This document shows positions 1 through 64,000 of a DNA stretch of 64,000 bases, piece by piece. The translations under genes and the position numbers were made by a program. Each line of letters opens with the position of its first letter. Position 1 is the first letter of the stretch. This DNA comes from Undaria pinnatifida (taxonomy: Eukaryota > Sar > Phaeophyceae > Laminariales > Alariaceae). The notes below the pieces were generated by a model that was given only the letters and a program-made list of their open reading frames with translations, searched no databases and was not told where the DNA came from. The stretch is from positions 5,037,699 to 5,101,698 of the forward strand of contig JABAKD010000026.1 of assembly GCA_012845835.1 (NCBI GenBank), read 5' to 3'.

Positions 1-73
1 ACAGTATATAACGTACTATTACTATATAACCATGACACCTGGTATTGTCGCCGTGTGCGTTTTTTGCGTTTAG

Positions 74-3000
74 GGCTGTGGAATCGACGGTGCCGTGGGC
101 GGTGAATGACCCTCGAGAGGTTACTTCCTTGGCCGGTGTGAAGGTCGGACCCGGTCGGCTTGACGACTACGCCGCAAGATTCCAAGCGCTCATGTGGCTC
201 GAGGAGAGCCAGATGTTGTGGGACGTGCAGCAGTACGATTTGCACGACGTCAATCTCGAATTGGACGTCGGGCGCTACCTGAAGGATGACCCCACGAGCT
301 TGTGAGCACTAGCTAGGATGGTAGTATCGATGTTATTTCCCAATTGACGTCCATACCGAGCGGCGTAACTTGTGTCGCATGGTGTATTTTTTGGTTGACG
401 TTACAATGGTGTCGGACACACTGCGAATCATCTGAGCTGCTAGCCACGGATGACATGATTCGGAGGGCTTTCATGAAACACCGTCGTTCTTGCCCCAGTG
501 ATGTTTGCCTCGGGGCCAATCTGGTTGCATCTATCGCACTATGTCCCCCTTGCTTGCTTCTATCGCAATTGAACGTGTCACTGAAGGTAAATTTGAAGTG
601 ACCTAGGACACACGTCGTCGGGACTAAGCCCCGCAAAGTTTATTCCGTTAGTCCTCGCCCAGCAAACGTTGTCCAGTAAAACTTGCCCACTAAACCTTGC
701 CCGTACACCTTGCCCCGCGGCTGGAGCTCTCCCGGCTCAAACTAATCGATCGCACTCTTCAGTTGCGTGACGCATGCTGCTTTCGTTGGGTGGCCGACTC
801 ACGCCCGCCGCCCTCCACCCTCTGTCCCGCCGGCGCACCTCGTGCTCCATTCTACAGCCTGGTCGGTCGCCTGGATGTGCCGGGCGTAATGGAAAGCCGG
901 CCTAGGTTGGCCATCGGCGACGTCGTGAGGCTTCGACCCCCCCCCGTCGTCAGGGACCGCACCAAACTTGTGGGGGGTGGTCGAACACCCAGTGGTAGCG
1001 TCGGTTGTGGCCTGGGGAGTGTTGGCGGAGGGGGGACTGAGGGGGGTGTTGGGGGGGTGGATGGGACTCAGCCAGAGGAGGGGAGTGGTCCCGCATTTGA
1101 AGTGCAGGTGATATAGTTTGGTCCTGAACAATGCTAAATGGCTCGAGTTCCTGTTTTACTAGTTCTATAACAGGAGGCCGCTGTTGTTTGTAGCTTCCAT
1201 GAATACAGTAGTCGCTATTGTAGGATAAGCGTGGTACATTGGTTAGAGTCGTACGGCAAAAGAGCAGTGGAGCCCCATGCGTGCGCACTCACAGGCAAAG
1301 CAGTACTACAGAATACTACACCTACTTTATCATTATTTCCCGTTCCCAGGCGTTTGCACGTTTCTTGTACATGCATGATGCGATTTTTGCGTGGAAACTC
1401 GGTTTTTCCAATGCTCGAACGCGGATAATGAGCAACAAGCCTGTGTGTTATCTACACCCCTCGCCCTATGACTCCCTGTCGCTCTGTATCACCCCCTCAA
1501 CTACGGCTACCCCTCTTTGCATGACGCACTTGCAAATAATAACGTGCACGACTCGAACCGCCTCGAGAACCACACACCCAGAAACCCATTTCGACACTTG
1601 AAACAGCAGCGCAAACACCACAGCATAAGACGATCGCACCAGGCCACACAGCACGCGCAAAAGCAGACAGTACAGCAGACTAAACAGCAGACACACAGAC
1701 CACACAGCAGGCGTGTCCCTGATGGATTTTGCCGGGAGAATGGTCGTGCATTCAGAGAGTAACAGCAATGCCGTCGATGTAGAGAGGATGCGTACACGTA
1801 TATGGACAATTATACGGCTGGCGGTGCGTGTGTTTGCCCTCTCACTCGAATTGTACTCGCGATAATTTATTGCTGTGTGGTGCCGACATGATGAAGCACT
1901 CGAAAATAGTCGTGCTCGCGTACTCGCTAGCGCGTACGACGCGTACGAGGAGTAGAATCGTAGCCGTACGTAGAAGGAAGGGGGCAGCATCACCCACACT
2001 CGGACTCGTACGTGTGATCTCTTATCGGACTCGGACGTGTGATCTCTTATCTGAGAGCAAGAGAGTTGAAAATCTAAATCTACGAGATTTCAACAGCAGG
2101 AGTAATAAAACAGTAGAACAGAGTAGATACCGGTCCAGCTACCGGTCATGAAGGATCTCTGTCCCTTGGGAGCTCTACGGCTCAATTTGTTTTTCTGGGC
2201 TCTCTAATTGTTGCGAAGAGTATAATTCAATCCATCATTGTTGTACAAATGTTGTAGCCAGCAGCAGCCGCAAGCAGCAGCCAGCAAGGCATTGCAGCCG
2301 TCAAGCCATCACTGCCACCACCATCTGGTGGTCCACCATCATCTCCATGGTCGGTACGGCGACCAATCCCGCCTAGGACCGGTATATGCGCGGGCTGTGC
2401 CGTGTAGGATCTATCTTGGTCTGTGCCTGTTTGTGTTCCTGCGCTGCGTTATGCCGCCGCCCGCCGCCGCCGCCGTCTTTTTTTTTTCAAGTAAAGCCGG
2501 CATGGTCTGTCTCCGAAACAAAACATGTCAACCCAAAAAGCACCCATCTCATCGGGGTTCTGAGATTTTTAAAGATTAACCCTGGACTAACCACACATCA
2601 CCGAGGCAGGCGGGTGTGTGACGTGAAACCGCTTGACGACGTGATGCTCCGGGCAAAATCCATCAGGACCATGCCTGCTGTGTGGTCTTCGTGTCTGCTG
2701 TGTGGTCTGCTGTGTTGTCTGCGCGTGCTGTGTGGCCTGGTACGATGGTTTTATGCTGTGATGTTTGCGCTGCTGTTTCAAGTGTTGAAATGGGTTTCTG
2801 GGTGTGTGGTTCTGGAGGGCGTTCGAGTCGTGCACGTTATTATTTGCAAGTGCGTCGTGCAAAGAGGGGTAGCCCCTCAACTACCGTTTTTTTTTGTTCC
2901 ACAGCACCGTTGCTAATGGCAAGGCAATGTTGTTCAGCAAAGTTTAAGTTTCGGAGATACCAGCCAAATTATTCCTGTGCGGCTGCTTGCGGGCTTGATT

Positions 3001-6000
3001 TCTTCTTTTGGGGAGGGAATTTTCAATTTTTTCTTAAAAACGGATTCTATGCCTGAGGCAACGTTTGCTTGAGAAATTCTCAAGGAAAAGTTGGAATCGA
3101 AGCACCGAGATTCCGTGTGCTCGACACAGTTCGTTCGACCAAATCGCTGACAGGGTCGTGAAATCTAAACGCAAGGAGCTTCGTTAGGGACTCCGACCCC
3201 CCTTGGTGTACTGTGCTCACTCTACGCACGGTGATGTGTGGCGGACGCCGACCAGACTTCGGTTAAAAATACATATGGCGGCTAGCGTTTATAAAACAAA
3301 GACAAAAACTCTCGATCGCTCTCCAACGGGCAAAAAATAGAATTTTGAGCAGACTTGACGGAAGAGCAAATGACAACGCAGGCAAGCCTTGCGCTCTAGA
3401 GCATGGATCAACCTGCACTCTTCGGCGCTGTCATCTGCATTCATGGGGCCTTGTCCAGAACGAATCGGGTTGACGGTGGGGTTGTTCTATCTCAGGTCAA
3501 TCATGACTGTTGGACAACTTCACCCGAGGTTCGTTGAAAATTGACAAATTGCGCTGCCTGAAAAAAAAAAACTTTAATATTACCGGGTATATTTTATCAT
3601 TATTCCCCCACAGCGACGGTACGAAATTCTCTTCAGCGAAATACCAAACAGTTGGTAGTGTTTCATGTTCCTTATCGCGCTGTCATTAGCAATGGCCTTA
3701 AGAAGCAAAGTCCAAGTAAGGAACGGGATCGTAACGCTACTCCTGCCGCACCCTCAACGATCGTTCATTTTCCGTTGTCACAGGCCTTAGATAATAACGT
3801 TCAATTAAACAACGGGGCTGCAACTCTTCTCACGCTGCACTCTTAACGTTCGTTTTCTTTCCTTTTTTACAGGCCTTAGTAAGCAACGTCCACTTAAACA
3901 AGGGGATTGTAACCCTGCTGATGCCGCACCCTAAAGCGGCCGCTGCTCCGTCGTCGTTTTCGGGGAGTTACGTGGACGTTGTTTTGACAGCGGTGATGAA
4001 GGCTAACTCGAGCGGGGACGGTAAAGTGGCAATGGATGGGTGGCACGCGCGGTTCATGCTGGAGCGACATGGCTTGCAGGTGCAGTGTTATTGTATTTTT
4101 TGGTATTATGTTTGCCATCTGAAAATGTGCAGCATGAGTTTCAACGTCGACGACGCATACACATTCCTAAAAAGTAGAACAAAACCAAGGGAAAACATAC
4201 GAAGAAACATGCATTGAGTAATATTGTGTATGCATGTTATTTTCGCGGTAGAGCGCGGCCTTTGCATGAGGCGTGAAGATACAACGTGGCATGGCGATGG
4301 AGCTGCTCGCCCTTACATGGAATTATCTGGATACCTCATATCCAGAAGTGACATGTCTGAGATGTAGTCGAAGCGTACATCTAGTAGGTCACGATTTATA
4401 TGATCCAGATCCTACACTACTCGCGGAAGTCTTAATCTGTCGTTATGATATGTTGTACAGGATCTTGTTTGCCGATTCAACCCTAATAATAGATCATGCA
4501 GATCATGTATAGGCCAGGGATCTATCTGCCTTGAATTTGGCACAGATCATAAGATAGAGATGTTATATGTGCGATGTGTGGGTGGATGTCTCTGAGTTGC
4601 GACGGCGTGTGCGGCCAAACGATACCCGTCTCCTTCAGAGCGAACGCATCCTCCCGCAATGCTGTCGGACCTGGATGTCGTACGTTTGAAGTAATGTTCT
4701 ACGAGTAGCCCGTGCTGAATATTAGTGGGCGCCGGCAGTGGCTTTACTGGATGCTGGCGTTGTCGATCGTGCTGTGTACCCGTTGTGTCGTCAACAAGCA
4801 GCGGGCGAGAGAAGGGTGGAGGTTGGGGAAGGGGGCAGTTTTGGAGGAGGTTTTCCTGAAAGCGAGCGAAAGAGGGGTGGAGGTTGGGAAGGGGTCAATT
4901 TAATGGGTTTTGAGAATGCGATGCGCTTTCCGACGAGGTGTGTACGTCGGCTCTGCCACTTGTGGCTATCTTTTTTCTTCTGACAGCTGGTAGCCCAGGG
5001 TGGTTCCTTAATCCAGGGCATTAATCGTGTAGTTGCATATCTGCAAGGATACACCGTACGACACAAACGCCTCCGTACAGTGAATCCCCACAGACTTACC
5101 ATCGAGCGATCGACCCTCGGCTGCACACTGGTCTGCTGATTTTTGTAATTATCTCAGCTTGTGCGGGGAACGACAGCCGTCGCAATTCTTGGGCGTTTGT
5201 CTCAGATGATATTTGCCCGCAACACTCTGGCGTGAGTCATGGAATATAATATACCCCGTGTCCCCTCCTCGCTCAGTTCATACACGACGGCCTGAACAAG
5301 CTTCTCCGCTGCGGTGAAGACGCGGGTGACACGGTGGGGCCTCTCCGGTACCTCTTCCCAGAGCCATACATGCTGCCCAAGGCTCCTCTCTGGGTAAGCG
5401 TGCGGTGAACCCAACAGCAGTACCCTATCACTACTTGGGTAAAGAGAACGGTTTTTGTATTTTGACACCAGAGTCAGGAGTAACGTTTAGGGAACTGTAC
5501 ACCGCTGCACGTATATCCCGCAGGCAGTAGAGGCGTTGTGTAAAATTATTCTAAGGACGTCAGCTGTGAGTTCGACGAATTCAGGATCGATACTCATATT
5601 CGCAAGCTGCGTTGTTGGTACTTATAATATACTAGGTGGGTGGTTTTTTTCAATCAATGGGAGGGTAGGTATTGTTCGTCTATTGTGGGCTAGGGTTCGG
5701 ATGTAGCGGTGGGAGTTTGTTTCTATTGTGAGCTGCCGCAAGGTTTAGCCGTGGGAGTGTAACGGGTGGGGTCTGTGGCGTATTGCGTTCGCCCAATCGA
5801 CGAACACGTTTTGGTGTATCGGCGCTCCACCGTGCGAATGGGGCTAACGTGTGATCGGTACGACGTGTTTTCTTGATCGAACCGTGTACATGGGGCGCTG
5901 GACTCAACGAAGGTTAGGAATCCCTCAAATACATAGGGCGCGAACCGCACCACACAAGTGTCCCAACCTCCATGGCTGAAATGCATCCAGTAGCGAGGTG

Positions 6001-9000
6001 CACTGAACGTAACATAAACAAAGCACCACCAGCCCTTGCCGCTCGTCCACTGCGGGTTTGCATCGCTGTCAGGCAGCAGCTCTAGCGTTTGTTTGTTTTT
6101 TGCCGTCGGCTGGCGTCATTCAACAAATTGGGTCGAATGGGGATTCGTTCTCCTGCTGCAGAAGGTCAAAGATCCGCCGTTCGCATCTGTAACAGAAACC
6201 TGAGGAGTCGCCGCATCACTGTTCGTCCGGCCGAGCTCAATCACGGGGACTTGCTCCTCCTGCGAGCTCCTCAAGTCGCCATCCCACTCATTTTGATCAC
6301 CTCTGTCCGTATTGCCGGCGCGTTCGCTTGCTCGCAGCCATTGCCCGAGAGCGCGTTCGAGTGGGAGATGTCTTCCGCCAACGATTCGCAACGAACTGCT
6401 GTCAGGGACATCGTCACCGGGGCTCACGGCCAGGCAAGCCAAGCGTGCGGTAGCAGCATATATCAAAATCTACACTCGGGTTTCGTTTCCTCGGGCGTGT
6501 TTTTCAGTGTAGAAACAAACTATATACGTTCCGGTTGGCAGTTGAATGTGTGACTTATTTGTTCTCGACCTGCGTATTGCGGTGGACGGAAATGAGGGTG
6601 CTGTCGTTACTAGATTATTTGCCAGATGTGTCCAACCAAGTACATGAATCTCTCCTCTCCCCTCCTTGGTTTTGGGGATCCCGTTGGACAATGTTTTATT
6701 AAAAAAACGAAAAGTAACCGCCAGGACCTTCCATTCTGCGATTTGTTGTTTGTACCGTACAGCACCCAGCGTTGATGTGATATTTTCGGGACGCAGAGTG
6801 GGGCTGTATGGCTTCTCGGACAAGAAAATATAAAACAATCGTTCCACAATAGATGCTAACAGCGGGCATTGTTTGGGGTTCTGGATGGGGCGAACGGCCT
6901 CACTCGCGTTCAAGAAGTCTCAACGGTACCTTCCATGTCGGCTGGTGTAGTTGTCGGGGAAAATGTGCCCCGCTGCTTGGTGCTTGGTGCTGGCCGGATG
7001 CACGTGTTGTTGTTGTTGGTGGTGGTGGTGTTGTTGGTGGTGTTGGTGGTGTTGGTGTTGGTGTTGGTAGTGTTGATAGTGGTGATGTTGGTGATGGTGT
7101 TGATGATGTTGATGATGTTGTCGCAATAACTCATCGCCATGATCTAGCAGTCCATGGTCACAAGGCAGGCTGTATTGACTCTGCAGTAGATTCATACCCC
7201 TCAGGAAAAATGCGTCAACTTGACCGTCGTTGGCGTCGTTTGTCCACGCGCAGGTGCCGTACGTGATCTTCGGACCACCAGGGACGGGCAAGACTTGCAC
7301 GGTTATCGAAGCCATCTTGCAGCTCTTGAAGCTGAGACCGCACTGTCGAATACTGGTGAGGAGCAAAGATGGGAAGTGGCCGCACGTCCCCAAAACACCA
7401 ACACCGTTGACGGGCGTACAACCGACGTGTCCCATGAAACGTACGTGGTAGTGGTTACTGTGAGGAGTTTCGAGATGCCAAATTTGGTTGAGTAGGAAAA
7501 CATATATGTATACCAGGTATATAAAATGGCTTATAACCGACGAGAAACCATGGAGTGGCAAGAAGTTTTTTATCGTGTCGGCCTCACGATCGGATTATTG
7601 AAACTCGAGTTTCTCGAGGTTAAACTATTTGTTAGAACGCTTTTTTGTTAGAACGCTTTCTTCGAGGATTCGGCGTCCCTCGCCCCCTATGCCCCTCTCG
7701 CCTTGAACGCGTACGGGGGCCGAGAGAGACAAGCGAGAAGTAGGCACGATGTTGGGTTTTAAACGACATTCTCGAGCTTTTCTGTGATTATTGATAGGGA
7801 GATGTTGGGCAAATACAACATGGAATAACTTTTCAAAATGGTCGTATTACCCGAACGGCAGTCCCAACAAAGCACTTTTCCTTGCCGCTTGGAAGCGTTT
7901 GAACCTACCAGGTACGCTATTGCGTGTTGTTTTACGATATATACTCGAGGGCCTCCTGAAACCACTGTTGTTGACCCTAGCGTTTGCCAGGTAAGTAGTA
8001 AGCAACTCCCCTGCACAGCCAACTCATGGCGTGGAGTGCGTGAATACGCTCCTGGAAGATCGATCTGCTGTAAAGTACTGCGGTACCGGGTATGTAGTCC
8101 CGGTACGAGTATTGCGATTTCCGCGAGATCCCGCTGTATATATTTGTTGGTTTTAGGATCTTCAGCCTGGATCTGCGTACGTAGTAGGATTTGTATTTTA
8201 AAAATGATCCCGTCCATTGTGTGTTTAATTAAGTTCAGTGCATTGTATGAATTTACGAGCATGCCGAATACTTCGTACGAGTACAGCTTCAGAAACAAGC
8301 TACACCCGGTTACAGTAGCTGCACCCCGAGCTCGAGCGCTGTACGAGTACGAGCACGAGCACATTTTTCGAGTATGTACTAGTATGAATACGCACGCTCT
8401 GCTGTGCGACACTGCTGTGCTACTGTACCTCTGTGTATGATATTGTACGAGTATCATGTTGATTTTCTTGGGTTTTGTTTGAGATTTGTTTTCGAATGTT
8501 ACCAAACCCGGATCTTGCATTTTTAATATGAAAAAACATCCCGTTTTCTTACCTTGGGTGCATTGACGAGCACGAGTATTAATTAATCATGAATATACGA
8601 ATACGAGAGTCAGCTCCAGAAACCAGCCCGGCACGAGCACGTACGAGTTGTACGAGTACGAGTGCATACAAGTATTGCGCACAGTGGTATGATACGTAGT
8701 GGCTCGCGGGTACGTACGGTGCTGCTGCGTAAAATTGCGCAACGAGCCGTTCTACTCGTATGGCATTTTACCCCGTCGCGAGCAGCAGCTCGGACTCGCA
8801 CAGAAGTAACGTACAAATCTTCATGTCGCAGAGACGGTGGCCTACATGGATGTCGATGATATTTTGCGAGCTCAAGCGCTGGTCGTTGCTATGTCTGCTA
8901 CCTGACGACAAACTACGACCGTTTGTTGTTCTGTTGGGTGTTGGACGCACGCTATCTACAAAAAGTGAGTACAATCTACAACAGCAAGCAGCAGTGTAAT

Positions 9001-12000
9001 AACCGACGAGTTGATTGACGAAGGCAGCAACGACGTGTCGCGCCTGAAACGCCGGCAGCTTGTCTCTCTGCGTTCAGACTACTTCGTACATGTAATCGGG
9101 GTAGAGAGGCTTGGATCAAGCAAGAGAAGCAAGCTCAGTGCGCACCTCTCCATGGCTAGGTGGAAAAAATGCCGCAATCAGCAATCAGCCGGCTTACTGG
9201 CCACGGATGCTTGATCGAGTCGAAATAGTAGCCGACTGCCCGCACATCTCTTAGGGGCGGGACTAGAGAGTCAGTCGGTGTGGGCTCGGATTTCGCGTAA
9301 ACAAGACGGCTACTTCGAGTCACACGTATATATTTACCGGCAGTCAAGGTACATGTTATACATACGACCTGGTATTTTTTTGCCTGAAGATTCGATCAAA
9401 TCTGAAGCTCGGAATCGGATTCGCGTAAGAAATCGTAGTAAGTCAGCCGTCTACTATCAGCCTAGACTATTAGGCTGTGTTGAGGTATTGGCATTACTTT
9501 AATACATTCTATACGAACTATAGGTTTATGTGTGTAGTTGCGTTGTTTGCTGCATCTATCTTTTGATTCGAACAAATCGAATTGCTACTCTGCCCTACCT
9601 AAAGCGTGGGTGCTGAATGCCGACATCCATTTCGAGCCCTTGTATAGCATGAAACCAACGAACGTCACCACCCAGGGCCAATCCAACCCAAGAGATATCA
9701 GCTAAAATGGCCAAAAAGCGGTCGAAACCTATTTATTCTTGGGTTGAATTGTGGCCTCGGGTCAGACGCTCGTTGGTTTCTTATTATTGTCATATGTTTT
9801 CCTACGAAACCCACCTTAATATGTGGCAAACGCCTTGGTATTAGTACGCGTCGGTCACGGCGTGTGTTTCCCGGAATGCCGTCGGTCGCACCCATTGGCT
9901 GCCGCCATGATGCGTCTCTGATGAGGGGGAGGGGTGCGGCAGAGACAAGCAACTCGGAGACAAAGCGCCATTCGCATCCTGCGCTCTCTCGCTGGCGTCC
10001 CGAAGTATACCATGTCTAGTTTTTTTTGTCGTTTCCCCAGACGAACCGCGCGGCTACTGCTGCGGTAGCGCCGCGATGGTGCTCGCGAGCCTGGTGTGCA
10101 AGTGGTTGTTGGTGCGGCTTTTTGGTGCATGTGATGTCCTCAGTTCTCTGGCACGTCCTAGTTTCGACGTTTCACCGTAATAGTGATTCACCACCATCTG
10201 TCCACCCCTCTGCGCGCGCACGTGACAGGCTTGTGGACCTTCCGATACGGCTGCGGATGTGATCTGCGAGAGACTGTCGAGGCACTTGTCGACAGACAGG
10301 CTCGTCCGTATCAATTGGTGGCAGAGGCTGGCGGCGTCTGTGGACCCGAAGATTCTACCCTACTGCCCACAGGTTCGGACAGATTTATATGTTGTATGAA
10401 GCAACCATAACATCAGCCGCCGGTGTAAAGTCAACTGTTACTAGATGCTGTACAGTAGAGGACGGTACCCTCTGTGGCAATTTAAACTTCACCGGCATGA
10501 TATGCCGTGACGGTTTTACTGTGCGCCGCATTGATTCGCGGGTGAAGCTGCGCTCGTTTGCAGTGCCACGCTGAATGGATTGTTGTGCTGTTTACGTTTC
10601 AATCGAAAGCGTTGGTTGCCACACGTCGCTCGTCTGTTATGCGCTGTCACGTGCTTGGATCGGTTTGTTTTCGCTGCGCCATCGTTGTTGTTTTGATGGC
10701 CTTTTCCGCGGACTGTGGGCTTGTTTTTATGACCCGCGCCGAATAGTGGCACAACACCGATGCACCTTGGACTGAAACATGTATTCGATATAGTTACACC
10801 CCAACGTGTCTTGACACTTTAAATTCTTCCAAAATATTATACCACAGCTTTTTAAGTAGAAACAATGTGGGTGCGGCTCCAAAGGGGTTCATACAATGCA
10901 CAATTAGTGCACACAATGCGTGCAGCATCGACCTGCTTCCGCCGAATCGAGCATATGCTGTGCTGTCTCAACTTGGTCTTCTTTCCCCTCTCTCTTACCT
11001 CGTCATGTCCCTATTGTCTCTCGTCATGCCTCGTTGTGCCCTCATGGGGTCCCTTTTGTCTGTCATCGCGCCTCCGTAATCCGTCATTATGGCCCTCGTT
11101 GCTCTGCGTGTCTCCCTCTTATTTGCTCATGTGGCCTTTTCCCCTCGTCGTACCTCCCTCTTGCTTCCAGATTGTGGCCCTGTTGCCTCATCGTACCTCC
11201 CCCTTCTTTCCCCTGGTGTCCTTTTTCCTCGTTGTTCCTCTCTCTTGGTTCCTGATCGTGGCCCTCTTTCCTTGTCATGCTTGCCTCTTGCTGTCGTCGG
11301 CCAGGACACAAACCGCGGGATGTTCGTCCCGCCTGCGTCGGTGCCGCAGCAGGTCGTCGTCTGCACGTGTGGCACGGCGGGGGTGCTCAACGTGCTCGGC
11401 CTGGGCAAGGTCAGGCATACCTTAGACGTATACGGTGGCGGGCACCTATTAAGAAATAGGGTATTAAGAAAGACAGGATGACGTTTACAGGAATAAGAAA
11501 ATCTGGAAGCCTGTGTACTAAAGTTACTGTAGAACACATCCTCTCCCAAATAAGAAACCCAGCCTACGTCCGTATTTTTGATTCTTAATAGGTGTCCTGT
11601 GCTATACTGGGACATGCACACCACACACCCGTAGCACGCGCGATCGAAACATCACTCGCAGCTTGCAAAAACGAGTTTAGATGGAAACCTTAATATTAAA
11701 TATCCGGTTTATTTTGAGTGTTGTATGGGAACGTTAGCGGCAGAAGCACCATCACCGCTGCCACTCTCCCGTTTCCTCGCGGCCCCAAAGGGGCTTTCTT
11801 CGCAAATTCGTGACATGTACATGATCTCCGTCTGTGCATCTCCCGTCCCGCCCAATGTCAGGCGGACTTCACGCACGTGTTCATCGACGAATGCTCGCAG
11901 GCCATGGAGACGGAACTGTTGGTGCCTCTTTCCTATGCGAGCGGCGCCCAGATTATCCTGTGCGGTGATCCCAGACAGGTGAGGCGATTAGGTTTCTCAG

Positions 12001-15000
12001 GACGAGATAGACTCGTAGCCGGTCACTGGGTGGAGTACGGCACTGTCGCGTATTTTTGTTTCGCCCGCCGTGTGTTCGCCCCGTACTGTAGTTTCACTCC
12101 CAGCGGGACACTGTGCACGACACTGACGGGGGGCGGGGGGTCTTTCATTAGCCTCGTGTCCACCCTGTACGGTACTTGTTGGTCTTGTTTGGCGTATCGA
12201 GCGCCTCTGCTTGAGCTCTTGGCGAAAAACACTTTCGACGTTGTACGCCCCACCAGGAAGAATCACTGTTACAACAGTAAAGGTCCCTGTATAGTTTCGG
12301 TTGAGTAGTGCCGGTTGTCCGCTAGAATGCCCGTAGAATCGTTTTGACACGGAACAACCAATAGTGGCAGTATGCGGAGTAGTACCGGTTTCCGCTATAG
12401 TGCGAGTATTCCCCGCTGGTACATACCGGCACTATAAAGGGGCCACTACTGTGCTTCCGACGATGACGGGAGACGGCAGTTTAAGCCCGTGACGAACGGC
12501 GGCCTAGACCTAATATGCTTGTTTCAATGTGGGAGCTCGAGAACGTGTGGCTGACGACGTCTAAAACTGCCTCCTCCTCACATATATAGTACTGGACACC
12601 TACAGAGAAACATAAATAGTGAACGAGGGTGGGTTTCTTAATTGGAAGAGGATGCGTTTTACACTAATCGAAATAAAACGGCTATATAATTTCTTATATT
12701 CCGGTAAATACCAGCCTGATTTTCTTCTTTCCCTGTTTCTTATTACTCTATGTTTCCTGTACTGTGTTTGGTTGCTGATGTGCTGTTGATAGCTCAGCCG
12801 TCACCCTCTGACTTTTCGCCGGTCGTTGATGTGCTGTGGATAGCTCAGCCGTCACCCTCTGACTTTTCGCCGGTCGTTGCGTCTCACGTGTGCCTTTTTC
12901 CGGCCGTTCTGTTGTTCAATGTGTTAGCTTGGTGCTGCCGTCCGGTGCCCCTCGGCAAGAGCGCTTGGTCTCCACATTTCTCTGCAGGTGGGACGCGGTA
13001 GATCAACCTAGGACATCTACAATTAATTATAACCCTTGCCAGTATACTTCGAAATTCGTTTATTCCTATCGATAGTCGTTTCTTGTCCGTACTGTTGTAC
13101 GGTCGATCATCTATCTCTGTGCTTTCTCCAGCTCGGGTGCATGCTTCTTGCCTCCCCGCCTTTTGACTCCAAGATTACTACTGCTAAAACTATCCTACAC
13201 TACTTCAATCCGTAGGTGTTGTGATTCCAGGGGTTAATGTAATTTTGCTCCCCCTTTTGAGGAGAATGGCGTTGTAGGTTGCATCGGATTGATAGGTGGT
13301 GGCCTGGCTGTACTCCTGACACAACATCTCCGCTGCCGGTTACATATTATTTTTTGGTATTTTGGTGTTGGCGTCGTAGCTAGCTAGCTCGTGAGTCGTC
13401 GCTAGGTTACGGTAACGATGGCATACTGTATACCAGGTACCTGGTAATGCACTGTGACCTCTCCATCGCTCATCATCACGCCATCGTGTGGGCGAGACTC
13501 CAAATATCGGGACCACCTGCACTAGGCTGGCTCTAGAACTCGCATCGAGCGTCGCCAAGACCGATATTTTGGTCGACCGCCATTAGCATGCTTACCATAC
13601 GACGGCATGACACTTAAACTTACTCAGTTGTAGTACGAAGCACCCTTTCCTGAGGGGTGCCAACTAAATGTTTCGTTGCCTCCCGAGGCCCCCTTAGGGT
13701 TGGCCGCCTGAGGATTGCCTCTGGCACGACCGCGGACGCATGCCTTGCCTCCAGCAGCAACTCGTGTGTTTCCTGCTGCCTGCATAGTTTTTCATCACCA
13801 GAAGTATCGGCTTTCAGTGCTAAGTGAACCAACTTAATGCCCTCATGTTTGACACGGTAGGCTTAAGGCTGAAATTGCTGCAGAAGTTATTAACTCTACT
13901 TTCAACTGTTGTGTTCCCAAGAAGGTGGGTGCAGTTCTAAAGGGTTGAACATGCTGTCTGCTTTTCTCACCCACTCGTGCCTCCTAGGAGCGTTTAATGG
14001 GGCAGGACATGTACTCCAAGTACGCTCAGGCACCGAAAGCGCTAACGACCCGGAGCGGTGCTGAAGCAGCAGGAGTACGGTACGGTTACTACGTCAATCT
14101 GTGATCACCATAAATGCAGTCCCGGAGCATGATGTTATAAGCACTTGCGCGAGTAGGCTGCAAATATACGCCAATGTCGGTGCCACTAACCCTGGTGCCG
14201 TTTGTAGGTCAGGTGGTGCGTCATTGAAATTGCATACTTTTCGCCACCTTCGGCCCTCCTACCGCCACGCAGGACCGAAGCATCAATCGACTGAGGTTGC
14301 TGCCACCCCTATATGGTGGCAAGGCCCGGGGAAAATCTGCTCACGCTGCGACAGCATGCCAGCATTCTGTGTTGTTTACCCCGACCAGATCCCTCGTGCC
14401 TCGGTAACTTTCAACATCGCGCGATGAGTGTACGGTCTTCTCGTTCAAGTGATTCGCGAAGCATGCCATGTGGGTAGATAATGACTGTGTCGTGCCTTCC
14501 GCCCATTGCCATGCTGTGCACCCCTCGCCCTTTGCATGCGCGCCATAGTAGTACGTGCGGCAGACAGCAGGAGCAGTATGCACTCGTCATATAATTGATG
14601 TTGTGACCCATCGCTTTCTTCATGCACGCTTTTTCAGGTGTATGACGCAGCTTCTCAACAACTATCGCGCGCACGAGGTATTGCTGACGCTGCCCAGCGC
14701 GATGTTCTACGGTGGGGGTCTCGTGCGAAGTGCCGATCGTTCGCAGACCGACAGCATGCTGACTTGGGAGGAACTGCCGAAGAACATACCCTTCCCGATG
14801 GTGTTTTACGGCGTTCAGGTAGGCCAAGTTTTGCTTCTTCGCCTCGTCTTCTCCGCGTCAACGTTTCCTTCTGTATAGTATATTCTGTATATGCACTGTA
14901 TTTGACGCATGGTACGGTCACCTTAATTTTCTACGACCCCTCACTTGGGCAGCGGTATATTATTTGTAATATTACTAATGTCACTAATAGTACTATACCT

Positions 15001-18000
15001 TAACCCAAAAAACTGACTATTAATAAGAGAAAATATTAGAGCGCAACCCGGTTGGCAGTCATGGTCTTGGAATACAAAGAGTTCTAATGTGAAACGCCAA
15101 TGGTGTTCCAGGGATGTTTCAGCGATAGTGGGTGGTTTGTTGGTCTAATTGTCTAATTGTTAGGGGTGTGAAGTCGGCAGGATTTCACGACTGATAACTA
15201 ATCGGTAGGTGCCGTTTTGCGACTAACTGACTTTAGTCGGCAAGTCGCTGGCGAAGCCATCTATTGCCAGCTGATGGCCACCAAACTTTCCGACTAGTCA
15301 GGCGAGCAAACCGAGCCAAATTGTGAAGGATAAAATGCATACCACGCTAACGCATCCTTCCTACAAATATGGACCCTATAAGTTGGGTAGTCGGCACCTT
15401 TGAGTAACGACTAAGTACTAGATCGACTAATAAGTACCAGGTAGTTGGTGCCTGAATCGTGCCGACTCGCAGCTGTAGTAATGGTCTAAATATCTAATTG
15501 TTTAAATAAGGAGCTTCCTCAGTCGGAAACGTTTTGGCCCAAAAGAGATTCTGGACCCATATCGCAGCACCCCGGCGTTTGTGCTACCAAAGAGTTACGG
15601 TGGTAGAGCACTCGCTGGCTAAAGCACGGACGAATTTGGCTGTTGTGAAGATGATTGCAATAATGAGGAGAAACGCGATCGTCATGTGCTTATCTCTCTT
15701 ATCTCTGTACGTGCATCGCCCCGTTAGCGATTACGGAGGGGTCGAATATTTCAGATGGTAACCTTGAAGACGGCAATTCACTGCAGCCAATACAACCTCA
15801 GACAGTGGCTTCCAGCCCTTCAAGATGATTGGACGACTGGAAACGTTTCTCAAGAAAGCGAAGAACGGTTCCTCAGGACCAGTATATGAACCCTTTTGGT
15901 ACCTAAGAGGGAGGAAATGTCGAGAAAATGTTTTAATTACAGCATCGGCCACACCAAGCAGCCCTTTGTGCTGGGTAAAGAGTGTGTCCGAAACGCACCT
16001 GAAGGAGATGTACCACACGCGCATAGCATGATAATACTTGTAGGGTTGCTCGGTATTCCTGGTGGTAGGTTCATAAGGCCGCATTCCTCGTTTGTAAGGT
16101 CGCCATACTTTAAAATCAAGATAAAATTAAGTCCCAAAAGAGTTGTTAATAGAAATGCTTACTAACGCTTATCCAGAAACGGCGGCATCGTGCTGCACTT
16201 GGCTGTGTCTGAAGGTGCTACGCTCTGGTGGCGACCGGCCTCACGCCATGCGTCCTGCTTTTGTTCGTTTGCTTTGTCGCTCCGACCACTTGTGATAGGG
16301 TAAGGATTGCTCTACGCTGGACTCCCCTTCATTCTTCAACCCAGTCGAGTGCTCTAAGGTGAGGGAAGCGTTTTGCAACCATGCTGCGTTGTGTCGTCGC
16401 TGAAGTATCAATGTCATTCATGGAAAGGTTATTATTGTGGCTGTGGTCGTCAGGGGCTCATCAGGGCTCATCTTGTGTTACATCCATCCCTGGGTTTTCC
16501 ACACCCTGGACACACATCCGGGTTTCCTGGTGGATGTTGGGTATTGTACGATGCGTGTAATAGAGTTGTTTCTGTTGTAGAGCAGGGCAGCAGTAAATTT
16601 GGAATAGCATCCGCAAGAAGTGCCTCCCTTGTGGCGCAATGCACGCCACGGTATATTAATAGCATCCACCCTGGTATACAAAGGGTTTTGTTAATAGTGA
16701 CGAGAATGTGTTGCCATGGACTATCTGGTGGCGGCAACGTCTTACGATGGACGATCTATTAGTAGTGACGATAGCGCGTCATCATGGACGAGTTTCGTAC
16801 TGCGGTGCCGTAGCAATCGCTTCCCTTGCGTACCCCATGCTCTGCTGTGTTTAGCGTAAAACAAGCTTCCAGCAATTGGAAACTCGTTCGGCGCGCATCA
16901 ACCGTTTTGTCAATTTTGTTTTTTGTCTCGGTTTTGTTCGTCGCGTTCTTCTGTTTGTGCTCTATTTGGCGTTGCGCGACTTGTGAAGGTGATGGAGATC
17001 ATTCAGGTCTTGCTGTCGAGCGAGAAAGTGCAAGTGTCCACCGGAGATATCGCCATCATATGCGCCTTCCGGATGCAGGTGCACACCCTCCTTCCACGCG
17101 CGCGCAGAGCGGGCTCTGCGAAGTTGGCTCTTAGGCTATACTTATAGCGATCGGCCTGCGTTTCGTTTTTCATGTCTGTCTTCATTTGATCAACAGTAGC
17201 ACAACAACTGATATTAGCAGGTTTCACTTGTTGTGTCTGGTCATGCTGTAGTTGAAGCGCTTGTGACGTTGTTGTGTCTTCAACCCTGAACAGTTGCGGT
17301 ATTTATGAAGTCCTCTTCGCGGAAAGCTGTGCGGCATTGGCCAACCTCTCCCGTCAAACGCCCCAACCACTCTGTGCTTGGAATACAATATACGGTGCGC
17401 TTCCCCAACTGCCTCTATGTTAGGCAGGTGCACCACAGTATTCTAGGCATGCTGTATTTTCTCAAATGTAACCGCTTCCTTGCAAGCCTTTTAGGGCGTG
17501 CGAAACAACAGTCAGGAATCAAAGAAGAGGAGATTGCAGACCCAGCTGCCCGTGGGACAGCGTGCAGGGGAAAATAAGGGTTCCCGAGATTCATCTTGCA
17601 TGCTTTTTCTAAGTTTTGAGGTTAAGGGTAGAGGACCCCCCATACAACCGGTTGAGTAGTGCCGGTTGCCCACTGTTGTACGTGTGAAATCGTTTGGTGC
17701 AGATGGGAACAAGGCGTAGTGTCAGTATGCGGAGTAGCGCCGGTCGCCACTATGATGCTGGTGTTTCCGACCGGCACATACAAGCGCTATGGAGGGACCA
17801 CTACTGTTAAAAGTATGTCCGTATGGCGCTGATAGCTGAGTTTTTTTCCAGTGTGGTGTTTTTATCTCTCGAGATTGATCTGATATGTTAACTTGACTAT
17901 GCGGTTACGACGTAACGACTGTTGTTTGTTCATCTGTAATAAACCGATCTAACTACCGCGTGCACGACGTCTTCGTGTACTTCTGTTGGACTGCTGTGGC

Positions 18001-19901
18001 AGGTGTTGAAGCTGAGGGCGTTGCTGAGGGCCAACGACCTTGGGAGCATCAACGTTGGACAGGTGATTTGCAGCGGCACTACTGCTTTAGAGCGATGCTG
18101 CTGTGTGGTGATTAGTGATCTTCACTAGCTGGCGCGTTGAAGTAGTTCGATGTGTGTTTATTTATAAGGACTACCTGATAAGTCAGATGGCTGGCTTTAC
18201 TCTCACTCAATTAATAAGTACCCGTGAAGCCCAGCGAACTCACAGCGTTATTGATTACCGTTCACGCTATCAGCCCACGGGGTAGTTGTGGTGCTTATAC
18301 TCTGCCCTTTCCCGCTGTAGGCATTATTATGTCGATTCATCGCCGACTCCCTGCTGTTTTCTGCCGGAAGATTTGCTTGGGAATGTTGCACCAAGAAAAT
18401 AAAGTGTTGAATCATAGACAGAGATAAGAAGAGACAAGGAGAAGACGGCAGCGTCTGCGCGCCGTGTTTGGCTTCTCGCTGTCAGCTGATGTATGCCTTT
18501 GGCAATTTGGGGGTTTCAACGTCTACGGCGAAGCAATTACAACGAGGAGATCGGAGCGATGGCATAGATTGGTAGAATTCACGTGGTTCAACGCGTATAT
18601 ATCCGTCGGACGCAACAATTGCTTTTTCCTTGTCAATTCGGACACAGCTTGTTTTTTCGCATGAGGTAGTGAGACAGGGATTGGGCCACTTGTCCACGGC
18701 GAAACTGACAGCTTCGTTGGTGTTGAATGCCTGTAGTTTTAATATGTTGTCAGCTTCCTTGGTGCTAACTATAAACTGTGTGCTGTTTTTTATATCTGTG
18801 GTCATTTTCCTTGGTGCTAACTACTAAAATCTTAGTCTAATGGTTTCATATTTTTTATCTGCTTCCTTGTGTTAACTAATACCTGTTGTTCTTTATCTGT
18901 TCGGCACGAGAAGGTGGAAGACTTCCAAGGCGGTGAGAAGAAGATTATCGTCATCAGCACTACTCTCTCCAAGAGGCATCGGGCGGAAAAGGAAGCCAAG
19001 ATCGGCTTTCTAGGCGACCCAAAGAAGTTTAATGTCGCCCTCACTCGAGCTCAGGCGCTGGCAGTAGTAGTTGGCAACCCTAACCTCTTGGTGGGTGAGG
19101 ACTACTGGAAGGACTTGCTGGTGTTCTGCAGGGATAACGACGCCATAAGGGGTTGCCCCTGTCCCGCTCTTCAGGTGCGCACACGAGGCCAAAGCCTCGT
19201 GCTATTTCGTTTCCCTGAATCCCAAAAATATTTTGTCAACTCTTGATTTTCCCGTGTTTAATTTTGTAACATCGGTCACTGCTAACTCGCAAGATGGTGT
19301 ATAGGGACTAATCCCTATGGGCACACCTTGTTTATGCATATACCGTACCGCGCTTTAACGTATTTAAATGAAATGGAGCAAAGTTGAGAGGGCGCGCTGG
19401 CCTGTCAGACGGGTCAAGAAAGGCAGAGGGACTGGTACAAGGTTTCCATATCGGCCACAATGTGAAGCTCATCGTCCTGTAGAGGTTCCAAGGAATATAG
19501 TTAGCTTTTAGTTAGCCTGCCACCGAGGGCAAAAAATATTATTTGGTGCCATGGTATGCAAGAAAAGAGCCTCTCACAACGAGGAGGATAAAAAATTGCA
19601 GCAGCAGATCTGCCTTGGGGTGTTCCGCTTGCTGCTAAAGTCTCCCGACCTTTCGTACAATTTTGTCTCTGCACGACAACAAGTTTTGGATCGAATGACG
19701 GCTTTGGACCTACGAACAACAAATCTTCGATCAATGACGCTTTTGGGCGTACGGCAGGTGGAAAGCAGAGAGGACAAAGCCAGCCTAGTGGAAGCCGTGC
19801 TCCAGCAGAGCTTGCTTGGGGGAGGGGGCGTGGACCTCATGTACCCGGACGACGGAGGCTTTTACGACCAAGATGATTTGCAATGGAGAGTTATGCTTTG
19901 A
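74..19901 (+). CDS. MOV10/SDE3-like SF1 RNA helicase, 17 exons, 5' partial
   Basis: ATP-dependent RNA helicase of the UPF1-like superfamily 1; animal MOV10/Armitage and plant SDE3 act in small-RNA silencing and RNP remodelling. Exons seen: 74-301, 858-1107, 3873-4079, 5277-5393, 6338-6433, 7254-7355, 10229-10372, 11305-11409, 11862-11978, 12928-12987, 13988-14079, 14638-14818, 16299-16358, 16989-17078, 18003-18062, 18914-19174, 19758-19901. Joined they give 770 residues in one frame, stop TGA at 19899. Exons 1-4 hold the pre-helicase region ([14 protein letters not shown]). Motifs in order: I GPPGTGKT (exon 6), Ia [10 protein letters not shown] (exon 7, usually APSNSAAD), II FIDECSQ (exon 9, usually DEAGQ), III GDPRQ, then LLNNYRAH (exon 12), SPSFFNPVE (exon 13), [10 protein letters not shown] and NVALTRAQ (exon 16). 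Intron phases are 0 except after exons 1 and 11 (phase 2). Three exons are exactly 60 bp. The N-terminus is outside the window. Family assignment is strong; orthology to MOV10 rather than another member is inferred. Confidence 0.9.
1505..2877. mobile_element. Foldback element with about 235-bp inverted arms in helicase intron 2
   Basis: The left arm (about 1505-1742) and right arm (about 2643-2877) are imperfect reverse complements over about 235 bp, around a roughly 900-bp centre. Shared landmarks are the ATGGATTTTGCC region of the left arm near 1722 against GGCAAAATCCATCAGG at 2652, and CCCCTCTTTGCATGACG at 1509 against CGTGCAAAGAGGGGTAGC at 2857. Open frames in the arms are alternative readings of the same repeat. 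The centre contains a 25-bp tandem pair near 2000-2055. No transposase is visible, so it looks like a non-autonomous foldback or composite TIR element. Confidence 0.75.
3694..3938 (+). repeat. Three tandem copies (89-bp period) of the acceptor side of helicase exon 3
   Basis: GGCCTTA plus about 65 following bases recur at 3694, 3783 and 3872, spaced exactly 89 bp. The third copy is the real start of exon 3 (acceptor TTTTTTACAG, exon from 3873). In the exon frame copy 1 reads [20 protein letters not shown], copy 2 [20 protein letters not shown] then stop, copy 3 [20 protein letters not shown]. Copy 2 keeps a CACAG acceptor; copy 1 has lost it. The similarity is clearer at protein level, so the copies are old. 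Confidence 0.85.
4375..4560 (+). repeat. Dispersed repeat F, copy 1
   Basis: About 185 bp similar to 27535-27720. Shared pieces include CTGTCGTTATG, GATCATGCAGATCATGT and CCAGGGATCT with CTGCC downstream. It lies in intron 3 of the helicase gene. No coding content was recognised. Confidence 0.6.
6434..7253 (+). other. GC-AG intron of the helicase gene
   Basis: The exon before the Walker A exon ends at CAG (6431-6433) followed by GCAAGC, the classic context of a GC donor. The acceptor is CGCAG at 7249-7253. Joining 6433 to 7254 gives VTGAHGQ then [14 protein letters not shown] in frame with no missing residues relative to the family. No GT donor nearby gives an equally good join. Confidence 0.75.
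7006..7125 (+). repeat. GTT/GGT/GAT trinucleotide-rich tract
   Basis: Impure microsatellite of TTG, GTG and GAT units in the intron just upstream of the Walker A exon. Histidine-, asparagine- or valine-rich open frames here come only from the repeat. Confidence 0.85.
10985..11300 (+). repeat. Pyrimidine-rich degenerate minisatellite before helicase exon 8
   Basis: About 315 bp made of degenerate CT-rich units (variants of CCTCGTCGTACCTCCCTC and TTTCCCCTCG) running straight into the acceptor at 11303-11304. It would act as an extended polypyrimidine tract. Long open frames in it are repeat-driven. Confidence 0.65.
11447..11612 (+). mobile_element. MITE-like family B, copy 1
   Basis: Starts CACCTATTAAGAA and ends TTCTTAATAGGTGTCCTGTG, so its ends are inverted repeats. 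The inner sequence shares ATCCTCTCCCAAATAAGAAA with the other copies. Relatives lie at 12590-12750, 24350-24690, 29036-29165 and 44996-45180. No coding capacity. It sits in intron 8 of the helicase gene. Confidence 0.7.
12299..12452 (+). mobile_element. MITE-like family A, copy 1
   Basis: About 154-bp element running from TTGAGTAGTGCCGGTTG to CCGGCACTATAAAGG then GGCCACTACTG. Contains GGCAGTATGCGGAGTAGTACC. Other copies: 17646-17812 (same strand), 34240-34420 and 41390-41545 (opposite strand). Non-coding. Confidence 0.7.
12590..12750 (+). mobile_element. MITE-like family B, copy 2
   Basis: Begins with GGACACCTACAGAGAAAC, contains GGGTGGGTTTCTTAATT and AGAGGATGCGTTTTAC, the inverted counterpart of the inner sequence of copy 1, and ends with CCTGTTTCTTATTACTC. 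It lies in intron 9 of the helicase gene. Confidence 0.6.
12777..12878 (+). repeat. 51-bp perfect tandem pair upstream of helicase exon 10
   Basis: GATGTGCTGTTGATAGCTCA and the bases after it repeat at 12777 and 12828 with one or two differences. The pair ends 49 bp before exon 10 (12928). High identity points to a recent duplication. Confidence 0.85.
15150..15475 (+). repeat. Dispersed repeat C, copy 1
   Basis: Roughly 300 bp similar to 51480-51775. Shared landmarks are GCAGGATTT, GGTGCCGT, CAAGTCGC, CAACTGATGGCCA-type blocks, TAGTCGGCACCT and GCCGACTC-ACAGCT near the end. No protein recognised. It lies in helicase intron 12. Confidence 0.55.
15940..16027 (+). repeat. Dispersed repeat E, copy 1
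   Basis: About 90 bp similar to 25329-25423, from ACAGCATCGGCCAC through AGCAGCCC, GCTGGGTAAAG and GTCCGA to CACACGCGC. Open frames across it look accidental. It lies in helicase intron 12. Confidence 0.6.
17646..17812 (+). mobile_element. MITE-like family A, copy 2
   Basis: Runs from CCGGTTGAGTAGTGCCGG through TCAGTATGCGGAGTAGCGCC to GGACCACTACTG, matching the 12299-12452 copy in the same order. It lies in helicase intron 14. Confidence 0.7.
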
Positions 19902-20007
19902 TTTTCGTCAGTTAGCGGTTGTAGTGGTAGTAGTGCTCGTGGAGTGTTAGGTGCTGTTTGATTTTTTTGTTTAGGCGAACTGGTCCATTTCGGGCGTTTT
20001 TTAGGCC

Positions 20008-20100
20008 CTTAACCCCTTCTAGAACTGCACCCACGTTTTTTTGGACAAATTATTTGGAACTAGTGTGGGATATTTTTTTCAAGTGGTAAAAGGGTTAAGA
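20008..20100. mobile_element. Short MITE with CTTAACCC terminal repeats
   Basis: About 92 bp starting CTTAACCCCTTC and ending GGTAAAAGGGTTAAG, so the ends are inverted repeats. The inner sequence GCACCCACGTTTTTTTGG and AGTGTGGGATA recurs at 47298-47375 in the ubiquitin-like gene. It lies just downstream of the helicase stop codon, so it may be in the 3' UTR or 3' flank. Confidence 0.6.
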
Positions 20101-20643
20101 GTAGGTTCGACTTTTACGTAAGGACTGGGGTTACGTAGACCCACTTTGTTGCTGATCGTGGGCAGACAGTCTCCCGGTGGTCCATGGTGCATCTGTTTTG
20201 TGGCGGGTTTGCCTGCGATCGTCACATATATTATTGATGTATTTTGTCTATGTGTTGAATTCAAATTTCGATGGCGGAAGCTCGTTGGCTCAGCGACCAC
20301 TGCTAACTTCATATGGTAAGCGCAGTGTATGGGATACCTCAATCAAGATTGACGGTCGATTTTTGTTTTACTTGAACCGCGTTTCTACAGTAACAGACGG
20401 CCAACAGCGGCTGAGCAGGTACTTGTTGATGGCTGCAGTGGTTTTGTAGATACGCTTGGACCTGATATTTTTCACCAACACCAACCAAAGCTTCAACTAC
20501 GTTTTTTTTTTCGAGCTTCGCTGCTCCCTCAGCGCCTTCTGCCTACTCGACTGCCGTACCATAGAGCTTATGCTACCCGATTGCTGGGTGGGTCGATAGA
20601 AGCCCCGGCGTCCTCGTCATGGCGCGGGTTCGCATTTTGGCAG

Positions 20644-20673
20644 CAGTAGTAGTAGTAGTAGTAGTAGTAGTAG
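20644..20673 (+). repeat. (AGT)10 microsatellite
   Basis: Ten uninterrupted AGT units. Confidence 0.95.
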
Positions 20674-20684
20674 GTACATCCCTT

Positions 20685-20870
20685 TCGGGATATGGTTGGC
20701 TTGAACTTCCGAGGGTGTCGCAAGTTGAAAAGGGGGAACACAGGCGTTTCTATTAGTTAGTACCACTTAGTAAAACTAAAAACCTCTAGAAAAAGTAGTT
20801 AGCCACCGCGAAAGGAACCGGGCAAGTAACACTGACCAGCCCAAACGAGTTTATACCTTAGTCTATATGG
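20685..20870 (+). repeat. Dispersed repeat G, copy 1
   Basis: Shares, in order, TTTCGGGAT, GTTGGCTTGAA, CCGAGGGTGTCGC, AGCCACC, AAGTAACAC and GACCAGCCCA with the copy at 21487-21640. Non-coding. Confidence 0.65.
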
Positions 20871-21486
20871 GGGAAATTGAGTTGGATCACGTTTTGCTTC
20901 GCGTGCTAGACTGAAGTAACGTGGTTTTAGTGTGGATCTCTCTATCGTAGCGCTTATGCGCGGGGGTAAGGAGTTGGATCTCGCCCTATTTCGTGTGCGT
21001 GACTGGGGTAGCGCTTTTTAGTGCGGCGGGAGGGGTGGGATCATGTCCTGCTTCGCGAGCTTGACTGAGATAGGGCGGTTTTATGGTGAAACTCGGCATC
21101 AGAAAGCCCGTTTGCTGTAATGTGTTTATCTTTGGTTGACTATGGACCACGTTCGGGGGCGCTCCACTTGTTGACACGCCTGCGCGGGGAATGTTAACGC
21201 ATCGGGCTTTCTCCCTAGATATCTAACTGCTGGCAGTAGTAGTGGCATGACATCGCACAACTTTCAATATTACCGTTGTTAATAGGCGAGTAGAGGCTGT
21301 CGGTAATGGAGCTACTGGTTCGTGTATGTGCGTGCGCCGTTTTTATATTTTTATTTCGTGTTGACAAGCTAGGCACGGCCACGAGCTGGTGATGACATCA
21401 CGCTTAGGCTAGAGGTCTCGAGTTAAACGAATTTGACCTTGTATAATCACCAAGACTGCGACGGTATTATAGTATTATATAGAAGC

Positions 21487-21640
21487 TTCCCCTCCGGGAT
21501 GAAGTTGGCTTGAAATCCCGAGGGTGTCGCGGGTACAGAAAAAAAGGGAGGCGAGACAATTGAAAACCAAGAAAAAAAAACAGCCACCCGGCATGTAACA
21601 CCGACCAGCCCAGACGAGTGTATAGCTTAAGCTATGCAGT
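21487..21640 (+). repeat. Dispersed repeat G, copy 2
   Basis: Second, shorter copy 0.8 kb downstream: CCTCCGGGATGAAGTTGGC, CCGAGGGTGTCGC, CAGCCACC and CGACCAGCCCAGACGAG. It differs from copy 1 by indels. Confidence 0.65.
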
Positions 21641-22629
21641 GTTATACCCCCACTTTCACCACCGAGTTCTGGCGACTAGACCACACCGCTGTGCACGTCG
21701 CTCGATAGCACAATGGTGGCGGGGCATTTCGTGACACTAAATAGCCCGAAAGCAATAGCTTAGACTAATAGCTTAATAGTTCCAAAGCAATAGCTTGAAT
21801 CGGGTAGCCACGTAGCCACTCGCGTAAAGGGCTGTCAACCGTCGAATCTGGAGGTCCTAGAAAGTGTCCCTCTATCAGGAGTATAAGAGTGGGAACGGTC
21901 TTCCGTCTTAAAAGGAATGTGTGGTGAAATGTCAAATGACTGAGGCGAGCAACAAATCAATGAGTACCCCCCCCCCCTACCGCACAGTATGGCCGCCGTC
22001 TACTATCATACTGTAATTGGGACTGTTAACTGGATTGATGAGCGGGCATCACCGTAGAGTTTTGCCCTCAGCACAGCGTCCGTAATACGCAAGCAGCTAT
22101 TGATAGTGTCGTGCAGAGGGTCCGAGTTGCAGCCCTGGAAATGCGACATGAAATTATGGAGTGTCATCTCGGAATGGTACCCCCGTACGTTTTTTTTTCT
22201 TGGACAAGGGAGCCGTAGAATAAGAGCTTGAGTGAAAGTTGTCTCGGAATATACCAAGATGCTCCTGGTATGAAGTGGTCGTTACACTAAAGTGCGGTAC
22301 AGTATACCTGGCACAACGTTTACCATACGACGGTGAGAAATCAAGCGAATTGTGTCGGTATGATTCGATGATGCATCTAGGGTGCTCTACGTGCCAAACT
22401 GTTTTCGCAAACGCGTGGGGACCATTCCCAACTTGGTTGGTGACGTGCATGTTCATGGTGCATGCCGAGGAGCGGCGTAGGATGTGTTCCCCTGGGCTTG
22501 ACACGCTCATTCCACAGTTTACTGGGGTCCTCTTCTGACGGGTCGTCCAAAGGCATCATTTTCTCGATTGGACGTAAGACGGTACACCAGGTGTGTTTCG
22601 CGCCGGCCGACGGTATAAGTGGAAATTCG

Positions 22630-22800
22630 TCTAACAAAGAGCTCCTTGTATCGGCAGCCCAAAGCTCAACGGAAAGTGCAGACGCATTACATTCGCGATT
22701 GAACAGAAAATGGTATGGGGGGGGCGTTTCGTGCAAGCAGACGGTATGATGAGTTGATAACCTCCTTGCATCGGCAGCCCAAGGCTCAACAGAACGTCTC
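22630..22800 (+). repeat. Direct repeat pair, about 125 bp apart
   Basis: CTCCTTG(T/C)ATCGGCAGCCCAA followed by GCTCAAC and a GAA occurs near 22641 and 22766. A 208-codon minus-strand frame across it shows the same duplicated peptide, so that frame is probably repeat sequence and not a gene. Confidence 0.6.
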
Positions 22801-23040
22801 AACTGATCATGTTTGTGATTCGACATAAAAAGGTGCACGTTAGGTAATTTGTTATGGTTTTGCCATAGGAGCCCGGCAAAGGCGTAGGATCTACCACCTA
22901 GGTTGTGGATATGGGATAAAAATGGCTTCGCATGAGTTTGAAGGGGTGTGCGTATGGGAAAAAGGGGGTGATGAAATTGCCTCTGCTCGCGCATAGCACG
23001 CACTTCGTTTCGTGGGTGGAATAATGCAAAGAGCTTCTCT

Positions 23041-23308
23041 ACACGGGTGGACGGGATCCCCCCGTTCCGTCGACATAGTAGAAGCTGGGCGAGAGGACGA
23101 CCTTCTGAGCACCTTTTGAAACGTCAAATTTCACAAGACGTGCGAATTTTCCTGCGTTCTTTCAAAGCCAGCCGTTTGCAGTTTGCCGATGTTCTGTGGA
23201 TTTTGCGTCGTGGCTGACTTCACCAAAGGTGCTCAGAAGGTGTGCCTTATGCCCACGTTGTATGAATACACTAGCCCGACGGAACGGTGGGGTCCCGTCC
23301 ACTCGTGT
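23041..23308. mobile_element. Imperfect 268-bp hairpin element
   Basis: The outer arm 23041-23073 (CACGGGTGGACGGGATCC onward) pairs with 23277-23307 (…GGTCCCGTCCACTCGTG). The inner arm CCTTCTGAGCACCTTTTG near 23101 pairs with CAAAGGTGCTCAGAAGG near 23224. The layout is that of a MITE or foldback element. No coding content. Confidence 0.7.
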
Positions 23309-24349
23309 GTAAAGGACACAAACAAGTGAGTGAAAATCGTGGAGCCTGCCTGGTACAGAGATCTGCAAGGAGTTATATGTGCCTGTATTACGGCTTCTCA
23401 TTATACATGGCGTCGTCCACAGGACACTCATTACATTGTGGTGCCAGCTAACGACATGAATGGATATCCATCCGCAGAAAGCTTCGTGCATCTTTATGGT
23501 ACACCTACCGGTACTCTTATTTACTCGGGTTGATTGTCACGGCTGGACGGTGGTTTACTAGCCACTGAGCGCTGCCGATGAAAGGTGCACCAGGTGGCGG
23601 GTTTCCACGACACCGTCGAATGGATGTCGATCGAGACAGATCGATGATAGAAGAAAAGCAATTCGAAGTATGAATAGTAGTGCTGAATGCATATTATAAC
23701 ATCTTACTACCTAGGGATGAAGTATGGTATTAATAGCTATCAGTAGCTATCACTATTATTATTGATATTTTTTGTTGATGTTCACCCTCTGCGCAAAATA
23801 CGTAGGAGCCATATCGTATACATTCAAAGGATGATACATCTGCAAATACGAGCGGCCCGTGTATCACACAGCTTGCAAAGCGTATTATTATCGAGGCACG
23901 AGAAAATGAGGGTTTTGTATGAACGCAAGAAGTTTGGGGTTATTGCACGTTGACCATATAGACTATACATACGAGCGGCCAGTGTATCACACAGCTTGCA
24001 AAGATGAGCTTAGTATCGAACTCACAGCTGACGTGCATAAAATGATTTCGAAGCATACCTGGCACCAGGTAGTACTATGCAGTCGATGTAGCTCAACACT
24101 TCTTCGAGTTCGCCGCCAATGAATGTTCGAGAGAACGCCGATGTTCCGTTTCGTCCGCCCGGCGTTCGTCTGTGTCGCCCTCTTACTTCATATCCGCCCG
24201 TCGCAAGGGAAATATCAATCTGCGCGCTGCTTGAAGGACGAAAGCTTAGCTTCGCCGTAACACTAAGAGTAGCCTGGCCTGCACGCTAAACCTTATGCCA
24301 CCGAGGAATAGAATCAGAAGTGTCTTGCACCTGGTAATCTTATCATACC

Positions 24350-24690
24350 TGGTACAGCACAGGACACCTACCAAGAAACATAGATCTGGGTTAAAGGCTG
24401 GATTTCCTAATTTTTCCTTTTGCCCAGCCCTTTTTCTTGTTGGGTTCTTGTTTTCAGCGGGGCCCGAATAGATCGGATCACCGCTTTATTTTTTCAATTG
24501 GCTCAGCAGGGCGACCCAAAGGCGTCGGACCTCCGCCCCAGGGCGGTGAAAGAGGCTTTCTTATGTTGCAGCAGAGGCCCAGCCTTGAGTCTCTCTTGGA
24601 AATTTTCAGTTTGGCCTTATTATTAATATAGTCTAGACTAAAAGTGTACCAGGTAGTCTATAGTCTATAGGTGTCCTGAACTGTGTACTG
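24350..24690 (+). mobile_element. MITE-like family B, long copy
   Basis: Begins GCACAGGACACCTACCAAG and ends CTATAGGTGTCCTGAACTG, so the ends are inverted. The middle is longer than in other copies and carries an extra segment with short open frames. It may be a master-like or internally expanded copy, or one invaded by another sequence. Confidence 0.5.
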
Positions 24691-24902
24691 TGCTTCGGCT
24701 GCTGATTCAGGCGCATAACACTCTATTATTGACTATAATAGTCTAGCGCATTGCATGCGCCCCGCGCTCTCTTGCTTAGTTAGGGTGGCGTCACCAAGGA
24801 TGTCAAGTCCTCCTGGGGACACCAGCCTGAACGTTCCGTGTGACGGAGCGTTTCCGTTGGCGGGCATGTTACTGTAGATAGATACCTACTCGCTCGGGTG
24901 GT

Positions 24903-25140
24903 TTTTCAAGCCTTTTGGGACTTCAGAGAGGAAGAATGACCAATGAAAGTGACGTTTACAGCATTCGCCATTCGAAGCAACGCGGGCTGCTTGGATACTA
25001 CTGGTGATACATTTCGCGTCTGAACTGCATGTAGTATTAACTTACATACAACAAGATGCACAACATGGTCGACCCCATTCGTGCTGCTGCTGCGCACTGA
25101 CGGAGACGGTGTATAGCACCGCATCTGCCATATGTCTTTG
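24903..25140 (+). repeat. Dispersed repeat H, copy 1
   Basis: Similar to 55262-55470. Shared pieces are TTTGGGACTTCAGAG, AACGCG-GCT, GGTGATAC, and CGCACTGACGGAGACGGTG against CGCTCACGGAGACGGTG, then ATAGCACCGC-like bases. Confidence 0.6.
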
Positions 25141-25328
25141 GTCGCTATACTTGTAGACTAGACTATAGACTATACGTCAGTTCCAAAATTAAAGGTGAGC
25201 ATCTCATGGGTACTTTCGGTGATAGATACTCAAACACGCTGAATAGTACGTAGACTGACTGCGTACTTGGAATGCGAGGAAAATCATGCGATCTTCAGAA
25301 GGAAAACCCGCCTAAAAAACTGACAGGT

Positions 25329-25423
25329 TACAGCATCGACCACTAGAGGCAGCCCGGGTTGCTGGGTTAAGGGTGCGTCCGATTTCCGAAGCGCGATGTA
25401 AGGAGCTATGCAACACGCGCGCG
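25329..25423 (+). repeat. Dispersed repeat E, copy 2
   Basis: Counterpart of 15940-16027: ACAGCATCGACCAC, GGCAGCCC, GCTGGGTTAAGGG, GCGTCCGA and AACACGCGCG. Confidence 0.6.
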
Positions 25424-25915
25424 GCAAGGTGGTGCTCGTGCTGCTGCCTGATCTCACTATGTTGATGGACGCTTGAGGAGATCGTACTCGCCGTTTTTTT
25501 GTAGCTATCACATGAGTCCCGAAAGGACGGGCTTCGATCGTGCCGACGGGATACTAAGCTCGGAACCAGATCACCTGACTGTTTCGAAACCTCCTCGGCA
25601 CATGACACATGGTGCCAGCACATGATGCATGGCGCCTCGAAGCTGTGCCCCTCGGCGCGCCAAAGTCAAACCGCCAAAAAGATGCAACTTACTTGATTTC
25701 ACAGAAAAATGAATTTTGAATTTTGACCAGGGGTTTTCCACGCATTATTGCGAGCTTTTCGGGGGGGGATGAAACCGCCGTTTTTGTGTGTGTTTTTTTC
25801 GGATCGACCGCGACTTCGCACGGACCGCGTGCTCGACTGCACCCACGCGCTGCGGGGCCTCGACAAGGTATCAACGGTGCACGGAGGTCAGGAGTAACCT
25901 GGACAAGGTAGCACG

Positions 25916-28900
25916 ATGTCGCGTACAAGAGTTATCGAGTCCAGAGCGCTGGATCACTACTACGGTGAGAACACAGGCCGGATACTTGCTCGTTTTGGTG
26001 ACGCTCGTATACCAGCACTACACAGCGACGTCAAAGCACCGCACAGCAGTAAAAACGTGTCGTACGGTACTTGTTGCATGTATAGCATAACTCTCTCCGC
26101 CAGGTTATTAATAGTCCCTCATAGGGGCTCTCCCTTTGATAGGGCTTCTCCCTGGCCGCTATGATGATATGCCTTGCGGCGCTGATACTGTGGTTGCCTT
26201 GCGCTAAATGATGAGTACATTATGACACGACGATTGACGAAAAGCTGGCCGCCAGAACATAAGGGACGACTTGATGCATCAAGAAGGGCTTGCCGTCGTG
26301 TTTGGGTAGGGCTCGCCCTTTTTTTGCGCTTGTACGGACAATATATGGAGAGAGGGGAGAGGAAAGGAGAGGAGAGGTTCAGGTGCTTGGTTGGATAAAT
26401 AAGATTACCAGCACAGATGCTGTGAACTGTACTATTACTTCCAGTGCTAGTGACGGTAGCCACATGACTTTGAAAAAAAAACACGTACCAGGTACCTGGT
26501 ATATTTCTAGGTCGCCAATTTCCTGGTTATTTTTTTTTCAAGTCTATTAATAGTTAATCAATGTGCTTCGGTGAGGGATAACCTTTTTTCACACTCGTGC
26601 GAACTTGTAGTAGGTACCAGGTACTCGCAGTTGTTAACGGTCACAAAACCCCGCTCACTTGTCGGCTGATGCTACTCCGCCCCCCCCTCTGGCCTGACTG
26701 TAGGGATGCAAGGGTCTATTGTCCTACGGACTGTGGTTGTTACACCCCCCGCCCTCTGGCCTGTTTCCGCGTCCTGCAGACCCTATCTACACAACACCCT
26801 ACGAAGACAATGGCCGGGTTAAGGCTCTTCGACCAGCCGTCGCAGCCGATGCCGGCAGCGCCGTTGGCGGGCCAAACATGACCATGTATCTGAAGCGACC
26901 TGTCATCCCTCAGCTTCACTCGGTCGCCCCGGAAGTGTGAGTGTTGCCCTCGTGGACGGGTGTCGTAATTCCCCCGGTGTTCCCTCGTTGGCGGGCAAGG
27001 CCGTTGTGTCTTTGTTGGAGGGAAACTACGAGTGCGAGTACTACTGTAGTTCTACGTATGATGGATGGTTGCGTTATTTCGGGGGGAAGACTCACAGCGT
27101 GCGCTGCGTAGACACGACACAGTCGAAGAAACAAATCAGTGGAGGAAGAACAGTCATGGCTTCGTGATATGAATGCAATAATAGCTTCATGGTCATAACA
27201 AGTGTTATGTCAGCGTACTGAAGTATACTTATGTAGCGTTATAGAAAAAATAATAAGTGTGCTTGAGTGGCTTTGTACCAGACATTTTGTGCGTATACCG
27301 GGAGGCTGAGAGGTGCATGTTACGAACGCCGATCGTAGTGTGTGCGTTCCTCTCACAATCAAGGCAAATTGAGGGGTGCGTCTTACGTACACCGATTGCA
27401 CAATTGTGTTGCCCTTAAAGTCACGATGACTGCACCCGCGGTGTGACTTCCGCCGTCGTCCCCTGATTCCTCTGTCATCGCGGCGGAAGCACTCCCTTTT
27501 ACCGAAACACACCAAACAGATCACGACCTAGATAATCTAGATCCTAAATCTGTCGTTATGCTATGCTGCGCAGGATCTGTGTGGTACAGATCCAACCCAG
27601 GAAACTCGAGGTAGATCATCAAACCATCCGGTTCTCACCCGACAACATGATCTGTAGGCCATGCAGATCATGTCGACCAGGGATCTGCCTGCCCTGAAAG
27701 AGATAGATCATACTGGTCATCAATGGGGATCTGATTTGTCTTATGTGTGAACCTGTACGCTCGCAGGCTTCTTGCCCCGACGTTGCATGAGGATCCCATG
27801 GAAGCTCCGCAGGAAGAACAAGAGATGTTCACCAAAGATGTAGGATCGCAGACCAAGTATCGGGAGAGCGAAGCACAAACGGCGCCATACAGCCGCGACT
27901 TTGTACTTGATCCAGACTCGGAGGAGCCGGAGATTCTGATGCTGCAGGGGCTTGTATACGGTATGTTTTTTTATAGGTGTTGCTGCTAGACGAGCAGAGG
28001 TACGCGCGAATATTTTTGCTTATCAGGGGCTGGTGTCACCAGTCCAACTACCTTTTGATTGCAGCAGCTTTAATGTACGCTGTTGGAGCTTGAATAATCG
28101 CGAATCCCATTGATCCTCGATCATGGTTTTATGTTCAGCTCTCATTCCGATTGTCAGACTTTGTACATGCCCGGCCCGTTATTTATCGTCACCACCTCAC
28201 AAAAAACAAGTACTGCTACCACAGACGAGCAGGGGTGTACGCGAATCAGCTGCGATATCCGTTCAAGTCGAGTGACTACGACAGTTTGTTTGGATGCCTC
28301 AAGTGAGTCAAATACGTTACTAAATGGCGCTCGCACCAAAACGGTGGCACGTAGTGAACACATGCTACTCATATTAATAGTACGCTACGCTAGAGGTGCA
28401 ACATCACCAAAACATCACCAACATCGCCAACATCACCAACATCACCAAAACATCACCAACATCACCAACATCACCAACATCACGAAACCATTACCAACAT
28501 CACCAACATCACCAACATCACCAATATCACCATTATCACTAACATGTTTCTGAGGGTCCTCATTAGAGGAGGTACTGTACACCAGGGTGTATAAACCTGC
28601 AAAATTGTTTATTAGTAGAGAACAACAAAGGTGAAGCCCGATGCAAAAATCCCATGGCCTAGATCTGCTAAAAATCATACCATTGGTACCAATAATTGGT
28701 ACGATTAATTGGTATTGAAAAAAACAACGGATAAAATTGTTCGCTTATCGCTTTTATTCCGAAAACGTTTCAGCCAAAAAGTGCTACCTCTTCCATCGTC
28801 TATCGTAGCACGCGTTAATGCGAAACCGCTTGTAGCGCCCCCCAGCAGGTTCAATGCCGCTTGATGATAGCGCACTACAGCAGACGAAACCTGAAACGCC

Positions 28901-30620
28901 ATGGCTTTTCTGGGAGTTGTGAAGTCAGTTGCGAGATCGGAGGAACTCAAACTCGCTCAAATAAGGCCATGATGAGTTGAATTGGCCACGTCGACGCCTC
29001 CTAGACTCCATGTACCTGCCTTTAGATGCCTAACTACAGTACAGGGCACCTGATAAGGAACATAACTACTGACCCAGGCTGGGTTTATTATGTGGGAGAG
29101 GGTGCGTTCTACATACCGGCTCCCTGACTTCTTACTGTTTGTGAAGTTCTCAGAGTTTCTTATGTAGTGCCGTCCTGTACTGTTTGCTGTGTTACCGTTC
29201 GTCAACTGTGCTGCATCAACGTTCATCAATAATGCGGCGTAACCGTTCGTCAATCATGCGGCGTAACCGTTCGTCTATTATGCTGCGTTACCGTTCTTCA
29301 ACCATGGTGCGTTACCGTTAGCCTATTTTGCGGTGTTACCATTGGCTAATTATGTCGCATTGCCGTTCCTCAAACTATGTTACCGTTCAACAACAAGGTG
29401 CGGGTCTACCCGCCGGAAAACGCGAGGTGGAAATGCTGACGCACGCTCGCGCGAAGCGTCTCTTGGAGGCTTCTCTTCCCCCTTTCACAGACGAAGCTTC
29501 GCTCGCGTTACGGAAGAGTCTTATGGAGAAGCAGGAGCTGACGGAACTTGGCTTGAGGGAGCGGGAATTGACCAGGCAAGCTCTCGGATACAGTTCTTAG
29601 ATATTTTGACAAAGCTCCAGGCTTTGGCGGCATGAAATCTCAGAGCCGAGTTATGTTTTAGGCCTATTACTAGCTGAGACGCATGCTGCGGCAGGGGTCC
29701 CTGTATTTATTCCTTAGGCTCTTCATAGAAGGAGCTCTATACGCGTCCAAACACTGACTTATATGTCAATGTGCGCTTGCCACGGTTATTTGAGTTTACC
29801 ACAGCCCCAAGCTCTAGCGGCATCCAATGGTAGAGCCGAAATTTCGTCCTAGCTGAGCTTTAGCCCTCCGTCTACCTTTTGGGCTTGAAGTTCCTTTACG
29901 TTTGGTTAAAAGTTTGAGTTGGCGATCGCCATAATGGGTAGCAGTCGATACCAAAATACTGTACTTCGAAGCAGGTAGTCAACGTATGCTCATGTAGGGG
30001 TCGATAGTCGGTTGGGCGGGCGATCACCCACACGGTACAAAAGCAAGGATGACTAACCGCCTCAACACCCAATTACAAGACATATATAAAGGTGCAACGC
30101 TTCGCTGTCCGATTGAAATTCCGTGTTAAGAACAACTGGCCGCCTACAGCTCCAATTACGATACATAAATTCAAACAAAAAAAGACTTCGACGATTCGTT
30201 ATAACTCCGTATTGAGGATAACTGGCGTCCGGCAGACCTAATTTTGAAACATACAATAAGTAGTACACGGTTGGATTCCTCATCGTATCCCCACGTTGAG
30301 GATTATTGCCCGCCTACAGACCCAACTACAAATCATAAGTTCGAACAAAACTCTTGGCTCTCTCATTGAAACCCCGTGTTCTTAGGGCTCGAGACGAGAG
30401 GCTCAAGGTTCTGAAGACGGCTATGCGAGAGCGCGACCATGGAGCTGAATTTCTCGCACAACAGCGCATAGAGGTAATAAACAAAACTGCGCGATTACTA
30501 GCCTTGCGAACAACCCATAGTTTATCACGCCATGTGATAATGATGGTGATGATGATGATGTTGATGATGATGACGATGATGATGATGATGATGATGATGA
30601 CGATGACGATGATGACGATG

Positions 30621-30652
<32 letters not shown>

Positions 30653-33600
30653 GTTGATGACGATGACGATGATGATGATGATGATGATGGATGATGGATG
30701 ATGATGGATGATGATGGATGATAATGGATGACGATGATGGATGTTGGATGATGATGATGATAATACTGCTGTTGATGATAATGGTGATGATGATGATAAT
30801 GATGATGATGGATGAGTGATGATGAGGGGCTAGGGGTTAGGGTTAGGGTTGGGGTTTGGGTGAGGTTCTGAAGAAGCCCATGCGAGAACGGGACCGGAGA
30901 GCTGAATTCCTTGCACAACAGCGCATAGAGGTAAAAACTGCACGATGGCTAGGCCTGTTCGTAGACAACCCTTGCTTCACCATGTGGTGGGACGACGATG
31001 ATAATAATGATGATTATACTGTCGGACGTCGTTGATGTTGTTCTCCCATGAAGATTAAGGGTTAGGGGTTAGGGTTAGGATCTGAAGACGTTTGAGCGAG
31101 AATACGACCACGGAGCCGAACTTTTTGCATCACAGCGCATAGTAGGTAAAAAGTGCGCATAGTAGGTAAAAAGTGCACGATGATGAGGCCTGTGTACAAT
31201 CCATGTTACATTATGACATGCAGCAAAAGACGATTTCTCTTACTTTTCTTCTTTTTTTCTGGGAATATTAAGGAGGAATCGACTGTTAAGACTCTCAAGG
31301 GGTGCAATAACCCTAACATGGGAAACATAATAACAGTAATGGACGATTTTCTCCATGAGGAATCGATGCCGAAGCTCATGCTGCATATTGGCAGATGACG
31401 AAAAATAGTGACAAAAGTGGTAGAACGGTTGGGGTCGCAACACGTATACGACTTAGGTATCATGGTAATGTCGAAAGGATGACCGAAAAAAAAATGAAGG
31501 AGACCATCTAGTAGTAATCGTTGCGAAACTCTGTTCTCGCCGAAGGTAACAAGGAAAGTGATCGTGAGGTGTGGGCTTTTGGCGTCGTTGCCAGCAGCAA
31601 TACCGTTTCGGACATACCAGTAGAAAACAATTTTCGCTGCTTTCCGTGTGATTCGTGTTCCCTGTGAGGTGTGTCTCCCCCAAATCCTAAAAACAACTGC
31701 TGAAACGTTGTTGGGCGCCAGGCCTAGTTGGAAGCTTGTGTTGAACGGTGTTGCCGTGCGACCCTAAATCATTACGACTGTAAGTTGGCCAACAAGTCAC
31801 CGACTGGATATTAGTTGGCTAGGCACTACAGCTGTCTTGTAATACATGACGGTCGGTTGTACGGTTGTACTTGCGTGCTGTTATTTGCGGTTATTTGCGG
31901 TTATTGTGTGCGGTTATTTTGCATCTGACTGGCGCGCTTGTGGCTCGACACGTGCTATTTGATAGTGAAAAACTAAGACAGCTAATTGGATTCTACATCG
32001 CCGCCCAACTAACACCTAGCCGTAAAGCCAACTAATAATGACATACTCACAGCCCTACCAATCTGATCCCGATCACGGACACAGACATGCCTTTTGCCTA
32101 TTGCCTACATGCCCAACGACGCGCGCTACGATAGAGGTGCACCACTTTTTTCCCAACACTACCCCTCACTTTAGGAGGTCAAGGCATGTCCTTCTTAACC
32201 CAAAAACCGATTTGGAAACAAAAAAAAGAAAAACTGCTTTATCGCGGATGAAAAATCGCATGGTATAGAAGCGAGAATCATGCAAGAAAAAAAAAAAAGT
32301 CGTATTTCCGGCGATTTGGGGTTAAGGAGCCCTGTCTTTCAAAAGCCACTCCATTTCTTCAGACGGAAAAAAGTACTTACTGCCTCTACCGTAGGACGGG
32401 TGTACCAATAAACGTAGCAACGTGTTGTTCGTCACTCCGCTCGCGGAGGCCGTTGCTGCGTTTACGAACAAACCTATGGTTTTTTGCGGTTTCCTATGTA
32501 CGATACCGTGTTGGCTGGCCTCTCCAGGCACTTCGTCAGGCGAAGGTAGAAGAGTGCGAGAAAACGATCGGCGCCATCCAGCAGAGGAGAATCAAGGTGC
32601 TGCGTAAGCTTACTAAGGCTAGGAAGGCCATGCCCGGTCAAGAAGACGAACAGGCTAGACGCCGCGACATAATCAAGGTGGGTCCCTACCGTCGTTTTGT
32701 CTGTTTCTGAGAGGCGCAATATTCAAATGGAACGGGAGTCAAATTGAGGAGAAACGAGTTATCGCTTATGGTGCGACTGCACGGACGGAAGCCATGTACC
32801 AGGGCCGAACGAGTGCCTAAGGACAAAGGCCACAGAAGGGGGGGGGTACTCATTTCATATATAAACGTAGTCTTAATATAGACCCTCGCGTCCCTACAAT
32901 GCCGGGACGGAACACGTCGGGTTTTCACCGACCAGGCAGACATTGCTTGCAGCAAGCGCAAAGCGCCGTGAGGTGTTTGGTGAGTCGAATGAAATTTGAG
33001 CTGCAATCTACTAAGAACCACTTGTGAGGCGGTGCGCGCTTTCTTGCATATAAATGACAGCTTCGAATGAATTAATTTGTTTCCTGGTTGTGACCACTTC
33101 CAGAGACAGCAATGGGATGCTATTGAATTGCCTCGTGGGCGCCCTACCATGTGCACACCACGTGATGCCACCCTCCTTACTTTTATGGCTCGCGCCAGTC
33201 GCTACACCGTACCAAGGTAATTCATTGCGTTCTTATGCGTTCTGGTTTCGGTTCGGTTCGTGGTGTGCGCCGCCCCGACGGAACCGTTGGTTTCGCTGTG
33301 CCGACAAAATGCGTCTAGATCGCCGATGAGCGAGCTACAGGGCCCCACGTGCGAGTGGCTTATACATGTTCGGTGGTGAAAATATGAGGGTTACCCCTCC
33401 TACCGGTGTCTTTGCTCTATTGTGCCTGTTGTGCCGGTTGTGTGACCACCATTACGGCCTCCAGCACGCTTTCGGGCAAGATAGCGTGTCGTCCAACTCT
33501 ATCGCACGGTATCCGCCACTACATTGGGGTCGCTTTGGCAGACCACACAAACATGACAGTGGTCATTGAAAGCGATTCGCTGTAATCTCTGACGCGGACC

Positions 33601-35526
33601 GGCAATACCTACTGCTGCTGGAGCAAAGTCATAGGACACGTGGTCTTGCGCCAAAGTTGGTAGTATGGTGCAGTACGAAGTAGTATGGTGTAGTAGTATG
33701 GTGTAGTAGTATGGTGTAGTAGTATGGTGTAGTAGTATGGTGTAGTAGTGTGGTGTAGTAGTATGGTGTAGTAGTATGGTGTAGTAGTATGGTGTAGTAG
33801 TATGGTGTAGTAGTATGGTGTAGTAGTATGGTGTAGTTGTATGGTGTAGTTGTATGGTGTAGCAGTATGGTGTAGCAGTATGGTATAGCATCATGGTGTA
33901 GTAGTATGGTGTAGTATTAATAGTATGGTGGTGTGAACGCCCCCCCCCCCCCGCGTTGGGATTCGACTCCAAGTACAAGATATTGTCATGGTCGGAACCA
34001 ATTGCTCGCTCTCACGCCGTGCAGCGGCGCTTCTCGAGCTGTACTGCTACCCGCCTGTTCCCGACATGTTTTCATTTTTTCATCGCCTTTCGCGTGACAT
34101 GCCCAGGAGTACTCGGACTTCGGCTCCAGCGTTTATGCCCCAATTACGCGACTCGGCCGCCGTATCGACCAAGACAGTGACCGGTGAGATTCACAAACGA
34201 GAAAATTGAGGGGTGGTCTCTCAAGTTAACAATGGGGGCCTGCCAATAATGCCGGTATGTGCCAGCCCTATTACCGGCACTATTCAGGACACCCACACTA
34301 TCGGGAATAGGGTTACGATTGAGAGTTCCAGTTGTGCCAAGCGATTCGCCGGCACTATATTGAGCAGTGACATAGCACTATTCTACTACTCGACCTGCAC
34401 TATTGTGAACACTCCACTGTTCCAGCGTATGATACTCTGTATGTGGTGCAGAAGTTGTCTCAGTCGGGCCTATACCAGCATGGCCATTGCTTTGCTGCCC
34501 TCTGTCTCCAAGCAACCTTGCGGCAAACTTAATCCTGAAGAGTGTAAAGGGGGGGGGGGCAGGAAGAGGATGTCCCCAGCTAATACGACGGTAAATCTTA
34601 AAGCCTCTTCCTGGCGCCGTACTACTAGTAATACTATTAGTAAAACTATACTATTATTAGTAGCACTATTAGTAGGGCTACTAGTGGTGCTATTAGTACT
34701 ACTATTAGTGGCATGCGTCAGCAGGTCAATAGGGGGGGGAGTAGACCACGGCAGCATCCCCCCCAACCTACCGTAGCACCCGTCGTGATTTTTTATGGCA
34801 GCGAACGCTCAACCCGTCTCGCCGCCAGGTTCGCCCTTCCTGGCACGACAACATCCCTCAACACCTATCACGGGGTATCCGCGCTCGAGGCGACCCTCAA
34901 CCCGTCCCTGACAAAGACGGTGATCAACAAGCCCAGCCGGGTCAAACCCCGGGCCATGACGACAATTGCGAGGAAGCTGCGTGGGGTGGAACTCGACCTG
35001 GAGACGACAGCTGCTCTGCTCGAAAAACAGAAGCGTGCTAAGCCCACCGGCGGCGCCAAATCTGCTTCTCCGCATGTAAGGGCGGGGGAACTCGTTGACG
35101 ATATAGTACCATAGCATTAAAAAATACACTGCAGCTGTGAGATCGAAGATTTCGCCGAAACTCTTACTTGCAAGTGGTGTGGATAGCACAACAAGCCACT
35201 ACTGATACAGTATGCGGTACGAGAGATTCCCCCGTTGTCACCACCGAGTGTTGGCCACTCTAAAATCAAGTAAAATGTGTATATATATTGTATACTGTTG
35301 GCGCACAGTAGCGAAGAATACTTTCCATGGCGGCGGTGCATATCGTATTTGCTATATATTTAGTACATATGTATTTAGTACCTGGTAATATTTAGTAGGT
35401 ATTTATAATATATTTATGATATATTTAATATGTCTTTAATATATTTATGATATGTTTAGTATGTCTTTAGTATGCATTTAGTATGCATTTTGTGAATATT
35501 TAGTAACATATATATAATTATTAGTA

Positions 35527-35589
<63 letters not shown>

Positions 35590-38500
35590 CTCCACATTAA
35601 ACCGTTGTTTCTACCATGTGTACCATATATATATACCCAACGACATCAGTGCACCCAGAGTCCATGTTGATTCTTCATCCTAGAGAGATACAAATTCTGT
35701 GGTCACAAGACTCTGTGAAACAGAATAAACCAAACAGTCCCAATTCATCAAGGTAAAGCAAGTGAAATGCTAGCGTACTGGGTACGAGAACACAACAAAA
35801 CAAGCAAGACAATAAAAAAAAGAGAGAGAAAGGAAAAAAGAAAAGAAAAGAAAGAACAGAAAAATTAAAACAAAGCAAAACAAACGGCAGGTGTTCCGAA
35901 GAATGTTATGTTTAGTACCTGGTAATATTTAGTATTAGACTAAGCATCTAATATCTAGTATCTAGCATAGACTATACTTAGTGCGAAACCGAAAAACAAC
36001 TACAAAAAGTGGCCCTGGGGTATATATTTCGATGAGGGAATGGAACCCCTACAACGTGGAGGCCAGCCTGGCATCGTACAACTGGTTCTTCGCAGGGATG
36101 CATGTCACCCTTCATGCGACTCGCCGAACAGCTCACGGCGCTTCGCTTTTGGTGTGCACGCGATGTCTGCCTGGTGGTTGAAAACCCTACGAGCTCCGCC
36201 CCGGCACTGTGGGGATGCGAGAGTATACTAGGATCGAATTGTATCGAATAGTATCGAATAGCGTTGAATAGTATCGAATAGTATCACTATGTTTATGCGA
36301 TAATGGCTGTGCAGTAAATGAGTACAGCCTACCGCTATGGTCATATGGCCACCGTACGCAACCTTGATCCGTTTTGGATCTACTGGATCTACACGCCCGG
36401 GGTATGGGGTTCAGATGCAGGTGTTGCGGGTAACCTCTTCGGAAACAAAAGCGTCGTCGGTAAAAGAGAACGAATCACGCCGTATACAGGGTGGTACAGC
36501 AGTGTCATGTCCGTTGCGTAGATGAGATACACAAATTTTTGAGGGTGAGGTATTTCTGTGTAATAGAACGCTAAGCACCGCCGTTGACGCAGTCTACGGA
36601 ACATAATGTTGGATCCTGTGGGTTTCATGAAGCGCCGCTGTCCCGTGCCGTATGTCCCGAGGTGTGTCCCGGGGTGTAAATGTCTGCAGGGATGAACCTG
36701 TGCCACGCAGTTAACAGTAGAAACTCATACCAGCAAGCCTCACCACGAAAGTCATAACGTTATTGTCCTGGGTATGCTCGGATCCGATGAAGAACCTCCT
36801 GCCCCTTATCGCTTACCGTTCTCCGTATCACGCCCGCCCGCCCGCCCGCCCGCCCACCCGTCCGCCCACCCACCCGCCCACCCATCCACCACCCAACCCA
36901 CCCACCAGGTAACTCGCCGAGGGAAACACATCAGTGGTCAGGAGGAAGTGGGGGCCCATGCAACCGCACCAACGCCCGCATGGAGAAACAAGTCGTCGCG
37001 GAAGGAACGGCCACAGACCCCCAGGTTCGTGATTATAAGGCGATGGACTTATTCGGCACCGTATACCTGGTATGTCAGTTTGTAGCAGACGCCCTCGGAC
37101 GAATTCAAATGCTGCTTTCCTCGACGACCGGTAGATAGCGAGAACGCCGAGCGCCGCATCTCTGGAGAGATCTCGGCGATATCTCCCACACTGCCCGGAA
37201 GGATGGCTTTCCGGGTGTCTATGGTATCTCCACCGCCCCTGATCCCCAGGGATCAAGTCGACATACTCGACATGCTCGACATACTCACGCCTCTGTATTC
37301 AACGGCAGCTGCTGCAATAGTAGCTTGCGCTGCTAGACTGGTAACGGTGACCGCCGGTAGGGACAGGACAGCTCGCGCTGTCGTTACCGCGGTTACCGCG
37401 GGAACTGAGGGATACAGCGCCAGCTAGCGCTGAATTACGAATAAAATTGAGCTAAACTTACACGCAGCAGGTGTGAAAATACGCGAAAGTGTGGTGAGCT
37501 TAAGCTTTATTTCTCCTTATCTATCCGCCCGAAGATGAAAGAGAAGAGAAAAAAACGTCCTTTTGTAGTTGCAAGCGTTCCGCTGGTTATTAATAGGTTA
37601 TCAATAGGTTATTAATAGGTCATTAATAGGTCATTAATAGGTTATTAATAGGTTATTAATAGGTTATTAATAGGTTATTAATAGGTTATTAATAGGTTAT
37701 TAGTAGGAGGAAATCGGCTCTGAAATTGACGTTAGTAAGGGGGGTGCTATAATCTTTCGCATACCTGGTACGGTAGCAGCTTCATGGCCGCAGAGAAGCG
37801 AACCAACATGTAATGTGGCAACATTTTCGACAGTTTTCCAGGCCCAACGACCTGCTATCACACGGCGACATTTTTTTTGTCTCGCTGTGCTCGACCTTGT
37901 ATAAGGAACCATCTAGCCCAAGGACACTATGCAAACATGCTCTTTAGATTGATTCTACGGCGCTGAAAGGCTGACTGGCGCGCGTGTGGTAGGCAACTCC
38001 AAACCACATGGTTTTCTCCATACCACCGACACCTTGTCCGTTGTACGCACAGATTTGTTTTTCGTACGCGGTCCGCTGCGTGATCACACCACACCGCCTT
38101 GTTTTCCCCAAACCTTCAGGGTGCTGCTCTCGCCGGAGGACGAACCGGAGTACCTGGCGGTGCTTTTACTGCAGAGGCTTATCCGCGGCCGGGCGGTCCA
38201 AAACGTCATGTTCGAGGGGAAAGAGCGGCGAAAGGAGCTCATTCGGGAGTTGCGCATCGCCAAACAGGTACGTTTGTCGAACGGGGTGACTCGTTGGCCG
38301 GGGTAGTTGGCCGGGGTAATTAGTTGGTTGATGGCGACGGACGCATGGTATGGTCGGAATGCATCTAAACTTTTCTGAGGGTTCTCACTGCTGGGGCTCT
38401 ATATTTTACGAGGTACTTCGAAGTACCAGGTATGCTTCGCTAAACAAATACATGTTAGAGATACCCTGACGGTGAAGCCAGGTAACCTATTCCAAGGCCT

Positions 38501-41500
38501 ACGCATTAGGCATACAACGAGCAATGACAATCCAACGAGACTGGGTAGTGCCTCCATTGAGAGGCCCCCGTCATTCAGGAATAGTTAGGCCCAAAAGCGC
38601 TCGCACCCCTGATTATCGTGGCGCGCGTTGTCGTCGATGCTCTAATCAGCCAATCGGCGTTTGTTTGTAGACGCTAGGTGCGGTAGAGGCAAAAGGTAAC
38701 ACCTAATAATCTTTCTAAGGGGTCCTCACCTGAGGAAAGAGCTCTTTTCTGAACCGAAAACCTGACTAGTTGATCAGTCCTATGGCCTAGGTTGTGATAG
38801 CAAATACCTGGTACATTTTTTCGCTGGTTTTTTGCAATAAAGTATATTCCAACGATACCATCGTTGCTTCGACGACGGAAAGCAATACTTCGAAGTATAT
38901 ACATATATATATATACTCCGGGGTATATATCTTGAATTAGTATGAATCCATTCAATATGCGGCGTTGTATGGTAGGGTTATGGATGTGCCGATCGCAAGG
39001 CGGGTGTCATCGAAAATTCCCGCTGTCTCAATATTGGCTCCTGAGCAATGCTGGTAGTCTATTGGCTCAGGTGCCTCTTTGGTCAGAAATTAACCTGCCC
39101 AAACGCGCTACATACAGTGATATACCCGTGCTAAGACCATTTCGTTTTAAGACCACTGTAAATCGACTTGTCCCTTAAAAAAACTACTTGCAATTAGTAT
39201 GGAATCGTGTTTGCAAAAGTAAAAAATAAGACCATATTAGAGATAAGACCACCAAAATTGTCTCAAAGAGGGTACACCTATCTTGTCATGTATCATGTGC
39301 GTGTGCGCACGTTTCGCAAAGCATGTGCGCAATCTCTGTCATTATTGATTTCTCCGCTTTTCTTTTCCAATGCTCCTGCCTTGTCCTTCTTAGGTTATAA
39401 TCGGGGGGAGAAAGAGGCTATCTAAAGATTGCCCTTCACACTTTTTTAAGGGTTTTGGTTACCCTGCCTCCCATATCTTTGGTTTTTCCCTTCCTACGTC
39501 ACGAGGGGGGAGAACGACCTACGACTCTTCCCTTCCTCCGTCACGAGGGGTGTGGGTTCGTTTTTCCCAGTCTTCGCGTCTCACCCCAACCTCTACCTAT
39601 CTCCCGTTCTCCCGCTCATGAACTCTACAAGTACGACATACCTCTTTTTTCGAAAGTTGAGCAACATTTTGTACCCCCAAGGGTCCTTGAATTCACATCC
39701 ATAATGGTGCTAAATTTGCACGCCCTGTACAAATACATTATTTGCTATTTGTCTGGCAGGCAACTACTCTCTGGAAAACCTGCGCAAATATTAGTCTGGA
39801 AGCAAATACTTTCTTGAGAAGCTGCGCAAATATTTGTCTGGAAGCAAATACTTTCTTGAGAAGCTGCGCAAATATTTGTCTGCAGGCAAATACTTTTTTG
39901 AGAACCTGTGCAAATATTTGTCTGGCAGGCAAATACTCTCTGGAAAACCTGCGCAAATATTTGTCTGGAAGCAAATACTTTTTTGAGAAGCTGCGCAAAT
40001 ATTTGTCTGCAGGCAAATACTTTTTTGAGAACCTGCGCAAATATTTGTCTGCAGGCAAATACTCGCTTGAGAAGCTGCGCAAATATTTGTCTGCAGGCAA
40101 ATACTCTCTTGAGAACCTGCGCAAATAGTTGTCTGGCAGGCAAATACTGCCCTGGAGAACCTGCGCAAATAGTATTGTATTTGTCCTGACAACTATTCTG
40201 AAAAAACAGCTGTTACTGCAGGGAGGTCGGAGGGAGAGATTAGCCGTATCATATGTCATGCGATGGGAGATTGGTGTCGGAAATACAACAGCAAATCCCT
40301 GAAGCGTGCATCTGAAATATCTTTTGATCGGAGTGAAAAAACACAGGATCAGCCAAACCGAGAAAAAATGAAAATCTATCGACTACCTATGAGTCATATT
40401 ATATACTGAGTATTTTTTAATATTCAAATGCCATCCCCGTCGACCATTGCCATTTATTTCTTCGGTACTGACAGCTGGCATGTTGACATGCACAGCCCGC
40501 GGTAGTTGCTCGTGCCGTGATGGGGAGCTGGTTTGGTTGTGTGCAGGACCACTGATATTCGCGGCGGCAAATACACCGGGCTCAACGGCCTTTTCGCGGC
40601 TGCAAATACACCGGGCTCAACGGCCGTATTTATGCATTACGCATGTACCCCATATAATGTACGTACTTGTACGCCGAAGAGGTCAATATCTCCGCATCCG
40701 CAATACATTGTTTGCAGGCAAATAGTTTATTGAGAACCTGCACAAATATTTGCTTGCAGACAAATACTTTCTTGAGAAGCTGCGCAAATATTTGTTTGGA
40801 AGCAAATACTTTCTTGAGAAGCTGCGCAGATATTTGTCTGCAGGCAAATACTTTTTTGAGAACCTGTGCAAATATTTGTCTGGCAGGCAAATACTCTCTG
40901 GAAAACCTGCGCAAATATTTGTCTGGAAGCAAGTACTTTTTTGAGAAGCTGCGCAAATATTTGTCTGCAGGCAAATACTTTTTGGAGAACCTGTGCAAAT
41001 ATTTGCCTGGCAGGCAAATACTCGCTTGAGAAGCTGCGCAAATATTTGTCTGGAGGCAAATACTGCCCTGGGACAAATACACGCAACTATTATTTGTATT
41101 TGCTATGGATATTTGTACAGGGTGTGTAAATTTGCTCGATTTTCCCCACTGATTCCTCGTGTTGATACCCCTGAAAATGGCCCTTGTATTTCCGTTCACA
41201 ATGATATCAAAATTGGTCGATTTTTCCCGTTGGTTGCTCATGTTATATGGCCCCAGTTGACCCTTACATCCCCATCTCCAGAATTGTACTACTGTAAAGA
41301 TAGTCGCTTTCAAGGCGATGTTTCGTGGGGTATACTAATAACAATATACCCTGGGATACCCGATGAGGTACCCGGGTACCTACCCGGGTACAGTAGAGTG
41401 GCCCTATACAGTGCCGGTATGTGCACTATAGAGGAAAATACCGGCACCATAGTGGCAGCCGGCACTACTCCGTATACTGCCACCACTGGGTTTTCCCATG

Positions 41501-42478
41501 TGTGCCAAACGATTCCACGGGGAATATTAATACAGCGGTGAAGAAGCACTACTACAGAGGAACCTAGACTGCACTCCAAAACGGTGTACTCTACTAATGT
41601 GAACACGCTTTTCATCGCCTTCGCCCGCTGATTCCTCCTCGTGTCATTCTTGCCCCCGTATAAGCCCTCGGACATACTGTGGGATACCCAGTTTAGTAGG
41701 CCCTCTGAACAGGCCAGGGTTGCCGCTCTCACATCCGTGTCTCTCTTATCTCAGGTTGGGTATTATATATAGGCTCAAGTATAGACGTGACAATCGCACA
41801 GGTTTTGGTATAGGCGTGTAAGGCGTGACCAAGCCGATTTGACCGCTCTTTCATTCGTTTTCTATTGAGATGGGTGCCCTTAAACCGGGTACCGCCACTG
41901 TACCTAATAGGATCGCGTTTCGCCCGCAAAATTATCCGTGTGTTTTCTTCTGCTTCCCTTCACCCAACCTCGCCTTTTAGCTGGAAGGAGACAGCGCACA
42001 GGCGATAGAGATGCAAGCAAGGGCCGTCGAGGCGCGACAGCAACGGGTTCACGAAGCCGCGCTCGACAATATGGCCGGAGAGGTTGTCAGCGCGCTTTTC
42101 GCCAACATGGCCGACAGAGCAGACGGCCTCGACGTCGATGGCGTTAGCGGTAGCGGTAGCCAACCAAAACGCGACGCTATCGAGGTAGAATCGCGAGAAA
42201 GTCGGGAAAAACTATCGAGTGACAGAAAGCAGGGGGCAGCAAGGGCGCAAGAGCGAGTTGAGAAGATGTTGCCCTCGGGTAACCAGGAAGAAGAGGACGG
42301 TGGACGTCGAGAACGGGAGGGGAGTGGAAACCAGCAGGCAGACGGGAATGGGGGCGGCAACGGGGTGGGTGCAGGCAAGGATGGGCCCGCGGGGGAGGAC
42401 GGAGTGGGAGGGAGCGCAGCTGGGGGGGCGGCTCCACGCGAAAACGACGCGGCCACACCTGGTGCTGGGCGGAAATAA
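25916..42478 (+). CDS. CFAP91: CFAP91 (MAATS1/AAT-1 family) axonemal protein, 11 exons
   Basis: Cilia- and flagella-associated protein 91 is a calmodulin- and radial-spoke-associated axonemal protein. Exons: 25916-25964, 26780-26936, 27767-27960, 29398-29575, 30386-30473, 32528-32677, 34107-34183, 34829-35075, 36942-37024, 38120-38267, 41981-42478. They join to exactly 622 codons plus TAA. The start ATG at 25916 gives a 16-residue first exon whose last base completes an Asp with exon 2 (…HYY-DPIYTT). Diagnostic blocks: [20 protein letters not shown] (exon 3), [14 protein letters not shown] across exons 3-4, [16 protein letters not shown] (exon 7), [12 protein letters not shown] (exon 8), [20 protein letters not shown] (exon 10, IQ-like). 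The end is unlike animal homologues: after the [18 protein letters not shown] block it becomes charged and Gly-rich and stops, so the usual long C-terminus is missing, diverged or in exons I did not find. An N-terminal segment present in animals is also missing or unrecognised. The axonemal role is inferred from family. Confidence 0.88.
27535..27720 (+). repeat. Dispersed repeat F, copy 2
   Basis: Matches 4375-4560, with an insertion of about 50 bp. It lies in CFAP91 intron 2, ending about 45 bp before the exon-3 acceptor. Confidence 0.6.
28400..28546 (+). repeat. ACATCACCA minisatellite
   Basis: About 16 units of the 9-mer ACATCACCA with a few variants, in CFAP91 intron 3. His/Thr-rich frames here are repeat artefacts. 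Confidence 0.9.
29036..29165 (+). mobile_element. MITE-like family B, short copy
   Basis: Starts ACAGGGCACCTGATAAGG and carries GGCTGGGTTTATTATGTGGG and AGAGGGTGCGTTCTACA, like the 12590 copy. It lies in CFAP91 intron 3. Confidence 0.55.
29186..29397 (+). repeat. 24-bp tandem repeat ending at the CFAP91 exon-4 acceptor
   Basis: At least eight degenerate 24-bp units of the type GCGGCGTAACCGTTCGTCAA plus TCAT. The last, incomplete unit (TTACCGTTCAACAACAAG) supplies the AG acceptor at 29396-29397. The splice site is therefore embedded in the array. Confidence 0.8.
29576..30385 (+). other. GC-AG intron of CFAP91
   Basis: Exon 4 ends ACCAG followed by GCAAGC. The acceptor is TGTTCTTAG at 30385. 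Two bases (AG) plus G make the Arg codon and the joined frame reads ERELTR then [10 protein letters not shown], as family alignment requires. The donor context is identical to the GC donor of the helicase gene. Confidence 0.75.
30534..30828 (+). repeat. GAT/GATGAC trinucleotide array
   Basis: Nearly 300 bp of GATGATGAC and GATGATGG units between CFAP91 exon 5 and its first echo. Met/Asp or Ser/His runs in the frames are artefacts. Confidence 0.95.
30833..30864 (+). repeat. Interstitial telomere-like GGGTTA units
   Basis: Two or three GGGTTAG units followed by degenerate GGGGTTTGGG, immediately before the exon-5 echo that begins at 30865. A related tract lies at 31057-31080 before the next echo. 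Confidence 0.8.
30865..30930 (+). pseudogene. Echo 1 of CFAP91 exon 5, in frame, possible cassette exon
   Basis: Sixty-six bases repeating exon 5 from its VLK codon to its donor: reads [20 protein letters not shown] then IE, against [20 protein letters not shown] in exon 5. It is preceded by AG and followed by GTAAAA, length is a multiple of three and phase is 0 at both ends, so it could be spliced in without breaking the frame. It lacks a good polypyrimidine tract. I did not include it in the main model. Confidence 0.6.
31079..31145 (+). pseudogene. Echo 2 of CFAP91 exon 5, frame-breaking
   Basis: Third copy of the same exon: [20 protein letters not shown] in frame, then GTAG in place of GAG before GTAAAA, one base longer, so inclusion would shift the frame. 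The bases GCGCATAGTAGGTAAAAAGT are themselves duplicated in tandem just after it. It is preceded by degenerate TTAGGG units (31057-31078). Confidence 0.7.
32880..32972 (-). repeat. Dispersed repeat D, copy 1
   Basis: Read on the minus strand: AATGTCTGCCTGGTCGGTG, GAAAACCCGACGTG, CCGGCATTGTAGGGACGCG. Similar copies at 36131-36225 and 63415-63482. It lies in CFAP91 intron 6. Confidence 0.65.
33668..33932 (+). repeat. 13-bp minisatellite TAGTAGTATGGTG
   Basis: About 20 units, nearly perfect in the middle and degenerate at both ends. The 13-bp period gives Tyr/His/Thr-rich 13-residue periodic frames on the other strand. It lies in CFAP91 intron 6 and is followed by a run of 14 C. Confidence 0.95.
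34240..34420 (-). mobile_element. MITE-like family A, copy 3
   Basis: Reverse orientation to the 12299 copy: AATGCCGGTATGTGCCAG, ATTACCGGCACTATT and CCAAGCGATTCGCCGGC. More diverged. It begins about 55 bp after the exon-7 donor of CFAP91. Confidence 0.5.
35530..35590 (+). repeat. (GTT)20 microsatellite
   Basis: About twenty perfect GTT units in CFAP91 intron 8, next to an AT-rich tract of TATTTAGTA-type units (35340-35520). Confidence 0.95.
36131..36225 (+). repeat. Dispersed repeat D, copy 2
   Basis: GCTCACGGCGCTTCGC, CGATGTCTGCCTGGTGG, GAAAACCCTACGAGCTCC, CCGGCACTGTGGGGATGCG. Same family as 32880-32972 (opposite strand) and 63415-63482. Confidence 0.65.
36834..36907 (+). repeat. CCCG/CCCA tetranucleotide tract
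   Basis: Impure array of CGCC and CACC units shortly before CFAP91 exon 9. Pro-rich frames are repeat-driven. Confidence 0.85.
37587..37706 (+). repeat. 11-bp minisatellite GGTTATTAATA
   Basis: About ten units, almost perfect in the 3' half, in CFAP91 intron 9. Confidence 0.95.
39758..40178 (+). repeat. 42-bp minisatellite array 1
   Basis: About ten units of 42 bp built on CTGCGCAAATATTTGTCTG, GGCAAATACT and TTGAGAA. Unit variants alternate (GGAAGC against GCAGGC; AAGCTG against AACCTG). Because 42 is divisible by three, several frames on both strands stay open and look like 14-residue repeat proteins (e.g. [14 protein letters not shown]). It lies in the 3.7-kb last intron of CFAP91. I take it as non-coding. 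Confidence 0.9.
40716..41076 (+). repeat. 42-bp minisatellite array 2
   Basis: About eight and a half units of the same 42-bp repeat, same orientation, 540 bp after array 1. The gap holds a 30-bp direct repeat (GGCAAATACACCGGGCTCAA at 40563 and its neighbour near 40602). Confidence 0.9.
41390..41545 (-). mobile_element. MITE-like family A, copy 4
   Basis: Reverse-orientation copy: CAGTGCCGGTATGTGCAC, GGCACTACTCCGTATACTGCC and AAACGATTCCACGG align with the reverse complement of 12345-12452. It lies in the last intron of CFAP91. Confidence 0.65.
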
Positions 42479-42626
42479 GGCTCCACTTTTTTTTCCCTTA
42501 AGGTATCCATTGCGGTGCTAAGGCATTTAATACGGTTTGTTGTCTTCGTCATTAGTGGAATATGGAATATGGTAAGGTGTTTCGTTAATAAGGTGTGACA
42601 TGTTCGTCACTTAGTGATATGTTAAG

Positions 42627-42959
42627 CCGGTCGCCCCGGTGGCGTATCAGGTTATCCTCGAGCCTGGTATAGGTCAGTTTCGTGAGTTCGAGCCCCGCCG
42701 AGTGCATACTCGTATAAATTCGTTGGGACTTTTTCTTGTGCACAAATTGACCTGCGGAAAGCGCGAGGGCGTGAGTTAGCAACACTCGATGAAAAATCGA
42801 CGAGCAGTGGGATTGCTGAACCCTATGCGCGATATAAAATTGAAGGCAAGAACCGGGGGGGAGAAGGGACGACACCTGTGACCACAGCTTGTCCAGAAGC
42901 TGGAAAGTAAAAGTGTGCGAAGAAAAAAAGAAAAAAAAGAAAAAAAAGAAATAAAAAAG
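42627..42959 (+). mobile_element. tRNA-derived SINE, copy 1
   Basis: The head resembles a tRNA: box A-like TGGCGTATCAGG (42640-42651) and box B-like GAGTTCGAGCCCCGC (about 42683) 43 bp apart, so it could be read by RNA polymerase III. The body shares CGAAAGCG-like bases, GCTGAACCCTATGCGC and GGGGGGAGAAGGG with copy 2, and the element ends in an A-rich AAAAAGAAAA tract (42925-42957). The tRNA part is degenerate and is not a working tRNA gene. Confidence 0.7.
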
Positions 42960-43277
42960 TCAAGGTATGATACAAGGTGTGATGTGTCCGTCACAAGCGA
43001 TATGCTAAAGTATTCGACGAGGTGTGATGTGTTCGTCACTATTAATAGTGACATGCTACGGAGGTATTCAATAAGGTGTGACGTGCTCGACAATAGCGAT
43101 ATGACAACAGAAGGAGGCAGCAATCTTGCGCGTTAACCACTTTGTGTCATAACGCAGCTTGCATATAAGCAACGCACGCTACAAGTATATTAGCACCACA
43201 CACTACATTACCCTTTTAAAACTACACCTACGTTTTGCCAACAAACTACTTGAAATTAATGTTGATTTTTTTTCTCA

Positions 43278-43594
43278 GTTCCCGGCGGTTCAATGGTAAG
43301 CCGCGTGATAATCGAGGTCAATGTCCTAGGTTCGGACCCCGCAGGGGTCTCTTTCCTACACATTGACAAGCCGAAAGCGTGCGAGAGCGCGAGTTGGCGG
43401 AATTCGATGCTAATCGACGAGCTAAAAAAAAATGAAAAAATTGGGAATGCTGAACCCTATGCGCTACAAAAATGAAGGCATGTACTAGGGGGGAGAAGGG
43501 TAGATACCTATGGCCACGGCTTGTGGCTTGTGTCCAGAAGATCGCTGAGGGTAAAACCTCGTACTACAGAGTAGTTGAACCGGGAAAAAAAAAG
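43278..43594 (+). mobile_element. tRNA-derived SINE, copy 2
   Basis: Head CCCGGCGGTTCAATGGTAAG with box B GGTTCGGACCCC (43329-43340), then AAGCGTGCGAGAGCGCGAG, GCTGAACCCTATGCGC and GGGGGGAGAAGGG, ending in an A-rich run (43585-43594). It aligns with copy 1 over the whole length with indels. Same orientation, about 320 bp after copy 1. Confidence 0.7.
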
Positions 43595-43709
43595 GTAATA
43601 TTGCTGGACTGCGAAGGAGGTTGGGTTAAAATGACTCACGACACGTAGGATGATACGTGCCAGTGTGACGAGCTTAAGCGTTGTTTTCCCCCATCCGGAG
43701 GTGGATACA

Positions 43710-43718
43710 ATATATAAG
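43710..43718 (+). promoter_or_regulatory. TATA-like box before the 43741 ATG
   Basis: ATATATAAG about 25-30 bp before the putative start codon. Spacing would suit a TATA box with a very short leader, but one AT-rich octamer in this window is weak evidence. Confidence 0.25.
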
Positions 43719-43740
43719 CTAATAACACCAATAAAACAAC

Positions 43741-44021
43741 ATGGAGAAAAGCAACGACAGGGCGAAGAGTTCATTTCGTGTAAGTGTGTTTCGGTACGAA
43801 AGGAAGGAAGGAAGGAACGTGGAGACTGAAGTAGTGCAAATACCAGGTACCAGGTATACTCGAAGGGATGGAGAGAAAAATACGCATAAAAGGACGATTT
43901 TACGCAGGGCGCGCAGGATGACGAGGCGTTTCTGGCCAACTTCGTGATGCCCGCCTTTTGGCGCAGCATCGGGAACAATCGTGCCGCGGCCTCTCTCTTG
44001 TGGTTACCCTTTTGCGTGTGA
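43741..44021 (+). CDS. Possible small two-exon gene, unknown function
   Basis: ATG at 43741 follows a TATATAAG (43711) by 30 bp. Exon 1 (43741-43779) encodes MEKSNDRAKSSFR and ends at a strong GTAAGTG donor. After a 128-bp intron, acceptor TTTTACGCAG leads into 43908-44021 in phase, encoding GAQDDEAFLANFVMPAFWRS and on to TGA at 44019; 50 residues in total. I recognise no family. The intron is far shorter than others here and the opposite strand also has a long open frame, so this may be chance or the end of a larger gene. Confidence 0.3.
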
Positions 44022-44179
44022 TACCACGCCAAGTGCTCTCAGTCACACATGACACGGCACTGAAAAAAAAGTCCGTTCGTTCGAGCTGCTAAAGCCAAAA
44101 TTCAGCACCCTTGTACGTGCATATATATTTTGTTTCTTGCAACCCCCGCCCTCTCGCACCCTTTGGTCCAACGCGTTGC

Positions 44180-44522
44180 ACAGGTGCGAACCGAAAGAAT
44201 AGCCGTTGTTGGGACGGGCTAGATGACATGATGACAAACGCGAAAGCGGCTTTGCGCGGTGATTTTCGTCATCAAGCCCTCTCTAACCTAACGTCCCTTA
44301 CCCGTTTGACCCGCTGCTTTTTCTAATCCTTTTGTGCCGCTATCAAAAGCGCAATAGTGGTGAACCGAAATAACAGCCTACGTTAGCGCCGGATAGATGC
44401 CTTGTTGACAAACGCGAAAGCGGTTTTTGTGCGGTGATCTGCTGCATGGAATCCTCTCTAACCTATAGTCCCACGCCCTCTTTAACGTTGACATGCCGCT
44501 TTTTCTTCGCGCGGCGAACTGT
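44180..44522 (+). repeat. 174-bp tandem duplication
   Basis: GAACCGAAA at 44188 and 44362, ACAAACGCGAAAGCGG and TGCG-GGTGAT, TCTCTAACCTA, and GCTTTTTCT near the end recur in order with a period of about 174 bp. Copy 1 is preceded by TTGCACAG and has an open frame of about 45 codons; copy 2 does not keep it clearly. It may be another exon echo, but no gene is established. Confidence 0.65.
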
Positions 44523-44995
44523 TTATGTCCTATAATAGGACCGCCCGACGACTATCGCGCTGAGGAGCGCTGAAAATTGCGGCCGGAATCGTTTCAATGG
44601 AGGTAGCGGCGGGCCAAGAAAGCGGATAACTCTACGATGTATTGATGTAGATATTGTGCGCAGAGTGATAGAGATCGCACTGCTTCCTAAGGGTTTTTCT
44701 TTTTCGTCGATGTGGCAAGCTCGCACCGACGCTCAAGCCTGTTTGCGATATCGGGAACACCTCTACTATGTATAGCACGATGGATAGTTTGGTGCATAGC
44801 ATAGTGTGCAGCATGATGTGTATGGCATGGTGTATAGCATAGCGTGCATCTCGCGGTATGTGCCGTGATGTATTGCATGATGTATATAATGTTCAGCAGC
44901 TACTGTCCAAGGACACGGAAATATCTAGAAGCTATTCAAAGCGTCAGAAGCAGCACAGAGCAGTTGTCTCGGAGTCCCTCGGGGCGGCGTGAGTA

Positions 44996-45180
44996 CAGCA
45001 CAGGACACCTATCGTAGTGAAAAACGGGGTAATAATAAAGGGAAGTTGATATTTATAGGACTGTAAAAACCCGGGAGCCGTTATACTGAAGGTAATGTAT
45101 AACGCACCCTCTTCCCAAATAAGAAACCCCAGCCTGGGTAATTTTTTCTGCTTCTTGTCATTAACAGGTGCCCTGTGGTG
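44996..45180 (+). mobile_element. MITE-like family B, copy at 45 kb
   Basis: Starts CAGCACAGGACACCTATCG and ends TAACAGGTGCCCTGTGGTG, giving inverted ends. The inner CACCCTCTTCCCAAATAAGA and AACCCCAGCCTGGG match the 11447 copy. Confidence 0.7.
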
Positions 45181-45432
45181 TACGACGACAGGCATCCGAT
45201 GTAGCACGCCCCTTTTCCGTTGAGGATGTTGGTCGGCAATGGCGCGGTCCATATTGTCCTGGTTGGCGCAGTTTACGGTGATAGTTTTTGTAATACAGGG
45301 CTTTTCACGGGTCATGGCCCGACCCTGCGGGTCGGGTTGGGAAGTGTTCGAAATCCTGCGGGTCGGCTCGGGTTGGACTAGGAAAGTTCGGATCTCATGC
45401 GTCGGGTGGGGTCACCATTACCCGACTCGGCC

Positions 45433-45690
45433 CTGACCCGACCCGACCCGACCCGACCTGACCCGACCCGACCCGACCCGACCCGACCCGACCCGACCCG
45501 ACCCGACCCGACCCGACCCGACCCGACCCGACCCGACCCGACCCGACCCGACCCGACCCGACCCGACCCGACCCGACCCGACCCGACCCGACCCGACCCG
45601 ACCCGACCCGACCCGACCCGACCCGACCCGACCCGACCCGACCCGACCCGACCCGACCCGACCCGACCCGACCCGACCCGACCCAACCCG
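45433..45690 (+). repeat. (ACCCG)n pentanucleotide array
   Basis: About 50 nearly perfect ACCCG units with one ACCTG and one ACCCA variant. Asp/Pro/Thr/Arg or Gly/Ser/Arg/Val repeat frames on both strands are artefacts. It lies about 280 bp past the stop of the ubiquitin-like gene. Confidence 0.97.
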
Positions 45691-45970
45691 AGCAGTGAAG
45701 AGTCGTGGTATTTTTCTTAATTCCAACCACAGGGTCTCCTCTCTGTTGATGATGTCACTTGAACCATACCAGCATTTAATTCGCGTAGTCGCTACGGCGT
45801 CTACTCTCCACTCCATCCATATCAGACTTTACTCCTCATTTTGACTCCAAACATAGCAGCATTTACTCACAATCTTTTACTTCAACCAGAGCAGCATTTA
45901 CTCAAAATTTTCACTACAACCAAAGCAGCACATACTCGCGATTGTCACTATAGCCGTACGACAGCAGCGT

Positions 45971-50176
<4,206 letters not shown>

Positions 50177-50580
50177 CTGCATTTCAGAAAAAAAACGAAA
50201 AACAGCCAACCAATGGTGTGTTAGATCGATGGCAAGCTGGGAGTAGATTCAGAATGGCATAGAAGGGAGGGAGATTTTGTGCGTAGGTTTCCTTTCGTTT
50301 CCGAGGTTTTCTTCTTTCGGGCATGTTTCATGACTGATCAACTTTGCACTTCGTCGGATGGCAAGCACAAGAGTAATAGTGAAGTAATACTTCGTCCGGA
50401 TGATAGGTTTCCCTTTTCTTTGTTTTCGTCTTAGGGTTTCGTTTTTTTTTTTCCCTTTGCGGTTTTTCTGAAGAGAAAAATTTTCAATGATATTTAGGTC
50501 GACGGCAACCCGTAAGCAGGTACGAAACAAGACTTATTTATTCAGACTTCGTGCATGGGTTATTTTTTTTTGTGAGTTTT

Positions 50581-50680
50581 GTGCGTCGGAGTTGGTGACC
50601 GCCCTCGCCGCCTTCCACTGTGCGGCAATGGAATGTGACTAGCTTGTGCGGCATTTGAATGCGTCACTTGAATAAAGGAG
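50581..50680 (-). pseudogene. Echo of the 5' end of exon A of the ubiquitin-like gene
   Basis: GTGCGTCGGAGTTG at 50581 repeats 50097, 484 bp away. On the minus strand the echo reads VTHSNAAQASHIPLPHSGRR, against VRHIPLPHK for the true exon start at 50176, with a small insertion. The echo keeps GTGA after CAA but lacks a clean AG acceptor. Flanking intron bases (ATGATATTTAG(A/G)TCGACGGC at 50488 and 50697) are also repeated, so the region was duplicated more than once. Confidence 0.65.
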
Positions 50681-51479
50681 AACAAAACTAATGCAATGAT
50701 ATTTAGATCGACGGCAACGCGGAGTTAGGGATACATTGGAGTTATATCCAAAATGTTTCACTTTTTTTGTTTCCTTTTCTGGCTTGCCCTTGGCTTGCTG
50801 AAGAGGGCAAAACAAAACAATAATAGTAGACCGATGTTAAGCCCAAAAGCAGGTACCAAATGGAGTTAGGATCGTGAATAAATTTCTTTTGTTTTTAGAT
50901 TCCCTTTGGTTTTCTTCTCATTTCTGTGAATGTGTGATGTGTGGTGTGTGACAGACGTTGAATCTTATGCCGGGCATTGCCGGACGGTTGCATTTCGTGA
51001 AGTAGACACGCTTGATTTTGGCGCAGAGATCAAGAGGTTGACGGACGCCGTCGCCGGGCGCGTATCAATCAACTTCTTGTGGGCTGGGTCATATCCAGGT
51101 TGAATCAAGCCCTGGTGGGATCCAGGTTCCTTAGGCGGGCAACTTTACACAGCATTCCTCAGTGTGGGATCAGGTCAGGGCAACCGTGACAGTTTATACC
51201 GGCAGATGCGACTAGTAGACAGTAGATAGTACAGTATATGTATAATATATTTATAGTATTTGTCACGATAGGGTTACCCTCATGGGTTTCGTTTTGGCTT
51301 CCCTTGGTTTTATTCTATATTCTGGTTTTTTGTAATACTACTTTAACAGTGTATCAATAGTACGAGCGCAGGTCAGGCGAAGAAGGATAAACGAGAGAAC
51401 TCGTAGAGACCTCGCTTGGACGCGGAAAGCCTGCGAATTGGGTTGATCACTCAATAGGGGAAGTTATGGAAACTACTCG

Positions 51480-51775
51480 AGCTGTTGGTTGGTAGGATTT
51501 GACGGCCATTGACTAAGTGGAAGGTGCCGTCACCTAACAAACAACTGACAGTATTAATAGTTGGCAAGTGTGCTGACCAAGCCAACTGATGGCCAACCTG
51601 CTTGGTGACTATCGGAGTCGAAATCAGCCCCCCCCCGGCCGCGTTAAAATACAAGGGTGAAAATCCAATTCCTGGTAAGCCGGATAGTCGGCACCTCCGG
51701 GAAGCCAGTGACCAATGACCATTAGTCCGATTATTAACCAGATGCTGACCTAGGTCATGCTGACTCACAGCTCTA
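51480..51775 (+). repeat. Dispersed repeat C, copy 2
   Basis: Counterpart of 15150-15475: GTAGGATTTGACGGCC, GGTGCCGTC, CCAACTGATGGCCAACC, GATAGTCGGCACCTCCG and TGACTCACAGCTCTA. It is interrupted by a C-run near 51628. Confidence 0.55.
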
Positions 51776-52467
51776 AAAGAACGATAAACCTTCCAGTGTA
51801 TGGTTGCTCCCCGGGGGCTATGCAACGCCCCGCATTCAGATCTCCGACAATCATGGTGACGTGTCGATTGGTCCAACTGCGTGTTTTGGGTACCTCGGAG
51901 CGGTTAAATGGCAACCGCATCTACAGCCTGTGCCCGACATGCCCCATATCGCACTCTTTTTAAGACTGAATGCGAGTTTCTGATTTACACGGCGCCTAAA
52001 AAATTAAAATACCTTTCGAGATCACACTGACGCCGGGAAAATGCCATACGTGCGCCACCACTGACGGAAAATGACGCAGGCAGGCAAGTTAGCGACACGG
52101 TGACCAATGTGAATCGTCCAGCTGCGCCGATTTGTTCGATTTGTTGGCGATAGCTGCAGACCAAGCCTACGGTATTGTAGTATCACTGTAGTATCACTGT
52201 AGACTAGTATCATACCCCCTTTTACATTATGGAAGTTGAACTATCATATCACATCTTACCGTACATACTATCATACTATCATATCACATCATACCGTACA
52301 CACTATCATATTGTCATACTCGCACCAGTGACTCTGCCCCTCACCGTGAAAAAACACAAATTAGGCGATTTGCCTCGGCGCAAGGTGGCTAACCCATTCC
52401 ATTGCGAATTCACATCGCCAAATTAAACTATTAAGCTATTAAAGCAGCTCGAACGCTTACGACCGCA

Positions 52468-52878
52468 ATGGAATGGAAGTGGAGGGTCACTCGTGCGAAC
52501 GATCTCGAACCACTGCAAGCGTGAGTACGCCCCCCTCCCTAGCTTTGATCATACTATTTTTATACTATTTTTATACTATTTTTATACTATTTTTATACTA
52601 TTTTTATGCTATTTTTATACTATTTTTATGCTGTTTTTATCATATTTCTAATACTATTTTAATACTATTTTACTACCTTCAAAGTATCTTACTATCTTTA
52701 TGCTATCTTTATGCTATCTTTAAACTATCTTACTATCTTTATGCTATCTTTATGCACCGAAAGCTATTTTTCTTCAACGTGGACTCACAATGAGCTTTAT
52801 TTCTCGGCGTTGTCTCTTCGTGTAGCGAGGCCACCGCTGACGATGCGAATTGCGCTCGCCTAGCGAAGAGCAAGGTTT
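52468..52878 (+). CDS. Candidate two-exon coding fragment, unknown
   Basis: Exon 52468-52520 starts at ATG, encodes MEWKWRVTRANDLEPLQ plus two bases, and ends at donor GTGAGTAC. Acceptor CTCTTCGTGTAG joins 52825-52878 in phase, giving AEATADDANCARLAKSKVS, then donor GTGAGTGC. Two strong donors and a matching phase support it. Against it, the second exon is also open on the minus strand and no family is recognised. Confidence 0.25.
52548..52762 (+). repeat. 11-bp TACTATTTTTA minisatellite and CTATCTTTATG tract
   Basis: About nine TACTATTTTTA units followed by degenerate units and then five CTATCTTTATG units. Confidence 0.9.
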
Positions 52879-52894
52879 CCGTGAGTGCTGCTGA

Positions 52895-54520
52895 TCGTGG
52901 TACTCCTCCAAAGCCTGCTCCAGGATCACGTTTGCCCCGCCTTACGCGCGTACGTCGAACGGGGTGGGGCAAGGTTGGGGTCATCGAGCGAAACGCGCCA
53001 TGTATGCCTTCCATACGCCGACCACTATTATGCGTTATTACTGTGCTTCGAAGTATTAGTCATCGAGCGAAACGCGCCATGTATGCCTTCCATACGCCGA
53101 CCACTATTATGCGTTATTACTGTGCTTCGAAGTATTAAATAGTACGAAACACAGCCTTTTCTTTACAAGGGTACTTTTTCTGTCATCTTGGATATCCGCC
53201 AGGGCTTAGTCTAAGATCGCTCTTGCCTCATCATACACCGAATGACGTCGAACAAGGTGGGACAAGGGGTGGGTTGTTGGTGATGTGGCATCTACCCACT
53301 AACCTGCTCAGTCAACAGGGGTCATCGACTGAGCGCGCCATGTCTTAGATGCCCGGTTATGATCAACACATTTACATATTAAGAGTACGAAATCGATTTT
53401 GTTTCACGCAAGGGCACCATTTTTGCCGCCTTCGCGGCTTTTCCGCCAGGGCCTGCTCCGCGATCACGTTTGCCCCGTCTCGGAACAAGGTGGGGGACAA
53501 GGTGTAGGCTGTTGGCCATGTATCACTAACAACATTGATGAAGTCTACTTGAGTCAACACGGCCCATCGAGTGAGCGCGTCATGCCTTCGACGCCAGGAT
53601 ATGAACAATTTTGTCACCAGTATGAAAAGAAAACCTTTTCTTGTGTGTCGTCCGAATTCCATTGTCATGATCGTTGTTCTGACTCGGGAGATAGAAACAT
53701 GTATTCCCTCGGCCAGATACACCTGTCGCCGCTTCCTGTTACCTCCTGCGTATTTTGCCCACGCATTAACTGTATCCCTATCTTCCTGACATGACACCGC
53801 CGGGTTCCTAACCATTGCCGCCGACAGTGGTCTTGAGTGACCAAGCCTCCGAATGGTACCCTACCATTCGACTCCTCCGATCTAACAAGTACCCAAGAAA
53901 ATAGAACAACCGTATAAAAAAACAAGGAGATAAAAAAAAACACGGAATCCCTGCTACTCATAGAGCTCTTCCCCCCCACGCCCTCGTCGAAATACAAAAG
54001 GGGAGACGGGGCGGAGGCGAAAAGAATAACACTATTAGTCTAATACCTTCTGGCTTGGCTGACCATCCCAGCGACTAACTCACACCTACTCACGTTCCCA
54101 GCAACAACCCCTGGCTCACTCGGGTTCGGCGTGGATTTGCTGATCTTCACGTGATGTCTTCTCCTAGACCGACCAAATAAAAAATTTCTGCTCCTAGTGT
54201 TCGCTTTTAAGCCCTCATTCTGACGGCGATGCCCTATACAATACAAACATGCCTAGGTATCTCCAACAATCAACGAACCCTTTGGCGGTTATTCCGTATG
54301 CCGAAACTGCATGTATGGACAAACCTATCCTGTTTTTACATGTTGATTTTTCTTCCCTCGTGATACTCCTCCAGGGTTTACTCCAAAATCACGTTTGCCC
54401 GACCTCGGGACAAGGTGGGGGACAACGTCTAGGCTGTTGGCTACGTAGAACTACCCACCAGCCTGTTCATCCAACACCGGTCATCGACTGAGCACGCATG
54501 GTCTCCGATGCCCGGGTAAG
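52895..54520. repeat. Four-copy array of a coding-like fragment
   Basis: A block of about 160 bp recurs at about 52905-53060, 53195-53360, 53445-53600 and 54360-54520. The core is the CTGCTCC-GATCACGTTTGCCCC type, then AACAAGGTGGG and later TCATCGA-TGAGCGCGCCATG. On the minus strand the cores read GANVILEQALEEYHDQQ, GANVIAEQALAEKPRRRQ and RANVILE, then a stop and TLEEYHEG, which look like diverged copies of a helical exon. On the plus strand three of four cores are also open (GLLRDHVCPVSEQ type). Which strand, and which copy if any, is functional cannot be settled by eye. Confidence 0.6.
52981..53137 (+). repeat. Perfect 79-bp tandem duplication
   Basis: TCATCGAGCGAAACGCGCCA and the following bases up to GCTTCGAAGTATTA are identical at 52981 and 53060. 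It falls inside the first unit of the four-copy array and must be very recent. Confidence 0.95.
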
Positions 54521-54767
54521 ACCATTGTGTAGTTTGAAAAGCTAATCATGTTGTGTAAGAACCGGTACATTTTATTTCAACGTGGAACGCGCGCCGCGCT
54601 ATCATGGGCAGTAGTGTTCGATGCGCCGGCAAAATATCCTTAATGTTTGGGGGCTGATCACCGACCACAATTTTTTCTGTAGTACTTAATACAATAGTAC
54701 TACAGCAATGAATCCAAGATTTTCATTAGTTTCCACACCTCATACGAGGGAGACGGTATCCATAACA

Positions 54768-55200
54768 CTAGTCAACTTTCCTGTGCGCTGTTGTCCTGCC
54801 TGTTGTTGTGCGTGTGGTTTTATGCATTGGATGTAGCAACATGTATAGCAACGCATTTCTTCTTCTCTGTTGGTAGTCTTCAAGAAGAGCGCGGCCCTTC
54901 CTTTCCAGTGCACCTAGTGGTGCGGAGAATTCCCCACCTAAAGTTAAAGTATAAATACCAATACTCACCATTATAGTGGACCAAAAACAAAACACCTCCC
55001 AATAAAAACTCACTCATATAGTATATTACGAGTACTAACAACGCAGCTTGCAAAGATGAGTATTGACCTGAAATTCGTCAAACTCACGGCTGACGTCCTT
55101 GAAAATTAGTTATATAATACCTTCGGTCTCCAGCCGTAGGTCCGCCTGGTCGACCTTCAGTATCCGGGCCATGCCCTCGAGAACGCTGGACATCGTGCAC
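54768..55200 (-). CDS. Last two exons of an unidentified minus-strand gene
   Basis: Exon 55200-55121 (acceptor CACCTCCCCAG, donor GTATTA) encodes CTMSSVLEGMARILKVDQAD then LRLETE plus one base. Exon 54937-54768 (acceptor AACTTTAG) completes the codon and encodes GEFSAPLGALERKGRALLED then YQQRRRNALLYM, ending at a stop at 54768. Phase 1 at the junction matches. The peptide is helical and charged, of coiled-coil type. Earlier exons should lie at higher coordinates. Family not recognised. Confidence 0.4.
55041..55110 (+). repeat. Short dispersed repeat shared with 23985-24045
   Basis: GCAGCTTGCAAAGATGAG and AACTCACGGCTGACGT here correspond to CAGCTTGCAAAGATGAGC and AACTCACAGCTGACGTGC near 23990. 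It lies in the intron of the 55200-54768 fragment. Confidence 0.55.
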
Positions 55201-55261
55201 CTGGGGAGGTGGTCAGAGTTGTGACATACAACACAACACAACACAACACAACACAGTACAT

Positions 55262-55470
55262 ATTTGCCATTCATCCGTTTGGGACTTCAGAGGAATCGGC
55301 CATACGAAACAACGCGAGGTGCTCGACTGTTGGTGATACTCCGTCGTGTCCAAGCAGTATCTAATAAAGCGACGAGTTGATTATGATTATATACAGCATG
55401 ATCCTACACGTACTACTGCGCGCTCACGGAGACGGTGGATAACATCGCGCCTATGATGTGTTCGGTCGGT
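55262..55470 (+). repeat. Dispersed repeat H, copy 2
   Basis: Counterpart of 24903-25140: GTTTGGGACTTCAGAGG, GGTGATACT, TACTGCGCGCTCACGGAGAC, GGTGGATAACATCGCG. Confidence 0.6.
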
Positions 55471-57385
55471 ACGTCGGTACGTCGGTAAGACCGGGCTCCC
55501 AAAGGGTTAGTAAGTTAGATATAGAAGTGGGCCTGTACGTGTGTTACCGTACATGTATGAGCATGATACAACATTCAGCCCGCCTGGTATGGCGCACATG
55601 GCACAACACCTAGACTATACATACTATGCATGCCTGGTGTGGCCAGAGCTACGTATGACATGTGATAATCTGGTGGTGTCATGTAGTCGGCTTTGGAGAT
55701 GAGCTCGCATGTACCGTACGCGCTTCACCGAGTGATACGTGTGTTTGAAGATGAGCTCGCATACTGCTGTATATCATAAGATTTTCTCGTTCCACGTACG
55801 TATACTACTGGTATATTCTAGACTAGACTTATTATATGAATTAACACCCAACAAGCAGTGTAACGTGCTACTCGTACACTTGCTACTCGTATGGAGTAGA
55901 CGAGATGCCAAACATCTAGCAGGTCGTATACGATGCATACCAGGTGTATGACATGATACTGGGTCGTTGCTCTGTTGTTTGACAAGTCGGTGGGTGATCG
56001 CGGTCAACGAGCATAGATATACCAGGCATAATCTATACTCCGGAGTATATATTATCTGGGTGCGACGTACTCTTCAGTAGTCAGTAGTAGTAGTAGTAGT
56101 AGTAGAATGACACACGGAATGACGCAAGGGTGACACCATGGCATGATGACACGTTGGCACATCGACGATGGCCTATCTGGAGGGGTAATCGATCCTCGTG
56201 GAGATGAAGGTTCGACAAAAAAGGGTCTAGGCTGGAGAGCGACCACCACAACCAGCTCGTTGCAAACTGCAGCATGATACCTGTACCGAGTAGCTCGTTT
56301 TATGAATGATTAATAGAAGAATTATGAGCATGCATAGCAAGCAGAATGGCCTGGAACGGAATGACACAACAATCAATGCCACAACAATGCCACAACAATA
56401 ATGCAACAATCCCACCTCGGTGTGTAGTCGATCCTCGTGAAGCGCCTGTCGAGGTGAAGACTCGACAACGGCCTAGGCTGGAGAGTGACCACCACAACAA
56501 ATCCGTCACCGGACATGACGCCCAAACACTGTCCGTGTCGAATCAACACCGCAGGACTCTCGTACGCTGAGCACCGTACTTAAACCTAGCCCTACTGCGT
56601 TCCGTACCAGGTACTATCAATACTACACAGCATAGTTGATGCTTGCTACCCGTAGCTTGGTGGTGTGGTATCTCGCCGGCGAGCACTGGAACAAGCTGAA
56701 AGAAGACCTTGCGGGGTATGGTTGAAAAGATGTGTCACCCACGCATGAAACATTTAGATGTACGAACGAGTGTACGCATGCTCCATGTATGTCCCTGCTT
56801 CCCACGCCAGTCTACGTAGATACAACACATTATACCCCTACAAAACCGTCCAACACGTCCTCGAGCGAGCAAAAAAAAAAAAAATCCAATCTTTTCGGTT
56901 ACACCTTCTCCCGCGAAGAGGCGTTTGTTTTGGCCGTTTGGCTATACCGTATTCTACACAAGATAACACACCCACATAAGATACCACACCCCCCACAGAA
57001 TACGACACCCCGGTGATAATTTTTGGGGCTCGAAATATAGCGCTTTAGTCTAATACCAAGTAATATGGCGACAGAAGATACCACACCCCCCACAGGATAC
57101 CGCACCCGGTGATAATATTTTCAAGCGCTCAAATGTATCACCGGGGGTGTGTTATCTTGTGTAGAATACGGTAGTCTATAGTCTACTCTATAGTCTAGTA
57201 TTTCTACAGTAGCAGTACCGAATCTTTTGGGCTCCCATGAAATTGCACGTACGTGCAAGGTTTTTTAGATTTGCACGTAAATTCATAGTCTAGCGATTTT
57301 TTACGTGTAGTCTAGACTAGCGGCTCCCTCTGTGCAGGTCCGCACAAAACGACGGTTGCGCTGCCCAGACCAACCCGACCCCAGA

Positions 57386-57441
57386 CCCGACCCTAACCCT
57401 AACCCTACCCCTAACCCCAACCCCAACCCCAACCCAACCCT
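57386..57441 (+). repeat. Interstitial telomere-like CCCTAA tract
   Basis: CCCTAACCCTAACCC followed by CCCTAACCCC and CCCAACCCC variants, about 55 bp, degenerating outward. It fits an old interstitial telomeric repeat of the TTAGGG type. Confidence 0.8.
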
Positions 57442-60400
57442 TTGGAGGGCTCTCGGTCTGCTCTCGAGGTCGGCAGGGGCTGTACTGAGTTTACGTGCAA
57501 ATCTGAAAACCTTGCACGTACGTGCAATTAAAAAACGCCTGGTGGAACCTGTTTCGATAAGAAAAAAATGAAAAATAGAAAACTCCAGATGTGAGTACGA
57601 CGGATTGAATGGTTAAAAAAACTCAACTTTGCAAGCTGCGAAAATAAGCAACGTGAGAACTCACATCATAAACTAGCCTGTTACTTTTCGTAGAAGTCGT
57701 ACGTAGAAGTCGTAGATATTACGGAGAACGCCAGGTCTGCAGTGCAGTCATGGACAGCGCAAGGCCAAGTGTGGCACCAGTCCACCGCGTGGAGGCCATC
57801 ACCACAACCAGTCACACCATGCATACATGCGCAGACGGGGGCCAGGCGTATATATATGCCAGGCGGCGGTGCCCTACGCGACGCTGCGTCTCGATGAAGT
57901 GGCAGCGTGCCGCGGAGGATCTAGCCTTGATGGAGATTTGTCCCACAATACCAGCAGCAGTTGAGAACGAGTAGCGTGTGCATCATGCCTGGTACCGGTA
58001 CCATATAACCGCGTACTGGCATGCTGTTCTTACGTTGTTGATCCACAACAAACGTGACTTCACTCCGTGGATCTATCGGCAACGCCCCCACCTGCTGTGA
58101 ATCGTAGCATCATACTTGTATTATTAATACTGGAATGACACTTACGATGCTTGCTGCTGCACGTACCCACAGCCCACTGCGAACCATGTCTTGGGATTTT
58201 CCCTTTTTTAGACGCCAGATTAAAACGGGCGAGAAAACATGACGGGATGCGCACCTCTCTTGGTGTATGTTAAAACAACAGCATGATCATCGATGGCAGA
58301 GACGCCAAGACACGCCCGCATCACGCACACACTGAACGGCAGACGCAGGCCTGTGGGATAACCGCGCATTTAATTTTTCGTGCTTTGGCCAGACGAAGGC
58401 CAGTATTAATAGAAGGCCAGTAGAATGCCAGTGGGATGTCCGCAGGATTCGATACGCTCTCAGTGACAGTGCCGAAGAGGGGCGACGATGCACATTGTTG
58501 GGGTGAACTATAGGTCTATGGGTACACTCTGGCGCGCCTTTCATGGGAGTTTCACGGGTGTCCCATGGAAGCCACATGGGATACCCACAGGATTACCCAC
58601 GGCAGACCCATATCTCATCGATGACAGGTCCCGAGGATGCAAACGCCGAACGACGCGTCTACGGGAAGATCTCGATATCTCGATGGGATGTGGTGCCTTA
58701 GTATCTCCACACGCCGCACAGTTGATGATCTATCTTTACTTGATGATCTAGTTCTTCCAGGGAAAATGTGTTGTGATCTTCTAGCTCATGTTGCCGGGGG
58801 TTGGAAACCACGCGATCTACATGATCTGGCAAACGTTTTGTTTGCAGAGTGGGATCTGTAGGCACCCTCTATATTCAGATCCTGCACATCTCATAACGGC
58901 CGATATAAGATCTAGACTATACTGTAGAATTTCTATATGATCTATATGATCTATGTTATCTAGATCGTGATCTGTATGAGGTATGGATGTTTCCAAAGAC
59001 ACCATATACGGCGTGGGTCCCCCTAGGTTTGAATGAAATTGTCTCGGAAACATCGTTCCAGGGGTTTTGTTATATCCTGCGTGTTGTACAGTAGCAAGCT
59101 ACTTTACCACATTATTAGTCTATAGTTAATCATCTAGACCTAGAGGGACGCTGAAGCATCAAACAGGACGCGAGTGAGACAAAACGCCGGTCGGGCCGCT
59201 TACGGTAATAGCTGACACACTTGCAACTAACTGTTGGTTGTACATACCAGAGGTACAGTAGGTAGAATCCTTTCGTACCGTGATGACGAAGACATCTGCC
59301 AGCACCCTTAACGCTTGCCCACGTTAGATTATATCCCCTGCTACAGCACGTTATAGTCCTAGATAGTATGCTTGCCATCCGACAAAGCGCGTGCAGCATG
59401 AGCTTCAAAGTCGACCACCAGCAGAAGAAAACAAAAACGAAAAAAAAATCTTAACCGCACATTCTTTCAAGAAGCCAGACAGCGAGGGGTTTAACTATAT
59501 ATAGTCTAGACTAGTACCCAAAAATAAAATGAACGCCCTCCCCGGTCATTTTTTACGATTCGCACAGAAACCACAACGCTCCGACTTTTTTTTTCGATTT
59601 TTTGGCATTTTTTTCGTAGGAGTGTGGCTCTCCGTTTTCTTTTTTTAGTGTGCTCTGAAGATTTTTTCCTCGGAAACCTGTAAGAAAAGGACTCTACCCC
59701 TTTGCTGTACCTGCTTCCCATCTTTTTTTTATTATTATTTTGTTTTTTTGCGCTCGCGCCGCAGAAATAAGAATAATTTTTACTCGACTCGTGTGATAAC
59801 GTGGTCCTAGTACAACAGCATTACGGGGCTGTTACAGGCGCAAGCCACCCTTTGCAGGTCTCTCTGCTAGGCAGGTTTCCACGTTGGCCGCTCACTTGTA
59901 CTAGATAAGCTCTTGTATTAGTTCCACACACGCCGCGGACGAACTGAACAGCGTGTAATTCCGCGCGAGGCAAAAGCATCATCCCCTTTTTCCTATACGC
60001 ACATGCCTTCAAAGGCATGTGAAGCCCTTTTGTATCCAGCCTTATCCCGTATCTTACGCCTTGTTAGGCTCCCAGGGGAATACCATAACGCTAGCCCACC
60101 CTAATGAGCCGTATATGCAGGAATATGGAAGATTCGGGGAAGCACCGGTTCCACGGTCTAGAACATGACTCGAAGATGCGGCTCTTCACAACCTACTCCC
60201 ACACCTCTACCCTGCGAGGCTACGAAGCCTCAGGGAAAATGCTACAGCAGAAAACCTCAAACGAAGAACGGAAGACGGAAAAAAGGTACAGAACATTCCA
60301 GCGAATGGCGGGATCGACAGGCACGAGAGCTATCACTTCCGCAGATTACCGAGGGGAATGGAGCCAGAGAAAAAAAAAACGGGAACCATGCAGAAAAATA

Positions 60401-60825
60401 GAAAGAACAATAACAAATGCGAAAGCGCTGGGGTCGAAGGCGGAAGAGTGAAAAACCTCGCGAGCAAAACCCCAAGCGGTCGCAAAAACGTGCCAGAACG
60501 CGCTACGTACGAAACCCAACTCGCGCGCGCGGAATGAACATCGTGCCCCACCCTGCGGGGGCGACGTCGAAAGCGGGCGGAGAATCACCAGGAGAATCCC
60601 CCCAGCCAGGAAAATTGAATTAAAAAAAAAGAACAAAAACGAATATCACAGTAGACACGCGCCTTACTCAGTAGGGCGATTAATAACTAATAGTTAGTGT
60701 AGAGACACAAGCTACGGCATTAGACTATAGTTTTACGCTACTTTTTTCCCGGGCTCTTACCTGATAGGTCACCCTCATCAGCATGATGAGCATGATGAGC
60801 GTGATGAGCATGATGAGGAGTTCTA

Positions 60826-61064
60826 TTGATAGAAAAGACTAAGTGACTTATTAATAGAATATACTAAGTGATTTATTCATAGAATATACGAAGTGACTTA
60901 TTAATAGAATATACCAAGTGAATTAATAATATATAGACTAAGTGACTTATTAATAGAATATACCAAGTGACTTAATAATATATAGACTAAGTGACTTATA
61001 AATAGAATATACTAAGTGACTTATTAATAGAACAGACTAAGTGAGTTATTATTAGAATAGACTC
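60826..61064 (+). repeat. About 25-bp tandem repeat ACTAAGTGACTTATTAATAG
   Basis: About nine units containing ACTAAGTGACTTATTAATAG and AATATAC with substitutions and indels. It follows a short GATGAGCAT repeat (60778-60815). Confidence 0.9.
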
Positions 61065-61240
61065 AGCCGAAAGTGAAACCCAATGAACAAATCATCCCAT
61101 GGCGTGGCATGGTGTGGCATGGCGTGGCATGGAATGGCCTAGGTGGAGAAAACGGTAATGTTGCACCATAAGAGTGATAGTCCGACAATCTCGGGTTGAG
61201 GAGCCGTTCAAGCCGTTCATTTTTTTTTCCGTTTGCCAAA

Positions 61241-61461
61241 AAGTGCTGTTACTGAAATATCTCTATCGTACCAAGCACCTGTGGGTAGTGCTGTACAACC
61301 AACATGCGAAGGAGAAGCCGTACGCAGCGCATGTGCCAATTCAAAACCTCTACCGACTACTTCTTGTTGTTGCGCGCACCGACCGGAGGGAGACGGTGCC
61401 AATTCGCGACCTGTGGACTGCGGAACTCAAGTACAGCCCACACCCTATCATAGTGTTGTAG
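61241..61461 (+). CDS. Possible coding exon, unknown
   Basis: After a T-rich tract and an AAAAAG acceptor-like site, an open frame of about 73 codons runs to TAG at 61459. It contains YLYRTKHLWVVLYNQHAKEK, IQNLYRLLLVVARTDRRETV and IRDLWTAELKYSPHP. Composition is protein-like, with no repeats inside. I do not recognise a family. It may be a terminal exon or a decayed transposon piece. Confidence 0.25.
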
Positions 61462-61619
61462 TGTTATAGGCTCGAAACGGTTGAAATGGGGTGCTCAACA
61501 GACTGCACGCCCTTTTTAATTGGCCAACACCTGTACCCTCATACCGCCTGGACCGGATCCCATTAGGCACACTGCTCCTACCAGGTACGTACTAGTACTA
61601 GGTGCGCAACTGCAGACGG

Positions 61620-61652
61620 TTGGGGTTAGGGTTAGGGCTAGGCTTAGGTTAG
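61620..61652 (+). repeat. Short telomere-like GGGTTA tract
   Basis: GGGGTTAGGGTTAGGGCTAG and following GGCTTAGGTTAG, two perfect units plus degenerate ones. Confidence 0.7.
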
Positions 61653-61980
61653 CGTTAGAATGGCGTATGGACTGCAGCTAATAGCTGTAGTCCCTGGACT
61701 CTAACCATTTACTCTCCCGAAAGGGACCCTAGGTTTACAACAAAGCTTGTTGAAAATGAAGCAAGACCTAACGAAAAGCGCAAGGCCTTTTGTTGGTAAA
61801 GCAAACCTCTTCGTAGCGATAGTGTCACAAAACAACGCGACAAGAGACGATGTGCCAAGAAACTGCTGAGCCCCCGTGCGGCCAACGACCCTGCCCAAGC
61901 TTAACGAACCAACAATTTTCAGTTTCATGGGTGACCATTTGCCACTTGAAAAAAGGGTCTTCAAGGTCTGCACATTACAT

Positions 61981-62106
61981 GCAGCCAATAGCACTTAGCC
62001 CTGCTCATGTGTAAAATCAACAACTTGGAACTATCACATTGCTGCGACCAATAGCACTTAGCCCTGCTCATGTACGAAGTATTAAAATCGACAACTTGGA
62101 ACTCTC
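61981..62106 (+). repeat. 62-bp tandem duplication with a 10-bp insertion
   Basis: CCAATAGCACTTAGCCCTGC and TCATGT, then AAAATC(A/G)ACAACTTGGAA recur at 61985 and 62048. The second copy carries an extra ACGAAGTATT. It is recent. Confidence 0.9.
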
Positions 62107-63414
62107 GGTGCTATTTTTAGTGACTAGGGCCACCCTTCCACAGCGTTGAACCCGCCATCATTCCAGCATCTCCTCGCCCCACCCACCGGAGCCTGCCCCT
62201 GAAGCCTGTCAGACATGCAAAAACTATTGCTCACTGATTCCTAATCGTTTGTCCTCAAACGCATGGGCGAAGTTGCAAGGGAGTTTGCCGACGTCGTCAA
62301 ATTTAATCGAGCGGTTGACCCTGCTTGCTCAAAATGTTCTGGCAAGCCTCCAAAAACCTAGCCTGGTGCCGGCGGTTTTGGTGCAGGGGTACGATAGACA
62401 ACAAGTGCGATGCCGTCATCATGGCGATGTCTTGGGGCAGAGCGTCCTTGTAGTGTTCCCGCACGAAAGGCCAGAAGACGCTCTGCGATGAGAGGGGTGA
62501 ACAGGATCGGGCGGCAACGGTAAGATCAGAAGGGGTTCTGTATTGAGGAGAGAGGAAACGATTGGGGACCAACGGTTTATTTTTGTTGTATTGATACCAG
62601 CTATGGATAGGTACGATTGGCCTGGAGATACTTTCGACACTGCCTTCTGCATGAGTGTAATGAATAGGATTGAGCGCGGCAGGCATATGCTACTAAAGAT
62701 ATGGTAGAGGTACACTCTTTTTTTTCCGGGGCTCTTAACCTGATAAAAATGATGAAAATCACTATAATATACCCCTCGGAGGCAAAAACATACTCTGAGA
62801 AAAACAATAGCGCACGTCGATGAACAAGCTAACGGCCTTGGTAAACTAGCAAAAAATCGTGAAAACTATACACTGGCATTCCCACGATTTTTGTATTCAC
62901 ATGGGTTAAGGAGCTCCGTCGTCCAGAAAATATTCCGCCCCAAAAAACTCTGCTGTACCTTTGTCGTAGCACCCGACACCAACAAACAAGAACAAAAAAA
63001 CGGCTACGGGCAACTGGATGTGGTGTCACGTCGACCATTGGCCCGGGAGCGAGCTGAGTGCGGTATTCTTGACACGGTCTTGCGGACGGTGGAGTAATTC
63101 GACCCAACGTTTCTCGTCCGGGAAACGTGACGTTCAATCAAGGTGGGTGAATGCGTCACGCAGTTTCAGTTTCCGAACAAAATTCGCTCACTCTTGAGTT
63201 TTCTTCCGGTGATGGGGTGGAGCAAATCGGGCTCACTTAATACTGATTTGATGGGTTTTCGGGTTAAATCTGAGTTAGCTGAATTTCACTAACCCCGGCC
63301 GCGATGATTGTGTACGGGGCGGACGCATCATCAACATTTTTTGTACGCTCTGTTGTTGATAGAACCTCCCTCTGATATGGAAATTTAATCGATATTTTTA
63401 CCCCCCCCCCAACA

Positions 63415-63482
63415 TGAATGCCTGGTCGGCGAGAAACTTTACGTGCTCCGGCCCGGCATTGTAGAGATGCGAGGGTCGATAG
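63415..63482 (+). repeat. Dispersed repeat D, copy 3
   Basis: ATGCCTGGTCGGCGAGAAAC, TTTACGTGCTCC, GGCCCGGCATTGTAGAGATG, CGAGGGTC. Same family as 32880 and 36131. Confidence 0.65.
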
Positions 63483-63753
63483 CCTTAAGACTACAAACAG
63501 TAGGGGCCCCTCCCTCAGTAAGGCAGAGGTGTTGTATACACTAGTGCTATAGAGAGCAATACGACCGCGTTATATGGGGAAGCTGCCTTATTCACTCCAG
63601 GTTATGAGTGTAATTACCTATTAATAGTCGCTCGAAGCGATTTTGACCACCTTATATCGGGATATCGCCTTACTAACCCTTACTCAGACCGCCTTATTGG
63701 GGGACCCCTACCCTACCCTACCCTACTGTACGTCTGTGCATGAAATGCGTACA

Positions 63754-63816
63754 CCTAATCGCACAACATTGCGATGACTGTCGGCCGTGGTCCTTGTCCA
63801 AGCTCACGAAATTGTA
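63754..63816 (-). pseudogene. Echo of the right-edge exon
   Basis: On the minus strand it reads YNFVSLDKDHGRQSSQCCAI, against YDFIILDKDLDKTATEMLRD in the exon at 63931-64000. Offset is 183 bp (GTCCTTGTCCAA at 63790 and 63973). No donor is kept at its end. Confidence 0.65.
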
Positions 63817-63930
63817 GCCTCATAATATCGAAATGGCCTTGACAATAATAGTGCTCTATGTCGAAATATACGTTTTGTTGCGCTGAAACAATAGAAAAAC
63901 AAACATATATGAAAAAAAATGATTAAATAC

Positions 63931-64000
63931 CTCCTCCAAATCGCGTAACATCTCGGTGGCTGTCTTGTCGAGGTCCTTGTCCAAAATGATGAAATCATAG
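63931..64000 (-). CDS. Coding exon cut by the right window edge, unknown
   Basis: On the minus strand the last 70 bases read YDFIILDKDLDKTATEMLRD then LEE, ending in phase 0 at donor GTATTT. The peptide is acidic and helical. Its 3' neighbours would lie at lower coordinates and may include the 55200-54768 exons, but no intermediate exon was recognised, so linking them is speculation. The existence of an echo at 63816-63754 that keeps the reading frame supports a coding origin. Confidence 0.45.

Follow-up and report, generated by a model that had tools for sequence, protein, structure and literature searches.

The 64-kb window, that is, the whole stretch of Undaria pinnatifida DNA analysed here, holds exons attributed to a helicase gene, to CFAP91 and to a ubiquitin-like gene (exons A and C), as well as an exon that runs past its right edge. 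Its G+C content is 0.45–0.54 per 2 kb, close to the 50.14% of the published U. pinnatifida assembly (PMC7058681). Fucoxanthin-chlorophyll proteins in the genome (L037 matched chain FCP17 of 9ygv with 409.6 bits over 199 residues) indicate an ochrophyte and most likely a brown alga. Partial self-copies, here called echoes, were found in the adjoining intron at 5/5 of these exon ends, with ~70–80% DNA identity and offsets of 89–671 bp. Parts of exons are thus repeated together with their splice-site flanks, as the first-pass annotation had claimed, while the offsets, which it had called fixed, vary between loci. The echoes are partial copies, each comprising one exon end and its flank, and not whole exons.

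The helicase exon has an open frame that starts at CAG/GCC and ends at CAG/GT. The name is that of the first-pass annotation, since the ORF at 3798–4214 had no match of its own in a Pfam search; helicase domains were found further along (AAA_11 in 11814–12305, AAA_12 in 18836–19243). In the window self-comparison, the copies at 3694, 3783 and 3872 followed an 89-bp period with 71–78% identity. The exon and its echoes were found at a single place in a genome search that scored the best candidates only and there was therefore no sign of a dispersed element, so that an element of this kind carrying the exon was dropped as a candidate. The CFAP91 copies start at 30406, 30863 and 31077 (offsets 457, 213–214 and 671 bp in the self-comparison), and the first, being the only copy to include the 5′ part of the exon, is probably the functional one. 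Its ORF (30339–30698) matched Pfam CFAP91 with E = 0.0062 and 17 bits, under the 27-bit cut-off, and ORF 37953–38303 matched CFAP91 chains at 1.7e-11. Identity between 30406–30559 and 30863–31014 was 73%, and the second downstream echo has a tandem duplication of its own in the splice-site region (20 bp x 2.1, 31135–31176, 100%). The open frame of ubiquitin-like exon A (45974–47275) matched Pfam ubiquitin at 5.4e-10, and exon C had no convincing match of its own in the Pfam search. Self-comparison gave 77% identity at an offset of 218 bp for exon A (47198–47253 vs. 47416–47471) and 74% at 484 bp for exon C (50095–50172 vs. 50579–50665). The right-edge pair (63922–63995 vs. 63740–63812; offset 182 bp, 73%) was absent from the first window self-comparison and comes from the BLAST list.

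Table 1. Exons, echoes and other local duplications in the window.
Feature	Position	Strand	Remarks
Echo 2 of helicase exon start	3694..3757	+	178 bp from exon copy; splice AG gone
Echo 1 of helicase exon start and 3′ splice-site flank	3783..3846	+	Upstream of exon; 89-bp tandem unit
Functional exon ("helicase exon 3" of the first-pass annotation)	3873..4079	+	3′ splice site CAG at 3870–3872; 5′ splice site after 4079
51-bp tandem duplication	12774..12879	.	96–98% identity
CFAP91 exon, taken as functional copy	30386..30473	+	
CFAP91 downstream echo	30863..31014	+	Exon 3′ part, 5′ splice site and ~80 bp of intron
CFAP91 second downstream echo	31077..31193	+	Exon 3′ part
Local direct duplication	42742..43524	.	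71% over 170 bp, offset 616; no recognised exon
Local direct duplication	44188..44472	.	77% over 111 bp, offset 174; no recognised exon
Ubiquitin-like gene exon A	45974..47239	-	Start 47239, CAG before; 45974 is the end of the open frame, not a mapped exon end
Echo of ubiquitin-like exon A start and its CAG splice site	47416..47471	-	Upstream
Ubiquitin-like gene exon C (functional)	49823..50176	-	Open frame between CAG and CAG/GTGAGG
Echo of ubiquitin-like exon C start	50579..50665	-	Upstream intron
79-bp exact tandem duplication	52980..53137	.	100% identity, 0 bp overlap beyond period; no recognised exon
Echo of right-edge exon's 3′ end	63740..63812	-	Downstream
Right-edge exon, 3′ end	63931..64000	-	Open frame ending GAG/GTATTT; runs on past window

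Duplications that touch no recognised exon, the annotation having covered part of the window's exons, occurred at 42742/43358, 44188/44362, 52980/53059, 53250/53483/54410 and 61971/62035. The exact 79-bp repeat among them is an example of a young duplication event.

We assessed the prevalence of such copies in 59 exons from kinesin and CCT-chaperonin loci, the former being 29 of 30 fetched loci from 130 matches (L003 was dropped as letter-identical to L002) and the latter the best 30 of 57 matches. Counting matches of at least 40 bits at offsets up to 1.2 kb, 10/59 exons had a same-strand partial copy and 0/59 an inverted one. Six of the 59 matched their own flank, compared with none of 1740 pairs of an exon with a flank from the other family, so that the check which the first-pass annotation had set for its own refutation came out in its favour. 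Across 65 three-kb chunks, which have the kinesin loci in common with the 59-exon set, local matches of at least 40 bits comprised 69 direct, 6 inverted non-palindromic and 8 palindromic cases, and matches to other chunks numbered 5 plus and 10 minus over twice the comparison area; the local direct copies are not a product of chance. A direct excess was also found around the 59 exon loci (109 direct vs. 5 inverted copies). Direct copies are undercounted in both sets and in the BLAST list because self-BLAST misses copies at offsets near or below ~50 bp, probably through its handling of self-matches. Donor–acceptor pairs in the BLAST list, which covered offsets of no more than 2 kb, lay within the range of about 5 kb expected of repair-mediated duplications. 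These counts bear out the suggestion of a genome-wide process. At a looser cut-off (33 bits, at most six copies per exon), 12/59 exons bore echoes, at loci on seven contigs, and identity of echoes to their own exon across window and sampled loci was 71–89%. The 79-bp exact repeat, taken alone, could be an assembly artefact from collapsed haplotypes or misassembly, whereas the echoes are too divergent for alleles and recur at 12 sampled loci, which makes an artefact barely credible as their source.

All five cases in the window, like the echoes of the sampled loci, lie at an exon end, as expected if duplication were tied to splice junctions, as the first-pass annotation had proposed, or to transcription or splicing. 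Yet exon ends carried no excess of copies relative to other positions (13/118 vs. 189/2008, p = 0.52; exon middles, 4/59), and length-matched non-exon segments had a nearby copy at a rate equal to that of exons (117/724 vs. 10/59; Fisher p = 0.85), these segments being non-independent because some loci overlap or share a gene, and possibly containing other exons. Similarity also extended into the intron, above the 95th percentile of controls, in 14/26 finely mapped copies (see below). A splice-linked mechanism is therefore extremely unlikely, and the contrast of exons with their own and with random introns is real without being peculiar to exons.

At 14/14 exon ends in the 12 sampled exons, the 5′ part of an exon had its copies upstream and the 3′ part downstream, a count that includes L026 and L054, whose ends are unfixed (12/12 without them), and L030, where the match begins in the intron. 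The same sidedness was found in 5/5 window exons. Finer mapping used 16 exon ends with hand-set junctions, 12 of them sampled and four from the five window exons (CFAP91 omitted); L052 had no copy at the threshold used, which left 26 copies from 15 ends, the four window exons among them. Each mapped echo lay at one exon end only, and 26/26 copies had the expected sidedness. In repair-mediated copy and paste, synthesis-dependent strand annealing fills a break with sequence copied from close by, and the copy lies apart from its donor from the outset. By our reasoning, such repair should place about half of exon copies on the wrong side, whereas there were none among the 14 exon ends or the five window exons. 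Selection against wrong-sided copies could in principle also generate sidedness.

Identity over 40 nt was 80% on the exon side of the junction and 65% on the intron side (unrelated controls, 55–56%), with the exon side higher in 25/26 copies (Wilcoxon p = 3e-5), these copies being non-independent (15 exon ends) and mostly detected via the exon part, which is an ascertainment bias. Echoes might be retained because they offer alternative splice sites or act as regulated decoys, and the canonical splice dinucleotide was indeed kept in 19/26 copies (the reference junctions of ubiquitin-like exon C and the right-edge exon being set 1–2 nt off), 17/26 had neither frameshift nor stop (9/26 had one), and some loci had several copies per exon (seven at L060, three at L045). 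Against this, ~80% identity alone predicts by our own arithmetic that about two thirds of dinucleotides are retained, and exon–echo differences per codon position (0.127, 0.185 and 0.245) were higher at position 2 than at position 1, whereas a coding copy should have few differences at position 2. Coding constraint on the echoes found no support and was dropped, and their retention for function appears highly unlikely. The peptide similarity of echoes can be explained without selection on the copy, because conservation acts on the real exon with which it is compared.

Young events were assessed among paralogues and near-identical pairs. At L074, a 124-bp tandem duplication was missing from four paralogues, which thus provide the empty site, and two smaller extras of 25 and 27 bp were also tandem; 6/9 of the length-difference blocks queried, one of them nested in another, did not repeat adjoining DNA in tandem, which counts against a tandem origin. 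Pairs of 28 bp or more with an identity of 95% or above were tandem in 6/9 cases and spaced in 3/9. Of those with at least 90% identity in the BLAST list, 11/13 were spaced, a list that lacks several short-offset tandem pairs and therefore overstates spacing. The spaced young pairs also count against a tandem origin, because they suit copy-and-paste repair better or else need quick deletions, and the published range for proximal duplications in vertebrates (mean 162 bp, maximum 619 bp; PMC2671141) also fits copy and paste. Conversely, all three locally derived paralogue extras are tandem, and copies here are nearly all direct, whereas the ACSBG2 exon copy described in PMC2671141 was inverted. 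On this evidence, copy and paste is an unlikely main source of the echoes. Joints were near-blunt in ten simple tandem pairs, hand-picked from 22 rows after exclusion of eight array or 42-bp minisatellite rows (L025, L036 at 4416, three rows of L043, and window 29226, 39969 and 60888). Four other rows were also excluded: L004 and L007, which represent a single place and have an overlap of 8, L075 at 954 with an overlap of 7, and L027 at 980 with one of 4. Three of the rows set aside thus had 7–8 bp of overlap at the joint, which weighs against the explanation favoured below.

Taken together, the echoes are very probably remnants of ordinary short tandem duplications that occur throughout the genome and decay in introns, and they are best classed as the known small local tandem duplication, possibly dense in this genome. 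Under this explanation, duplications of tens to several hundred bp would arise anywhere. If one of them ran across a splice junction, the copy joined to the remaining exon would stay functional and its partner would end up as intron sequence, on the upstream side where a 3′ splice site was duplicated and on the downstream side where it was a 5′ splice site. The sidedness follows because a tandem duplication across a junction must leave its copies in this arrangement. The intronic copy would then decay by substitution and deletion. With the functional copy under selection, exon–echo pairs would accumulate differences at about half the rate of intron–intron pairs. As selection conserves the exon copy, it is chiefly the exon part of old duplications that can still be recognised, which makes them resemble exon copies. 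Spaced old pairs may have started in tandem and later lost part of one copy. Duplication itself may come about when staggered breaks are filled in and their ends then joined, or alternatively by replication slippage.

Exon echoes serve like a lamp for dating duplications, which the conserved exon keeps detectable after they have faded elsewhere in introns. Counts of exon-to-own-intron matches with a non-exon control would therefore provide a simple measure of how often local duplications occur in any genome rich in introns. More tentatively, and with the balance against it, this brown-algal lineage might acquire short tandem duplications at an unusually high rate. These would be a main source of its long introns and would place a decoy splice site near about one in five to six conserved exons, a permanent reserve from which introns and alternative splice sites could be gained. 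If brown algae are exceptional in this respect, the echoes would bear on the origin of long introns and the source of new splice sites. The supply of cassette exons suggested in the first-pass annotation is doubtful, since a one-junction echo has a single native splice site, which could suffice for alternative splicing at that site but not, on its own, for a cassette exon.

The first-pass annotation knew of no named system for such copies, whereas repair-mediated duplications, 'doublets' and tandem duplications across intron–exon boundaries are already described. The 'doublets' of Thomas et al. (2004) and the close direct repeats of Achaz et al. (2001) are reportedly short local same-strand duplicates in several eukaryotes, the latter said to have been identified from exact or nearly exact matches. 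The doublet survey relied on such matches too, as discussed in PMC2671141; unlike both classes, most pairs here are older and visible through conserved exons. Among the repair-mediated duplications of Pace et al. (2009), 753/1,136 vertebrate duplicons were less than 3 kb apart, and that paper foresees duplicated exons with splice sites ending up in adjacent introns (PMC2671141). Like the echoes, they are short, lie within a few kb of one another and can take in splice sites and whole or partial exons, while the copies in this brown alga are almost all direct and sided as a tandem origin demands. Tandem duplication across an intron–exon boundary is known from an intron gain in potato RdRp (Ma et al. 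2016; PMC4974935) and from Drosophila cases (Lehmann et al. 2010; PMC2891723). The potato duplication likewise leaves an exonic piece in the intron; unlike these cases, the copies here involve many genes, are old and decaying, and come with no new intron shown. The near-blunt joints of our ten selected pairs are like the products of fill-in and end joining reported by Schimmel et al. (2021), in which CST and Pol alpha-primase fill-in at breaks yields small tandem duplications; that enzymology was established for human and mouse cells (PMC8355091). In the portions of the literature on brown algae and partial exon duplication available to us, no description of such copies in brown algae was found. 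The nearest brown-algal parallel in those sources, the exon shuffling of leucine-rich repeats (LRRs) in ROCO genes (Teng et al. 2024), likewise produces repeated exons within genes, these being whole in-phase 72-bp exons that serve as protein repeats, whereas the echoes are partial and apparently unconstrained copies (PMC11378527).

The first-pass annotation had reported echoes, decaying partial copies of an exon end and its splice-site flank in the adjoining intron, at five exons of the window, which belongs to a 511-Mb eukaryote assembly encoding fucoxanthin-chlorophyll proteins and so most probably comes from a brown alga. Self-comparison of the window recovered these cases at almost exactly the offsets originally given, except the right-edge exon, which was present only in a separate BLAST list; the splice-site flanks were visible on reading the window sequence. 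Self-comparison also returned more local direct duplications, away from any recognised exon. Across 65 chunks of 3 kb (the window, five arbitrarily chosen 10-kb stretches and 29 kinesin loci, arrays masked), local matches scoring 40 bits or more comprised 69 direct, 6 inverted non-palindromic and 8 palindromic hits, and matches to other chunks numbered 5 in plus and 10 in minus orientation over twice the comparison area. The duplicated share of bases was uneven, ranging from 0 to 19% across the five 10-kb stretches and reaching 5% in the window.

Association with exons was assessed using conserved exons picked by genome-wide domain search (29 kinesin exons and the best 30 of 57 CCT chaperonin matches). 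A same-strand partial copy lay at most 1.2 kb away from 10 of the 59 exons and an inverted copy from none, compared with 117/724 and 7/724 length-matched non-exon segments of the same loci. The two families deviated in opposite directions (kinesin exons 6/29 vs. 41/340 non-exon segments; CCT 4/30 vs. 76/384), and copies covered 13/118 exon (match) ends, 189/2008 other positions and 4/59 exon middles. At the protein level, 6/59 exons matched their own flanks, while 0/1740 other-family exon-locus pairs matched. On these counts, local copying is a real, genome-wide phenomenon, as had been proposed, and shows no aim at exons; the suggested tie to splice junctions is not supported. The equal visible rate, together with the slower decay expected of exon-echo pairs, even hints that fewer duplications involve exons than other DNA, a deficit that selection would produce.

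When a tandem duplication spans a 3′ splice site, the extra piece must lie upstream, and when it spans a 5′ splice site, downstream, because a copy can function only if it stays joined to the remainder of the exon. The expected side was obeyed at 14/14 exon ends in 12 sampled exons (the ends at loci L026 and L054 were not exactly placed) and at all five window exons, with echoes of 5′ parts upstream for the helicase and ubiquitin-like exons A and C and echoes of 3′ parts downstream for CFAP91 and the right-edge exon; finer mapping placed 26/26 copies at 15 exon ends accordingly. Copies pasted at random sites would instead fall on the wrong side about half the time, but sampled and window echoes were all right-sided. 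Similarity over the intron part of the duplicated unit still exceeded the control 95th percentile in 14/26 copies. Within 40 nt of the junction, mean identity was 80% on the exon side and 65% on the intron side (unrelated pairs 55–56%), and the exon side was more alike in 25/26 copies, a comparison that calls for caution because copies were detected mostly via their exon part. With the floor removed, the gap is by our own arithmetic close to that expected for one frozen and one drifting copy vs. two drifting copies.

Neither frameshift nor stop occurred in 17/26 copies and the splice dinucleotide was kept in 19/26, while the codon-position spread of differences in the 26 copies gave no sign of a constrained copy. 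Echoes had been proposed as a supply of cassette exons; because an echo across one junction brings one splice site only, they would, judging from sequence, be candidate alternative splice sites instead.

Among pairs with 95% identity or more over a minimum of 28 bp in the sequences used for the BLAST list, 6/9 were tandem and 3/9 spaced; at 90% identity or above, 11/13 in the BLAST list, which lacks several short-offset tandem pairs, were spaced. Spaced young pairs point either to quick subsequent deletions or to a contribution from a copy-and-paste repair route. A search of 340 kb gave 22 rows, of which ten were selected as simple young tandem pairs; these overlapped by 0–4 bp beyond the period, and three rows left out of this set by 7–8 bp. 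Taken with PMC8355091, such small overlaps would suit staggered-break fill-in and end joining, and slippage could also produce them.

Five light-harvesting paralogues (L071–L075) were 89–93% identical pairwise, except L071 with L075 (81%), and were set apart by insertions and deletions. Tandem copies of adjoining DNA accounted for 3/9 length-difference blocks queried, and the remaining 6/9 were not such copies; the 354-bp insertion is perhaps a small transposon. Elsewhere, the inverted repeat pair is perhaps a mobile-element pair or an inverted duplication, and the 42-bp unit may be a dispersed minisatellite, given its apparent further occurrence in L036.

Repeats and length-difference blocks, in window coordinates unless a sampled locus (L) is named
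Feature	Position	Size	Remarks
Inverted repeat pair	1505–1741; 2644–2874	237 bp	89% identity, ~0.9 kb apart (self-comparison)
Related dispersed elements	11447–11618; 12585–12765; 29035–29114; 44995–45194	~80–170 bp	Both orientations, 69–80% identity
Telomere-like GGGTTAGGG stretches	30830–30860; 31058–31079		Right by the starts of the two CFAP91 echoes
Two 42-bp-unit arrays	39746–40171; 40708–41064		94% alike over 351 bp
Apparently identical 42-bp unit	L036, near 4416		Opposite strand
ACCCG array	45420–45691		54 copies
CCT-family exon, then exon-end array	L060 1867–2376		Seven copies of its last 28–80 bp with splice-site flank; largest such array seen
Tandem extra	L074	124 bp	123-bp block in paralogue comparison, period 124; empty site in other four paralogues
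Tandem extra	L074	27 bp	
Tandem extra	L074	25 bp	Block also present in L075
Non-tandem block	L071 2184–2537	354 bp	Insertion missing from four paralogues, not locally derived
Non-tandem block	L073	182 bp	
Non-tandem block		122 bp	Lacking in L072 only
Non-tandem block	L071	44 bp	Piece nested within the 834-bp block
Non-tandem block		834 bp	Has local repeats of its own
Non-tandem block	L075	1181 bp	Has local repeats of its own

The literature already describes small tandem duplications and proximal repair-mediated duplications in which exons and splice sites are caught up (PMC2671141, PMC8355091, PMC4974935, PMC2891723), and we file the echoes as a fresh instance of these known duplications.
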